DNA from: Tetradesmus obliquus
Lineage: Eukaryota; Chlorophyta; Chlorophyceae; Sphaeropleales; Scenedesmaceae
Assembly (NCBI GenBank): GCA_030272155.1
Contig: CP126204.1
Location: 2,905,501 to 2,969,500 of the forward strand
Reading direction: 5' to 3'
DNA: 64,000 nucleotides
Shown one piece after another: positions 1 through 64,000 of the stretch (positions are counted from its first letter, which is position 1; each line of letters opens with the position of its first letter). The notes beneath the pieces were generated by a model, which was given only the letters and a program-made list of their open reading frames with translations, was not told where the DNA came from and searched no databases. The position numbers and the translations under genes were made by a program.

Positions 1-372
1 ACCAGGCCTACCTTTGCCCTTGTCTGGCAAACCACAAGCAGAACAGCGTGAGGTTGAGCAGGGTTAGCAGCTGCTGGCGCATGGGGCTTGCAACTAGTAT
101 GCAATGCATGCACAGCCCAGCCGAGTTCAAGTGCGTTTAATCAGGCGCAGCCCGGCTAGGATTGAGAGAGCAGGTAGCTATATCTAGCCATGCTACCTGA
201 GGCAACAAAGGCAGGCATGCATGTTGACAGCCAGCTTGCACGCATGCGCACATCACATGGCCTGTGCTTTGCCTTTGGCTTGGCAGGCTGCTACTGTGCT
301 GCAAGCTGCTGCTGCTCATTGCTCTGGTTGCTCACCTTCTGTAACCTGTACCTGCTGCTGCTGCTGCCGCAG

Positions 373-466
373 GGGCTTCCCCGTGCAGCACTTTGTAAGC
401 AACCGTGCCGGCCTTGTGGTGGCCTTCTGGGGCTGGGCGCTGCTGCTGTTTGTCCCAGCACTCACA

Positions 467-529
<63 letters not shown>

Positions 530-617
530 AGGGGCTTCCCGTGGAGCACTTTGCCTCCAACCGTGCCGGCCTTGTGGTGGCGTTCTGGGTGCTGCTTCTC
601 TTTGTTTGAGCCACTCA

Positions 618-656
<39 letters not shown>

Positions 657-760
657 GCTGCTGCAGGGGCTTCCCAGTGCAGCACTTTGCCTCCAACCGG
701 CCCGGCCTTGTGGTGGCGTTCTGGGGCTGGGCGCTGCTGCTGGGCCGCGTGCAGATCAGC
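373..760 (+). repeat. Exon-echo array, 3 copies, dioxygenase exon start
   Basis: Copies begin at 373, 532 and 667, each straight after a CTG run ending in CAG. They encode variants of a GFPVQHFASNR segment. Only the third continues into the rest of the exon. Spacing is 159 and 135 bp; the differences are mostly CTG run length. Confidence 0.85.
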
Positions 761-1747
761 CAGACCGACTGGAACAGCAAGGGCGAGGTGTTTGGCTCCA
801 TCTTCAACCACGTCACCGTGGGACGCTTTGCTGACAGTGAGCTACTGAGCTGCTAGTCTATTTGTGTTTTTGAGGCGTACTGCAGGCTGCACTGCGACCA
901 GCTGCGCTGGCACTCGGCTTCATCTGTAGTCATGTCACTGTGGGGCGCTTTGCTGACGGTGAGTGGCGGGGCTGCCAGTTTTTGTTTTGAGGCTTACTGT
1001 AGCCTACAGTGCGACCAGCTGCAGTGGCACTTGCCTTCACCTGTAGTCATGTCCCTGTAGGGGGCCTTAGCTGATGGTGAGCGTCAGGCTGGCGGGCGCT
1101 GCGCTGCAGACCTGCGGGCAATATGTGGACATGTGGTGCACCATGATGTGTCGGCGTGACAGCTGCAATGGCGGTGGAGCGAGAGTGTAATGGTGACTTA
1201 CCTGCGTGGTGCTACATTGCAGCTCTTGATCGCATCAAACGTGACAATGCTGCCGCCGCCACTGCTGCTGCTGCCGCCGCCGCCACTGCTGCTGCTGCTG
1301 GCTGCAGTGTACACGGAGCCTCACAACGAGTACACCAAGAAGGGCGATGACAAGAAGCTCTCCTTCCACAGCGACCAGGTGAGGCAGCAAATTGCAACTT
1401 GTTTAGGCTTATGTATGTTGGTATTGCTATGCTTCTCAGCTTCAACCTGAGGTAAGAGGTTCAGAGACAGTAGAGTGATGGTGAGAAGCTCTCCTTCAAG
1501 AGCGACCAGGTAGGGCAGCCCCTGAATTGGAAAGCGGGTGTTGTATGTTGCTGTCGCTATGCTTCTCATCTTCCAACTTCGAGTTCGTGCTGTGAGCGAG
1601 AAGTAGCACAGAAATGGTACCAGCTGTGTATAGAGTAGCAGGGATGGACATTGTGTGCTCGCAAGGTCAACAGCCGCCTGTTTATGCGGAGGTGTGCAGC
1701 CGCAGTTACACAATGTCATACACATCTAGCCCCTGTTGCTGCTGCCA

Positions 1748-1799
<52 letters not shown>

Positions 1800-3409
1800 G
1801 CCACCGCCGTCAGGGCGCCACTCACCTGATTGCGCTGCTGTCGCTGAGTGCTGCCACGCTGCTGCTGCTGCCGCCGCCAGGGAGCCACCGACCTGATTGC
1901 GCTGCTGTCGCTGAGTGCTGCCAAGGAGGGCGGCGAGTCGCAGCTGGTGTCGGCCATCACCATCCACAATGAGCTGCTGCGGCGCGGGCGCAAGGTGCGC
2001 ACATTGTATATTGATGTATATGGTGATGTGTAGGTCTGCCATGCATTGCTGTGTTGATGGCAGTTGACTGGTGTCGGCCATCGCCATACACAACGAGCTG
2101 CTGCGGCGTGGGCGCAAGGTGTGCACAAAATAGACCAGTGTTATGGCCTTTACAAAGGTTCCATGTGCACTGCCTTGGCAACGGCAGCTAGTGTCAGCCA
2201 TCGCCATCCACAACGAGCTGCTGCGACGCAGGCGCAAGGTGGGTTAGCCATTAAAGGGTTCGGTCACAGTGGCATGTCAGCATGAGTTCCATGCACAACT
2301 GTTTATGATGTATTCTACAACATCAGCCGCATCAGACGACCAAATGGCCATCACACGCCCTGCAGCAAACCACCGCTTTCAACGTAGAAGCTATGGTGTG
2401 CTATAAGCTAACGCACACCTTTTCATCCCTGCTGCCTGGCACTCCTGTATGTGCTGACACGTGCAACACATTGTGTGACGTGTTACCCTGCATGTTATGT
2501 AACATGTCGTGTAAAAGGATGTGGTGGAGGTGTTGCCGCGCCAGGCATCTGGCACATGGTCAAGCAGGGGACGCCGCGCATATGAAACACCTCAGAACAC
2601 ATGTTACGCCACCTCATGTTTAAAAATTTGTGACATGTTATCTGCTGCTTGTTATTATTCTTTTGTAACAGGACCTGGTGGAGGTGCTGTCCACGCCAGG
2701 CATCTGGCACACGGCCAAGCAGGAGACGCAGCGCAGCGCCCTGCCTAATGCTGACGGCAGCTATGCTGAGTATGAGGAGACGCAGCCCTTTGAGTACCAT
2801 GGCGGCTACCTCAGCGTGCACTTCGGGGCCAGGAAGTTTGCAGGTGTGGCCATGCGGCATACATTATAATGTTCACAGTAGAGATAATCACGCGTATTTG
2901 TTATTTACCAGGATGAGGGTGCCCTTATGCAGCTGACCCAGCTAAGCTCGCATAACATGCTCCTGTGGTACGCCAGCACGTTGGGCTGGCAGAATGACAC
3001 CTGCAGGAGGAGGTCAGTTGGGTTGTCGCCCTCGCTTTTCATCCTTTGCTGACGTCTCTGCCCACAATCATCCTCACTTTTTGATGCGCTGCAGACACGG
3101 CCAAGCAGCTGACCCCTCTGCAGGAGGAGGCCATCTGGGCAGTGGCTGCCATCGCAGAGGACCCTGCCTTCCACCTGAGCCTCAAGCTGGAGCCAGGGGA
3201 CGTTGAGCTGCTTCGTGAGTTGCGATGTTTGTATTGTTCAATTGATCACTCGTAGAAGAACTTATGGTTGAGTATAATCATTAGGATGACGTCACACAGG
3301 TGCAGGTGTTTACCTACCTAGGTGTATACGTACATAGGCATGGAAGGGGTGGTCCCTGCCTTCATGTGAGATGGTGGACGGCAGTAACTGCCACCTGGTT
3401 GCTTACATG

Positions 3410-3466
<57 letters not shown>

Positions 3467-3678
3467 AGACAACCCCAGCACATTCCACGCACGCACCCAC
3501 GTGGTGGATGGGCACCAACCACCACATGCTTATCCAAATGCTGCTGCTGCTGCTGCCGTCGCTGCTGCTGCTGCAGACAACCCCAGCACCTTCCATGCTC
3601 GCACTCACGTGGTTGACGGTACCAACCGCCACCTGGTGCGCTGGTGGGTGCACTGCCCCCCCCGCAGATGCTTACATG

Positions 3679-3710
<32 letters not shown>

Positions 3711-4269
3711 TTGCCGCTGCTCCTGCTGCTGCTGCTCCTGCTGCTGCTGCTGCCGCAGACAACCCCAGCACCTTCCATGCCCGCACCCACGTGGTTGACG
3801 GTACCAACCGCCACCTGGTGCGCTGGTGGGTGCACAGCGACAGCAACAAGCGGCCTGTGGCACCACACTACGCGCCACGCAGCAACGTGGGAGACATTGG
3901 CGGGTGAGTGAGCGCTGGGATGAAGCTGAGTTGGATTTTCACAGGCGGCCTGTGTACTAAGCGCGCGCATGGGGCAGTGTATGTTGACACACGCTGTATG
4001 CGATGTGAGCAATGCCGAGCGCTACAAACAATGCAGACTTATGCAGCCTGCTGTTTCCAGCTTCATACCCGCATCGACAAATTGGCTTGCAGAACATCTC
4101 ACGTAACAGCACTGCTGCCGCTGCTGCCACTGTTGCTGCTGCCGCTGCTGCTGCCGCCTGCTGCTGCTGCAGCTTCCTGGTGCCGCACTACCCCGACCTG
4201 TCCAAGCAGCGGCTGCCGCTATACCCCTACAGCAGGCACGACGGCTTGGGCCAGTCACATGTGGAGTGA
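667..4269 (+). CDS. TauD/TfdA-family Fe(II)/2-oxoglutarate dioxygenase-like protein, 3' part of gene
   Basis: Exons 667-836, 1308-1378, 1881-1994, 2672-2843, 3095-3214, 3759-3903 and 4173-4269 join with matching phases, giving about 296 residues to the stop. The 5' exons were not found and probably lie left of the window. The family hydroxylates small organic acids using Fe(II), O2 and 2-oxoglutarate; the substrate here cannot be read. Visible motifs are the metal-binding pair in FHSD (exon 1308-1378), a distal His in TFHART and the RHLVRWW stretch in exon 3759-3903. The order matches the complete paralogue at 44517-49552. Compared with that paralogue, a loop of about 15 residues between exons 2672-2843 and 3095-3214 seems to be missing. 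An open segment in that intron (2912 to about 3000) could be a lost or alternative exon, but it meets a stop in the phase left by the preceding exon. Most exons are flanked by partial copies of themselves. Confidence 0.72.
1811..2240 (+). repeat. Exon echoes flanking both ends of dioxygenase exon 1881-1994
   Basis: An upstream echo (about 1811-1860) repeats the exon start, an ALLSLSAA segment. Two downstream echoes (about 2064-2116 and 2190-2239) repeat the exon end, an IHNELLRRGRK segment, and each keeps a GT directly after the final AAG. The copies therefore extend outward on both sides of the functional exon. Confidence 0.82.
3368..3845 (+). repeat. Exon-echo array, 4 copies, around the distal-His exon
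   Basis: A diverged partial copy lies at about 3368-3410. Acceptor-bearing copies start at 3469, 3577 and 3759. The shared core is HNPSTFHARTHVVDG once the split codon is restored. The last copy continues in frame to the donor at 3904. CTG runs separate the units. Confidence 0.85.
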
Positions 4270-4445
4270 GGCATGTACAGGCATGCCGCATCGGCGATGC
4301 TGGCAGCCAGTCCTGGGCCCCGAGCCCAGACCATCCTTCAATGTCGGCCGCTTGGAGTGAAGGCCTAGGCCCGGCACACGTGGAGTGAAGCCTTGAGCTA
4401 GTCCCACGTGGAGTGAAGCTTTGAGCAAGTCCCATGTGGAGTGAG
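4251..4445 (+). repeat. Stop-codon echoes after the first dioxygenase gene
   Basis: The last coding bases and stop (CACATGTGGAGTGA at 4256-4269) recur three times in diverged form at about 4376, 4408 and 4434, all downstream of the stop. This is an echo of a gene end and not of a splice site. Confidence 0.75.
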
Positions 4446-5482
4446 GCATGCGATGATGACTGTCATGGTCCTGCATGATGCACCAATACATAGCTATGTT
4501 GCATGAGGCCCTAGTCCTGTCGGTTTCTTGTGTGAAGCATGATCTTGGCTTGAAGTCCAGTGGACGTGTAGTGGCATCACACCACACACTAAGAAAAACA
4601 TAGGATGTCACGACAGCGTTGGTGGCGGCTGCCAGCCATTTCATCGAGTAATGTGCTGGACGCTGAGTCTGATTGGGCTGACTGGTCCTGTGCAGAGTCG
4701 CTTTATGTTGATGGTATGTGCGGCTCACTGTGCGGCACTCAACAACAAGTTTAATGTGGATTGATAGTTTCAACTGCACTGCTGGGATATGCGCTGGCTG
4801 TCGTGGCTTGTACGCCTGGTTGCTACACAGATGTACTGGTTGTGGTTGGCAACCATCGTGGCATCTGCTGCTGCCGTGCCAACGTGGCAAGCATGCAGAA
4901 GCACCCTGTTATGCACAGTCTTGGCTGCGGTGCAATAAGCGCGCTGCTGTACACTTAGTACGCCGACCTGTACTTGCTACTTGTACAATAACAAGTACAC
5001 TGTAACACTGTTGGTTGACTGTTACGCTCCACGCTGTTGATCTGACAGCACCCTGCAGCTGGCAACAGTGGCCGTGGCAAGGCCCGTGCCCGCAATGTCT
5101 TGGCCTGTCCACTCTTGATTCGTCATTCTGAACGCTGTTGTGACGCCACAACTCCGTTTCAGCTGCTAGCACTGGGAGTCAACACCACCGTCATACAAGG
5201 CAAATGACAAGGTGAATACAACGTAACACATGGAAGACCATGCACCCCTGGCACCTATGCATGCGCATCGGTGACAATAGCGTGCCACAACCAAGCCAAG
5301 CTGTGTTTTTGGCAAGCCTATGGCACCTAGTGACAGTATGCCTGTCTCGCCACCGGCGACACAGCGCTCTGTAGATAACTGCCAGCAGAGCCTGGCAACA
5401 AACACCAGCATGCCCCGGCACAGCCAGCTACTCAATCTATTAGCCACAGAAGTCTCTTCTACACCAGATTGCGTGTGTCACT
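4446..5482. other. Convergent intergenic stretch
   Basis: Lies between the + strand dioxygenase and the - strand zinc-finger gene. I see no exon with family similarity or a consistent splice structure here, and no RNA gene. It is less triplet-rich than its neighbours. Confidence 0.5.
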
Positions 5483-6444
5483 TCATCTGCGCACAAGCGA
5501 AGGCAGCTGCTGCGACAGTGCATTCAGGTTTGCCATCTTACGGCCGGCCCCCGGCCGCTGCTGCTGCTGCTGCTGCTTCCCGCCCGCATCCTGCCCCACC
5601 CCTGCAGCCGCCACCATCTGCTGCTGCATCTGCATCTGCTGCGAGTACGCAGCAAACTGCCCTGCTGCTGCTGCCGCCGCGCCTGCCGCACCTCCCGGCA
5701 GTAATCCTGCCATGGGATTAGCCATTCCTGGCAAGCTAGGCACCATTCCTGCAGGCACAGAAGGGTTTGGGATCATCCCAAGCTGCCCTTGAGGCCTCGG
5801 CCAGCCTGCTGGACTGAAAGGCAGCGACTGAGAGCCGCCACGTGCTAAGGCGGCAGCAGCAGCAGCATTCATCCCTGCTGCTGCTGCTGATGTGGCTAGT
5901 GCAGCAGGAGGCTCTAGAAAGGCCTGTGCCTGGTGTTGGATACTGCTGATCAGCTTCGCAGTGGGATTGCCTGCTGCCGCACCCTGCTGCTGCTGCTGCG
6001 ATTGAGGTGGTGATGATACTGTAGGTACCCAGCCGCCGGCCACCTGCTGCTGCTGGCCCTGTGCAGCCGCCGCCGCTGCTGCTGCTGCCGCCGCCTGCTG
6101 CGCTGCCATCATAGGGTTGAACATCATAGGGTTGAAGCCTGGATATGGCAGCGGCATAGGCATTGTAGGGAATCCCGAGGGCAGCATAGGAGGGCTTAGC
6201 ATAGCTCCAGAGCCCATTCGCTGCATCGCAGCCTGCTGCTGCTGCCATGCTGCCATTGCCATCTGCTGCTGCTGCTGGTGCTGCTGGTCCAGGGGGTTTG
6301 ACAGACCACCCATCGCTGCGGATGCTGCTATTGCTGCTGCTGCCGCTGCCGTTGCCGCAGCGCTTGCTTGTGCTGCTTGTGATGTTGGGACAGGTACCAT
6401 GCCGTTAGCAAAGGCAGGCGCCTTCAGCCATCCACCCTCCAAGC

Positions 6445-6478
<34 letters not shown>

Positions 6479-6664
6479 TGGCATCCAATCAGTCAAGCTG
6501 CCTACCCGCTGGCCAGAGGCCTTGTTGCTACCAGCAGCTGCCTGTTTCTGCTGCTGCTGCTGCCTCTGCTGTGGCACCCAACCAGAGCTGCCACCTCCAC
6601 CTGCTGCTGCAGCAGCACCTGTGCCTGCCCCAGGAGTAGGCATGAAGCCAGGCAGCAGCTTACT

Positions 6665-6706
<42 letters not shown>

Positions 6707-8818
6707 AGGCACCCAGGCACCCCCTGCAGCAGCGGCAGCGCCGGGTGTAGGAACGAAGCCTGCTGGCACCTGCTGCTGCTGCTGCTGCTGCTTAGGCTGC
6801 TGCTGCACTGTGTAGTGCCCAGGCCCAAGCATAGATCCACTGCTGGGAGACACTACCCCACTATAGCCCTGCCACTGCTGCTGCTGCTGCTTTTTCTTTG
6901 GATCCTCGGGCATGACATGCTGCATCTGCTGCTGCTGCTGTGTGCTGCTGTGTGGGTTGCTGTGCTGCCAGTGTGATGCTGGCATTGCTAGCCAAGTGCT
7001 GCTCGAGGCTCCAGCAGCACGTACTGGAACCATGCCCTTTGGCAAAGCCGCCTGTTGCTGCTGCTGCTGCTGCTGCTGCTGACCTGAACCTGCTGGCGCT
7101 GGCGCTGCTGCTGCTGCTGAGGGGCTGCCGAAACCACCTGCTGTAAACATTGGATCATTGCCCAAATCAAGCAGATCGTCGGGGATGTCGCCTAGATCTG
7201 TGTCGATCAGCATCAGGTTCTGGCTATCCTGCCGCTGTGCCTGCTGCTGCGCCTGCTGTTGCCGTGTCAGCGGCTGCTGCTGCTGCTGCTGTTGCTGCTG
7301 CTGTTGGCCCCTACGAGGCCGCTGTGTAGCAATTGAGCCACTCGCACTTGCACTACCACTACCAGTACCAGCCGCCGCTGCTGCGCTGGTTGTTGAGTAG
7401 TTAATGCAGCGCTTGGGTGGGGCCTGAGGCTTCTGCTTTGCCTTTGCAGCAGCCTGCTTGGCTGCACCCTGCTTGCCTGGCTGCTTCCCATGCTTGCTGC
7501 TGTTTGAAGCGGCACCCAAGCTCGCCGACGCTGCTGCTGCTGCTGCCCTGCTGCCAGCTGCATGTGCCGGCACTCGCAGTGGCGCTGCTGCTGCCCCTGC
7601 TGCTGCATTTGTGGTTCGTCCTGCTGCTGCAAGCATCTTGGCAGGGGGCCCAGAGAAGCTGGTTGAGCCTGCATGCGGCCGCTTGCTGCCTGCAGTGCTG
7701 CTGCTGCCGCCCGCTGCTGCTGCTGCCGATCTGGTGTGTGCTGCTGCTGAAGCGACCAGCAGGTGTGTGTTGAAGGTGTCTAGCAATGCAGCAAGGTTGC
7801 CTCGCGGCCGCCTGCGAGAGCGATGCAACAGAATGCAGCGCAAAGAGTAGGTAAGTAGGACAACTCACAAAGGTTCGATGCTCAGCATGTGCAAGGGTGT
7901 GCAAACATGATCACATACTTTCTGCACCGTCACTGGCGCAGCTATGTGGCACATCAGCGAACCCTTGCATGGACGCACCGTGTTCGCTGCACTCTATTTT
8001 CGCATCCACTTCTACTCTTCCACACACCCTGCCACAGCAAACCTACACTCAGCACAACACATCAGCACATCACACCAAATTGCATCATTATTGTCATATC
8101 CAGTGCGGTACCACTTACCTGTGTGGTGCCAGGGACCTCCGCCGCCTGCCATGTGGAGCAGCAGCACCAGGGTGACCCTCCATGCCTACCACAAGCATTA
8201 AAGAAGACCCCACCCCTCTGCTGCCCCTGCCGGCCCCTGCAAGCACTGCCGCATCGCTGCTGCTGCCGCTGCCGGCAGCGCCGCCGTTGCTGCTGCTGCT
8301 GAAGCCGCGCTGCTGCTGCTGCTGCTGCTGCTGCTGCAGGACGGTAATACCCCCGCCCACCCCGCTGGCAGCAGCAGCAGCAGCAGCGCTGTTTCCTGCA
8401 AGGCCATACTCAGGCGGGATCGCAGGTGTGGGCAGCCGCGGTGCAGGTGACAGCTCTACAGTAAACCCCGGATCGCCCCGCAGCTTAGGTGACAATGACC
8501 TCACCAAACCAACACCCCCAGCAGCACCAGTACCTGCCAGCTGGTGTGTTACTATGGCACCCGGGGGCAGCTGCCCAGGCGCTAAACCCCCTGCTAAACC
8601 CAGGCCAGACAGCGAAGGAGCCTTCAGCAGCGGCTTAGGCAGGGGAGGCTTGCCTGCTGCTGCACTTGCGACATCTACTGCTGCTGCTCCATACGCCATG
8701 GCATTCAAAACAGCGCTGCCTGCACCATGCAGGGAGCTTCCAGGGCCATAGCTGCCAGCTGCTGCTGCTGCTGCACTGCCGGCGTAGCTTGCAGCTAGCA
8801 AGCCACCAGAAGCCCCAT

Positions 8819-8853
<35 letters not shown>

Positions 8854-9929
8854 CCGCCCAAGCCACCCCTGCTTCCTGCAAGCAAGGCTGCAGAGCCATT
8901 TGCAGATAGCTTTGGAGTACCTGCCCTGTTAGGGTTCAGGTTGCTTGCACCACGCTTGCTCTTGCTGCCGTGTGAACCCCGCAGCGCAGCAGCAGTACCC
9001 CCAGCGCTGCGGTTGCTGGTGGTGCTGATAGGCGGCGTTGACGGCCGCGCCTGTGCTGCTGCTTTGGCTGCCAATGCGGCTGCTTGCTTCTCTGCTAGGG
9101 CTTTGCGAGCTGCGCAGCGCTGCTGGTGAAGCCTGAAACGCAGCGCGAGCACGGGCCGCTTGCAGGAGCTGCAGCTGACCAGCATCGGCGCTGCTGCTGC
9201 AGCTGCTGCTGCCGCTGCTTGCAGGACACTGCTGGCGTTGGCGCCTGCTGCGTCGCCTGCTCCCTGATGCTGCTGCTGCTGCTTCAGCTGTTCTAAGCTA
9301 GCTGCATCTCCGGTTGCTGAGTGATTGGGGCTACTGCTGCTGTTGTTAGGGCAGTTGTGGTTGGGGTGACAGTCTCCTGCAAGGCATTGCTTGCTGCTGC
9401 AGGCAGCAGCACCATCTGCTGCTCCAACAACTGCCCCATTCGCTTGCTGCTCCTGCTTGATTCCCTGGTCTTGCTGCTGCTGCTGCTGTTTGTGCGCCTG
9501 ATCCTGCCATTGCTGCCGCTGCTGCTGCCGCTCCTGCTGCTTCTGGAGCACCACTTCCTGCAGCCAACCTAGCTCAGAGTGGTGAGTGTATGTTGTGCTG
9601 TCTAGCAGGTGCAGTGTTGCCTGCAGCTGCTTCAGGGACTCTGCGGCCTGTTGCAGCTGCTCCTTGGTGCATTCTGATGCTGATGCGGCCTTTGCTGCTG
9701 CTGCTGCTGCTGCCTGGTTTGTGCTGGCTGAACAGGGATCGCCTGTGCTGACACAGCTGCAGCAGCACAAAAGCAGTGGCAGAACTCAACAACACAAACA
9801 AGGCATGTATGTAGCTCTGCTGGCTGACCGGCTGGCCGCACGTAAAGGTGATAACCATAGCACTGGATTGATGCGGAGCGCGTGGCAGCTTTGACCTGCG
9901 CTGCTTGTGCTGCCAACCGCCGCTGGCAT
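5483..9929 (-). CDS. Large low-complexity protein with an SGF11-like C2HC zinc finger
   Basis: Two long exons, 8119-9742 and 5483-7811, join with matching phase across a GT-AG intron. A short first exon (9896-9929, ATG at 9929) also fits, giving about 1328 aa, but this start is weak. The protein is dominated by Gln, Ala, Gly and Ser runs. The one clear motif, at 9114-9173, is C-x2-C-x11-H-x3-C with a preceding RF. That spacing and the RF match the zinc finger of SGF11 of the SAGA deubiquitinase module; ataxin-7-family fingers are an alternative. Before it is a short helical region at about 9545-9660. The second exon carries only disordered Q-rich tracts plus scattered Pro/Met-rich stretches, the style of transcriptional coactivators. 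A nuclear chromatin role is inference; the residues outside the finger were not recognised. Confidence 0.62.
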
Positions 9930-11768
9930 TGCAACTGTCCTTGCAGGACAGCAGCTGCAGGTTGAAGCGGCAACATGATGGCGGAGCTGATGCACTGCTC
10001 AATACACCTGGTCGGTCTGCACATCTGGCGCTCATCAGCTGCTGGTGTTGCTCTGGCTGCTGTTGTACCAGGGCTTGCAGGAAACTAGCTTGACCAGCTC
10101 TTGCTGAACTTCTGTATGTCTAGCAGTCAGAACCAACAACTGCAACAAAAAGATAGGTGCTGTTGACGCTTGTTCCCACTGGGTGCAGGACCCGCTGCCA
10201 GCAGATTAGGCATGCTGCGTCAACATCCTGTGCTGTGCCTGCTGCATGCTGCTGCTGCCCCAGACTCGACAGCAACAGCTGGGGTGCTGTACTTTGGCTG
10301 CTTCTAGAGCGAAAAACTCACTCTATAAGCCCAGGAGGTGGCTGGCAGTCCTCTTTTGCGAAGCATTCAACCAGGCAGTCGAGCAGCAGCGGACAGTTGC
10401 TGGACCTGATGACCTCTGGCAGGCCAGCAGATACTGCCTCATTGAGCTCTGCGGCAGCAGCAGCGCATGCGTGCAATCGTGACTGTTGGTGCGATCAACA
10501 TGCAAAGCATGTAACAGTAAGATCATGCACTGCTGAAAAGGAGCAGCAGCGCAGGCTCATTTCGAGTGTGAAGAGCATAGTGCTGGTGCCTGGTGCGTAC
10601 CCGACAGGAGCTGATGCCTCCTGGAAGCTGCTGACATGATTACATCAAAAATAAAGCATAGAGAGCACAACAATCCCGTCCCCCTATCATACTGTCCAAC
10701 TTTTCAATGACGGGACTCGAAATATTTGCATTTGACAACAGTAATACCAAAACGTAGGGTGATAATTGTTTCGTGGCGTCCACAGCGGAGGCACAGGAAA
10801 ACCTATCACTGGCATGTGCCAACAAGGCAGGTCAGGACAAGGGTGCAGCGTCTGTCTTGGGGCATGGTCTGTGCTGAGTCACGATCTTTGTTTAAAACAA
10901 CTATGCAGTTCAAATGCAGCTAAGAAATCTACGAGTACCCTCTGCCCACAGTACAGCTGTGACTGCTCAATGCTGTGCTGGCGTCATGTGCTGCCAATGT
11001 TGTTGGCCACAATGCTCACGCACCAACAGCGACTAATGCATGTACAAACTGCTACACATTGAACGTAATATAAACCTATAGATAAACATAGCACAGTCTG
11101 GGGTTGTCTGTCGTTTAGTCTCGTACTCAAATCATGTAGACAGTTGCCTTGCAAACTGCTGAACTGGCTGCAGCATCCACACGCAAGCTCAACAAGCATG
11201 CAAGCTGACAGCTGCCAAAATAACCTAGCAGGCTGCAGGCTGCACTGCAGCCACGCAGGGTGAACCAGGGAGACACACGCTGCACAAATACTGGAGCGTG
11301 TCATACAGTCTGTCATATCACAGTGCATGCCGCATGGCGGCGCCATCATCACCTTGCCAATCACGGCTGCTGGCAGAATAGTCTGCCAGCCCTAATGTAC
11401 ACCTAATGTACAGCCGCATGCAGCTCATCTAAGCAAGCTTAGCAACAGCCCTAAACCAACACGTGTCACCCAAAAGAAGACAACCCTGCCTACATTGCTG
11501 CTGGCTAGCATATTTTGAGTATGCATATGCGCTGCCAGCAGAGAATACAGCAGCATACTAGGCAGCAGCTGCTGCCTAACCAGAAAATGCAGCAGCTGTA
11601 ACACAACACGGCTGTACAATGATGACCAATGGCACAGCAGCGCACGCATATTCTCAACAATCACTGAAGCGAGCTCACTCCTCCCAGCCAATGCAGAAGT
11701 ATGTTGTGACCCTTTGAGGGTCTCGTCAGCGTCGGACTGGGGTTCCCACTCCATTGATGAATGGAGTA
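9930..11768. other. Stretch between two - strand genes, no gene recognised
   Basis: Holds the upstream region of the zinc-finger gene and the 3' flank of the propeller gene. Short open frames exist on both strands, but none shows a recognisable domain or a supported splice pattern. Additional 5' exons of the zinc-finger gene could lie at 9950-10600. Confidence 0.45.
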
Positions 11769-11769
11769 T

Positions 11770-11774
11770 TTACA
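11770..11774 (-). terminator. Possible TGTAA polyadenylation signal of the propeller gene
   Basis: TGTAA on the - strand, about 530 bases after the stop at 12301 and just beyond the tail echoes. TGTAA is the usual signal in chlorophyte algae. Position only; weak support. Confidence 0.3.
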
Positions 11775-11812
11775 ATGACACGACAAATAATAACTACAAA
11801 CTGAAGGCCAGG

Positions 11813-12430
11813 TTGCATCAGTCCCAGCAGGGCAGCAGCTGCAGCCTGCACAGCACCGCATCCAGCACAGCCTGCTGCAGCTGAGGCACCTTCAGTGCTG
11901 CAGCCAGCCGCCCCGGCAGGCACTGCGCCAGCCCTGCGCTGCCAACCATCATGCAAAACAGACGCCCAGCTCTATGCAACCGCCACATCCAGAGCCTGTC
12001 AACACCTTGCGTGCCACACATGTATGCACAAATGGATACATAGACGAGTCCTGCTGACAGAGAGCTGGGTGAGTCAGTACCGCATCCAACACAGCCTGCT
12101 GCAGCTGGGGCACCTTCAACGCCTTCGCTAGCCGCCCCGGCAGGCACTGCGCCAGCCTTGCGCTGCAAACCATCATGCCCAACCATATGCCCAGCTCTGT
12201 GCAGCCGCCACATTCAGAACCTATCAACACCTTGTGTGCCATACACGTACTGCACAAATGGATACATAGACGAGTCCTGCTGACAGAAAGCCAGGTTGCA
12301 TCAGTCCCAGCAGGGCAGCAGCTGCAGCCTGCACAGCACAGCATCCAGCACAGCCTGCTGCAGCTGAGGCACCTTCAGTGCTGCAGCCAGCCGCCCCGGC
12401 AGGCACTGCGCCAGCCCTGCACTCTGCAGC
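11813..12430 (-). repeat. Terminal-exon echo array, 3 copies, propeller gene
   Basis: The last stretch of coding sequence (about 12301-12425, encoding a LPGRLAAALKVPQLQ segment) recurs downstream of the stop at about 12080-12170 and 11820-11930. Intervening sequence is shared too, for example around 12015-12060 and 12246-12288. Unit length is roughly 230-240 bp. The third copy is nearly identical to the coding copy over its length, including the final residues. Confidence 0.85.
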
Positions 12431-12751
12431 AGCAGCAGCTGCAGCTCCCCTGGCAGCAGCAGCAGCTGCTGCAGCACCCTGCCATCTACTGCTCCCAGCC
12501 TTGCAGGAACTGCCTGCGCATTTCCTGCAAGCTTTCCTGCAAGCTGCTGCTGCTGCTGCTGCTGCTCGTGCAGTACGCTGTCAGCGCCAATGCACAGCCC
12601 GCGAGTGAGCGGGTGCTGCAGCAGCAGCTGCTGCAGGTGCAGCAGCAGCCGTCCTTCCTGTGCAGGGAGCTTCTGCAGGTGCAGCACTGCGCCACACCTT
12701 GAGGCAGCAACAGCCGATGATGCTGCCATTCCAGCCGCCGCAACTGCCGAC

Positions 12752-12794
<43 letters not shown>

Positions 12795-14468
12795 TGCCAG
12801 CTGCAGGATGGTCAGGTGCACCAGCAGCAGCAGCACAAGCAGATGCCCCACTCGCCGCCGCAGCAGCAGCCAAGGGGTCCTGCCAATGCAGCTGTATGTC
12901 CTCATTATCAAGCAGCGCATACAGTGAGCGGCAGAACCAGTCTGCACCACTGCTGCCGCCGCTGCCGCTGCTGCTGCTGCTGATACCAGCGGCACCCCCG
13001 CCGGCAGCTGGCAGTACGTGCAGGCCTGCAGCAACACCATTCAAAGGCATGCATGCAACAGTAGCCAGGCACTTCACTGGCACCACTCTCTGCTTGGCCC
13101 AAGACACCTCCAGCACATACCCACGGCTGTCCAGGCACAAGCCATGTGCCTTTGCTACAGCTGCACCCCGTGCTGCATCTGCTGCAGCTGCAATGCCATT
13201 CGCTGCACTGCTGTTGCTGCTGCTGCTGCTGCTGCCAGGGCGCTCCTTAGCAGCAGCAGCAGCTGCAGCAGCTGCTGCTGCTGCGCTGCCAGAATTGAAG
13301 CCTGGCAGGGGTGGCAGGCATGCCACCTGAGCAATAGGCCTCACATCATTGTGTGCTGCAACTGCCTGTATGCTGACCTGGCCTGTCTGTTCATGCACAT
13401 CCAGCTGGTATGCAGTCAGCCCTTGCATCAAATCAGCTGCCAAAACTAGCCCACTGCTTGCCTCGGCAACAGAAAGTGACACAATGGGTGCTCGCGTGAA
13501 GCAATAGGCTGCCTGCTGCAGCTGGCCCCTTTGCTCAGGATGGGTGCGGTACGCTGCAAGCACATTACCAACTGCCACCAGCAGCAGCTCATGGCTGAAG
13601 CCGCAGACAGCTGTTACTGGCTCGGGCATACGCAGGCGCGCTACACGTTGCAGGCTGTAGCTGCTGCTACTGCTGCTACTGCTGCTGCTACTAACACCTG
13701 CAGCTGCTGCTGCTGCTGCATGTGGCTGGGTCAGCAGCTGCAGCACAATTACTTGACCCCTGCAGCCATCCTCCTGCTCAGATGCACTAGTACCCAGCAC
13801 CACTAGAGGTCCCGCCCGCTGCCAGTTTGACCAAGTTTGACCAAACCCTGCTGCCCTCTGCTGAGACCTAAACCGCCCAGGTGCACTGCCAGGAGAGTCC
13901 AGGCAACACAGCAGAGCAGCCAGCTGAGCAGCAGCGTCGGCTGCTGCACCAGTCGCACTAGCTGCTGCTGCCCTGTTGCCGCTTGGTGCGCTGAAATGCA
14001 GCCCCGGTAGACCCTGCTGCTGCTGCTGCTGTTGCTCAGGGCTGCTGTTTGCGCCACTTCGAGGCCCTTGCCAGTTGCTGAATGCATCTGCTGCTGCATC
14101 CCATAGCCCTATGCACACAATGCTCTGACCTCCACTAGGCTGATATGCTGCTAGCTTTGCACCTGATGATGCATCAAGGCATTGGAGCCAAGTCACGTCT
14201 CGCTGCTGCTGCTGCTGGTGTGTAGTGCCACCTCGTAAGCTTGGAACGCCACTGCCGCTACACTGCGCCAGCAGCAACTGCTGCTGCTGCTGGGAACAAG
14301 GGAAGGCCAGCAACTCAGACACAGCAACTCCAGGCAGCCATGTTTGAATACGGTGCTGCTGCACGTGTGGTAGAGTAAGCAGCTGCAGCTGCCCGTTTGG
14401 CAGCACGCACGCAATGTGCTGCTGCTGCTGCTCCTTATCATACTCCTGCCTGGTACCCTCACTGCTGC

Positions 14469-14510
<42 letters not shown>

Positions 14511-14843
14511 GGAGACGCAGGGGCAGCAGCAATGCAGATGCCAGTAGGGCTGGGGGTGCCGCAATGTGCCTCAGCTGCACTTGGTGAGACTGACGGCTGA
14601 TCTGCAGCAGCCATAGCCCCTCGGACACTGCCAGCACATTCACAAACCTGCTGCTTTCCACCTGCTGCTGCTGCTGCTGTCCTGAGGCACTGCTGCTGCT
14701 GCTGCTGGTTGGTGATATGTCAGGCAGCAACTGCAGCTTGGCAGGAGGGCCGGGTAACCGCAGATGTGACACCACCCTCAGGTGCTGCTGCTGCTGCTGC
14801 TCCACTGCTGCTGCTGCTGCCGCTGCTGCTGCTGCACCACCTA

Positions 14844-14887
<44 letters not shown>

Positions 14888-14967
14888 AGCAGAGACTGCA
14901 CAGCAACATCGTACACTGCCACGTCTCCATTCCTGAAGCTGGCAAGCAGCAGCAGGCTGGCAGGCCC

Positions 14968-14999
<32 letters not shown>

Positions 15000-17798
15000 G
15001 GCCTGCTCTGTTGCGCCTGCTAGCACTAGCACTAGTTCCAGCTGCTGTTGCTGCTGGCTGCTGCTGCTGCTGTGAGCCGAGCCAGTGTGATGTACTGCTG
15101 CTGCTAGGTATGACGAGGCAGCTGTCAGGTACTACAGGCGACACCATGCGTGCTGCTGCTGTTGCTGCTGCCACTCGGCTGCGGTCTCCTGTAAGGGACG
15201 ACAGCAGCCGCAGGGGGTGCAACTGCTCTGTGTTGAATGTAGCTAGTGTATGTATGCTGCCTGTACTGCTTGTACTGCCTGATCTGATTGTACTGCTTGT
15301 ACTGCCAGAAGCCAGTTGTACTGCCAGCAGCTGCAGGCTCCCAGTGTAGCTGCCTGCCACTATGTAGTTACTAGGGCAGCTGCTGAGGCTCCTCTGCATG
15401 CTGCTGCTGCTGCTGGCCCAGTGGGCAGCTGCCGAGCTGGCAGCAGCAGCAGCAGCAGGGGCGCTACAGATCTGTATGCATGACACATGCCTGTCCAAAG
15501 TGATACCAGCAGCAGGTGTGAGGCACCAGCCGCTTCTGCACCTCTTCTTGCTGGCAGTAGGAAGTGCAGTGGCAGCAGCATCATGCTGCTGCTGCTGCTG
15601 CTCGTCTGCTGCTGGTGCTGCAGCACATGCAGAGGCCGCCTGCTGCCGCACTTGCTGCTGCTGCTGCTGGCAGGACACCTGCAGCAGCAGCAGGTCGCCA
15701 GAGCTGAGGTAGACAGCTACTGCCCCTGCCACTGCTGCTGCCAGCACCACTGCTACATGTGGCTGCTGCTGCTGCTGCTGCCCAGGTGCTGCTGCACCTG
15801 CCTCCTCCTGCATGCCATCTTCAGACTGCTGCTGCTGCTGGTGTGTGTCGCTCGTCTGCATAACCACGTCCTGCTGATCTGTATGCTGCTGCTGCTGCTG
15901 CTGCTGCTGTTGTGCTGCATAATCCTGCACTGACCACTGCCAGGCAGAGCCTGCAAAAGGCTGGCTGCTGCTGCACTGCTGCTGCTGCTGCTGCTGCTGC
16001 TGGTTGTCGAGTAGCGTCTTAGGACTGTTGCAGCTCTGCAGCAACACTGCAGCACCTGCTGCTGCTGTTGCTGCTAAGCCCTCTGCTGCCGGCATCGGTT
16101 GCTCTGCCTGTAAGCTGCTGCTGCATGCTGCCAGCCTGCAGGGCACCGCTGCTGCTGCCGCTGCTCCTGCTGCAGTTTCACCTCCAGCAGCCTCTGCCCA
16201 AGCAGCTGATGGCAGCAGCTGCATATGGCCTAAGCCACCTGGTTGCTTCTGCTGCTGCTGTGGCTGCCAGCTGGGTCTGCTACTCTTGGGGCTGTGCCGC
16301 CACTGCCTGCTGCTGCTGCCGCCGCCTAAACCGCCGCCAGCCTCATCCTTTCCAATTGCTGGGCACAGCAGTGGATCCAGGGGGCACAGCCGCACACCAG
16401 ATGGCGTCACTTGTGCTGCTAAGCCCTCTGCTACACAAGCTGCCAGCAGCGTTGGCTCGTGCTGTGCAATACCCAGGATATCAGACACATCTGAAAAGCA
16501 GCGCCCTACCGACAGCGCTCGCGACGCAGCAGCGAAGCTCACAACTAGTGCGCAGTGCGGCGCAACACCCTCGCTGCTGCTGCTGCTGCTGCTGCTGCCA
16601 AGCTTGCTGCTTGCTGGTGCTGCTGGCAGCGGCCACATGCCAGTAGCTCCTGAAAGCATGCCCTCTGAGCCACACAGCAGCTGCTGTGCAGCAGTACCCG
16701 GGGTTAGAATTCTTAGGCCCTTGCTGGGCTGCTGGCTTGCTGCTATTAGCTGCGGCCGGCTGGGCCAGCTGCTGCTGCTGCTGCTGCAGGGTTCAGGTGT
16801 GTTAGGCACTTGAACCACAGCACACTTGGCTACAGGGCCAAGCAGCTTCAGCGTGTCGGTTACAGCGTAGCTTGCTGGCAGATCAGTGGTAGATCGCTCA
16901 CTGCCATCCTCAGCGTCAGGTGCCAAATCGCACATGTGCTGCTGCTGCTGCTGCTGCCAAAGGCGCTCCACTGCTGCTGCTGGAGCTATCCAGCCAGGGC
17001 TGTCACCAGCAGCAGCAGCAGCAGCATCAGGAGAGCCAGGGGAACCGCCAGCACTCAAGCCCTCAAGCCTGTGAGAATGCAGACCACCTGCTGCTGCTGC
17101 TGCTGCATCCTCGTCCCCTGCTGCTGCTGCTGCTGCTGCTGCTGGGGGTTGGCTGTCTATGCCTCGAGGTGTGTCCAGATCCATGTCACTTGCTCCAGCA
17201 GCAGTGCCAGCAGACTGAGAATCCAGCTGCAGCTGCCCCAGCTGACGCATTGCAGGAGAAGCCATGCGCAGTGGCCCCATCAGCTGCTGCTGCTCATTAG
17301 GTGTGGCAACCGCTGCTGCTGCCGCTGCTGGAGTAGACAGGGGCTTCTGTAAGCCAGCAGCGCCAGCAGAAGTTGCGGCGGCGGCAGCTTGCTGCTGGCT
17401 ATCTGGGCTCAGCAGCAGCACGGTACTGCTGCTGTCAGTCACAGCAAGCAGCTGCTGCTGCGGCAGCGCAAGCAGCAGCTGTGCCGAGCTGCCGATCGTG
17501 TCACTGCTGCTGTCTGCTGCTGCTGCTGGCATCACTTGGAGCGCCTTCTCTCCGACAATGCTGATGACAGGGCGATCAAATGTGCTGCTGCTGCTGCTGC
17601 TGTTGTGAGGCCTAGACTGGTGCTGCTCTGCTGCTGTCAGCAGCAGCCTCAGCAGCCCTCCAGCAGTGGCCATCACTAGACAGTCTACTGGAGCAGCAGC
17701 AGCAGCAGCAGCGGCGGCAGCAGCAGCCACATCACCTGCTGCAGCAGCCTCAGGGCTGGCAGGCTGGCCTGGTGCATCCACAGCAGCTGCAGCAGCAG

Positions 17799-17829
<31 letters not shown>

Positions 17830-20175
17830 AGGCAACTGCCAAGCCCAGGCTGTGACGATACCTGAAGCTTCCTGCAAGGGAGGGTGTGTTACAAAGCAGG
17901 GCAGAAAGGCAGCGGCATGTGAGCTGAATGCAGCGACCCACACCTGAATGGGGTTGCTAATGTGATCTGTTGCACATCAACAATGCAGGGAAGCAGTGTA
18001 CGCAGCTAGCTCCGAAGATAATTGCCTTGCACAGGTACACCGTGGCCATGCACTGGCACACATGATGTCTCCACACAGACCAACAAAAGTCATACCATCT
18101 AAGATGGTGCGAGAAACCACATGCGTTACCAAAAGGCGCCGCACACCTGAGCGTTACTGCCTGAGGTGGGATCATCTGCTTCCTGAGCCCGCAGCCCCGC
18201 TGCAGCAGCTGCCTGCTGCCGACGGACTTCGCGGCGCAGGTCAGCAGCAACAACTGCAGCCGCCACTGCTGCGACATCCAGCTCCGCCTGGCCCTCGTCC
18301 CCTGCCCCTTGATCCTCCAGATCTTCGTCAATATCTTCAAATATCGCGTCATCTGTCGTGTCATCTGTTACAGGCAGATCTTCGCCGTCATCGTCATCGC
18401 CGTCTTCTGCTGCCCACGCTGCTGCTGCTGCTGCGGCTGCCGCTGCTGCCTCTGCTGCTGCCTCAAAGGCTTCTGCTGCTGCTGCTGCTGCCACCTCTGC
18501 CTGCTGTACTTCTTGCTGCAGCAGGTGGTGGCCACGTGCTGCTGTTGCTGCTGCTGCTGCTGCTGTGGGAGAGGCATCAGGAGTGGTGAATGCAGCTGCA
18601 TCATCGCCTGCAGGTGAGTAGCACAGATGCACCGCCAACGCACTGGCATGTTTCAACAGCAAAAGGCAGGTATGGTGTGCACCCGCGCATCATCACCCCA
18701 GTTTGGGTCAGCAAACACTAGTTAACACACAGTATTCACATATGCCTTGGGTAGGCTGCCCGCATGCATCATCTTTGAGCGCTGATGATGGCCCACGAAA
18801 ACGTAAAACCCCAGCGCTGCAACACACGTGGTGCAGCCTACCTGAGCTCTCGCCCGGCTGCCCTGCTGCATGCATGCGTAACCCGTTATCACCACTACAC
18901 TCACACAACACACACACAACAAAAAGCCAAAACATGTTACAGCAGCACCCCCACCTGAGCTCTCTGCCCGCAGCCCTGCTGCCAACGCTACCGGCGCAGA
19001 GGGCAGCAGCACCTTGCCCAACCAGCACGGCAGCTCCAGCAGCCGCTGCTGCTGCTGCTGCTGCTGCTGCCACTGGCCCGGCAGCTGCTGTAGCAGGCAC
19101 AGGTCGAAGAGGCCGACAGTTGAGGCCACTGCAGCAGCTGAGGCGGCTGGCTGCTGCTGCTGCGCGAGGATGGCTGAACAGTCCAGCACCAGTGCGGCTT
19201 TGATTCCAAGGATCACCAAGGCTGTTTGGAAGGCAGAAAGCAGCAAAAACCGCAGCGTCAGCGTCAGCAGCAGCAACAGCAACAGCAGCAGCAACACACA
19301 GAAAGCCGACAGTGATACCCCGGTGCCCTTCTTCTAGTATGGGCAGCTTTGGACCCAAGGATCACCAGGGCTGCGTGGAGGATGAAGAGCAGCAGTGGTT
19401 GTCAAACATCAGCAGCAGCAGCAGCAGCAGCATCAGCATCAGCATCAGCATCAGCACACATCAGTCCAGATTGATGCACAGTAGTCTGACGTCGTTTTTG
19501 GTGCAGACAAGCTTGCACATATGCAAGCATGCATGTGCGGTCTGGGTGTAGAAGCAGCAACTGGCTGCTACGTGTCAGCCAGTTGCTGCTGCTGCTGCAG
19601 CAGCTGCAGCAGCCCTTGCCCTACATGTCGGGCTGCTGGGCACTGCGCTCAGGTGCAGCGGCCGGCCTAACACGCCCTCAGGCCCCCGGTGGGCCAGTGT
19701 CACCAGCCCTAGCCTGGTCAGGGACTGGCAGTCGGCCTGCCAGCGCAACAGCAGCAGCTCGCTGCTCGACTCGCCAGGCCTGCGGCAGCGGTACAGTGTA
19801 TGGGAAAGTGAGCGAGTGTGACAAGGGCTAGGCTGGTCAGGGAGAGGCAGTTAGCCTGCCAGCGCAGCAGCAGCAGCTCACTGCTAGACTCGCCAGGCCT
19901 GCAGGGCACAGGAGGCAGAAGGCAGGTGGGTTATTGGTGGGGCACAGCATGCACCAGAGGAGTGCGGTTACAGCTGGTGCAGGATGAACAGCAAAGTCAG
20001 CCCAGCATGCATCAGATGTGCTGAACCCAGCGCTACACCCGCCATAACAGCCTTAAAAACCATCAAGCAGCAAGTGTGCTACACGCATTTGCGCAAGTCA
20101 TGTGCATCGGCCGTGTTGGAGGTGCATTGTGCAGAGGCTGCACACCTGTAAGAAATGGCAGCCAAGTGCTGCACA

Positions 20176-20206
<31 letters not shown>

Positions 20207-21520
20207 AGGAACAGAAGGCCAGGTCAACGATGCTGCCTAGCTCCAGCTGCTGCTCCCTTGCTCGGTCAACCGCCACTGCTCCTGCAACTGCTGCTGCTGC
20301 AGGCGCGTACACAGCGGGCTCTGAAAGCGCCACACCCTCTGCTGTTGAGGCTACAGCAAGGCACGCGACGCGCCCGCGTGCTGCTGCAAGCGCCAAGCTC
20401 CTGCCATCTGATGAGATGGCTAGCCTGCATCCCAGGTGGTCCTTGTCCAGGTGATTTCCTGCAAGCAGTTTGGCATGCGCGGGCAGCAGGATCGGCATGA
20501 TAAGGAGCGCTTTGACGGCGGCAAAGTTGGGTGTTATGTGCCTGGTGCCAGTGTGGTGACTCTGCACGTAGGCACAGCAGTACCTACCAAGATGCAGGTG
20601 CAGCGAGCAGGGGAAGGCAGTCTTCTCTGCGCATTGGGGTGCATTAATGCAGTGCGCGCTGCTGTTACAGAGTCACCACGTCATTGCCGTCAAATGCTTA
20701 GAGTATTTACGGACATGAACACCAAGCAATATGACACAGCTGGCAGCGCTCACCACTAGCAAGCATCAGCTCAGTGACCACCATGAACCTGCAGCACAGC
20801 AAGCACAGCTCCTCCGTCACAAACCACAAGCACCATGTCCATTGTTGAAGAGATTGATGATGAAAAGTGCTGCAGCACGAACAGCTGTGTGCATGCGGTG
20901 ACCTGCCACTGGCGGCAGCTCCCACGTCCAATGAGATGTCCTGTTAAGCTGCAGCTGGCACACTGTAAAAGTGACTCATACTGTCCAAGATGGTGCCAGG
21001 GCCCACGTGTGGCTACCCTCTCTCAAAGTGAACAGTCAGCAACTATGCTGGCGCAGCTTCAGGAAAATCACATTGCGCAATTGTTGCTGTTCAGTCAAAG
21101 TAAAGACAAGTTGTCCTGCAAGCCGCACCTGTTGACCATGCTGTTGTAGCGTAGCACCGCCAAGCTGCCATTGGCCAGCAGAGCCACCAGCTGATCCAAA
21201 GGATACTGTAGGCATGCATGCAGCAGGGCGAGCAGGCAGGCAGTCAGGCAGGCGGGCAGGCAGGCACAGTGTGCATTCAACAAAAAGGTGTCCTGCAAGA
21301 CGCAACAGCGTCATATTCGACGTTCCTGCGGGCATGCTTATGTGTGTGACAACAATCATTCCTGCTCAGCTGGCGTCTGTACACTGTGCCGCTGCCATTG
21401 TGCTGTTGCGTGGCGCCCAGAAGGATTCACATGGGACTGCAACATGTTTCTGTGATGCATGGATACAAATGCACGCGACAGACTTCACTCACGTCTTTTC
21501 TGGCAGCATCAGCGTTGGTT

Positions 21521-21556
<36 letters not shown>

Positions 21557-21801
21557 CTGAAAGGCAGCACCTGCAGGTCCCGCACTTGGTACAGCACAGG
21601 CTGCTTGAACAGTGTGACCAGCCTGCCATTAGGGGCCACGCTGAGCACATGCAGCTCTGAACCGTTGTTTAAGACAACGTCTGACACCCCAGAGTGCCTG
21701 AACTGGCCTGCACAGGCACTGATAACACTGCCTGCAGCAACCAGGGGTGTGGCAAGCCAATAGCAGTGAGCCTGCTGGCTGACGTCCTGCTGCTGCGTCA
21801 T
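12301..21801 (-). CDS. CPSF160/DDB1/SF3B3-family beta-propeller protein, greatly expanded
   Basis: Eight exons join in frame: 21493-21801, 21129-21205, 20903-20940, 20146-20458, 19625-19779, 18955-19221, 18147-18607 and 12301-17871, giving 2396 aa. Relatives are about 1100-1450 aa. The N-terminus (YWLATPLV, then a QPVLYQVRDLQVL segment) matches the first propeller of the family. Exon 2 gives LVALLANGSLAVLRYNS and exon 4 SSDGRSLALA. The start of exon 8 fits an MMS1_N-like region (SFAAASRALSVG). At about residues 1895-2000 is a CPSF_A-like block (VVLGTSASEQEDG, then ADLMQGLTAYQL). Family members scaffold mRNA 3'-end processing, splicing or CUL4 ubiquitin ligases. The exact subfamily is not certain; the plant CPSF-A-like group of At3g11960 is a good candidate. 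The extra length is Gln, Ala and Ser runs plus an acidic insert (exon 18147-18607). The donor after exon 5 (GTAGGG) is the weakest junction. Confidence 0.82.
18826..19905 (-). repeat. Exon echoes in introns of the propeller gene
   Basis: An echo of the end of exon 18955-19221, with its own GT donor, lies at about 18840. An echo of that exon's start begins at 19370, 149 bp from the real start at 19221. An echo of the start of exon 19625-19779 begins at 19898, 119 bp from the real start. Each echo lies outside the exon it copies. Confidence 0.75.
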
Positions 21802-22298
21802 TCAGGCTAGCCTCGACCTGCTAAGGCTGCAATGGCGGGTTGGAAACTTGTTGATTTCCTGCTAGCATTGTAAGCAGGGTAACAGCACTGGCAGCAGAGA
21901 ACGCTGGATAGGCTTTGACAGTCAGTACTGCTTGCAGGGGACAGTGCCGGGGCAAGCGTCGTGTCCCAAGGCAGCGATCCATTCATATATACAAATAAAT
22001 TTTTTTATAATAGATGTTATGCAATTGTTGCCTTAGCTTATCCCCGGGCCAGCGTGTCACAAAGGAGTTCGGGTACTATTGCCGGGCCCTGCTGCTCACT
22101 TCCCGTGTGCTTCTTGGAGCTCCGTTGATGCCATCAGATATCCACACTGATTCCTTTGTTGTTTGTGCTATCGATCCGCGGACGTTGCGTGTACAGTCCT
22201 GCTCTTCTGTTTTACTGAAGTTTTCAGTTGGCGGGCCTGTTGCTTCAGCTTGCCTCGGCCTCTGTATCTGAATCCTAAACTTTTGTCGAGTGGAGAAT
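21802..22298. promoter_or_regulatory. Divergent promoter region between propeller and interactor-like genes
   Basis: About 500 bases between two start codons pointing apart. It contains an AT-rich block unusual for this window at about 21981-22020, with TATATA at 21986-21991. Core promoter elements for one or both genes probably sit here; the assignment is inference. Confidence 0.45.
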
Positions 22299-25200
22299 AT
22301 GGCAGAGGCACTGGCAGCAGAGCCGGTGGCAAACGGGAACACGCTCCACGAGGAGCCAGCAGCAGTGCAGCCCGAGGCAGAGGAAGCAGAGCCCACGGAG
22401 CCTGAGCATACATCGAAGGGACTGTACATTCTTCGCATTCCCCGGCCCACGTTTGATGACTCTGCGGTGAAGAAGTTGGAGGGCGAGCTGAGCGCGGTGT
22501 TCACCAAGCTGAAGGCCATGAACGGCAAGGCGCAGATCAAGAGGGTGAGCTTGATTTGTGCCATGTTGGCGCAACACATTGCCAGCTGAGTCATGCTGCT
22601 GCTGTGCAACCGCTTTTGTCGTTGGGTTGGGTGCTGGGTCCCGGTCAGCAGCAGCTGCTGCACGCCAGATCCATGCCTTCAAGCCTGTTTACACCCCTTG
22701 TACGTGTACCTGCTGCCTAGTTCATCCCTCTTCAACGTCTTTGCTGCCTGCATGCCATCCCATCCTGGCAAACATGCTGCACCCCTGTGACTGTGCTGCT
22801 GTTGCTGCGGTCAACGCCCTGCTACTGTTGTCCTGCAGGGGGAGGCCAATGAGCTGCGCAAGCAGCTTGGCGTGGCGCGCTCGCTGCGCAACGGCTCCAG
22901 CCCCGAGTTTGACGAGAAGATGACGCGGCTCAAGCAGCTGCGCGAGATGCGCAAGGCTATCCTGGACAAGGTGGGTGGGGGCAGCAGCTCGGGTTGTAGT
23001 TAGAACTGTAGTTGTGTATTGTTCGTTTCTCATGCACCTGGGGCTGCTTTTGAGTTTTCCTCCGGGAGCATAACCCCTAGGTGTCTGTCCTGCATGGTGC
23101 ATTGAAATATCGCACGACACCTCATATAGGTATGCCCTCATTTCACAGCAAGCCTCTCATTGCAGACTTATGTGCCTCGAGGGAAGCTTTTCAAAGAGTG
23201 TGAACTACATTTTGGATGGCAAGGTCATGTGCAGAGCAGCAGTCAACGCTCATCGCACTAGCGAGGCATACCAATCACCCTCCTGCCACCACCTGAACAC
23301 CACTATGCGGTTTCCTGCAACCGTGTCCTGCGAGCCAGTCCTGCAAACCATTGCCTTGCCGAAGAATGTGTCCTGCACACCCTCAGAAGTGCAACAGGAT
23401 GAAGCTCAGGCGCCAGAGCCTGGAGTGCCGCATTGTGGGAGAGCTGGACCTGCACTGCTGCTGTTTCAACCCATCTGGTAACCAAAATACCCTCTGTCTT
23501 GCGAATATCAGACATCATGCAGGTGCAAGAGATGAAGAACGCGTGTCAGGGCTTGGAATGCTGCACTGAGGAGGAGCAGGAACTGCACTGATGCTGCTTC
23601 ACGCCCTCCGCTGAACTGCAAACCCTCTGTCCTGCATATCCTTCCTGCAACCCCCCGCAGGTGCAAGAGATGAAGAGTGGGTGCCAGGGCCTGGAGTGCC
23701 GCACCGAGAAGGAGCTGGACCTGCACTGATGCTGTGTCACGCCCTCTGCTGAACTGCAAACCCTCTGTCCTGCAACCCCTTCCTGCAAACCCCTGCAGGT
23801 GCAAGAGATGAAGAGCGGGCGCCAGGGCCTGGAGTGCCGCACCGAGGAGGAGCTGGACCTGCGCATCGCTGAGATGGAGCACTCCATCCAGCACGACGAC
23901 CTGCCGCTCAACACGGAGAAGCAGTACGTGCGCAACATCGCGAAGCTGCGCAGCCAGCGCGAGCAGATCCGCGCGGTGCAGGGCCAGCAGGAGAGCCTGG
24001 GTGCCATGGAGGCGGAGGCGAAGAAGATCAAGGCCGTGATCGACGAGGTGGGGGCAATGTTGTGGCTTGGTTGATTGGGAAGATGCATGTGATGCTTGTG
24101 TACAATGATGTTGATGCTGGTCATGGAGGGCGGAGGCGAAGAAGATCAAGGCTGTGATTGCTGAGGCGGGTTAAGTTGCCTGACGTGAGCTCAGCGTGCC
24201 ATTGTGTTCATTGACCAGCATACGTAGCAGAGATCAGGTGACATTCGCGATAGCACGTGTGGCGTGGCGCTGTGAGTACTTGCATTTCTGGCATGCGCCG
24301 TGTTGCACCAAATGAATTGGTGCTGCTTATGCAGCAGGTGAACATGCTACGCAGTTCATAACAGAACCTTGTGTTTTCTTGCAGAAACGGCGGCAGAAAT
24401 GGCCACAACCCGTCTAACGCTGCTGCTGCTGTTCTTTCGTATGTCATGTGTTCTGCTTTGCTTTTCCTGCGCAGGTGGACAGCGAGATGAACATCCTGCG
24501 TGGCGAGCGCGACCAGGCCAAGGACATCATCGACGACCTGCAGAAGAAGCTGGCCGTGGTGACGGCTGTGCTCAACGACTACGACCTGGAGCGCCAGGTG
24601 CGCACATGTTATGTACACGTGTCTTCTGTGGGTCATATCCGCAATTTACAACCTGGAGCGCGTGGGGTTACTGGATGTGCGCAGCAGCCGCGTGTTGTGT
24701 TGTTTGACGCGGCTGGGCTGGGGGATGCTAACGGGCAGCCTGGCCAAGCACAGCTGTTGAGCTAGTTGATGGGCAGTCATGTCGCGTCTGCCCTTAGCAG
24801 CCGCGCCTAAGAGCGACGTGGAGCAGCCAGGCGCTAAATCTCATGCAGCACGAATCATCAATCCTTGTTGCACTGTGCTCCATTCCAACCTGCAAGACCT
24901 GGAGTCCACCAAGCGCGACACCCAGCAGCAGCTCAAGCTGCGGCTTGCGCTGCGCGACGCAGTATGATGTACTGTCACGCAACGCACCCAACTCATTGCT
25001 GTGTTGCTGTGTTTCTTTGCAGGACCTGGAGTCCACCAAGCGCGACATCCAGGAGCAGCTCAAGTCGCTGCGCAAGGAGATCGACGGCCACATGTTTGAG
25101 TGGCGCGCCAACCGCAAGCTGTCGCTGCAGCTGCGCGACCTGGTGGCGGAGGGCAAGGCTGAGGAGGCGTCCAGCATCGCAGAGCAGCAGGTGGAGAACT

Positions 25201-27917
25201 ACCTGGGCAAGCTGCTGACGGACACGGGCTTCAGGTGCGTCTATTTTGTTCTGTAGGTTTTTGAGGGGTGGTTTTTTTGTCTGGGTTATCTTGGAGCCAC
25301 AGCAGCAGGTGGAGAACTACCTGGGCAAGCTGCTGACAGACATGGGCTTCAGGTGCGCTGCAAGGCTCTGTACGAGGCTTCATAGGAGGGTTTGTGTGTG
25401 GGGGGGGGGGGGAGGAGGCACAGCAGCAGGTGGAGAGCTGCATGGGCAAGCTGCTGACAGGTACAGGCTTCAGGTGCAACGAAGGGGGTCTGCGGAGGGG
25501 TGTTGTATTCTTGCGTTGTTTCAAGTTCTGTTGAACTGTGTTTTGACTGCGTTGACTGTCTGTGTGCTTGTGTCTGCTGTTGCCACTGCTTGTTTTGTAT
25601 GCGCTGGTACATCATGCTGCTTACACTGCCTGGTCATATGTACTGCTGCTGACATACATATGTGCTGCTGGCTTTCTTCTCGTTGTCCCTCTGCTCGCGC
25701 GAGGGCATCAAGCTGTGTCGAGCGCCGCTACCTCTGCTTGTGCTGCTGCTGACGTGCATGTTCCGTGTTCGTTCTGCCACACCTGCAGGCGCGAGTACAT
25801 CAAGCTGTGGTCGGAGCAGCGCCGCTACCTGGTCAGCGAGCTGCTGCCAGACAGCGGCGCCCCAGAGCCCAAGCCAGCAGCAGCAGCAGGCAAGGCCGGC
25901 GACAAGGGCAAGGGCAAGCCAGCAGCACCCCTGGTGCCGCAGGGCGCCATGAAGGCGCAGGCCATCATTGCGGCTGCGCTGGCTGAGGCTGATGCTGCTG
26001 TGGCGGCAAAGCGGCTGGCGGAGCCGCAGGCGCCGGTGCAGGAGGAGCACAGCGAGCATGAGGAGGAGGCGGAGGAGGAGGCAGCGGCACCCGCAGCGCC
26101 TGCAGGTGAGTTTGGAAGCTTGGTGATATGTTGTTGATGCGCTTTTGATTTTGGATGGTGGCGCACAGCGAGCATGAGGAGGAGGCAGAGGAGGAGGCAG
26201 CGGCTCCTGCAGCGCCTGCAGTTTGGTTAAAGCGTGATGTGTATTGTCGTGTAGTTTTTGTTTCTGAGTCGATGATGGCGCACAGCGAGCATGAGGAGGA
26301 GGCAGCGGCCCCTGCAGCGCCCGCAGGTGGGTTGAAAGCGTGGTGTGTATTGTCATGTAGTTAAGTTGTTCTACGTCGATGATGGCACGCAGCTAGCCGG
26401 GGGCGGTGGAGGAGGCCACGGCCCCTGCAGCGCCTGCAGATGGGTTTTATTCAGGATTTGGGGTGTGTTTTGTTGGTCTATTGGTTTAAACCCAACCCCT
26501 TGCGCAGCAGGGGCGGGAATAGGTAGGCGCCGTAGTTCACTGCTTATCTGCACTGCGCATCATGGCGCAGTGCTCATCATGGCGCAACTGATACGCTGGT
26601 GGCCAGCAGCGCCAAGGTGCCGTGCGTTATGACATACAGTGCGCTTTCGCACCGTGCTGACTCATCTGCTGTGCCTGCTTCTCTGCATGCAGTGCGCATC
26701 GTGCCTGGCATCATTGACGAGCTGGTCGCCAGCAGCGCCAAGGCGGCGCGCATTATGTCATAACATGCGTCTTCGCACTGTGCTGACTCATCTGCTGTGC
26801 CTGCTTTGCTCCATGCAGTGCGCATCGTGCCCGGCATCACTGACGAGCTGGTGGCCAGCAGCGCCAAGGCGGCGTGCATCATGCATACCGTGCGTCTTAG
26901 CACTGTGCTGACTCGTCTGCTGTGCCTGCTTTGCTCCATGCAGTGCGCATCGTGCCTGGCATCACTGACGAGCTGGTCGCCAGCAGCGCCAAGGCGGCGC
27001 GCGCGCACGCCAAGCCCGCAGCAGACAAGTACAAGGCCGTGGCTGAGCTGCCGGAGGTGCCCGACTACGAGTACATCATGCCACCCCCTAAGGAGGTGTC
27101 AGCAGAGACAATGAGCAAGGAGGAGCTCAAGGTGCGCTGCTGTGTGGCTGCTCCCTTTCTGAAATGCGTGGGTGTGCACCGTTTTGTGCAGTACTGCATC
27201 GGTTGGGGGCTGACGTGTGCCAGGAATTGAAGTCGTGAACAATCAAGGAGCGCCACACTTGATTGTATGTCATACCAGACATGTTGCCTGGCAATGCTGG
27301 GTGTGCAGAAGCCATGCACGCCACCAGCAGCAGGAGGCCCAGATGCCCTTCTGAGATCAGGACATACTGCTCGATATTCCCGGCAACCACTGCATGTGAT
27401 GTACTCTTCCTCCCACTTTCTGCTGTCGCCACTGCTGCTGCTGCTGCAGGCGCGCGTGCGCGAGGAGCAGCGCCAGAAGGCCGCAGAGGCTGAGCTGCGC
27501 AAGAAGCGCCGCCAGGAGCAGCAGGTCAAGAAGGCAGCAGCAGCCAAGCAGAAGGCCGCAGAGCAGGCCGCCGCAGCAGCGTCAGCACCCCCAGTGGTTG
27601 CCGCCGGCCGTGTGGCTGCTGCACCTGTTGCGGATGAGATTGAGGGCGCATCTGGCACAGATGGCGAGAACGAGGCAGCTGAGGATGTGGCCGCAGTGCA
27701 GCAGCAGCAGCAGGTGAAGCAGCGCAAGGCCGACAACAAGCACCTGCCGGCGAAGGCAAAGCAGCAGCTGGCGGCAGCGGGGCGCAAGCCGATGCCCATG
27801 CCTAAGAAGGCTGCCAAGGTGCAGAAGTGGCACCAGCAGTACGCCACGGAGCTGGCCATTGCTGGCGTGGCGCTGCTGATGCTGGTGCTCATGCTGCTGT
27901 GGTTCACCACCAAGTAA
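22299..27917 (+). CDS. Proton-pump-interactor-like (PPI1 family) tail-anchored coiled-coil protein
   Basis: Eight exons join in frame: 22299-22544, 22839-22970, 23799-24047, 24475-24597, 25023-25234, 25789-26105, 26944-27131 and 27450-27917, giving 644 aa (Arabidopsis PPI1 is of similar size). The start is the first ATG; a GTG nine bases upstream is only an open-frame artefact. Recognition rests on the family block in exon 3, where EEELDLRIAEMEHSIQHD and PLNTEKQYVRNIAKL match plant proton-pump interactors, and on the following charged coiled coil. An Ala/Glu-rich acidic linker follows (about residues 340-430), then a Lys/Arg-rich coil. A single membrane segment lies at about residues 622-641, two residues from the end, so a tail anchor in ER or plasma membrane is likely. 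In plants the family binds the plasma-membrane H+-ATPase; the algal role is inference. Confidence 0.82.
23389..23880 (+). repeat. 138-bp exon-echo array before exon 3 of the interactor-like gene
   Basis: Copies of the exon start, a QEMKSGRQGLECRTEEE segment, begin at about 23389 (diverged), 23523, 23661 and the functional 23799. The last two intervals are exactly 138 bp. The 23523 and 23661 copies follow a CAG acceptor and end at a TGA soon after the shared part. Confidence 0.88.
24890..25480 (+). repeat. Echoes on both sides of exon 25023-25234
   Basis: The exon start (DLESTKRD) is echoed at about 24895-24960. The exon end (VENYLGKLLTDTGF) is echoed with a usable-looking GT donor at about 25296-25353 and again, more diverged, at about 25421-25473. 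A 12-base G run lies at about 25400. Confidence 0.82.
26030..26445 (+). repeat. Echoes of the acidic exon end (exon 25789-26105)
   Basis: The HSEHEEEAEEEAAAP segment and its CCTGCAG end recur at about 26164-26221, 26281-26326 and, eroded, 26390-26439. All lie downstream of the real exon; the 26281 copy retains a GT donor. Confidence 0.8.
26693..27005 (+). repeat. 125/126-bp exon-echo array before exon 7 of the interactor-like gene
   Basis: Copies start at 26693, 26819 and 26944, after CATGCAG. They encode VRIVPGITDELVASS variants. Only the third continues to the donor at 27132. The first runs into TAA after about 22 codons. Confidence 0.88.
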
Positions 27918-29310
27918 GGTGGCGTGGCGGCACACTGAGCAGCGAGCGCGGCTGGTGGCGGGTGTTGCGTGACCTGTATGCCTGCGGGAAGCTGTGCGCC
28001 ATGCGGCCATGTAGTAACTGTGGGGAACATTGTGGAAGAAAGGGGTTGTGATTAAGTGGGGAAGTTGCAGTGCGGGTGCTCTGCGGCAGCAGTAGGCCCT
28101 TGTGTTATGCGGACAAAAAACTGACGCTTGCGGTGCTGCCGTAGGCTGACAGAGGTTCGGATCAAGCAAATCACGTGGCAGCAGGATACGCTCCTGTATC
28201 GTACAGGAGACTGGGCATTGTTGCTCGTTGGCTGCTGCTTTCTATACTACAGGCAGGTTTGTTAGGCTCCATTGGTTTTGTCACATGCTGTTTCAGCTTT
28301 AGCAGGCGTGTGCTTGTTGCTCGACTGTGATTCTGCGCGCTGAACGCATCATTCTTTTGTGTTGCTTGCTTTGCCTCCTCTCTCTGTCACCCGCCGCGCT
28401 GTCAGGTTTTGTGTTTTTCCGGGCTGTGTGAGGATTGGTGTGCCACATGTACATCACCATCTCTTTCCTTCGAATGGATTTGGATTGCAAATGCAACACG
28501 CATCACAGGCTGGGCATGGCAGCAGCATTGATGTGTGGGTGCAGGACTGCCGCATGCTGCCTGGCTGCTTCGTTGGCAGGATGGCCTTGTGTAACAACAG
28601 TGGCCCCAACAGCTGTGATGTTGCTGCAACAGCCGCACGTGTGTGCAGACTCTCAGAGCCATGAGTAGGAGTCGGCGCACTCTGCAGAGTCGGACGCAGC
28701 TTGCTGGCAAAAAGTGTCCAAAAACCAACCTCAGTAAATTGCCATGAGCTGCGTGCATGGTGATTGTTACACGACTGGAGCAGATGACAGGCTCAGCGTG
28801 CAACAGCCAAATCCACTGGGCATTTAGCTGCACAGTTCAATATCGCTAGACAGCACACCTGTCAAACTGCACCGTGCACAACCATTCATCCATGAAGGAC
28901 AAAACCCTGAGGATCCGCCCACATACAAAACCTTTCAAACGAGGCAAAGGCTTCACCATCATTGTCCACTCTTATCCCTAACAGTGTCTGGCACACCAAC
29001 AGCTCCCCACTTCCGCACGCTGCAGCACAGCACTGGGTATCTAGACTGCAACCGCCGTTGAACAGCATGCTTTGGCATGGCATGGCTGCACAGCAGCTGC
29101 CATGGCTACTAGCTGTTGCCACAGGCCATGGCCTGGGTGACGACGCAAATGAAGCTAAACAGCTGGCACAACACCACACACCCCGGTCACGCTGGCAAGT
29201 GTGTCAATTAGCACTGCTGAATCAGCAGCCGACCGCAGCACAGCCACGTCCTGAAGACCTGCTGCACGTCTGCAGCTGGCGCACACATCCGATGAGGCTC
29301 AGCAAGACCC
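27918..29310. other. Convergent 3' flank region
   Basis: Between the stops of the interactor-like gene and the acidic-domain gene. A TGTAA on the + strand at 28590-28594 is a possible but distant polyadenylation signal. No exon recognised. Confidence 0.45.
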
Positions 29311-31404
29311 CTAGTAATGCGGCACCGGCCCGGCCCCTCTGCCGCCGCCCCTGCCACCCCCAACTGCCCCCACCCCAGCCTCCCCTCGGATATACCGCTT
29401 GCAGATGCCCATGATGTATGCGGGCAAGTTGCGCACGCCTGCCATGCTGTTGCCTCCCAGCTCATCTAGCACTGCCAGAGCATCATCATGCGGTAGCCGC
29501 TCCAATGTTGCTACAACGCCCTCGTCAAAGTGCTCCGCACGCAGCAGCGGCGCGTGGTCCCTGCGCAAGCAAACAGACACACAACAGGGACTGGATGACA
29601 CCATGGGAATTGTGATGAGGAGGCAGCCGCTCCAATGTTGCTGCAACGCCTTCATCAACGTGCTCCGCGCGCAGCAGCGGCGCGTGGTCCCTGCGCAAGC
29701 AAACAGACACACAACAGGGACTGGATGACACCATGGGAATTGTGATGAGGAGGCAACCGATCCAAGGTTGCTACAACGCCCTCGTCGAAGTGCTCCGCGC
29801 GCAGCAGAGGCGCATGGTCCCTGCGCAACCAGAAAACCACACAGCAAGTGTAAACGAAGTTGTTGGGCCGTCGTCTGGGGCAGCCGCTCCAGTGTTTGCC
29901 GCCGTCGCCGCCACCGTCACCATCAACATTGCCAACGTATCAGCCGTCGCCATCATACCAAACAACTTGATGGTGACTTGATCATATACATACAACCCTG
30001 ACATCAAAGTTGCAGCACACCGCGCACCTGCACAGCTCTTCTGCTTTGGCGCGCTGCGCAGGCGGCAGCAGACGTATGCCCGTGGCCCGCGAGGCGTGGC
30101 CGTCTTATAGCCGCCGCCATCACCGTCCCCGTAATCTCCGCCGCCATGCCAGCCGCCACCCAAAAGCCCCTCACCGCATTACGGTGTCTTGATGCAAACG
30201 CACCACCCAAAACCCAAACTGCAGCGCATCTCTCACCTGCACAGCTCCTCTGCTTTTGCGCGCTGCGCAGGCGGCAGCAGACGTATGCCTGGCGCGCGCG
30301 GCGTAGCAGTCCTATAACAGCCACCACTGTCATCTCCGCCGCCGTGCCAGCCACCACCCGAAAGTCTCAAACACCATCACATCAATTTGACGCAAACGCA
30401 CCACCCAAAACCCAAACTGCAGTGATTCTCATACCTGCACAGCTCCTCTGCTTTTGCGCGCTGCGCAGGCGGCAGCAGATGTATGCCCGGCGCGCGCGGC
30501 GTGGCCGTCCTATAGCCGCCGCCATCGCCATTACCATCATCGCCGCCGCCATGCCAGCCGCCGCCGCGGCCGCCGCCTGGTGGGCCGCGGCCCCTGCCCC
30601 TAAACCCTCCCCTGAAACCTCCTCCGCCGCGGCCGCCGTAGTGGTCATCACCCCCGCTGTCATACCTGCGTGGCAGGATTGATGTGCAGTGGAGCGACAG
30701 CAAGCATTTTGCTGTGAGAAAGGCTGCCTTCACAGAAGCCCGCTGGCAAAAGTGGCCTGGTGTTTTCAGAGTTATGGCCAGTAAACATACACAGCAAGAA
30801 GATCAAATGGAAGCCCCTGGTACCATCGAAGATGCCATGGCAATGTAACATAGTAACAATGACATGCATTTGAAAAGGGGCAGTGCCGTACCTGTCGTAG
30901 CCCCTGCCACCCTAGCCGCCCCTGCCCGGCGGCCCCTGATGGCCCAGGAGGTGCAGTGGCAATGCAACAAACAAAATGTGGCTAAAGTTGTTGATGTGTC
31001 CAGGCTTATCGCCGGTAAACATACACGTTGACATAACAAAAATGGACATGTCATTGTACAATGATGATAAAAACATCAAAAAGGAACAGTGTCCCACCTG
31101 TCGTAGCCCCTGCCCCCAAAGCCGGCCCAGCCCGGAGGCCCCTGGTGGCCCAGGAGGTGCCGTGGCAATGCAACACACAAAATGTGGCTAAAGTTGTTGA
31201 TGTGTCCAGGCTTATCGCCGGTAAACATACACGTGGACATAACAAAAAGGGACATGTCATTGTACAATGATGATAAAAACATCAAAAAGGAACAGTGTCC
31301 CACCTGTCATAGCCTCTGCCCCCATAGCCGGCCCTGCCCGGAGGCCCCTGGTGGCCTGGGGGGTGGCCCGGCAGGTGCCCCGGCACCACCTTGCGCACCA
31401 CAGA

Positions 31405-31449
<45 letters not shown>

Positions 31450-31821
31450 GTGGTGAGCATGGCAAAGACAGTGGCTCCAAGAGCAGCAAGCACACAGCCT
31501 GCAGCAGGGCGGATTCAGCGCATATGGTGTGTACAGCCGCTGCAGCAGTACAAGATGCACAAGACAATGCACACCAACCCATGCATGCGCGGCACAGCGG
31601 CTAACAGGTGTCAAATTTTAGTTTTGTTTGGTGTAGCAACAAGCCACGCATAAAAGGCCTCTTAGGCATCTCACCATGAAGTACGCGTTGATGTTGCGTA
31701 TCTGTGCGTGTGGGTTGAGCAGCGCCTGGCCTGCATCGTCAATGATGGCCAGTGCCTCGGGCGCAGGCAGCTCAGCCAGCACCTGCCACACCTTGTCATC
31801 AAGCATGCTGACCTGTGAGGT

Positions 31822-31882
<61 letters not shown>

Positions 31883-34800
31883 GTGTCAAACCTCACAATG
31901 CTTGAGGGCCGGCAGCTCAGCCAGCACCTGCCACACCTTGTCATCAAGCATGCTGACCTGCAGGGTGGATCAGCAGCAGCAGCAGCAGCAGCAGCACTAG
32001 AGGTTGAGTCAAAGTGGCGCTGCCCAAGCTGGCACCTGCCACTCGTGACCACGCATGCGCAGCATATTCATCCACCCGGCAGAACCGCCTCTCACATCAC
32101 CTCTACATCCATATCAGCTGCAGCAGCAATCACAGCTGCCACAGGCCCCTCTCACCAGTTCGTTGCCATCGTCCCACAGCTGATAATGACAACTGGCGCA
32201 GCACGCCACAGTTGCTTCTGCACGCAACAGTTGCTGCTGCAAACAGATATCGCTGCTAGAGGCAACAAGTCTTGCTGCCGCGGGCACCTGTTGCTTCCAA
32301 AAGCAACAGATCCGCAGCTGCGCCCGATTTTGCCGAACAACAACCTAATTGCCCATGACAAGGCAGGGTAAGGCCAACCCGCGCCTCTCACCAGTTCGTT
32401 GCCGTCGTCCCACAGCTGCTGCAGCTTCAGTGCCGGCGAGGGGTGCACAAACACAGCAAAGGGGCTCAGCCCGTGGAACTCGGCTGTCCTCACACCCAGC
32501 TGGCCTTGCTGCTACCCACCTGCCCTTGATGCTACCCATAGCTACAGCGAGCATTTGAGCAATGATGCTTTCAGGCAACGGCTCCCACAAAAAAGCACCA
32601 CCCTGATTCCCAATATTAGACATGATAAGGCCAACCCGCGCCTCTCACCAGCTCGTTGCCATCGTCCCACAGCTGCTGCAGCTTCAGTGCCGGTGAGGGG
32701 TGCACAAACACAGCAAAGGGGCTCAGGCCGTGGAACTCAGCTGTCCTCACTCCCAGCTGGCCCTGCTCAGTGCCGTACTGCTTGCGGCCGGCCGCCCATT
32801 CTGGCGGTACACCCGGCGGCGGCGCTGCTGCTGCTGCTGCTGCTGGGATAACTGCAGGCGCTGCCGCCTGCAGGCAAAGGAAGATGAAGATATAGGCATC
32901 AGGGTGCGTAGCAGATGCGATTCCGCGCCTTTTTGTTAGAATTGCACCCAGCCTGTATGTCACTGACAGCACTGCTTTGTTACGATGCCTGGGCTGACAC
33001 AGATTGGCCGACACCTGCCACCGCGTGCATGTCCCAGCCAGCCAGCCAGCTAGAAACTGCCAACACAACAACAGACATAACAACACTAACAGTGACAAGC
33101 CCCACCTGCACCGCGAAGCCGCCCCCAATAGCGCCGCCAATCACAGTAGCGCCTGGCGGCACCGGCGTCAGCATGCCCCCAGCCGACACAATGTACTGCT
33201 GCTGCACACCGCCCACACCAGCCGCCATGATCACAGTGCCAGGAGGCACCCCTGCCAGCCCACCAGGAGCCACCAGCTGCACCCCCGGCGGCTGTATCAG
33301 CCCACCACCCGCCAGCAGCGGCAGCCCATCAGCCGAAACAGGCCCCCCTGCTGCTAGTGCTGCTCCCCCCAGCAGCCCTATGCCGCCTGCTGCTGCATAC
33401 TGCTGCTGCTGCCGCGGCGGCGGCGGCGGCTGGTGATCGTCCTCGTATCTGTCATAACCGCCGTCATAACCGCCGCTGCGGCGGCTGCCTGGGTGATCTG
33501 CGCCGCCTAAACTTGGATATCCCGGGTAGCTGCGGGGTGTCGGGCCCCCTGCTGATGCTGCTGCGCTGCCGCTGCTGTAGCTGCCGCTCGGGGCTCCGTA
33601 CGGCCCACCGCTTGATCGGCTGTGGCTGCCTGGTGGTGGGCCGTAGCCGCGGGCGGCTGCTGTTGCTTCAGGGCCTGCTACTGACTTGACTGTGGATATG
33701 AACAGCGCGGAGGGGTTGCGCACCTCTGAAAAGTCATGGCCACCATACCTGCGCAATCACAATGTAGTTGAAGATTACATCACGGCACATCGTGAAAGGC
33801 CTTGATTTATAAATTTAACATCATTGAAAGCTCCTGGAATTACTCAAAGGCCAAGGTACATGCACAACTACGCACAATGCTTGACTAGGTGGCTGGCAGC
33901 TGTGGCCGAAACACACCGTGCATGCTGAGGCGCGCGCTGTGCAGCAGCAGGGTGGTGCATGGCTTTTGACAGCAAGCCGATTGCAGTGCGGTTTGTGCGA
34001 TGCCAGAGACGCGTAATCGTGTGCTCCCTTGACAACAGTCAAGAGCAGGGAGTCAGCTACATGCCTGGAACACAAACTACACAGTACAGCGCGACAAAAC
34101 AACCACCTCACACCGCTCCAGCACTGCAACGGCTGTTGCACAGCAGGCATCACACGAACTGCCAGAAATCACGTTATAACAGTGTGTGCAGCCGGCCGCA
34201 TACCTCTCCAGAACTGCAATGGCTGTTGCTGGGGGCAGGTTGGCCAGAGTGTCCATGCAGCCCTTATCAAGATCACCTCCCCTGATGGAGCCTGCAGGTC
34301 AAGGTAAGCAAACCAAGCAAACATTGTAGCACAGTAAGGGTTCACACTGATGACACATGAGCTGGTGCAGTCACCCACCTGCTGTTATGATCTGGTTGAG
34401 CTTTTGCTGCTGCTTTCATGGTAAATTGCTGCTGCTTTTCAGTTGCCATCAAGCACCTGCTGCAGTGACAAGCTGCTGCAGCCGCCCACTGCCTGTCATG
34501 AGCTTGTTCAGCTTCTGCTTTGAATATATGTTGCTATGCGCAAGCTGCTGTCATGTGTTGCTGCCGTCGCCCACCTGCTGTCATGAGCTGGTTCAGCTTC
34601 TGCTGCAGCTGTGTAGGTGAGACTGCTGCTGCTTTCTAGGTGCTGCTGAACGTATGCTGCTGTCATGAGCTGCTGCAGCCACCCACTGCCTATCATCAGC
34701 TGGGTAAGCTTCTGCTGCTGCTGCTGTCAACACGTCATATACTGTAGCGTCAGCTGCCGTTGACCATGACCTGGCGCAGCCACCCACCTGCTGTCATGAG

Positions 34801-37455
34801 CTGCTGCAGCCACCCACTGCCTGTCACGAGCTGGGTAAGCTTCTGCTGCTGTTGTTAACACGTCATATACTGTTGTTTCAGCTGCCGTTATGACCTGGCG
34901 CAGTCACCCACCTGCTGTCATGAGCTGGTTGAGCTTGGCCTGCACCTCTGGCTGCAGCTGCTGCTTGTTGGCCAGGTGGGCCTTGCGCTTCAGCGCGCCT
35001 GCAGCAGCAGCAGCAGCAGCAGCAGCGGCAGCGGAGGCGGTCTCAGCACAGATCAGCAAATGCACAGATTGGCAAATGACACACATTCCCTTGTGAGTTG
35101 TAACAGGTGCCGCGTGTTGCTGTGGTGTAAGCACTGCTGACGATGGTACGCTGATACATCACAATACAAGCACCCCTTGCCTTGAACGGGAACATGAAAA
35201 TGAAGCCGCACCTGCCAGGTAGGCGCGCCTGTTGCGCACTGTGCTGAAGTCGGCTTGGCTGTAAAACCCACAAAACCCCACAAACAAAATCCCACGCAAC
35301 AACAGCAGACAGCCTTCAAAGCCCGTGGTGACTGCAGGCTATAAAATCAAACCACATCTGCAGGGCAGGCGCGCCACGAGCAACCAATAGTGCACACACT
35401 TGCTGCAGCAGGCGGCCAGCAAACTGCATCAACAAACACTTGCAGAACAACCATTACAAAACAAGCCGCACCTGCCAGGTAGGCGCGCCTGTTGCGCACT
35501 GTGCTGAAGTCAGCCTGGCTGTAGTGCTCCAGGATCTCCAACGCTACAGCCGCATCAAACTTGCGCAGCTCAGCTACGTTGCGCTCATCCAGGTCCTCAG
35601 CTTGCAGCTGCAGCAGATAATGACATACATATTGTAATGGAACAGAACACGTGTGGCTGGTGCGCGTGTTAGGCTCGTCCTGTTCTTTGGCTTGCAGCTG
35701 CAGCAGCGCAACAGCAGCACAGACAAGCCAACCAGCACTGATGCAGCTGCTGCGCCAGCATGCAGTGTTTGTGTTCAGCATGCGCGTCAGTGAATCGGTT
35801 TGCGCAGCCACAAACCCTAGAAAGGCTGCGGTATTCAATCAAGTTGTGTCAGATGCTGATGCGACCAAGTCCTGTCGTTGAGGACATTCATGCAGCAGCT
35901 GTTATGCTGCACTGCACCAAGCGTTACGACACATCAATACATTGCAGTACTGTGACTTAGTTGTGACGTCAGCAACTTGTCCGAGGTTGCAGGAGCGCCA
36001 TTGTCAGCTTGCGCACACTGTGGCTGCCTGCAAGCGCGCTGCATGCTGACAATGAGCTTGCGATATGTGGTTGGGTCTTGCCAGTGCAAGCGTTTTCAAT
36101 TTGCATTGGAGGAAGGTGGGTACTGTGCATCGTATAAAGCCTCCAGCAAATATTTTTAAACATGCTCTTGATTGCTATCAATCATGATAATGTTTAAACA
36201 TTGTTTAACATTGTTCTGGCAGCTGTATACGATGCCCCAGCACGCATCTTGCCTCCCTTGCGCTTGGCAAAGGACTTATGTTGACATGTTGATGAGCGAG
36301 CAGAGCAGACATGTGTTGGTGACAGAAGTCACACTGCTGAACGCCAGTTTCGCAGCATAGTGCCATGTGCAGCAGCCCAGCAGCTGATCGAAGTGCACAG
36401 CATTACAGCATTACAGCAAGCAAGTAGAGCAAGTAAGCACGCAGCAGCTGCAGCAGCATGCACGCCAACCAGCAGTCGCTGTGCTGTCTATAACTTGAGC
36501 ACATTCTGGCAAACGTATGCTGGTGCTGCATGCGCACACATGCTTCAAGCAACGCAAGGCAGCAGCACCAACAGTTGCATGCCTCAGCTTGCCAAGGTGA
36601 TTCGCTGCTGCAGCTGTGTATGTGTGCTCGGTGTGTTTGACTCATGCGCTGCATTGCCAATACGATATGTTTGCTAAATGCCTAGATTATGTGTGATAGG
36701 TACCCAGACTGAAACTGCAAAGTGCTGCAGCATGCAGCAGCTGTGCTCTGGCATGCCTCAGGCTGCACAGCGCAGCCCTGAGCATGCCCAGCTGAACATG
36801 CAGTCAAAAGCAAACTTTGCCATCCAGACTATGTGATTGCTGCTGTTCTGACTTTCATTTGGTCGCTGGTGTCGAGAATCGTACGTGCCATGATGAACAG
36901 CGCAGTAGAGCGGGCCAACTGCTGTCATGTGTGCCGCATGTGACTGTGTCTTGCAGAATCCATGTCTGCCCTGCATGACGCAGGCAACTGCTACGCAGCA
37001 ATCAAGACATGCAAGTACGCAGGGAAAACCACTCTGAACCACCCCCAAACCCGCATGATGCAGCTGGAAGCAATCGAGCTGCGCCGCCGCTGCTGCTGCT
37101 GCTGCTGCCATGGCACTGCTGTGCTGATGACCGATGCTGCTTATCCAGGACAGCTGCTGCTATTCAATCGGCCTACCATTCCGTCGTCGAACATCGAACG
37201 AAGCTTGATTCGCACGGAGGGGTCCATAGATTCCAGAAAGTCTGCACATGTACAAAGACAGTAGCTCTGCATCAGCCGAGTCCCAGGCTGACCGAAGCGA
37301 GCGACATGCTGTCGGCACGACACGAGCGGTTGTGTTTGATCGATATGCATATCCAGGTGCGTTTGCCGGCGGTCACCTTCGATCCTGAACGACTTTGCAG
37401 GCCTGTCGTTTCCAGGGCCCAACCCTGCCTCGTGTGCAGTGCGTTTGCCATCCAT
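29311..37455 (-). CDS. Protein with four hnRNP-Q-type acidic domains and glycine-rich linkers, no RRM
   Basis: Eleven exons join in frame: 37377-37455, 37177-37241, 35472-35607, 34912-34998, 34204-34291, 33106-33748, 32649-32867, 31675-31812, 31304-31404, 30435-30665 and 29311-29560, giving 678 aa. Residues 27-92 match the N-terminal acidic domain of SYNCRIP/hnRNP Q, with LDERNVAELRKFDAAVALE followed by VRNRRAYL. The same helical pattern (L-DDG-, LD-, -L--LP---A--VL-, -VRN--AY-) recurs at about 113-175 (FSEVRNPSALF), 425-485 (IRNINAYF) and 585-655 (VRNLPAYIMG). Between them lie a long Gly/Pro/Ser/Tyr-rich segment (about 175-366) and RGG-like stretches (about 505-575). RNA binding through RGG regions is plausible, but no RRM motif is seen in any exon. 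The start is the first ATG in frame; an upstream GTG also lies in the open frame. Intron 2 is 1.6 kb. Confidence 0.75.
29440..29830 (-). repeat. 130-bp exon-echo array before the last exon of the acidic-domain gene
   Basis: On the - strand the exon start (RDHAPLLRAEHFDEG) occurs at 29820, 29690 and the functional 29560. Both intervals are exactly 130 bp. Each copy follows a GCGCAG or GTTGCGCAG acceptor. Confidence 0.9.
30020..30510 (-). repeat. Echoes of exon 30435-30665 end, 3 copies
   Basis: The LLPPAQRAKAEELCR segment at the end of exon 30435-30665 recurs at about 30234-30300 and 30026-30090. All lie on the intron side of the real exon, spaced about 205 bp. Confidence 0.82.
30890..31400 (-). 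repeat. About 210-bp echoes of exon 31304-31404 end, 3 copies
   Basis: The glycine-rich end (GPPGRAGYGGRGYDR, then a GTGGGAC donor) recurs at about 31094-31160 and, eroded, 30890-30960. The intron sequence between them is copied as well (for example around 30995-31080 and 31200-31285). Confidence 0.85.
31812..31960 (-). repeat. Acceptor-side echo of exon 31675-31812
   Basis: A second copy of the exon start (VSMLDDKVWQVLAELP) begins at 31958 on the - strand after CTGCAG, 146 bp from the real start. A CAG(+)/CTG(sense) run at about 31826-31881 lies between them. Confidence 0.82.
32150..32760 (-). repeat. Donor-side echoes of exon 32649-32867
   Basis: The FHGLSPFAVFVHPSPALKL segment and the following donor recur at about 32389-32500 (over 100 bp of high identity) and as a short piece at about 32150-32180. 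The long copy keeps GTGAGA. Confidence 0.85.
34365..34960 (-). repeat. Six echoes of the exon 34912-34998 end
   Basis: Short copies of the KLNQLMTAG segment with its GTGGGT donor appear at about 34375, 34567, 34685, 34790, 34811 and the real 34912. Units are irregular and heavily diverged, unlike the fixed-period arrays. Confidence 0.7.
35206..35710 (-). repeat. Echoes around exon 35472-35607
   Basis: The exon end (FSTVRNRRAYLAG plus donor) is echoed at about 35210-35265. The exon start (CTGCAGCTGCAAGC) is echoed at 35697, 90 bp from the real start. Confidence 0.78.
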
Positions 37456-38502
37456 GACCGCGATGGCTGTCGTGCACGGACGATCTGCTGTTGCTAACAC
37501 GACGTCGGCCACCGCATAGCCTGCTGGTTGAGCGAGCTACCCCTGCTGCTAGAGTGGCGCCCCTCCAGTCGCTGTCAGCACAGATCGTGCGCCTGCCGCC
37601 CAAAAACAATTTTGATATCGTCTAAACTCCAATTGAACTGGCAACCACAGTCGAAGCTTGCGTGTCAAGCCGCTGACCAGTTCCCTCCACTGCTGCTTGA
37701 ACAGCACAACCTGGATACAAGCTTGCCAAACGCTCAGCAGTCTCTTAAGAACGAAACAACAATCTATTAAGTGCGGATACAAGGATTGTGCAAAAGAAGG
37801 CACAGGGCGTCGTGTGTTCCTGTGGTCCAGCACCCTGAACCACTGCTGTGACGCCAGCTGGGACGCTTGCAGCACTCTCAGAGTCCGCAGGACGAGAACT
37901 ACAGGCCTGTACTAGGCAAGGGAAAGGTTAATAACAGCAGAACGACAAGTACTTGTTGAATTGCTCGAAATACTGAATCTCATGCGCCGTCACGCTCTGG
38001 GCTGCTCAAGAACAATTATTCATTGCTGAAGGAGCGCACCACACTGGCAGACGCTCCACGGCCGCAATTACTAAGTGTTGTGCTCGTTCAATGGAATAGT
38101 TCATTCTGCTCTTATAACGAGATGCATGAACACCCTGTACTAGAAGGCTGTCATGTGCTTGTGAAGTGCACACCATCGTCACCACCATCATCAAGGAATG
38201 ACAGGGATGTCTGCCAAGTGCTAGAGGGCCAAGATGCCTACTTCGACCTCTGCTATACAGACACGCACTGGTTGACAAGCATCGCTGTACGCCTGCAGCC
38301 AACAAGGCTCCCGTCACCCTCCTGGGGTTGTGTCAGCTGGTACTTGCTGGTAATGTAACAGAGGTTGAGTCATGCACAGCTGCACCGTGTTCAGAAGAGG
38401 CCAGCAGCACGCTGAAATGCTGAATGTAAGGGACTGTATCTTGTACGTGAGTTGCAGAAGCTTTACGAAGCCTGGGCTGTCAGTGATAACCTCTTGGCAA
38501 CC
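37456..38502. promoter_or_regulatory. Divergent intergenic region of the acidic-domain and succinyl-CoA ligase genes
   Basis: About 1 kb between start codons on opposite strands. No exon was recognised. Promoters of both genes must lie here, but I cannot point to specific elements. Confidence 0.4.
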
Positions 38503-39605
38503 ATGGTTCGCTGTCAGCAGGCATTCAGGTGTGCATTTCGAGCTGTTTCGGTCATCTAGTCTTACACAGTACTGCTGCTGATCTCTTCTCTTTGGCAGGG
38601 CCCTGTCTGCAGCTCTCAACCAGGCAGCAGCGGGCTTGCGACAATATTCCCAGGTAACCACTTTATACGCTGCTGATCTAAGCACGTTGCCTCTTAAAAC
38701 GTCGTGAAAGCACATCAGATATTTTCCTGTTTCCGGATGCATCCCGTGCCATGCCACGTCGAGTTGACGAGAGCCCTACATCTCCGTCGTTTTGCAACTT
38801 CCCGATCTGGTTGCAGGCAGCACAGCCGGCTGTGTTCGTGGACAAGAACACAAAGGTTATTTGCCAGGGTATCACGGGCAAGAACGGCACCTTCCACACA
38901 GAGCAGGTCAGTGAGCAGCAGGTCCTGCTGGTGCTGAGGAGCAGCATGTTGATCTGCTACGCCGTGCTCACGCTGTCTGCAGCGCCATTGCACCCGGCAG
39001 TTGTTTTCTATGCAGCTGTCTGTCCTACAGTCGCAAGCACAGCTCCCTTTACAGCTGCTTCTAGTTGCCGCTTCACTGCGGCATGGTTCACTTGCCTCAT
39101 CGGCCCTGCCGAGTCCCTAAATACCAACAGTCATCCAACCCAGCCTCAGTCACTTCCTCCCACACAACAACACCCTGCTACCGCGCCCGCTACAAACCAT
39201 TGCAATTCCTTCACACTCACTGCACCTTCCTGCAGGCAATCGCCTATGGTACGCAGATGGTGGGTGGCGTCACCCCCAAAAAGGGAGGCACCACTCACCT
39301 CGGGCTGCCAGTGTTCAACTCAGTGGCCGATGCCAAGGCAGCAACCGGCTGCAACGCCACGGTGATCTACGTGCCGCCGCCGTTTGCAGCAGCAGCGATT
39401 CTGGAAGGAGTCGAGGCTGAGCTGGACCTGGTTGTGTGCATCACAGAGGGCATCCCGCAGCACGACATGGTGCGCGCATACATTATGTGTGATGTTGTTC
39501 TTGCTTTTCAGCAGCAGCTAGCACTACTGTGTGAGAGCCAGCAGCATGGGCTGCAGCGGCCAAGCATCCCTGTTTGATTATACAAGCAAAATAGCGGTGC
39601 AGTGT

Positions 39606-39640
<35 letters not shown>

Positions 39641-40341
39641 ATCCTGGAGGGCGTTGAGGCTGAGCTGGACCTAGTGGTGTGCATTACTGAGGGCATCCCG
39701 CAGCACGACATGGTTGGTATCTGTGTGATGTTTGCTGTTTGGTTTGTTGTAAGCACAATCAAGCAAGTAACAGCACGGGGCGGGAAGCAGCCGGGGGAGC
39801 GGCAGCTGCAATGGGTGGACAGTGTTTTGCATACGGGGACGTCGCAAGTGGCTAGCAGCCCAGTGAGAGCAGCAGCAGGGGTTGTAGTGTGGGCTGGCAG
39901 CAGGGGGTGAGGCTGAGCTGGACCTGGTGGTGTGCATCAGAGTGGACATCCCGCAGCACGACATGTTGTTCGTTCAGTGTGAATGCAGCAGCAGCAGCAG
40001 CAGCGGCGGCGGCAGTGGCAACGAGGGCAACAACAGGCATAGCATGTCATGATGTGCCAATGTTCATCTAGCAGCTGGCAGTGCAGCAGCGACTACAGCA
40101 GCAGGAGCAGCAGCACGGCGTAATGCGTGAGCGTGCAGCTGGTAGATAGCAGCTCAGTGAGAAGAGCGGCGGCAGCAGCAGCAGAGTGTTTTGTGTGATT
40201 GGCTGGGTAGGTGGCTGGGTGGGTGACTGGTTAGCTGCCACCCACTGGTGGTGGTGGTGGTTGCTTTGAAAATGGGGGCAGCTGGCGACCAACCTGTTTG
40301 GATTTGCATACAGCCTGCAGTCATCCCTGTGCATTCCTTGA

Positions 40342-40374
<33 letters not shown>

Positions 40375-40752
40375 GGCTGCTGCTGGCGTCAGGTCAAGGT
40401 GAAGAAGGCGATGAGTGAGCAGAGCAAGACGCGGCTGATCGGGCCCAACTGCCCCGGCATCATCAAGCCAGGGGAGTGCAAGATCGGCATCATGCCGGTG
40501 AGCCGGCAGTTTGGCGTCTTGCGGTGCTAGCTTCTGCTACCATATGTTCATGCTCGTAGTGGGCTTCAATCAGATGTTGCCAGACGCCGACGCAACAGCA
40601 GCAGCAGAAGTGAAGGTCAAACTGTGCAGCAGGGTTGCGTGGCTGAAGTGCGAGTTGGCCAAACAACTGCAGTTGCTGCATATGTGAGCTTTTTTGCCTG
40701 AGCAATGCTCACCTGATTAGTTTATGATCAGTAGCTAATACAGCTATTATGC

Positions 40753-40788
<36 letters not shown>

Positions 40789-42942
40789 AGGGCTACATCC
40801 ACAAGCCAGGAAAGATCGGCATCGTGTCGCGCTCAGGCACACTCACCTACGAGGTGCGCAGCAGCAGCAGAGGCAGCAGCAGCAAGAGGCAGTCGCCGCA
40901 GCAGCAGCTGCAGCAGCACACTTGGTAGCACTGTCCTCAATGTTCAGGAAATCAAGCCGGCAGCAGCTCTTTTGCCTTCTTAGCAGATAGGGTCATGAAT
41001 TTGGTGGTGCCCCGTCTTCTCTCTGTGAAGTACGTATTTAATGCAATGTATATGCTGCAGGCCGTGTTCCAGACCAGTGCGCAGGGCCTGAGCCAGTCCA
41101 CTGTGGTGGACATAGCAGTGTCTGGCAGGAAGTACGGAGATGAACACTTGTACCATTTTGCTATTTTCTCTTTTGTCCTGCAGGCCGTTTCCCAGACCAG
41201 TGCGCAGGGCCTGGGCCAGTCCACTGTGGTGGACATAGCAGTGTCTGGCAGGCAGTATGGAGATCAACACTTGTGACATTCTACTTTTTTCTCTCTGTCC
41301 TGCAGGCTGTGTTCCAAACCAGCGCGCAGGGCCTGGGCCGGTCCTCAGTGGTGGCATAGCAGTGTCTCAGGCTGCAGCCTGCAACAAACCATCACCCTCC
41401 TGGTGTTCCAGGCTCTTCTCTTTCGCAGGCTGTGTTCCAGACCAGTGCGCAGGGCCTGGGCCAGTCCACGGTGGTGGGCATAGCAGTGTCTGGCAGGAAG
41501 CACGAAATTATACACTTGTAACATTCTGAAATTCTCACTCTGTCCTACAGGCCGTGTTCCAGACCAGTGCGCAGGGCCTGGGCCAGTCCACAGTGGTGGG
41601 CATTGGGGGTGACCCCTTCAACGGCACCAACTTTGTTGACTGCCTGGAGAAATTTGTGAACGACCCACAGGTGATGGTTTGCATAGTCCTCTGCGGTTTT
41701 GTGTTTTTATTCCTGCTTCTGGCTGTTTCACACTGCCTTCAAGGGCACCAAATTTGTGGACTGCCTGAAGAAGTTTGTCCAGAACCCACAGGTGAGAAAT
41801 TCGACTTGCAAAGGTACGTGGGTGGTTGGGCACCTACCTACCTACCTACCCACCTACCTGCAAAGGACCCCTGTTTGGCCCTGCTATCCTGTTATGACGG
41901 GCAGGGGACCCCTCCAACGGCACCATGATGGATGTGCTGCAACATGCCGGTTCTTTTGTTTCTGTTTTTGCTGCTGCTTATTCTGCTCTTGTGCAGGCCA
42001 ACACCAGCTGCTGCATCTGTCGGAGCAGCACCGACATGCGCAGCACATTCAACCAAAAACATGCCGCTGCTGCTGCTGCTGCTGCTGCCGCTGCTGCAGA
42101 CCGAGGGCATCATCATGATTGGTGAGATTGGTGGCACAGCGGAGGAGGAGGCTGCAGAGTTCATCAGGGCCTCAGGCACACAGAAGCCAGTGGTGTCCTT
42201 CATCGCAGGTGAGGGCGGCGGTGTTATCTGATAGCTAGCTGTGTAACTATGTAATGTAATGTGATGTAATGTAATGTAATGTATGTGACTCGGTAGCCAG
42301 CAGCCAGGGGCTTCTGGTACAGCCGGTGACGGCAGTGGTGCGTTGTAAAAATTGTTCAGCATCCAGCAGCCAGTTGTGTCCTTCATTGCAGGTGAAGGCA
42401 GTGCTGTCAAGTTCCTTAAAAGTCAACATCCAGATGACTCTTGTTCTGTTGCATCCAACCCTTTGACCCTTGTGCTGCAGGCCTGACCGCGCCGCATGGG
42501 CCACGCGGGTGCCATCATCAGCGGAGGCAAGGGCAAAGCCTCAGATACAATCATGCCAATCTCTCAATTCCACTAAATCAAGTTCTGTTGCATCCCCTTC
42601 ATGGCTGCTGCCACGCAGGCCTGACCGCGCCTCCTGGTCGCCGCATGGGCCATGCTGGTGCCATCATCAGCGGAGGCAAGGGCAAGGCCACAGACAAGAT
42701 CACAGACAGTCCTAGCCTGCACTAAACCATGCTCTGCCACATCCAACTTGTGCTGTGCTGCAGGCCTGACCGCGCCTCCTGGTCGCCGCATGGGCCATGC
42801 TGGTGCCATCATCAGCGGAGGCAAAGGCAAGGCCACAGACAAGATTGCTGCTCTGGAGGCTGCAGGCGTCACCATCAGCCAGTCACCCGCGCAGATGGGC
42901 GTCACCATGAAGCGCGTGATGCAGGAGCGCGGGCTGCTGTGA
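38503..42942 (+). CDS. Succinyl-CoA ligase (ADP/GDP-forming) alpha subunit, mitochondrial
   Basis: Nine exons join in frame: 38503-38528, 38599-38653, 38817-38906, 39236-39469, 40393-40497, 40791-40853, 41551-41670, 42100-42208 and 42764-42942, giving 326 aa, close to plant and animal alpha subunits. The enzyme makes ATP or GTP from succinyl-CoA in the TCA cycle, pairing with a beta subunit. Residues 1-27 are a basic, Ser/Ala/Gln-rich mitochondrial presequence ending RQYSQ. The CoA-binding domain follows ([36 protein letters not shown]). Then come the ligase segment with LIGPNCPG and SRSGTLTYE, and the phosphohistidine loop at [15 protein letters not shown], His at about 279. The short first exon is supported by its phase-2 donor joining the presequence in exon 2. 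Five exons carry echoes. Confidence 0.95.
39400..39970 (+). repeat. Donor-side echoes of succinyl-CoA ligase exon 4
   Basis: The exon end ([19 protein letters not shown]) recurs at about 39637-39713 with a GT, and at about 39908-39965 with changes and no donor. A CAG run of about 11 units precedes the first copy. Confidence 0.86.
41061..41620 (+). repeat. 122/123-bp five-copy exon-echo array before succinyl-CoA ligase exon 7
   Basis: Acceptor-bearing copies start at 41061, 41184, 41306, 41429 and 41551, so the intervals are 123, 122, 123 and 122 bp. Each encodes an [14 protein letters not shown] variant for about 50-55 bases, then about 70 bases of shared intron including a pyrimidine-rich stretch and CAG. 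Only the fifth continues with [12 protein letters not shown]. Confidence 0.95.
41735..41795 (+). repeat. Donor-side echo of succinyl-CoA ligase exon 7
   Basis: A copy of the exon end ([17 protein letters not shown]) with a GTGAGA donor, diverged from the real [16 protein letters not shown]. Together with the array upstream, exon 7 is echoed on both sides. Confidence 0.85.
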
Positions 42943-43195
42943 ACTTCTCGGTTGGAACAGCTGTGAAGTTCACGGTTTAAGGCGTCACCATCAGCCAGTC
43001 ACCCGCGCAGATGGGCGTCACCATGAAGCGTGTGATGCAGGAGCTCGGGCTGCTGTGAAGTTTGCAATGGGTCCTGCTGTGAAGTTCGCAGTGAGTCCTG
43101 CTGTGCAAGTTGCAGCGAGGCGTGCTGCAGCGCTGTAACTTGCAACTGGCCGTTATTTTGAAGCGCGCGCTGAAGGAGCGCGGGCTGCTGTGCCG
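42481..43195 (+). repeat. Echoes before and after the last succinyl-CoA ligase exon
   Basis: Acceptor-side copies start at about 42481 and 42619 ahead of the real 42764. After the stop, a near-perfect copy of the last coding bases ([10 protein letters not shown], then GLL and TGA) lies at about 42981-43057, and a shorter piece at about 43150-43190. Confidence 0.88.
43134..43138 (+). terminator. TGTAA polyadenylation signal, succinyl-CoA ligase gene
   Basis: TGTAA about 190 bases after the stop codon, a normal distance for a chlorophyte gene. It lies just before the last tail echo. Confidence 0.45.
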
Positions 43196-43199
43196 GAAG

Positions 43200-44446
43200 T
43201 TTATGTGAGGCATGGTATGAGGCTTGCCAATTGCTGTCACAGCACGGCATGGTGAAGTTGGTAGACAGGCAGGCCCTGTGGAGCTGCATTGCTGGTTGGT
43301 GCCGTTGCTTGCAGGATAGGCGAGCTAAGGTGCTCACTGCCTGGTCGCGACCATGAACCAGCCAGTGGTGATGTTGCAAGACAGGCAGTGCCGGTCTTTC
43401 CTGCAACACAGCAGCCTGCTAGCAGCGCGCTGTGCTGGTGCTGCATGCACACCTCAGCTGCATGCAGTGCTGGTGTGTTTGTGTTGGGGCTTGCTTTGTT
43501 GGTACTGTGTGAATGTACCAACGCTGTACACATGTGGTTTGTGTGTGTTTGAAATGCGTGGATCAGCTGCTGGCTAGTGGAAGTGTTGAGTTGCATCGCG
43601 TTGTGCTTTGCATCCTGCACCTGCGCAGCATTGTGCAGATGTGTCTTGCTGCAGTTGCAATACGATGACGCAGCGGTTGCTTGTGTCTGACAACATTGTC
43701 ATACCAGGGAGGCGTCACTCGCCACAGGCGTGGTGCTGCAGGTGTGTTGACTTGTGTTTGCTGCCATTTGCAGCACAATCTAGCCGGCTTACTCCCCGAA
43801 TCATTCGCATGACTAGAGGACAGGTGTGCACAGCATTGCATGGATCCCTCTGGAGGTCTTTCTGCGTTTGCATGCTGAGCATCATTTGCATGTTCAGCTG
43901 ACGGAGCAATGCGTGTGCTTGGTTTCTGTTGGCGACACGCAGCTGCTGGCTGCATGGGACATAATGCATGCATGTGCATGTGGTGTTTGGGTGGCCTCTG
44001 TGTGTGCTGCACATTGCTGCCTTTTGATTGTTGCCGCTGCAGCACCTGCAGGTTGCTGGCGTGCATGCGCTGCTGCCTTGGTAACAAGCAACGCCTGTGA
44101 TGTTCCGTGCTTTGTTAAACAGTGCGTTCTTTTAGAGAGTATGTACTCCATGCATGCACGGATTGCAGACAGAAGGCACCAGCACAGCTGCTGCTTGGTG
44201 AAGACAGCAGAACAGAGGTCCTGCCCTGTTGCAGAGGCTACTGCATGCACTTCTTTGTTGTTCGATGCTTTACGATGTGCAAGATCGTGCTTATCCAACG
44301 ATGCCCGGGTATACTCTGCATATCACGGGTCCATTACGCCCGATTACGGTGTTGTAGGTGGACATGGTTCCGATCCATGGGCGGAACGCCTCGTGCGATG
44401 CCCTGCCGTTCCCAATGTAACACCCGAGGACACGTCGCTGATGCTC
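43200..44446. other. Intergenic stretch upstream of the second dioxygenase gene
   Basis: Both neighbours are on the + strand. No exon recognised; the sequence has few triplet runs. Confidence 0.45.
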
Positions 44447-44456
44447 TATATTTAAA
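44447..44456 (+). promoter_or_regulatory. TATA-like element of the second dioxygenase gene
   Basis: TATATTTAAA lies 61 bases before the ATG at 44517, a plausible core promoter position with a short leader. Confidence 0.4.
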
Positions 44457-44516
44457 CGCCATACTTCTTATTGCAAATTATTTGCTTACGGCAGCTGTGC
44501 AGCGTAAGTTGCTACA

Positions 44517-46863
44517 ATGATGCTCGGCAAGCCAGCAGCAGCTCTCCGCTTCACTCCTCACGCCCAGGCCTCTCGCAGTCACCCGTTTGCCCTGAAGGCA
44601 GTCATGGCTCCTGCTGCTTCTGACATCAGTTATGACCAGGCAGCTGGTGTGTTCGCCATCACTTTCTTTCATTAGGGGTTCCTGTGTGCTGTGGCAGCGG
44701 CAGCAGGGCAGCAGTACGTGCAGCTGCAGCTGATACATATGGCATGGACGACCAACTGACAGCAGCATAGCATATGAGATGCACCTAAACAGCATTAAGT
44801 CAACTGTTTCAATCAACAGCGGTGTGTTCATGATTGTTATCTGCTTCTGCTCTGCAGGGCCCCTGCCAGCCATCACCCCTCGAGGAGCTCCTGAGTTGCC
44901 GCCTCAGGTGCGGGACTCCTCCCAGCTGAAAGTTACCAGGTGAGGCAGCACGGCCGGTATGGTGGTGCTGCAACCTTGTTGATTGTTGCAGATGATTTGT
45001 TGCTCATGTTTAATCGGCACCAGTACATGGCAAGCTTGACACCTGGCAGTGCTGTCAGCTGCTTGCCGCCAGGCATCAACAACACAGTTCGCTCATGCGG
45101 TGCCCTGCATGTTATTTTCTGCAAGCAGCCAGGTTTCAGTGGAACCCTATACCCCTGTGGGAGGGTTCAGATGCCTCTAATGAATGCTGCCTGTGTTGTG
45201 ATATCTGCGAGCAGACAGGGTTTTGTGAAGCCATATACCCTGGTGAAGGGCCCACATGCCGTTCTGGATGCTGCCTGTGCTGCCATGATATAATCTACTG
45301 CAAGCAGGCAGGGTTCAGTGGAGCCGTATACCCTAGTGGAGGGTCCGGAGGCCTGGTATGGGCGCGATTACCAGCACAACATTGACCAGTGGGCCATCAC
45401 ATTGAGTGAGACACACATTGCTGAGCTGGATGCTGCCATTGAGAGAGTGCTGGCAAACAAGACCATCACACAGGAGGGCAACTACCTGCACCTGGTGAGC
45501 ACAAAATAACATATAGTAACGCTTAGTAGTTTGCACCTGTGCTGCCTGATGCTGCCATTGAGAGAGTGCTGGCAAACAAGACGATCACACAGGAAGGCAA
45601 TTTGCTATACCTGGTGGAGCCTGCGTGTCTTGTTGCATGAAAGAGTTGTGGCCTGTGATGATGAGCTGGGTGCTGCTATTGAACTCGCCACTGAACTCGC
45701 GCTTGCCAACAAGACCATCACGCAGGAAGCCAACTACCTTCACCTGCTGAGTAAAAACTGCCTGCGATGATGCAGCATGGTTTAGGGTTATGCTGCATCG
45801 TTGAAATGAACGCTGTCACTGAGAGAGTGCTGGCAAACAAGACGGGCACGCAGCTGCAGGAAGGTAATTAGGCTGCGAGCTGCATGCAACGCTGACATAG
45901 GATAGCTGCTGCTGCTGCTGCTGCTGCTGCTGCCGCTGCTTTCGCTGCTGCTGCTTCTTCTGCTGCTGCTGCTGCGCTGCACAGATCAACAGCGTCACCA
46001 AGGAGGACTTCCCACTGGAGACGCTGGGGCCTATCCTCAAGGAGGTGCAGCAGGAGGTGAGCAGCAGCTGCAGCATACAAGGCCATCTGCTAGCACAGCT
46101 GCTGTCAGCTGTAGCACCTCCGCAGCTGTGGCTCGCTCGCTTCCGCTGCCTCCGTTGTTTCGGTGTAACTTCTGACCCGATCAACTGCTGTTGCCTTCCT
46201 GCATGCTCCCACTGCTTGCGGCCAGGTGCTGCGTGGGCGCGGCTTTGCGCTGCTGCGGGGCCTGCCAGTGGAGCGCTGGAGCCGCCAGCAGACACTCATC
46301 GCCTACTGGGGCATCGGCTTGCACTGGTGGGTGGCTTTTGGTGTTTTCGGAATGAACCTGCAACTAGCTGAAATGATAATATGCGGCATTACTTGTGTAA
46401 CTGCCTGCTGTGACTCATGCTACTCTGCAGTAGCGACTCCCCCCCTCCTCCCCCACAGACACACAAAAGGAAGCAGCTGGTCTCGTGCACACATCATCAA
46501 CGCAAAATAAACATTGTTTTACTATACTGCTCAGTCTGAACCGCCTGCTTGCTTTGAACATGCAGGGGCAACCTGCGGCGCCAGAATGAGAAGGCACAAC
46601 TGATCGGCCACGTGAAGGACGCGGGCAGGCGTCCAAGCACGGCAACATTGCACCCTGCTCAGCCTGCTGCATCATGAGAAATTTTGTTGCTGTGTGCTGC
46701 AGGGGCAACCTGCGGCGCCAGAATGAGAAGGCACACCTGATCGGCCACGTCAAGGATGTGGGTGTGGACTCCAAGCACCACAACCCCACCACGCGCATCT
46801 ACCTCACCTCAGTGGCGCAGCCATGGCATGTGGACGGCACTGACGTTGTGGGTGAGTGCAGCT

Positions 46864-46916
<53 letters not shown>

Positions 46917-47371
46917 GTTCTGCATCTACCTCACCTCAGTGGTGCAAGAGCAGTCTGATCTTGGGGCTTACTTGAACATCAAGACTGTGCTGTTTTGCTG
47001 CTAACTGGGCTGATTGCTGGCTTAACTTGCAGGCCTGCTGTGCCTGAAGACTGCTAAGGCAGGCGGCAAGAGCAGCCTGGCCAGCAGCGTGACCATCCAC
47101 AACGAGCTTCTCAAGAGGGACCCGGAGATCGTCAAAACACTGGTGAGTCTGCTGCCGACACAGCATGCGCTGTGCGTGCTGTCACGGGTCTGCTCATGCG
47201 AGAACCCCCATGACAAATCAGGGCACAAGACGGCGGCGGCATACAGCAGCACGCTTGCCAGTCACTACGACACTGCGAGGCTGCGGCAGGTTATCCTAGA
47301 ACCAAACAAGTCGCTTGGATAGAAAAAACTGTGGCATCTTTACAACCTGGATGTAGGTTGATGTGCCTGCC

Positions 47372-47416
<45 letters not shown>

Positions 47417-48546
47417 ATCAGGCTGGCACCTGGTACATGGACCGCAAGAATGAGGTGCCTGAGGGCAAGCTGCCCTACTACGTGCTGCCAGTGGTGCACT
47501 ACCACCAGGGCTACCTGGCCACCAGCTTCAACGGTGAGCCATGCAGCAGCTGACAGTATCAAAGTTGATTAGTATTTAGGCTTTAAATGTCTGTCCGTGG
47601 TGCACTACCACCAGGGCTAGCTGGCCATCAGCTTCAAAGGTGAGCCACTGAGTCTGGTCATGTGTCAACTTTGAGGCTCTCTCCCATAGAAAAACCTGAA
47701 AAGGCTAGCAGCAAACTGCAGATGCGTGCGATGTAGTGGTTGTAGTGGTTGTAGTTGTAGTTGCCTGTGGTGCGCCAGTGTGAAGGCTACCTGGCCGCAA
47801 GCTTCAACGGTGGATGCTGACAGCTGCTGCAACCCAAACACGCAAACTCATAGCTGCAGCACACGCATTGCAGTTGCATTATGCATACGCCTATTGCACG
47901 TTAGCAGCCACGTTGACAATGCATCTTACGGACCAAGCGATCATCTGAAATATCTGTTTTGTTATCTGTGCATCTTGTGCAGACGCCCACTACCAGCTGA
48001 CAGCAAAACCTGGCCGCCACCCTGCCACCTTAATCAGACATTATTTGTGAAAATTTGTTCTGCCTTTTCTTGATGTGGTGCAGACACCTACTACCAGCTG
48101 GCAGCCACACCTGGCCGCCACCCCGGCGTGCCGCCCCTGACTGACGCCCAGGTCAAGGCCCTGGCAGCATACAGGTGAGGGTGCTAGCAGGTCTGTTGGG
48201 CAGTTGCTGCAGGGCTGTTGGGCAGTTGCTGCGTGGAATTGTGCCTGCAAGTGAATCTATAATGACCTGGCAGACGCCCAGGTACAAGGCCCTTAGTAGC
48301 ATGACCCTGGTGGATTGGCAACCAGCGTGGTGAAACAGCATGGCCTTTTTGCTTGAACAGCCTTGGATTCTGGCTGCAGCCGGGCATGCTCACACGCAAG
48401 AATCACAAATGCATCAATGGCAGCTGCTGCTGCTGCACTGTCTGCTTCATGCAGAAAGGTGGCTGACAGCATTGCGCTGGACTTCTGGCTGCGGCCAGGC
48501 ATGGATGCACACACCAAGGAACAAAACACAATGATATTGTCTAACA

Positions 48547-48605
<59 letters not shown>

Positions 48606-49552
48606 GCTGTCTGCCACATGCAGGGAGGTGGCTGATAGTGTGGCCCTGGACTTCTGGCTGCAGCCGGGCGACCTGCAGCTGGTGCACAACCACACGCAGG
48701 TGCACAATCGCAGCGCCTACGAGGACTACGAGGTGAGCTAGGCTCGTATTGAGAGAGGATAGTTACATGTGGGTCCTGGCACCATCTTGGATGAGTTACA
48801 ACAGGTTGAACACAGGTCTGAGACCAGAAAAGGAGAGTGAGCACCGTAAAACACACTGCACACCCTTGAGCACCAAATCTCTCATGTTATATTCAGAGAC
48901 GTCTTACTGCGGTGCGCAACGGCACCCCACCTCACCGGCAGCTTGCTCTAAGTGCAAACCACACCAACAGATAGCATGTTGTCGCAAATCAATAGCCAGA
49001 AGGGTATTGTCAGCTGAGGCAGACTGGTGTCAGCTGTGTGATGGGCTTTGCTTGCACCCCATAGCTGCCACAACTTTGCTTTTTCAAAAACCAAACTCCT
49101 GAGGCATTGGGTTGGTTTACGTCGGGCAGGCATGAAGAAGCTGGGGCTGGTATGTTGAAATATTCTGCATCTGCAACATCGCCGGCACGTTGCTGCTGCT
49201 GTTGCAGGACGTGGGCCAGCGCCGCCACCTGCTGCGGCTGTGGATCGCTCCTTCAGCTGAGGGCAGCGCCTTCCCGCTGCACGAGAGCTTTGCGGAGCTG
49301 TGGCGGGGCTGACTCATGCTGCTGCTGCTGCTGCTGCCACTGCTGCTGCTGCTGCAGGACGTTGACCAGCGCCGCCACCTGCTGCGGCTGTGGATCGCCC
49401 CAAGCGCTGAGGATGGAGCCTTCCCACTGCATGACAGCTTTGCTGAGCTGTGGCACAGCACGCAGCCTGGCAACAGGGGCGGCATCTACATTGAGGGATA
49501 CACAGAGACGATTCCACTTGAGGCTGAAGTCGGCAACAAGCTGGCAACCTGA
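44517..49552 (+). CDS. TauD/TfdA-family Fe(II)/2-oxoglutarate dioxygenase, complete
   Basis: Eleven exons join in frame: 44517-44646, 44858-44939, 45308-45494, 45985-46056, 46226-46326, 46703-46851, 47033-47142, 47422-47533, 48084-48174, 48624-48732 and 49358-49552, giving 445 aa. The facial triad is visible: H233 and D235 in PWHVDG, and the distal His at about 372 in QVHNRS. R391 in RHLLRLW is the expected 2-oxoglutarate anchor. The N-terminal 40 residues are Ala/Ser/basic and could be an organelle transit peptide. A conserved N-terminal helix (ITLSETHIAELDAAIERVL) precedes the catalytic fold; that architecture is common in fungal and algal TauD-like proteins. The substrate is unknown. Its partial paralogue is at the left edge, about 40 kb away in the same orientation. 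A second, open version of the last exon lies at 49208-49312. Confidence 0.85.
45120..45870 (+). repeat. Echoes on both sides of dioxygenase exon 45308-45494
   Basis: Two upstream echoes of the exon start (about 45128-45175 and 45212-45275) and three downstream echoes of the exon end (ERVLANKTITQEGNYLHL, at about 45547-45613, 45672-45750 and 45811-45867). The 45613 copy retains a GT donor. Confidence 0.86.
46566..46720 (+). repeat. Acceptor-side echo of dioxygenase exon 46703-46851
   Basis: A copy starting at 46566 after ATGCAG repeats the first 60 or so bases (GNLRRQNEKAQLIGHVKD), 137 bp before the real start. It lacks the rest of the exon, including the HVD iron site. Confidence 0.85.
47983..48680 (+). 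repeat. Acceptor-side echoes of dioxygenase exons 9 and 10
   Basis: Exon 9 (start 48084) is echoed from 47983, 101 bp earlier. Exon 10 (start 48624) is echoed from about 48448 and, in part, about 48360. All copies are truncated inside the exon. Confidence 0.82.
48547..48606 (+). repeat. (CTG)n run in a dioxygenase intron
   Basis: About 20 uninterrupted CTG units just before the acceptor region of exon 48624-48732. Other long runs in the window are at about 469-530, 3413-3467, 46867-46911, 47374-47415 and 31413-31446 (CAG on +). Confidence 0.85.
49208..49312 (+). other. Possible alternative last exon of the second dioxygenase gene
   Basis: Starts after GTTGCAG, 150 bp before the standard last exon, in the same phase. 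It reads through QRRHLLRLWIAPSAEGS and on to WRG, then TGA at 49310-49312. It keeps the 2-oxoglutarate-binding Arg. If used it would give a protein of about 415 aa, lacking the final 30 or so residues. It could equally be an unused echo. Confidence 0.5.
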
Positions 49553-49599
49553 CCAGGGTTGTTTAGCAAATGCAGCTTGTGCACTGCAGTGTTGATGTC

Positions 49600-49835
49600 A
49601 ATTTGCCGACAGTTCCCTTGAAGGCTGAAATTGGCAACAAACTGGCCACATAAGGGCAGTGATGAAACAGCAGGTGTCACCAAGCCCGCCAGCTGGCGCA
49701 GCTTTACATTGAGAGAGGGTGGTTATCATTACATGTGGGTCCTGGCACCGTGCCAGGGCCTGGCCACATTGAGAGCTAAAAGAGACAATCTATGTGGAGG
49801 CTGAGTTGGGCAACACGCTGACGACATAGTTTAAA
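49600..49835 (+). repeat. Tail echoes after the second dioxygenase gene
   Basis: The last coding bases (PLEAEVGNKLAT, stop) recur in diverged form at about 49610-49652 and 49790-49830, each again ending in a stop. Confidence 0.75.
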
Positions 49836-50963
49836 GACATGGGTGCTTGATTGCAGAATGTTGGCTGCCATTACACTGGTGTTTGCTGCCAGTTGTGAAC
49901 CTGTGATGTGTGTGGCAATTCCGTAGTATGTGGCAACGCAACATGCGCATAGTATATTCTTCTGGGTGCGCTGCAGCTTTCCAGCAGGGATAGCCAGTAG
50001 TTGAAAAGATAGCCAGTGGTTGAATTGTTGCTTGGCACAACCCCCTTGCCGCGGTTGTTGGTGCAGTCAAACTGGTGTGCACGTACCTTTCAGTGAAAGG
50101 CGTGATATTACAGCATCTGTTGTGCAGGCTTGCATCTTCCTGCAAACGGGCCAGCGGCTCGAATGCAAGTTGGCGTGTCTGTTCTGCGTCATGCAGCAGG
50201 CGCCACTTGAGATGCTCCAACAACAAGGCTCCCACAACTGTGCAGCAGGTATACATGTGCATGCAGGGGGCATACAGCTGGTGTTTTTGCTGAGATTAGA
50301 TGTGTCTGTGAGATGACTGATCTGGCTTAAATGCATGGACTGCTGCAGCTGTCACTTGAGATCTGCAGCCCCCACAAAGGTAACAGAATCTGTACATGAT
50401 GCAAGTGGTGTGTGTGCCACTGTGGTCCAGTTGTGCGGACTGCTGGAGTGAACAATAATGGCAAGCTTACCATTGAGCTGTTGCTGTCATATTAGTTGAA
50501 AAGCAAACTTACACCTTTCAGCAGTCAATCAAGCCGAGTCCAGCTACATCACACCTCAACTCATCATCAGCAGGGACAGCAGTCAACTGCTGTCAGCTGG
50601 TAAGGCTGACTGCAAGCCAGGCTGCCTCCGGCAACCTGCCACCAAAGCACATATTCTGTGTGCATCTGACATGGCCAAGTGCTTGTAGCACAAGCACAGC
50701 AGCTGGCAAGCGTTATGTATCAATCTGCTAATGCGCTGATGAACTTCAGATAAGGGCAGTGCCACAGCAGTGCTGTGGGCAACGGTGTGCACAACGCCGA
50801 TCGCCGTTCAGCACCTGTGACAACAAGGGCTCGCTGGTCAGAAAGTATAACTTGTTCCCAAAGTGTATTTTTGACACATACTGCTGCTGCTAGGGCTCAA
50901 CAATTTCAGGTACAGCTGCTATTTCTGCTGCAGGCCTGCTGCTGCTGCCGCCGCTGCCGCCGC

Positions 50964-50996
<33 letters not shown>

Positions 50997-51420
50997 AAAT
51001 GTGCAGGCACCGTTGGAACAAATAAATGTTTGATGAATTCAACATTTACATAGCCCCATGTGCTGCGTGCTAAAAAGATGAGATTTTGCAGACCAACGCT
51101 ACCAACACAGCATATGCCGCACTTACTCACTAGAGAGCTCTCTCAGATCCCGAAATGGTGAAAATCAGGATTGCAAGCTCCTAATGAATGCTGGATGCGA
51201 ACCTCGCTAGTCGAAGGACTAGGGCTCGCTCAGCTGGATCGGTTCCATGCCGGGAACGGCCACACCGCAACTGCCGTTCCGAAGGTGCCAAACCTCCAAC
51301 GTAGCTTTGATGCTGATCTCTTATCATTACTTCAAGTGCACATTTCGGATCAAGCTAGGGAGTTTTCTTGTCTTTTGAGCCGGCGAACAGCTCCTGAGCA
51401 GGGGCAACAGCTGCTGCAGA
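49836..51420. other. Intergenic stretch before the AUX/LAX-type gene
   Basis: No exon recognised in about 1.6 kb. A CTG/CCG run sits at about 50937-50995. The promoter of the AUX/LAX-type gene should lie at the right end, but no clear TATA element is seen. Confidence 0.45.
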
Positions 51421-52307
51421 ATGGCGAACGCAAACCTGCCAGCGACCCCACATGGGTTCGAACTCTCCACCGCATCCTCTCGCAGCCTTGATGCGGAAGT
51501 CGTGGTAGCAGATGGCGATGTGGGGAAAGGTAAGATCGCGCCCGCGTGCAGCAGCAGAGCGCAGGGCACGCACTGCACGTGCCGTTCCCTTTGCTCCCAG
51601 CACTGCAGCCACGCAGTCTTTCACTCAGCTCACGTTGCCAAACATATCCCGAACATGTCAACATTGATTGAAAATTTATACAATTTTTAAACGCAAAAAT
51701 GTATTTGCAGGCGCAGTGCTGCCGTATGATGTCAACAGCGAGGCCGAGCTCGACCAGTACCAGGCAGCAGGCACACCCGCCAAGAAGGTCGGCAGGGTGC
51801 CGTGGTACCAGCGGCTGCTGTGGGAGGGAGGCAGGCCCTTTGACGCCTTCCTGACCATTGTTTCAGCTCAGGTGGGTTATCAGAACCACACCTATGAACA
51901 AGGAGTGTCTGTACTGCTGAGCCTGTGACACCGCTGACCGCTGTGGGAGGGAGGCAGGCCCTTTGATGCCTTCCTGACCAGCTCAGGTGGGTACTTGAAT
52001 TGCTCAGCATCCAAAGAGGCGCCTGTATTGCAATGTTGCTGGTTTGAACCAGCTGAGATTGCTGCTGCTGCTGCGCCAGCTGCAGCTGGCGAAGGTTCAC
52101 CAGCTGGCAGGCGGCAGGTTGTCAGTGAGAGCTGAAGCGCACCAGATGTGTGCTGCATGCATTGGCTGCTGCTGCTACTGCTGCTGCTGCTGCTGCTGCT
52201 CCTGCTGCTGCCGCTACAAGTGAGCCTAGCCATCCTCAACCTTCCCAACAGCATGGCCAAGGCGGGACTGCCCCTGGGAACATCACACTCAACCACTTAC
52301 AAGCCGA

Positions 52308-52361
<54 letters not shown>

Positions 52362-52570
52362 GGCTGCTGCGGCGGCTGCTGCTGCGGCTGCTGCGGCGGC
52401 TGCTGCTGCTGCTGCTGCCACATATTCTGCCGCTGCTGCTGCTGCTGCCACACCACCAGGTGGGCCAGGTCATCCTTAACCTGCCCAACAGCATGGCTAA
52501 GGCAGGGCTGCCCCTGGGCACATGACACTCAACCACTCACATGCCGATCCTGCTGTTGCTGCTGCCACAA

Positions 52571-52601
<31 letters not shown>

Positions 52602-53576
52602 CACAATTTCTGCCGTTGCGCTGCTGCCACACCACCAGGTGGGGCAAGTCATCCTCAACCTACCCAACAGCATGGCCAAGGCGGGCCTGCCCCTGGGCAC
52701 ATTCTTCCAGCTGTGGGCTGCCGTGGTGTCCATGTACACGCTGTGGCTGCTGTCCATGCTGTACCAGGAGTTCAAGCGGCGCGCGGTGAGTGGTTGAAGG
52801 CGGCCTGCTGCTGCTGCTGCTGCTGCAGCTGTGTCTGCATGCAAAGCAGCGCTTTGGGGCTGTTTTATAATGTTGTACCAGGGGTGAGCACCGCTGAGCT
52901 CGTTCTGCTGCCTTGTTACGCTGTTGTGCCTGCGTTTGCCTTGCAGATCAAGGAGGGCAGCTGGTTCAATGATGCTACGAGTGAGCGCCGCACCAAGGTC
53001 ACGCAGTACCATGACGTCATCGGTGGTGTCACCGGCAGGTGAGATTACTGCCCGCAGCTAGCTGCCCGCAGGCTAGCTGAGCAGCGGTGTATTCGCAGCC
53101 CCTTGTGCAGCAGCTGGATTCTGTGGCAGCAGCTGACCCAGACCCTCATAATGCATTGGCTTCGGAGGGTGTGACTGCTGCCTTGCCAGCTCACAGCCTT
53201 ACCTGATGCGAACGCCTGCTGCTGCTGCTGCCGCAGGCGCTGGTTGGGAGAGTTCGCTCGTGTGGTGACTATTGTGGAGCTGGTGGGGCTGTGCGTGGCC
53301 CAGATCATTGCTGGCTCCAGCAACCTCTACACACTGCACTCAGCACTTCCCAAGAGGTAAGCTGGATTTTGTGCAAAGTTATCATTGCAGCGTGCGACAC
53401 GATGCTGCATCCCAAATTTTAGCAACAGCCCTGCCTTTCCGCAGCAATCACTACATCAACAGCCTGAGCCGAATGTACAACAAAGGTGCTGCTGCCGCAG
53501 TCCTCTGCAGGATGTGGGTGTTTGGCATGGGGTCAATCACAGGGCTGATGGTGCTGGTGCCCTCTGTGCTCAACAA

Positions 53577-53617
<41 letters not shown>

Positions 53618-54719
53618 CCTCTGCAGGACGTGGGCATTTGTCAAGGGCTCGATCACAGGCCTCATGGTGCTGGTGCCCTCCATGCATAACCTGCTGCTGC
53701 TGCTGCCTCTGCTGCTGCTGCTGCTGCTGCTGTCCTCTGCAGGACGTGGGCATTTGCAATGGGCTCTATCGCAGGCCTGATGTTCCCAGTGCCCTCCATG
53801 CATAACCTGCTGCTGCTGCTGCCTCTGCTGCTGCTGCTGTCCTCTGCAGGACGTGGGCATTCGCAATGGGCTCTATCGCAGGCCTGATGTTGCCAGTGCC
53901 CTCCATGCGCGACAAGCTGCTGCTGCTGCTGCTGCCGCTGTCCCTCCTGCAGGACGTGGGCATTCATCATGGGCTCCATCACGGGCCTCATGGTCCTAGT
54001 GCCCTCCATGCGCAACAAGCTGCTGCTGCTGCTGCTGCCGCTGTCCCTCCTGCAGGACGTGGGCGTTTGTCATGGGCTCCATCACCGGGCTCATGGTCCT
54101 AGTGCCCTCCATGCGCAACATGCGCCTCTTCTCACTCTTCACACTCTTCACGACCACCTTCACAGCCATGTTCATGGTGGGAGCGAGCCTGAAGTCTGGC
54201 CTGAGCCTGGAGGCAGCGCAGCAGCCGCCACGTGGCACAGCTGACGTGTTCTCGGCGCTGGCAAACACCCTGTTTGCCTTTGGCAGTCACTGCATGCTTC
54301 TGTGAGTGGACCGTTGCTGCTGAGACAGTGACTGCAGGTTCAGCATGACCCGTGTGCACGCCTGAAAGGTTGATGTGTGATTGGCAGCAGGGATGTTTCT
54401 GATGTCAGCTAACATGGCTGTGCGCCGCGCACAGTGCAACGCAGGCAGTCCCTCACTGAACCCGTGCACCTGTCTTGAGCCAGTCCCCACTGTTGCCAGC
54501 TGCCTGCAGGCCTGCCTAGGCATTGCTGTCAGCGGCATGGCTGCGTTGCAGCTGGTCCCAGTGATGATGCTGCATCTGCATTCTGCACAGACGGGGACAT
54601 CGGCAAGCGCAACACAAAGTCACTTTGTGTATCAGTGACATGGCACAACAAAGTACTGACATGACCTAGACCGGCTAAACCCTGCAAGTCTCTCAATATT
54701 CCCACTGTTGCCGCCCCTG

Positions 54720-54783
<64 letters not shown>

Positions 54784-56864
54784 AGTGAGGTGCTTGACAG
54801 CCAGTGGGCCCCCAGCAAGTTTACCAAGGCCTTCGCCTGGTCCCAGGTGTACGTGACGGGGTTTCTGACCTGGCCCAATGCAGCATTCACCTTCATGGCA
54901 TTCCCTGCACTGTCATACAAGTTTGGTGGGTGGTTTTCAAATGTACCGTAGTGTCTTTTGAACTGCTGTTGCTGCATACATCAGGCGGATGTGACCCTGT
55001 TATGGTTGTCTATAGCATCCCCTGTCACCGGCAAAACTGTTGGATGAATGAGCTACGCGTGGTGTGTTCACACTTAACACCGGCGTAAGTTAAGGAAGGG
55101 GACGTGTGTGGCGATGAGGGTACCTCATGCGCCTCCACGCCTCCTACCATCATCACAAAACTGTTTGCTTGTGCATGTAATTGCTCACCTGCAGATGCAG
55201 CCACTAACCTCTTCTGCTGCCGCTGCCGCCGCTGCTGCTGCTGCTGCTGCTGTTGTCCCCTTATCTGGGCAACGCCTTTGCGGTGTACCCGCCAAGCACG
55301 CTCAAGTCTGTGGCCATTGTCACGATGGTGGTGCACCAGCTGACCGCCTTTGGCCTGTTTGTGCACTCGCTGACCTTGGCACTGCTGTTGCTGCTGCTGC
55401 CGCCTCTTTCTGCAGGCAACGCATTTGCGGTGTACCCGCCAAGCACGCTGAAATCTGTGGCCATTGTCACGATGGTTGTGGACCAGCTGACCGCCTTTGG
55501 CCTGTTTGTGCACCCGCTGTGCATCCTGTGGGAGAAACTGCTGCGGGTGCACTACAAGCCCAACTGGATCAGGCTACCTGCACGCATCCCTGTCGGTGGG
55601 TTGCTTAATGCGTTGGATTGGTTCAGACTTTGAGGTCAGGTCTCTGAAACTGTTGCTGTTAGCAGCCTCTCACCAGTGTACGCCAGCCCAACTGGGTCCG
55701 GCTGCCGGCACGCATCCCTGTCGGTAGGTGTTGGCGAACCCGAAAAAAAACCATGGGTTTCAGCTCAGTGCTTTGAGTTGGTCGCAATCAGCCCTCTCAT
55801 ATGGCCACTGTGATTGCAGCACAAGCCTTGAGCGCTGAGCACTTGTGAGCATTTGGTCATCACCAGCAAGCTTACCTTGTCCAATAGAAGCTGTCTTTAC
55901 TTCCCTTCAACTCGTGTGCAACACCTGATGATCCCTAACACTGCTCTTTCCTGCTATGTATGCGCCTGCAGCGCTGTTTGTGTGGTTTATCGCGCTGGCC
56001 ATCCCTTTCTTTGGTGTGGTCAACGACCTGCTGGGCACCGTAACCTGCTGTCTGCGCCTGCGGTGTAAACCCCGAAACCTCCTGCATTGTGTGCTGTGCT
56101 TGCAGCGCTGTTTGTGTGGTTCATCGCGCTAGCCATCCCTTTCTTTGGCGTGGTCAACGACCTGCTGGGCGCCTTCTGCGTGACCTTTGAGACCTTCATC
56201 CTGCCCCCGCTAGCCTTCAATCTGTACTACCAGGGCCGCCCAGACAGGCAGGCAGCCGCATTCCTCAAGCCAAGGTGAGTGCAGGCCATGTAGTGATTTG
56301 GTTCTGATGTTCAGCAGCAAACTTCAACCAATTGAGATAGAAACAACAGACATTCTTTTGTTGTGGTCAACGACCTGCTGGTTGCCTTCACAACATATTG
56401 TTCAAGCTGTTCTGCCAGGGGCGGCCTAACAGGCAGGCGGCCGCTTATTTCAAGGTGGGGCCTCTGAAGTTGAAACATAGGTTTCATGCCTGTGTTGATT
56501 CAATGGTGGACAGCCCCATGCAGATACTATCTGCTGATATGCAATCTGGCCGTCCTGTTTCCACTGCTGAGCCCCAAGCGGCTTAGCTGGGTGGCGTACT
56601 TTGCCGTCAACTGGTTCATCATTGCCACCACTTACCACTCACCTGCAAGCCATGGTTTGCCAAGTACTCACTAGTTCTCTGTGCTGTCTGCTGCTGCTGC
56701 CGCGCCGCAGGCGGCTCAGCTGGGCGGCCTACTTTGCTGTGAACTGGTTCATCATCGTTGCCACGCTGGTGGCTGGGCTGGGCTTTGGGGGCTATGCCAG
56801 CGTGAACGGTTTTGTGTCCTCGCTGCACAAGTTTGGATTCTTTGCCAAGTGCTACAACTGCTGA
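51421..56864 (+). CDS. AUX1/LAX-type amino acid/auxin permease (AAAP family)
   Basis: Ten exons join in frame: 51421-51529, 51711-51871, 52639-52785, 52947-53038, 53237-53356, 54056-54301, 54786-54925, 55416-55595, 56106-56274 and 56711-56864, giving 505 aa (Arabidopsis AUX1 is 485). AUX1/LAX proteins are plasma-membrane proton symporters that import auxin; relatives carry amino acids. The diagnostic order is present: VPWYQRLLWEGG, VILNLPNSMAKAG (helix 1 region), a TSERRTKVTQYHDVIGG loop, AGSSNLYTLHS, RTWAFVMGSITG, FGSHCMLLEVLDSQW, PPSTLKSVAIV, FFGVVNDLLGAF, and the closing GFGGYASVNGF with a KCYNC terminus like AUX1's. About ten hydrophobic segments fit the 11-helix fold. Residues 1-60 are hydrophilic and cytosolic. 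Auxin as substrate is inference. Confidence 0.9.
51820..52000 (+). repeat. Donor-side echo of AUX/LAX exon 2
   Basis: The exon end (LWEGGRPFDAFLT) and its GTGGGT donor recur at about 51939-51992 with a short internal deletion. Confidence 0.85.
52205..52700 (+). repeat. Three echoes of AUX/LAX exon 3 start in CTG-rich spacers
   Basis: The LNLPNSMAKAGLPLGT segment occurs at about 52222-52280, 52461-52525 and, functional, from 52639. Long CTG/CGG runs at about 52312-52450 separate the first two. Confidence 0.87.
53511..54130 (+). repeat. Six-copy exon-echo array at AUX/LAX exon 6
   Basis: Acceptor-bearing copies start at 53511, 53627, 53743, 53850, 53953 and 54056 (intervals 116, 116, 107, 103 and 103 bp). 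Each encodes a variant of RTWAFVMGSITGLMVLVPSM and then passes into a CTG run and a new CAG acceptor. Only the sixth continues into NMRLFSLFTLF. The interval changes follow CTG run length. Confidence 0.95.
54720..54785 (+). repeat. (CTG)n run forming the acceptor tract of AUX/LAX exon 7
   Basis: About 20 CTG units end in CTGCAG at the splice acceptor (exon starts 54786). Similar sense-strand CTG runs precede acceptors at 667, 27450, 40791, 42100, 49358, 53237, 34998 (-) and 31404 (-). Confidence 0.85.
55265..55735 (+). repeat. Echoes on both sides of AUX/LAX exon 8
   Basis: An upstream copy at about 55268-55370 encodes NAFAVYPPSTLKSVAIV and onward but lacks the AG acceptor. A downstream copy of the exon end (NWVRLPARIPV plus GT donor) is at about 55688-55724. 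Confidence 0.85.
55972..56660 (+). repeat. Echoes around AUX/LAX exons 9 and 10
   Basis: Exon 9 start (ALFVWFIALAIPFFGVVNDL) is echoed from 55972, 134 bp before the real 56106. Its end (QGRPNRQAAAYFK plus GT) is echoed at about 56414-56454. Exon 10 start (RLSWVAYFAVNWFII) is echoed at about 56577-56630. Confidence 0.87.
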
Positions 56865-56978
56865 GCTTGGTCATCGCCACTGACAGCTGAGCTACAGCGA
56901 GACAAACTGACCCACGTGCTCCAGCTGATCAGCTCATGAGGGTTGCCTGCTTCTTCTGCTGCGTAGGACTTTCAAACT

Positions 56979-56983
56979 TGTAA
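56979..56983 (+). terminator. TGTAA polyadenylation signal, AUX/LAX-type gene
   Basis: TGTAA 115 bases after the stop codon, the expected chlorophyte signal at a normal distance. Confidence 0.45.
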
Positions 56984-59290
56984 CAGCTTGTGAGGGTGTC
57001 AACATGGCCAAACTGAGGAGTGTGTCATGCTGTGGTTTATTTGCTGTTGAGCTGAGCGTCAAGCTTGCTTGAGCTGCCAGAGAGGCCGGTTGTTAGATGG
57101 TTATTAGGATGCTGAGTAACCAAGTACTTGTGTGAATGCTCCAAGGACTTGGTGCAAAGTTGTATGCAATGTGTTTTACGACAGCATGAGCTGTGCCTGC
57201 ATTGCAACAGCCTTTGGCTGCAGCAGAGCTTGTGCTGGGAATACACCCTATATTGAGCGGCTCAACCCAACCCATTCGGTTGTTTGTTTTGTTGTCGCAT
57301 AGTGAGCCTATGAGAGGACATGCCGGCCAGGTTAGCCTAGGCCTGGTCACTGAGAGCAACCCAACTTGGCCTGGTCACTGACAGCAACCCGATGCAGCAC
57401 GGTACAACTCAACACGCGGTGGCGTTGCAGCCCTTCTACTGAAAGGATGGCTGCTGCACGATGATGAGGTGTGCTGCTCTGCAGGCTGCGCACATTCATG
57501 CTTGCAATGTGCAGCAGGTGATGTGTGGTTTATGTATGCAGCACATGCACTTCTATTGTGTGTGCTCTGTCGAGATGTGCTTGATCCTGAGTGATTTATG
57601 GATTATCACTGTACATGTGTCAAGTGGCTTCCATCAGAGTGCAATGCATATGTATATTGTCTCCATAGCAGCAGTCGCAAGTGGCTCAAGTGACACAAAG
57701 CAACTATTCCCGCTCAAATATTTGAGCCAGGACGCTGCTCAGTGCAGCAGGATCTAGCCTCCATGGAAGATCTGGCCAGATGCTTGCATTTGCACTGGAG
57801 CATTAGCTTGCGTGTAGGCTCCTGCTGCTGCCAACGCTGCTTGGTCACATAACCTGTAGAAGGACAGCAGGGTGGTGGAGCACCGACGCAGCATGCATAT
57901 GTGGTGGGGCAACAGCAATTGACTTTGACTCAGCTTGAAGTGTGACTGGCTGTACATGCGTGCGTGTGTGCACGTGTGTCAAGTGTTGTGATCACGCCTG
58001 ACGTGTCTCAGACACAGTGCTGTGTTTCCCATTGGAAAGCTGGCACTGGAGCAGTTCAGTCAACACCATGTGACGGCAACAGTTACAATAGTGGTGCTCT
58101 ACAACATGGTTTCACAAGGTTTGTCTGCAACACCCAACCTGTATTGACCTCCTGATAAACGAAAAAGCATGTGCAGATCCCTGCACGTCTGTGCAAAAGC
58201 GCAGCTATGTGTGCACTTCACTTCGTGCCCGTGCACGCGCAGCAGCTGCGGGAGCTGCACAAACCAACAGAAGCTGCCACATGCCATCTGTGCATGTCGT
58301 TTCAGGCAACCACTGAACATACCGTTGCTAACTCAGGTATAAGTATACCGTGAGTACATCCCAAACTATATCACAGCGATCCTCAGAGATCTTTACTGTG
58401 CAGCATGAGTACTCACTCACTCGTGCCACGCAATGTTTGACAGCACGTATGGTGTATGAAAGGACGTCACTAGTCAAAGCACTAGATATATGTTGCTCCA
58501 GCAGCCCCCACCAGGCACAGGGCCAATTGGGCCTGATATGCAAACAACGCACTTGCTAATGCCATAAGTGAATGTCCAACGTTGCAGTGCAAACATCATA
58601 TGTAATAGGAAGGAAGTATGTTACACAATAACAATGAGCATATGTAGGTTGATTCATCAGTAAATTAATAGTAGACACCTCAACACCATATCACAAGCCA
58701 AGTAGTGTCAAGTAAGGCGGCAAGCATGTGAGCAAGCAAGCAAAGGAGCCGAAAGAAGCACTGCACATGCTGCGCTGCCAGATGTTCACCGACAACACAT
58801 ACCAACAGAAATGCATGAACCAGCTCTTTGGTTCACACACCTGTCCGGAGTTATGACAGCTGCAGCTGTCGTTAGACACACTCAAAGTGCTAGCATACAC
58901 TATAACAATGGCCTGAGCAGCAGACATGCACATGTACGTGCTGCCAGTGCAGCAACAGTTCATCTCAGCAGCCAGCATTGACTGCCAACACCAGTCCTCC
59001 AAACAGCACGACTTTATCACTGTAGTGGACACTTCAACCGCGCAGTTGATTGATCGCCAATGCATTGGTAGGCCATAAAGCATCTAACATTAAGCCTCTG
59101 AGCTGTTCTGTACACAGCAGTGCCCTGCATTGGGCTCTGGGCCTTCAATCAATTTTCATGCTTCCAGCGCTGCATCTAATTCCTGGGCGGTCCCCAGCAG
59201 CATGCAAAGCAGCATTTGAGCACCAAGCACCCAACACGATGCACCTGGCCAAGTGGCCAACAATGGCACACAGCAGGCAGCTGACGCATC
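56984..59290. other. Long intergenic stretch
   Basis: No exon recognised. It contains a short duplication at about 57325-57395 (CCTGGTCACTGA repeated). Base composition is more even and triplet runs are few, unlike the gene regions. Confidence 0.45.
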
Positions 59291-59296
59291 CGGTCC

Positions 59297-59990
59297 CGGC
59301 ATCTGGCAGCCAAAAAATCTCAGACCCAGCAGACATCTGACACCTGTGCCTTCAGGCACTTGGCTTTTATTCCCAGATAGAAACTGGTAGCCAGACAATG
59401 CGTTCTCAGCTGGCATCTGGCAGCCAAAGAATCTAAATCCCAGCAGACATGTGACGCCTGTGCCTTCAGGCACGTGGCTGTTGGTTCTGAAAGGCTTGAT
59501 GCGTACACATTAGCTGCACAACTGCACAACTGGCACAAACTTAGTTGCACTGCAATGCAGCCAGCTGCCTGTCATCAAGCAGCTGCAATGCCACTGATGT
59601 GGTTTGGTTCCAACGTCGCTGCTTTTGCAAACATGGTTGATCCATCCGCAGCAGTGCCAACACCAGGGGCCCTTCTGACCGCCTTTTGTGTTGTGGTTCA
59701 ACGGCTTGTTCAGCCACTCAGCGGCCACTTCAAACCAGCACCTCCAGATCTGCCAGCCTTCCTCCATCAACTGCCCCTATGGCTCAACACATCGTGGAGC
59801 CACTCAGTGGCCACTTTGCACAGCACATTTGGCTCCCACCTGCATCGTTATCGTTGTTTAGCCACTCAGTGGCCACTTCGGCCCAGCACCTCAGTCCAGC
59901 ACCTCCAGGGCTGCCAGCCATCCTCCGTCAACTGCCCCTGTGGCTCAACACAGTGTGTGGAGCCACTCAGTGGCCGCTGCGAGCCGCGCA
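59297..59990 (-). repeat. Tandem repeats downstream of the LRR stop codon
   Basis: Two units of about 118 bp at about 59297-59366 and 59415-59481 share GTGCCTTCAGGCAC. Further left of the stop, the bases around the LRR stop (AGCCACTCAGTGGCC on the + strand) recur at about 59711, 59800, 59858 and 59962. These look like tail echoes of the LRR gene. Confidence 0.7.
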
Positions 59991-61262
59991 TTTGGCTCCC
60001 GCCTGCATCGTTATGGTCACCTGCACACGCCCTCCTTGCTCCATCCCTGCTTTCGTTGCAGCAAGGCTGCCGGCATCCATGCACGGCAGGTTTGCCAGAT
60101 TCAGCAGCACCAAGCTGTTTGTCCTGCGGGCCATCAGCCGCCACCTAGCAGGCACGCTGCCACTGAATTCATTCCCACTAATGTCCATCACCTGCAGCGC
60201 TGTCATGCCAAAGTATGTGGCCGGCAGGGCGCCTGAGAGCTTGTTTGATGCCAGCTTTAGCTGCCGCAGCTGTGCCATGCCCTGCCAGGTGGGGGGCAGG
60301 CCTCCCTCTAATGCATTGCGGCTGAGGTCCAGCACTTCCAGGGCTGCCAGCTGCACGAATGCATCTGGCAGCTTGCCTGACAGCTGGTTGCCAGCCAGGC
60401 GCAGCTCCTGCGGGGGTCAGCACGTGCATAGCAGCAGCAACAGCAGCAGCAGCAGCAGCACTAAAATTAGTGGCATTCAAGCATGAGCGGCAGCGGCAGC
60501 AGCAGTGTCAATGTGGTGCGGCTGAGGTCCAGCACCTCCAGGGCTGCCAGCTGCACGAATGCATCTGGCAGCTTGCCTGACAGCTGGTTGCCAGCCAGGC
60601 GCAGCTCCTGCAGGCAGCATGTGAAGCAGCAGCAGGTGATGTGGCAGGGGCTATCTTCACAAAGAGGTGGCAATGGTGACAAGTGTATGCCAGCCAGCCG
60701 CAGCTCCTGCAGGCATCAGCATGCTTGGCATCAGCATCAGCAGCAGCAGCAGCAGAAGCAGTGATGGTTGTAGCCAACAGCGTTTCTTCCACAGCCAACA
60801 TCCTTGCGCTGCTGAAACGGGACGCGGCATGCTTCCTGTGGCAATGCAATTCACAGATGTTGAGCGGCAACATGCTTCCACTGTGCTTCGTCCACGCAAA
60901 CCCCTCATATGCGACGTAGTTACTGCTCAGTGTAAACGGCAGTAGCACTGGTTACATGAAATGCGCCCTGCCAGACTACAGCCTCTGGCCGCCAACGGAC
61001 CTTGAGCGTCGAGGCCAGTGCAGCCCGCTCGGCTGCCACCAGCAGCTAGCAATGTGCTTTTTTTGAACCACTAGTAAGAACCTCTAGTGATGATAACATC
61101 GTCATAATGTCTCTGGCCTGCCAACGTTTGATCTAGATATAACACATCAGAGGCTATGTCAGGCTTTGCCCCTCAGCTCACCTTGAGTGTCGGGGCCAGT
61201 GCAGCCAGCTGTGCGGGCAGCTGCCCCTGCAGCATGTTGCCGCTCAGGTCCACCACTGACAG
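59967..61262 (-). CDS. Leucine-rich-repeat exons (plant-type LRR), 3' end of a gene
   Basis: Exons 61182-61262 and 59967-60407 join in phase 0, encoding about 173 residues to the stop. Repeats follow the plant LxxLxLxxNxLxGxLP pattern: LSVVDLSGNMLQGQLP, ELRLAGNQLSGKLP, LEVLDLSRNALEGGLP, LRQLKLASNKLSGALP and LQVMDISGNEFSGSVP, five in a row, then a Met/Arg-rich tail without a membrane segment. LRR proteins mediate protein-protein recognition; no kinase or transmembrane part is seen. Upstream exons were not resolved. The papain-like exons to the right are on the same strand, so both may belong to one gene, but the only linking exon I found (61594-61667) ends in the wrong phase. Confidence 0.7.
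60407..60715 (-). repeat. Acceptor-side echoes of the last LRR exon, 3 copies
   Basis: Copies of the ELRLAGNQLSGKLP start occur at 60706 (short), 60607 (over 100 bp, through VLDLSR) and the functional 60407, each after CTGCAG or CCGCAG. Confidence 0.85.
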
Positions 61263-61780
61263 CTGCTCATGATAACCTCATCACGCCTAGGAAGCCATAT
61301 TGGCTGTTGCCAGCAGCCAGCAAGGTGCTATCAAATAGACACCATTCAACCATCACCCACGTGACAAAACATCTGGCGTGTCGTGTGCGGCAAACTCAAC
61401 ACATATGTGTGTGGGCCCAGCACATGTACATCCCCTTACTTGACAAACTCGGGTGTCAGTGACATATCAACACACCATGTGTCCCCTTCCTCCAATTGCG
61501 CGGGTGTTAAGTGAACCTCAGCAATGCACTGCAGGCAATGCCTGCTATACAGTGCATGCAGTGCATAGGCGTCGGCTGTGTGGTGCCACTCACAGGGACT
61601 GCTAGCCCTGGTAGCAGAGACCAGCTTGCCGTCATAATTCAGGCAGTCGTTGAGGCAGCAACTGGCTCTGCATAATTATAGGCTTATATGCCATGACAAG
61701 CCAGCACTGCTGCTGCATTATTGCATGATTATCATCATGCAATAACTAAATCAAATATTATCATATTTATAAAGACCTAC

Positions 61781-62184
61781 CTGGTGATTGCATGGCCGTG
61801 GCGCCTCACATGCTGCTGGATCTGCCTGCAAGCAGAACACCATGTAACACAGCAAAGCACTGAGAAGCATTGCCTTGCAGGCGGCGTAACACAGCAAGTG
61901 CTGACAGGGTGCATATGCACCATGCCCCGTAGTCTGTCGGCAAAGACACAATTGACAGCCACTGCTGTCAGCTAAGCCGAGCTTTTCAAGGCTGCGCTTT
62001 CAAAGACATGTACTTTTCAGTGACATCAGACATTTTCATGCATGAGCATGCAGCACCTACGTTTTTATGCATGCTCATGCAGCCCTTTGTGCCGTGTACA
62101 TCAACCAGCCCGTACACTCGCAAGCGCGCGTCTACGCGCGTCTCACCAGAAGGAAGACAGTGAGCTGAAGCTGCACTTTATAAA

Positions 62185-62231
<47 letters not shown>

Positions 62232-63960
62232 GTATTACGCGCGTCTCACCAGAAGGATGACAATGAGCTGAAGCTGCACTTCACCCATGGCAGGCCTCTG
62301 TCAGCAGCAGGGCACGCCTTGGAGCCCACAGCTGCGCAGGTCTGCTGCCACGCGCTGACCTCATACTGCTTATCCGTGTCCTCCAAAAAGGTGCCAGCGG
62401 TGCATTTGCTGGGCCGCAGCAGCTCAAAGTTTCCGTCCATGACTTCCTGCAGAGCTGGCTGGATCTGCCAGCCGGTGTCGCAGGTGCGGCCACCTGCAAG
62501 TCCAATGCAGCAGCATCAGCAGCAGCAGCTCAAATTTGCCTTCCAACACCTCCTGCAGGGCTGGCTGGATCTGCCAGCCTGTTTCACAGGTGCGGCCACC
62601 TGCAAGTGCATTGCAGCAGAAGAGCAGCAGCAGCAGCAGCAGCAGCAGCTCGAAGTTTCCGTCCATGACTTCCTGCAGGGCTGGCTGGATCTGCCAGCCG
62701 GTGTCGCAGGTGCGGCCACCTGCAAGTGCATTGCATTGCATTGCAGTGCAGTGCAGTGCAGCAGCAGCACTGTTTCCAGGCAGCAGGCTCTTGCCATGAT
62801 TGCCTAGTACAGCTGCTTATAAATAACTGCGAGCTTCGACGTCAAAGGATGGGGCCAGATCTCCATTCAGGTTTTACTATCGCTGCTTGCAAGCAACAAA
62901 ACAGTGCTCCACAATACGAAATGCATAACATCCAGGCCCACCTTTGCTGCAGAAGTAGATGCTGCCAGCGGATATGGAAAAGGGGAAGCTGCGCGGGTCC
63001 TGCTGCAGCGAGGCGCCCAAAGCCGCCTCTATGCCAGCTGCAATCGCATGTGCCACACAAGTCCCGCAGCGCCCCTGGCGCCTAACGCGTGGCAGCAGAT
63101 TGACCCCTCCAGGTGTCTGGCTGGCGTTGTTGGTGGCATACGCAGCGGGCACAGCGCCAAGGTTGTACAGCTGCAGCAGCAGCTGCTGCAGCGACGCCTC
63201 GCTTTTGAAAGCAGCGGAGGTTTTGGGAATTCTGCACGCAAAGGAGCCGGGGTTCTTTGCACATATGCGTGTCGCCTGCCAGCCTATGGTGTTGACAATG
63301 GCGCATGCTGCCTGGATGTCTGGCGGTGGTTTCCCCGGATACCCAGAGTAGCATATGCCATAATAGTTGCAGTTGATCGTGCAGTAGGCTGCCTGTCCGT
63401 TGGGTGCTCTGATAGTTTCTAGTGGCTCCAAGCAGCCGCAGCCTGCTGGGGCAGCCGGCAACGCCCCCATATTGTAGTCGTAAACTTACGGGAAGCCCAT
63501 ATAGATTCCCGTGTTTCTCGCGGTAGTCTGCATGACATACAATGACAGAAGAGTGTTGCGGTTGTTAATGCAGCACTGGGAACGCGTTTCATCGTGCGAT
63601 GCAATCAGCCTGGCGGTAGTTGCTGAACTGCTTGACAGCTGCACAAGCTGCTGTTCATCTTCTTTGCCCTCAACTCATGCTAGCGTTCTCAGCAGGTGCG
63701 CAGTTGTGCATTTACCATGCCTAAAACTGTCATTTCACAGCCTGTAAGTATCTGAAGAATACGATGGATGATACTGCTGCAACTCTTGTTGCCTGACGGC
63801 GCCATGGCGCTGTGCTGGCATTACCTGATGTGTGGCAGCGCACTGCTGGCACGCCATGCGGAAGGCAAGTATCTCAAGATGCATGTTACAAATGCGTTCA
63901 AGTTGTTTGACTTTCCTCACCGACTGCTGGTCTTCAAAAAAGTCCAAAAAAGTCCAACTC
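61781..63960 (-). CDS. Papain-like (C1) cysteine protease, partial, runs off the right edge
   Basis: Exons about 62942-63470, 62250-62493 and 61781-61825 join in phase. The first contains the active-site Cys context RRQGRCGTCVAHAIA, preceded by the oxyanion-hole Gln and followed by ISAGSIYFCSKG at the usual second-helix position. Exon 2 continues with RTCDTGWQIQPALQEV, matching the GGW--DAL stretch of papains, and exon 3 gives WQIQQHVRRHGHAITR. The catalytic His and Asn exons were not identified. An N-terminal charged helix at about 63835-63960 (DFFEDQQSVRKVKQLER) and a small exon at about 63491-63530 may belong to the pro-region. Cys-rich flanks (YCTINCNYYGIC) suggest an extracytosolic or vacuolar protein. 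A possible further exon is 61594-61667. Confidence 0.68.
62135..62285 (-). repeat. Donor-side echo split by an AAT microsatellite
   Basis: The end of exon 62250-62493 with its GTGAGACGCG donor lies at 62240-62283 on the + scale, and a copy lies at about 62138-62180. Between them is an uninterrupted (AAT)n run of about 15 units at about 62187-62232, the only long AT-rich microsatellite in the window. Confidence 0.82.
62493..62740 (-). repeat. Acceptor-side echo array of protease exon 2, 3 copies
   Basis: On the - strand, copies start at 62719, 62599 and the functional 62493 (120 and 106 bp apart). Each encodes GRTCDTGWQIQPALQEV or a close variant, then a CTG run. Only the last continues with LLRPSKC. 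Confidence 0.9.
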
Positions 63961-64000
63961 CAGCAGCGTGTCCTGCTCCCCTTGCTGCAGCTGCCGCGCT

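Follow-up and report, generated by a model that had tools for sequence, protein, structure and literature searches.

Why are the genes in a stretch of Tetradesmus obliquus DNA accompanied by partial copies of their own exon ends, and how were these copies made and kept? The window, i.e., the whole 64,000-nucleotide stretch that was analyzed (contig C14; all coordinates are positions within it), was annotated with a self-trained gene finder, Pfam and one published protein. Three window genes that the gene finder had fused were split by hand, and because it labels many copies as exons the exon baselines are somewhat inflated. Five of six window proteins have a Pfam family match. The window contains seven genes, and its CTG-rich 5-19 kb region is largely without gene models:

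667-4266, TauD gene
22299-27914, gene without Pfam match
29314-35607, minus strand, hnRNP_Q_AcD gene
about 38503-42938, succinyl-CoA ligase alpha gene
45308-49299, second TauD gene
about 51717-56861, Aa_trans gene
60020-63037, minus strand, LRR gene

Copies were found at the following exon ends (coordinates and strand of the copies, then the exon end copied; percentages are exon-part identity where given):

373-448 and 532-594, plus strand, two upstream copies, 5′ end of TauD exon 667-836 (89.5%, 95.2%)
2068-2238, plus strand, two downstream copies, 3′ end of exon 1881-1994 (92.2%, 89.1%)
2522-2580, plus strand, one copy, 5′ end of exon 2672-2843 (89.8%)
23389-23724, plus strand, three copies spaced 134-138 bp, 5′ end of exon 23799-24047 (all codon positions carry mismatches)
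24122-24158, plus strand, one copy, 3′ end of exon 23799-24047
24896-24937, plus strand, one copy, 5′ end of exon 25023-25234 (homology stops at about TGCAG)
25298-25473, plus strand, two copies, 3′ end of exon 25023-25234
26157-26439, plus strand, three copies, 3′ end of exon 25789-26105
26693-26877, plus strand, two copies, array unit about 122-126 bp, 5′ end of exon 26944-27131
29622-29820, minus strand, two copies in 130-bp units, 5′ end of exon 29314-29560
30028-30326, minus strand, two copies in about 200-bp units, 3′ end of exon 30435-30665
30892-31167, minus strand, two copies in 206-bp units, 3′ end of exon 31304-31404
31908-31957, minus strand, one copy, 5′ end of exon 31675-31812
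32392-32501, minus strand, one copy, 3′ end of exon 32649-32867 (six mismatches, third codon positions only)
34575-34634, minus strand, one copy, 3′ end of exon 34912-34998 (85.5%, two gaps)
35212-35263, minus strand, one copy, 3′ end of exon 35472-35607
41058-41482, plus strand, four copies with acceptors in about 123-bp units, 5′ end of succinyl-CoA ligase alpha exon 41551-41670 (tblastn with the published protein)
41736-41791, plus strand, one copy, 3′ end of exon 41551-41670
42619-42700, plus strand, one copy, 5′ end of last exon 42764-42938
42980-43054, plus strand, one copy past the stop codon, 3′ end of last exon 42764-42938 (97.3%; one position-2 and one position-3 change)
45537-45746, plus strand, two copies, 3′ end of exon 45308-45494 (first copy: homology stops at GTG)
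46566-46646, plus strand, one copy, 5′ end of exon 46703-46851
47591-47637, plus strand, one copy including the following donor, 3′ end of exon 47422-47533
47983-48022, plus strand, one copy, 5′ end of exon 48084-48174
48457-48500, plus strand, one copy, 5′ end of exon 48624-48732
52220-52283 and 52460-52523, plus strand, two copies, 5′ end of exon 52639-52785
53511-54020, plus strand, five copies in units of about 103-116 bp with CTG tracts between them, 5′ end of Aa_trans exon 54056-54301
55269-55372, plus strand, one copy, 5′ end of exon 55416-55595
55685-55723, plus strand, one copy, 3′ end of exon 55416-55595
55972-56039, plus strand, one copy, 5′ end of exon 56106-56274
56578-56628, plus strand, one copy, 5′ end of exon 56711-56861
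60517-60607, minus strand, one copy, 5′ end of LRR exon 60192-60407 (98.9%)

A further, older copy of the 5′ end of exon 42764-42938 was read by eye at about 42481-42550. The LRR gene encodes a repeat protein, and its copy may be a true protein repeat.

The copies are partial, not complete exons. Leaving aside the four upstream succinyl-CoA ligase copies (41058-41482), 48 splice-anchored copies were counted at 31 exon ends, in all seven window genes and on both strands; the earlier note had reported at least 35 copies on both strands, as is the case here, but had spread them over nine or ten genes. Chance is excluded as their source because of two contrasts: self-comparison of the window (blastn, E 1e-6) yielded 78 direct repeats <3 kb apart and 3 inverted ones, and a protein-level scan returned 209 matches beside 368 exon ends vs. 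2 on the antisense strand. In the same self-comparison, no direct repeats ≥3 kb apart were found in the window.

Similar copies were present in random genome stretches and at nine chaperonin loci. At least one direct repeat <1.5 kb apart was detected in 16 of 20 random 10-kb stretches, and none in the other four (L003, L004, L008 and L018). Position and copy counts exclude L017 (59% near-repeat), the basis being 318 of 328 kb, and pairs with <35 unmasked bases or a spacing ≥1,500 bp were dropped. Two sets are used below: 144 de-duplicated copies drawn from 194 pairs, and 207 copies that are the splice-anchored part of 220 in the 318 kb.

Tandem duplication across a junction places copies of a 5′ end upstream and copies of a 3′ end downstream. 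This was observed for 63 of 63 and 80 of 80 copies, respectively, with a single internal copy completing the 144; exon-interior copies were hardly seen. The one-unit head-to-tail adjacency that characterizes small tandem duplications was found, and the geometry fits in 143 of the 144 copies, bearing out the earlier claim that copies lie outward of the real exon. That the in-frame copy is the one adjoining the rest of the exon also holds, as a consequence of this geometry. Unit length peaked at 110-149 bp (109 of 209 adjacent pairs), and units >150 bp were fewer, although planted duplications of 100-200 bp were recovered in 22-24 of 24 trials. At spacings of 60-320 bp, the aligned length was ≥0.9 of the period, as in a head-to-tail unit, in 97 pairs and <0.75 in 160. 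No correlation was seen between period and exon length (0.038, n = 96). Exon parts of the 144 copies carried 803 substitutions vs. 52 gaps, and 41 of the 207 copies had a frameshifting gap.

The intron bases common to a copy and the real flank numbered ≥40 in 69 of the 144 copies, 13-39 in 26, and ≤12 in 49. The earlier argument that common intron sequence speaks for local tandem duplication and against retrocopies carries over to only some of the copies. In the 49 copies with almost no intron flank, exon parts were no more diverged than those of other copies. Among copies sharing ≤12 intron bases, AG was kept in 12 of 13 and GT in 29 of 33. The copies lack complete splice sites: at the broken edges, donors (score >3) occurred at 0.08 vs. 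0.18 in the control (n = 63) and acceptors at 0.36 vs. 0.35 (n = 80), none above control. A duplicated cassette or mutually exclusive exons, which need both splice sites, were therefore rejected. AGGT was present in 25.6% of the 207 copied exon parts vs. 20.8% of random exon segments, with no clear excess. With neither this excess nor splice sites above control at the broken edges, the previously suggested route to new introns by duplication of AGGT is not supported.

Mismatches between copy and exon affected 4.4, 4.7 and 17.0% of codon positions 1, 2 and 3, a third to first/second ratio of 3.7 (3.1-4.6) for all copies and 2.7 (2.0-3.7) for the window. We reason that an exon under constraint and its neutrally evolving copy would show a ratio of at most about 2. 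Simulated neutral copies reached a third-position share of 0.44-0.50 vs. 0.656 observed, and the idea that each copy is simply a neutral duplicate of its neighboring exon was rejected on these grounds. The copies had lost little GC: GC-to-AT relative to AT-to-GC changes stood at 1.43 (1.17-1.79), or less precisely at 1.56 (0.91-2.49) for the window copies alone, when decay to intron composition predicts 4.2. Because the ratio of 3.7 exceeds about 2 and the GC ratio is 1.43, not 4.2, much of the divergence would precede the birth of the copy. Excess third-position divergence was alike in exon-copy (0.124, 0.104-0.143) and copy-copy comparisons (0.116, 0.089-0.145). At positions 1/2 in non-CCT genes, copy-copy divergence (0.103, 0.058-0.137) was about twice the exon-copy value (0.058, 0.045-0.069), in line with neutral decay of the copies.

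The explanation that we favor, and hold to be about as probable as all else together, is that silent tandem duplications decay neutrally and are reshuffled through recombination with diverged allelic forms of the exon concerned. Segments mostly of 110-149 bp are tandemly duplicated at many genome places, perhaps during break repair. A unit across an exon-intron junction or a stop codon would leave an outward partial exon that is skipped or untranslated in normal mRNA; the duplication would be close to silent and therefore kept. After birth the copy would decay neutrally, and its exon part would stay recognizable because one partner is the conserved exon, so that exon ends would look more favored than they are. 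Recombination with strongly diverged alleles would swap copy or exon, with loss of pair linkage, and copy and exon would therefore often differ by allelic, mostly synonymous, changes. Much of their difference would thus predate the copy and have arisen while both lineages were functional.

From the one haplotype analyzed, allele divergence would be about 12% at third positions. The draft genome is 208 Mb in strain DOE0152z vs. 109 Mb in UTEX393 (PMC5552973), and NREL 46B-D3 is likely diploid (PMC7955037); both would fit diverged diploids. Against such an allele pool, a value near 12% is very high for allelic divergence at third positions, and NREL 46B-D3 scaffolds were paired at 95% identity (PMC7955037). 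Neutral decay is opposed by the shortage of stop codons, with 3 in copies vs. about 18-21 predicted, 5 vs. 14.4 expected in frameshift-free copies, and, in another count, 6 of 4,089 codons. The favored explanation is also opposed by a CCT array of five copies with zero change at positions 1/2 and by an L022 copy with 10 third-position changes in 23 codons and none at positions 1/2. Finally, the 49 copies with almost no intron flank and yet equally alike exon parts speak against it.

The earlier note had placed the duplication tendency at exon ends; local tandem duplication at many genome places is upheld, and any such seeding is weak at best. In the window and 19 random stretches, pairs detectable by their non-exonic part alone numbered 77 at the laxest threshold: 47 touched exons (expected 35.6), 15 were intron-only (16.4) and 15 intergenic (25.1). 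The excess over random placement is small, and it persists as thresholds tighten (44 of 67, expected 31.2; 36 of 52, expected 25.3), when intron-only pairs numbered 9 (13.7) and 4 (10.2), respectively. With exon sequence included, which we think inflates the counts, 46 of 57 full-length pairs (expected 28.7, null maximum 40) and 72 of 91 partial pairs (33.2) touched exons, as did 15 of 19 full-length pairs of ≥85% identity (9.3, null maximum 17). Visibility accounts for much of the apparent preference for exons.

Duplication actively targeted at exon ends or genes, e.g., through transcription, R-loops or positioned nucleosomes, is an unlikely reading. In the window and 19 stretches, repeat coverage does peak at exon ends, the full-length and ≥85% identity counts exceed expectation, and intergenic pairs fall below it; the persistence of the excess at stricter thresholds, with the full-length count above the null maximum, argues against dismissing the seeding as weak. 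However, the excess on non-exonic sequence is only 1.2-1.4-fold, intron-only pairs hardly deviate from expectation at the laxest threshold, and with 63 5′-end vs. 80 3′-end copies no single splice signal is favored. With a similarly small chance, exon ends and their copies may be recombining micro-arrays: new partial copies would keep forming, diverged alleles would renew them, and now and then a copy would pass its sequence back to the exon.

Slightly more doubtful is that exon and copy still undergo gene conversion, which would keep exon parts alike as intron parts drift. It accommodates the exon-only class (49 of 144), equal in exon divergence to the class with intron homology, and the partial pairs, which peak at the same spacing. 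By our reasoning (only the conversion-free case was simulated), conversion alone would not lift the ratio above about 2, and ≥40% third-position change in 15 of the 209 protein-scan matches is too much for steady conversion.

That the copies are functional, either because they serve as alternative exon ends or because selection acts in some other way on what they encode, seems improbable to us. The copy-copy third-position ratio of 2.8 (2.1-4.0), the stop-codon shortage, the array with synonymous differences only and published models P0001 and P0121, which include copies in frame, argue for it. However, amino-acid changes are random rather than conservative (BLOSUM62 −0.41 vs. −0.40 in random re-draw, n = 243, copies with frameshifting gaps left out). 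Copies past stop codons (4 after 25 terminal exons) show the same lean, with 7/8/27 mismatches by codon position. In addition, broken edges lack splice sites above control, 41 of 207 copies carry a frameshifting gap, and the inserts are absent from relatives' proteins P0003, P0004, P0008 and P0123-P0125. Purifying selection on the copies, suggested by the third-position bias, was set aside in view of the random changes, siteless edges and post-stop copies. Selection via rare transfer back to the exon was judged too weak by our own uncomputed estimate. Local concatenation of two haplotypes during assembly is very improbable: differences look allelic and a diverged diploid state is possible for the species, but unit length is narrow, arrays hold up to five copies in several distinct versions, substitutions far exceed gaps (803 to 52), and copies decay randomly.

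Introners and other dispersed intron elements are repeated sequences with splice signals inside introns. The copies resemble them in carrying such signals inside introns, but match their own neighboring exon. A search of the genome with window positions 1-1000, which hold two copies, matched only itself, and an introner family was rejected on this basis and on the lack of distant direct repeats in the window. Small tandem duplications can stem from repair of staggered breaks or paired nicks (PMC8355091, citing Schiml et al. 2016). Head-to-tail doubling of short segments is described in PMC8355091 as common in genomes; ours share this doubling, but have a unit mode of 110-149 bp, compared with induced breaks with overhangs down to 43 bp. 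As in intron gain by tandem duplication (2010; PMC2891723), exon sequence is duplicated beside introns. Unlike there, AGGT is not in clear excess, broken edges are siteless, and it is introns already present that lengthen, not new ones that appear. Hypervariable minisatellites with interallelic exchange (PMC2599865) also form arrays whose copies differ like alleles, but here units are larger, copies number one to five and the sequence is unique and genic. A search of the open literature library found no description of exon copies in Scenedesmaceae, which is not proof of absence in print.

Nothing about the copies suggests a novel class of element; they have the look of ordinary duplications that are silent, although they hint at unusual gene diversity. 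The 207 splice-anchored copies in 318 kb form a sizeable natural collection of tandem duplications that straddle splice junctions, and their narrow unit size is a constraint that any repair mechanism must explain. They make testable (i) intron growth; (ii) how decoy splice sites next to almost identical exon sequence are passed over by the spliceosome; and (iii) whether untranslated copies can carry allelic history. Gene predictions for Tetradesmus are cluttered by such copies, which at least two published records (P0001 and P0121) include. If the loci are recombining micro-arrays, non-coding copies would locally store synonymous exon variants and supply them to the exon, sequence that is never translated would show a protein-like pattern of evolution, and introns in the lineage would owe their growth in large part to tandem duplication. 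If the copies reflect a pool of diverged alleles, the species would be among the very diverse eukaryotes.

Self-comparison of the window (positions 2,905,501-2,969,500 of the 4,804,715-bp contig C14, in a genome of 104.7 Mb in 17 contigs) at E 1e-6 detected 78 direct repeats at <3 kb spacing, none further apart, and 3 inverted repeats. Its size and GC agree with the figures published for T. obliquus UTEX393, which include 108 Mb, 57% GC and a mean intron of 462 bp (PMC5966456). Exon positions came from a gene finder self-trained on these sequences (donor CAG/GTGAG, acceptor TGCAG/), with a coding share of about 17-18%, and five of the six window proteins had a Pfam match. The features named in the window are:

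667-4266: TauD-type dioxygenase gene (Pfam)
5483-17976, minus strand: CTG/GCT-rich segment, left unmodelled by the gene finder, in which three stop-to-stop frames are very long (793, 556 and 1891 aa)
about 38503-42938: succinyl-CoA ligase alpha gene
40750-40790: long (CTG)n tract directly abutting a CAG acceptor, as at other acceptors
45308-49299: second TauD-type dioxygenase gene in the same 64 kb (Pfam)

The (CTG)n tracts may substitute for the pyrimidine tract at these acceptors.

Within the window, 31 exon ends had 48 splice-anchored partial copies. At least one copy was found for 23/38 exons in the window, 18/86 in 19 random stretches and 42/92 in nine Cpn60/CCT (chaperonin) loci (exon score ≥15); by comparison with the random stretches, the window is richer than average. 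Near direct repeats occupied 0-59% of bases, at varying density, in 20 random 10-kb stretches, being absent from 4 and reaching the maximum in stretch L017; stretch L005 starts with a tandem array (1-1135, units of about 191 bp). A whole-genome Pfam search, independent of the trained gene models, yielded on C16 three consecutive Cpn60 matches at profile positions 42-69, 38-71 and 40-101. The exon-end copies that the earlier note described at nearly every gene are real and widespread in the genome.

Placement was one-sided: among 144 copies, those of exon 5' ends lay upstream (63/63) and those of 3' ends downstream (80/80), with one internal copy, as expected if a tandem unit spans the junction. 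The spacing of 209 adjacent pairs was 110-149 bp in 109 cases, <100 bp in 20 and ≥300 bp in 7. Planted duplications were recovered in 22-24 of 24 trials at 100-200 bp and in 13-20 of 24 at 70 bp. Neither the 110-149-bp mode nor the drop above it is therefore a detection effect; most units shorter than about 60 bp would escape detection. At the intact edge, AG was kept in 58/63 copies and GT in 65/78 (three classes summed). At the broken edge, where the exon match stops, neither donors (0.08 vs. 0.18 in the control, n = 63) nor acceptors (0.36 vs. 0.35, n = 80) were in excess, hence most copies fall short of a complete exon. The proposed link to AGGT was not supported, the motif showing no clear enrichment in the copied exon parts.

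Repeat coverage was highest at exon ends, and 128/162 pairs touched exons (68.5 expected). This raw excess is open to visibility bias, because intron sequence loses its recognisable similarity sooner than exon sequence does. With the count restricted to pairs detectable by their non-exonic part (window and 19 stretches), 47/77 touched exons at the laxest threshold (35.6 expected; null 97.5% point, 45), 15 were intron-only (16.4 expected) and 15 intergenic (25.1 expected). Stricter thresholds gave 44/67 (31.2 expected) and 36/52 (25.3) exon-touching pairs, with 9 (13.7) and 4 (10.2) intron-only. With the chaperonin loci added, the same three thresholds gave 78/114 (65.0 expected), 63/89 (49.0) and 50/69 (39.0). 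With exon sequence included, 46/57 full-length pairs touched exons (28.7 expected; null maximum, 40), as did 15/19 of those with ≥85% identity (9.3 expected; null maximum, 17). Pair counts are not independent throughout, since one array can supply several pairs. Of the duplication tendency seeded at exon ends that the earlier note had proposed, a residual exon or gene preference of about 1.2-1.4-fold remains, and a strong preference is unnecessary.

Exon and copy differed by 4.4, 4.7 and 17.0% at codon positions 1, 2 and 3 (207 copies). The third-position share was 0.656 (144 copies) vs. 0.44-0.50 in simulations that paired a neutral copy with an exon allowed only synonymous change, a difference that could suggest that the copies are protein-coding. 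However, amino-acid changes were as radical as random (-0.41 vs. -0.40, n = 243), 41/207 copies had frameshifting gaps, and four copies past stop codons, found after 25 terminal exons, had a similar lean (mismatches 7/8/27). Third-position changes were near balance (GC loss 317 vs. gain 221; ratio 1.43 [1.17-1.79]), against a predicted 4.2 for decay toward intron GC, and third-position excess divergence was similar for exon-copy (0.124) and copy-copy (0.116) comparisons. Both would be expected if the copies began as random alleles of one functional exon and then decayed neutrally. At positions 1 and 2, two copies of non-CCT genes diverged from each other about twice as much (0.103) as copy from exon (0.058), as independent decay requires.

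We propose that a 110-149-bp unit is duplicated in tandem, probably during break repair, the origin described for small tandem duplications in PMC8355091. The outward copy would be silent, the mRNA using the outer splice sites, as the intact real exons and the insert-free proteins of relatives suggest. Neutral decay of the copy, supported except for a shortage of stop codons, would be accompanied by exchange with diverged alleles, to which the codon-position and GC evidence points.

Some results fit poorly. Stop codons were scarce (3/2,866 codons vs. about 18-21/2,805 in simulation; 5 vs. 14.4 expected in a second comparison). One CCT delta array had five copies with positions 1 and 2 unchanged, and in one L022 copy all 10 changes across 23 codons fell at third positions, unlike the other strongly diverged hits, most of which changed at all codon positions. 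In the exon-only class (49/144), flank similarity was nearly all gone and exon divergence was no higher. Concerted evolution, or use of the copies in some way, would be compatible with these results.

The best matches of the window succinyl-CoA ligase alpha protein were two predicted forms of T. obliquus OEZ86_008607, one of 386 residues with two in-frame succinyl-CoA ligase copies and a normal one of 326. A CCT delta segment is repeated in predicted OEZ86_009859 and the repeat is missing in predicted OEZ85_001296; a seven-residue segment is repeated in both. Given the in-frame copied exon ends in OEZ86_008607 and OEZ86_009859, entries for this species in protein databases may contain false repeats.

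The phenomenon is best described as abundant small tandem duplication that leaves its most visible traces at exon ends; the parts that deserve attention are (i) the narrow unit size, (ii) the residual exon excess and (iii) the allele-like divergence.
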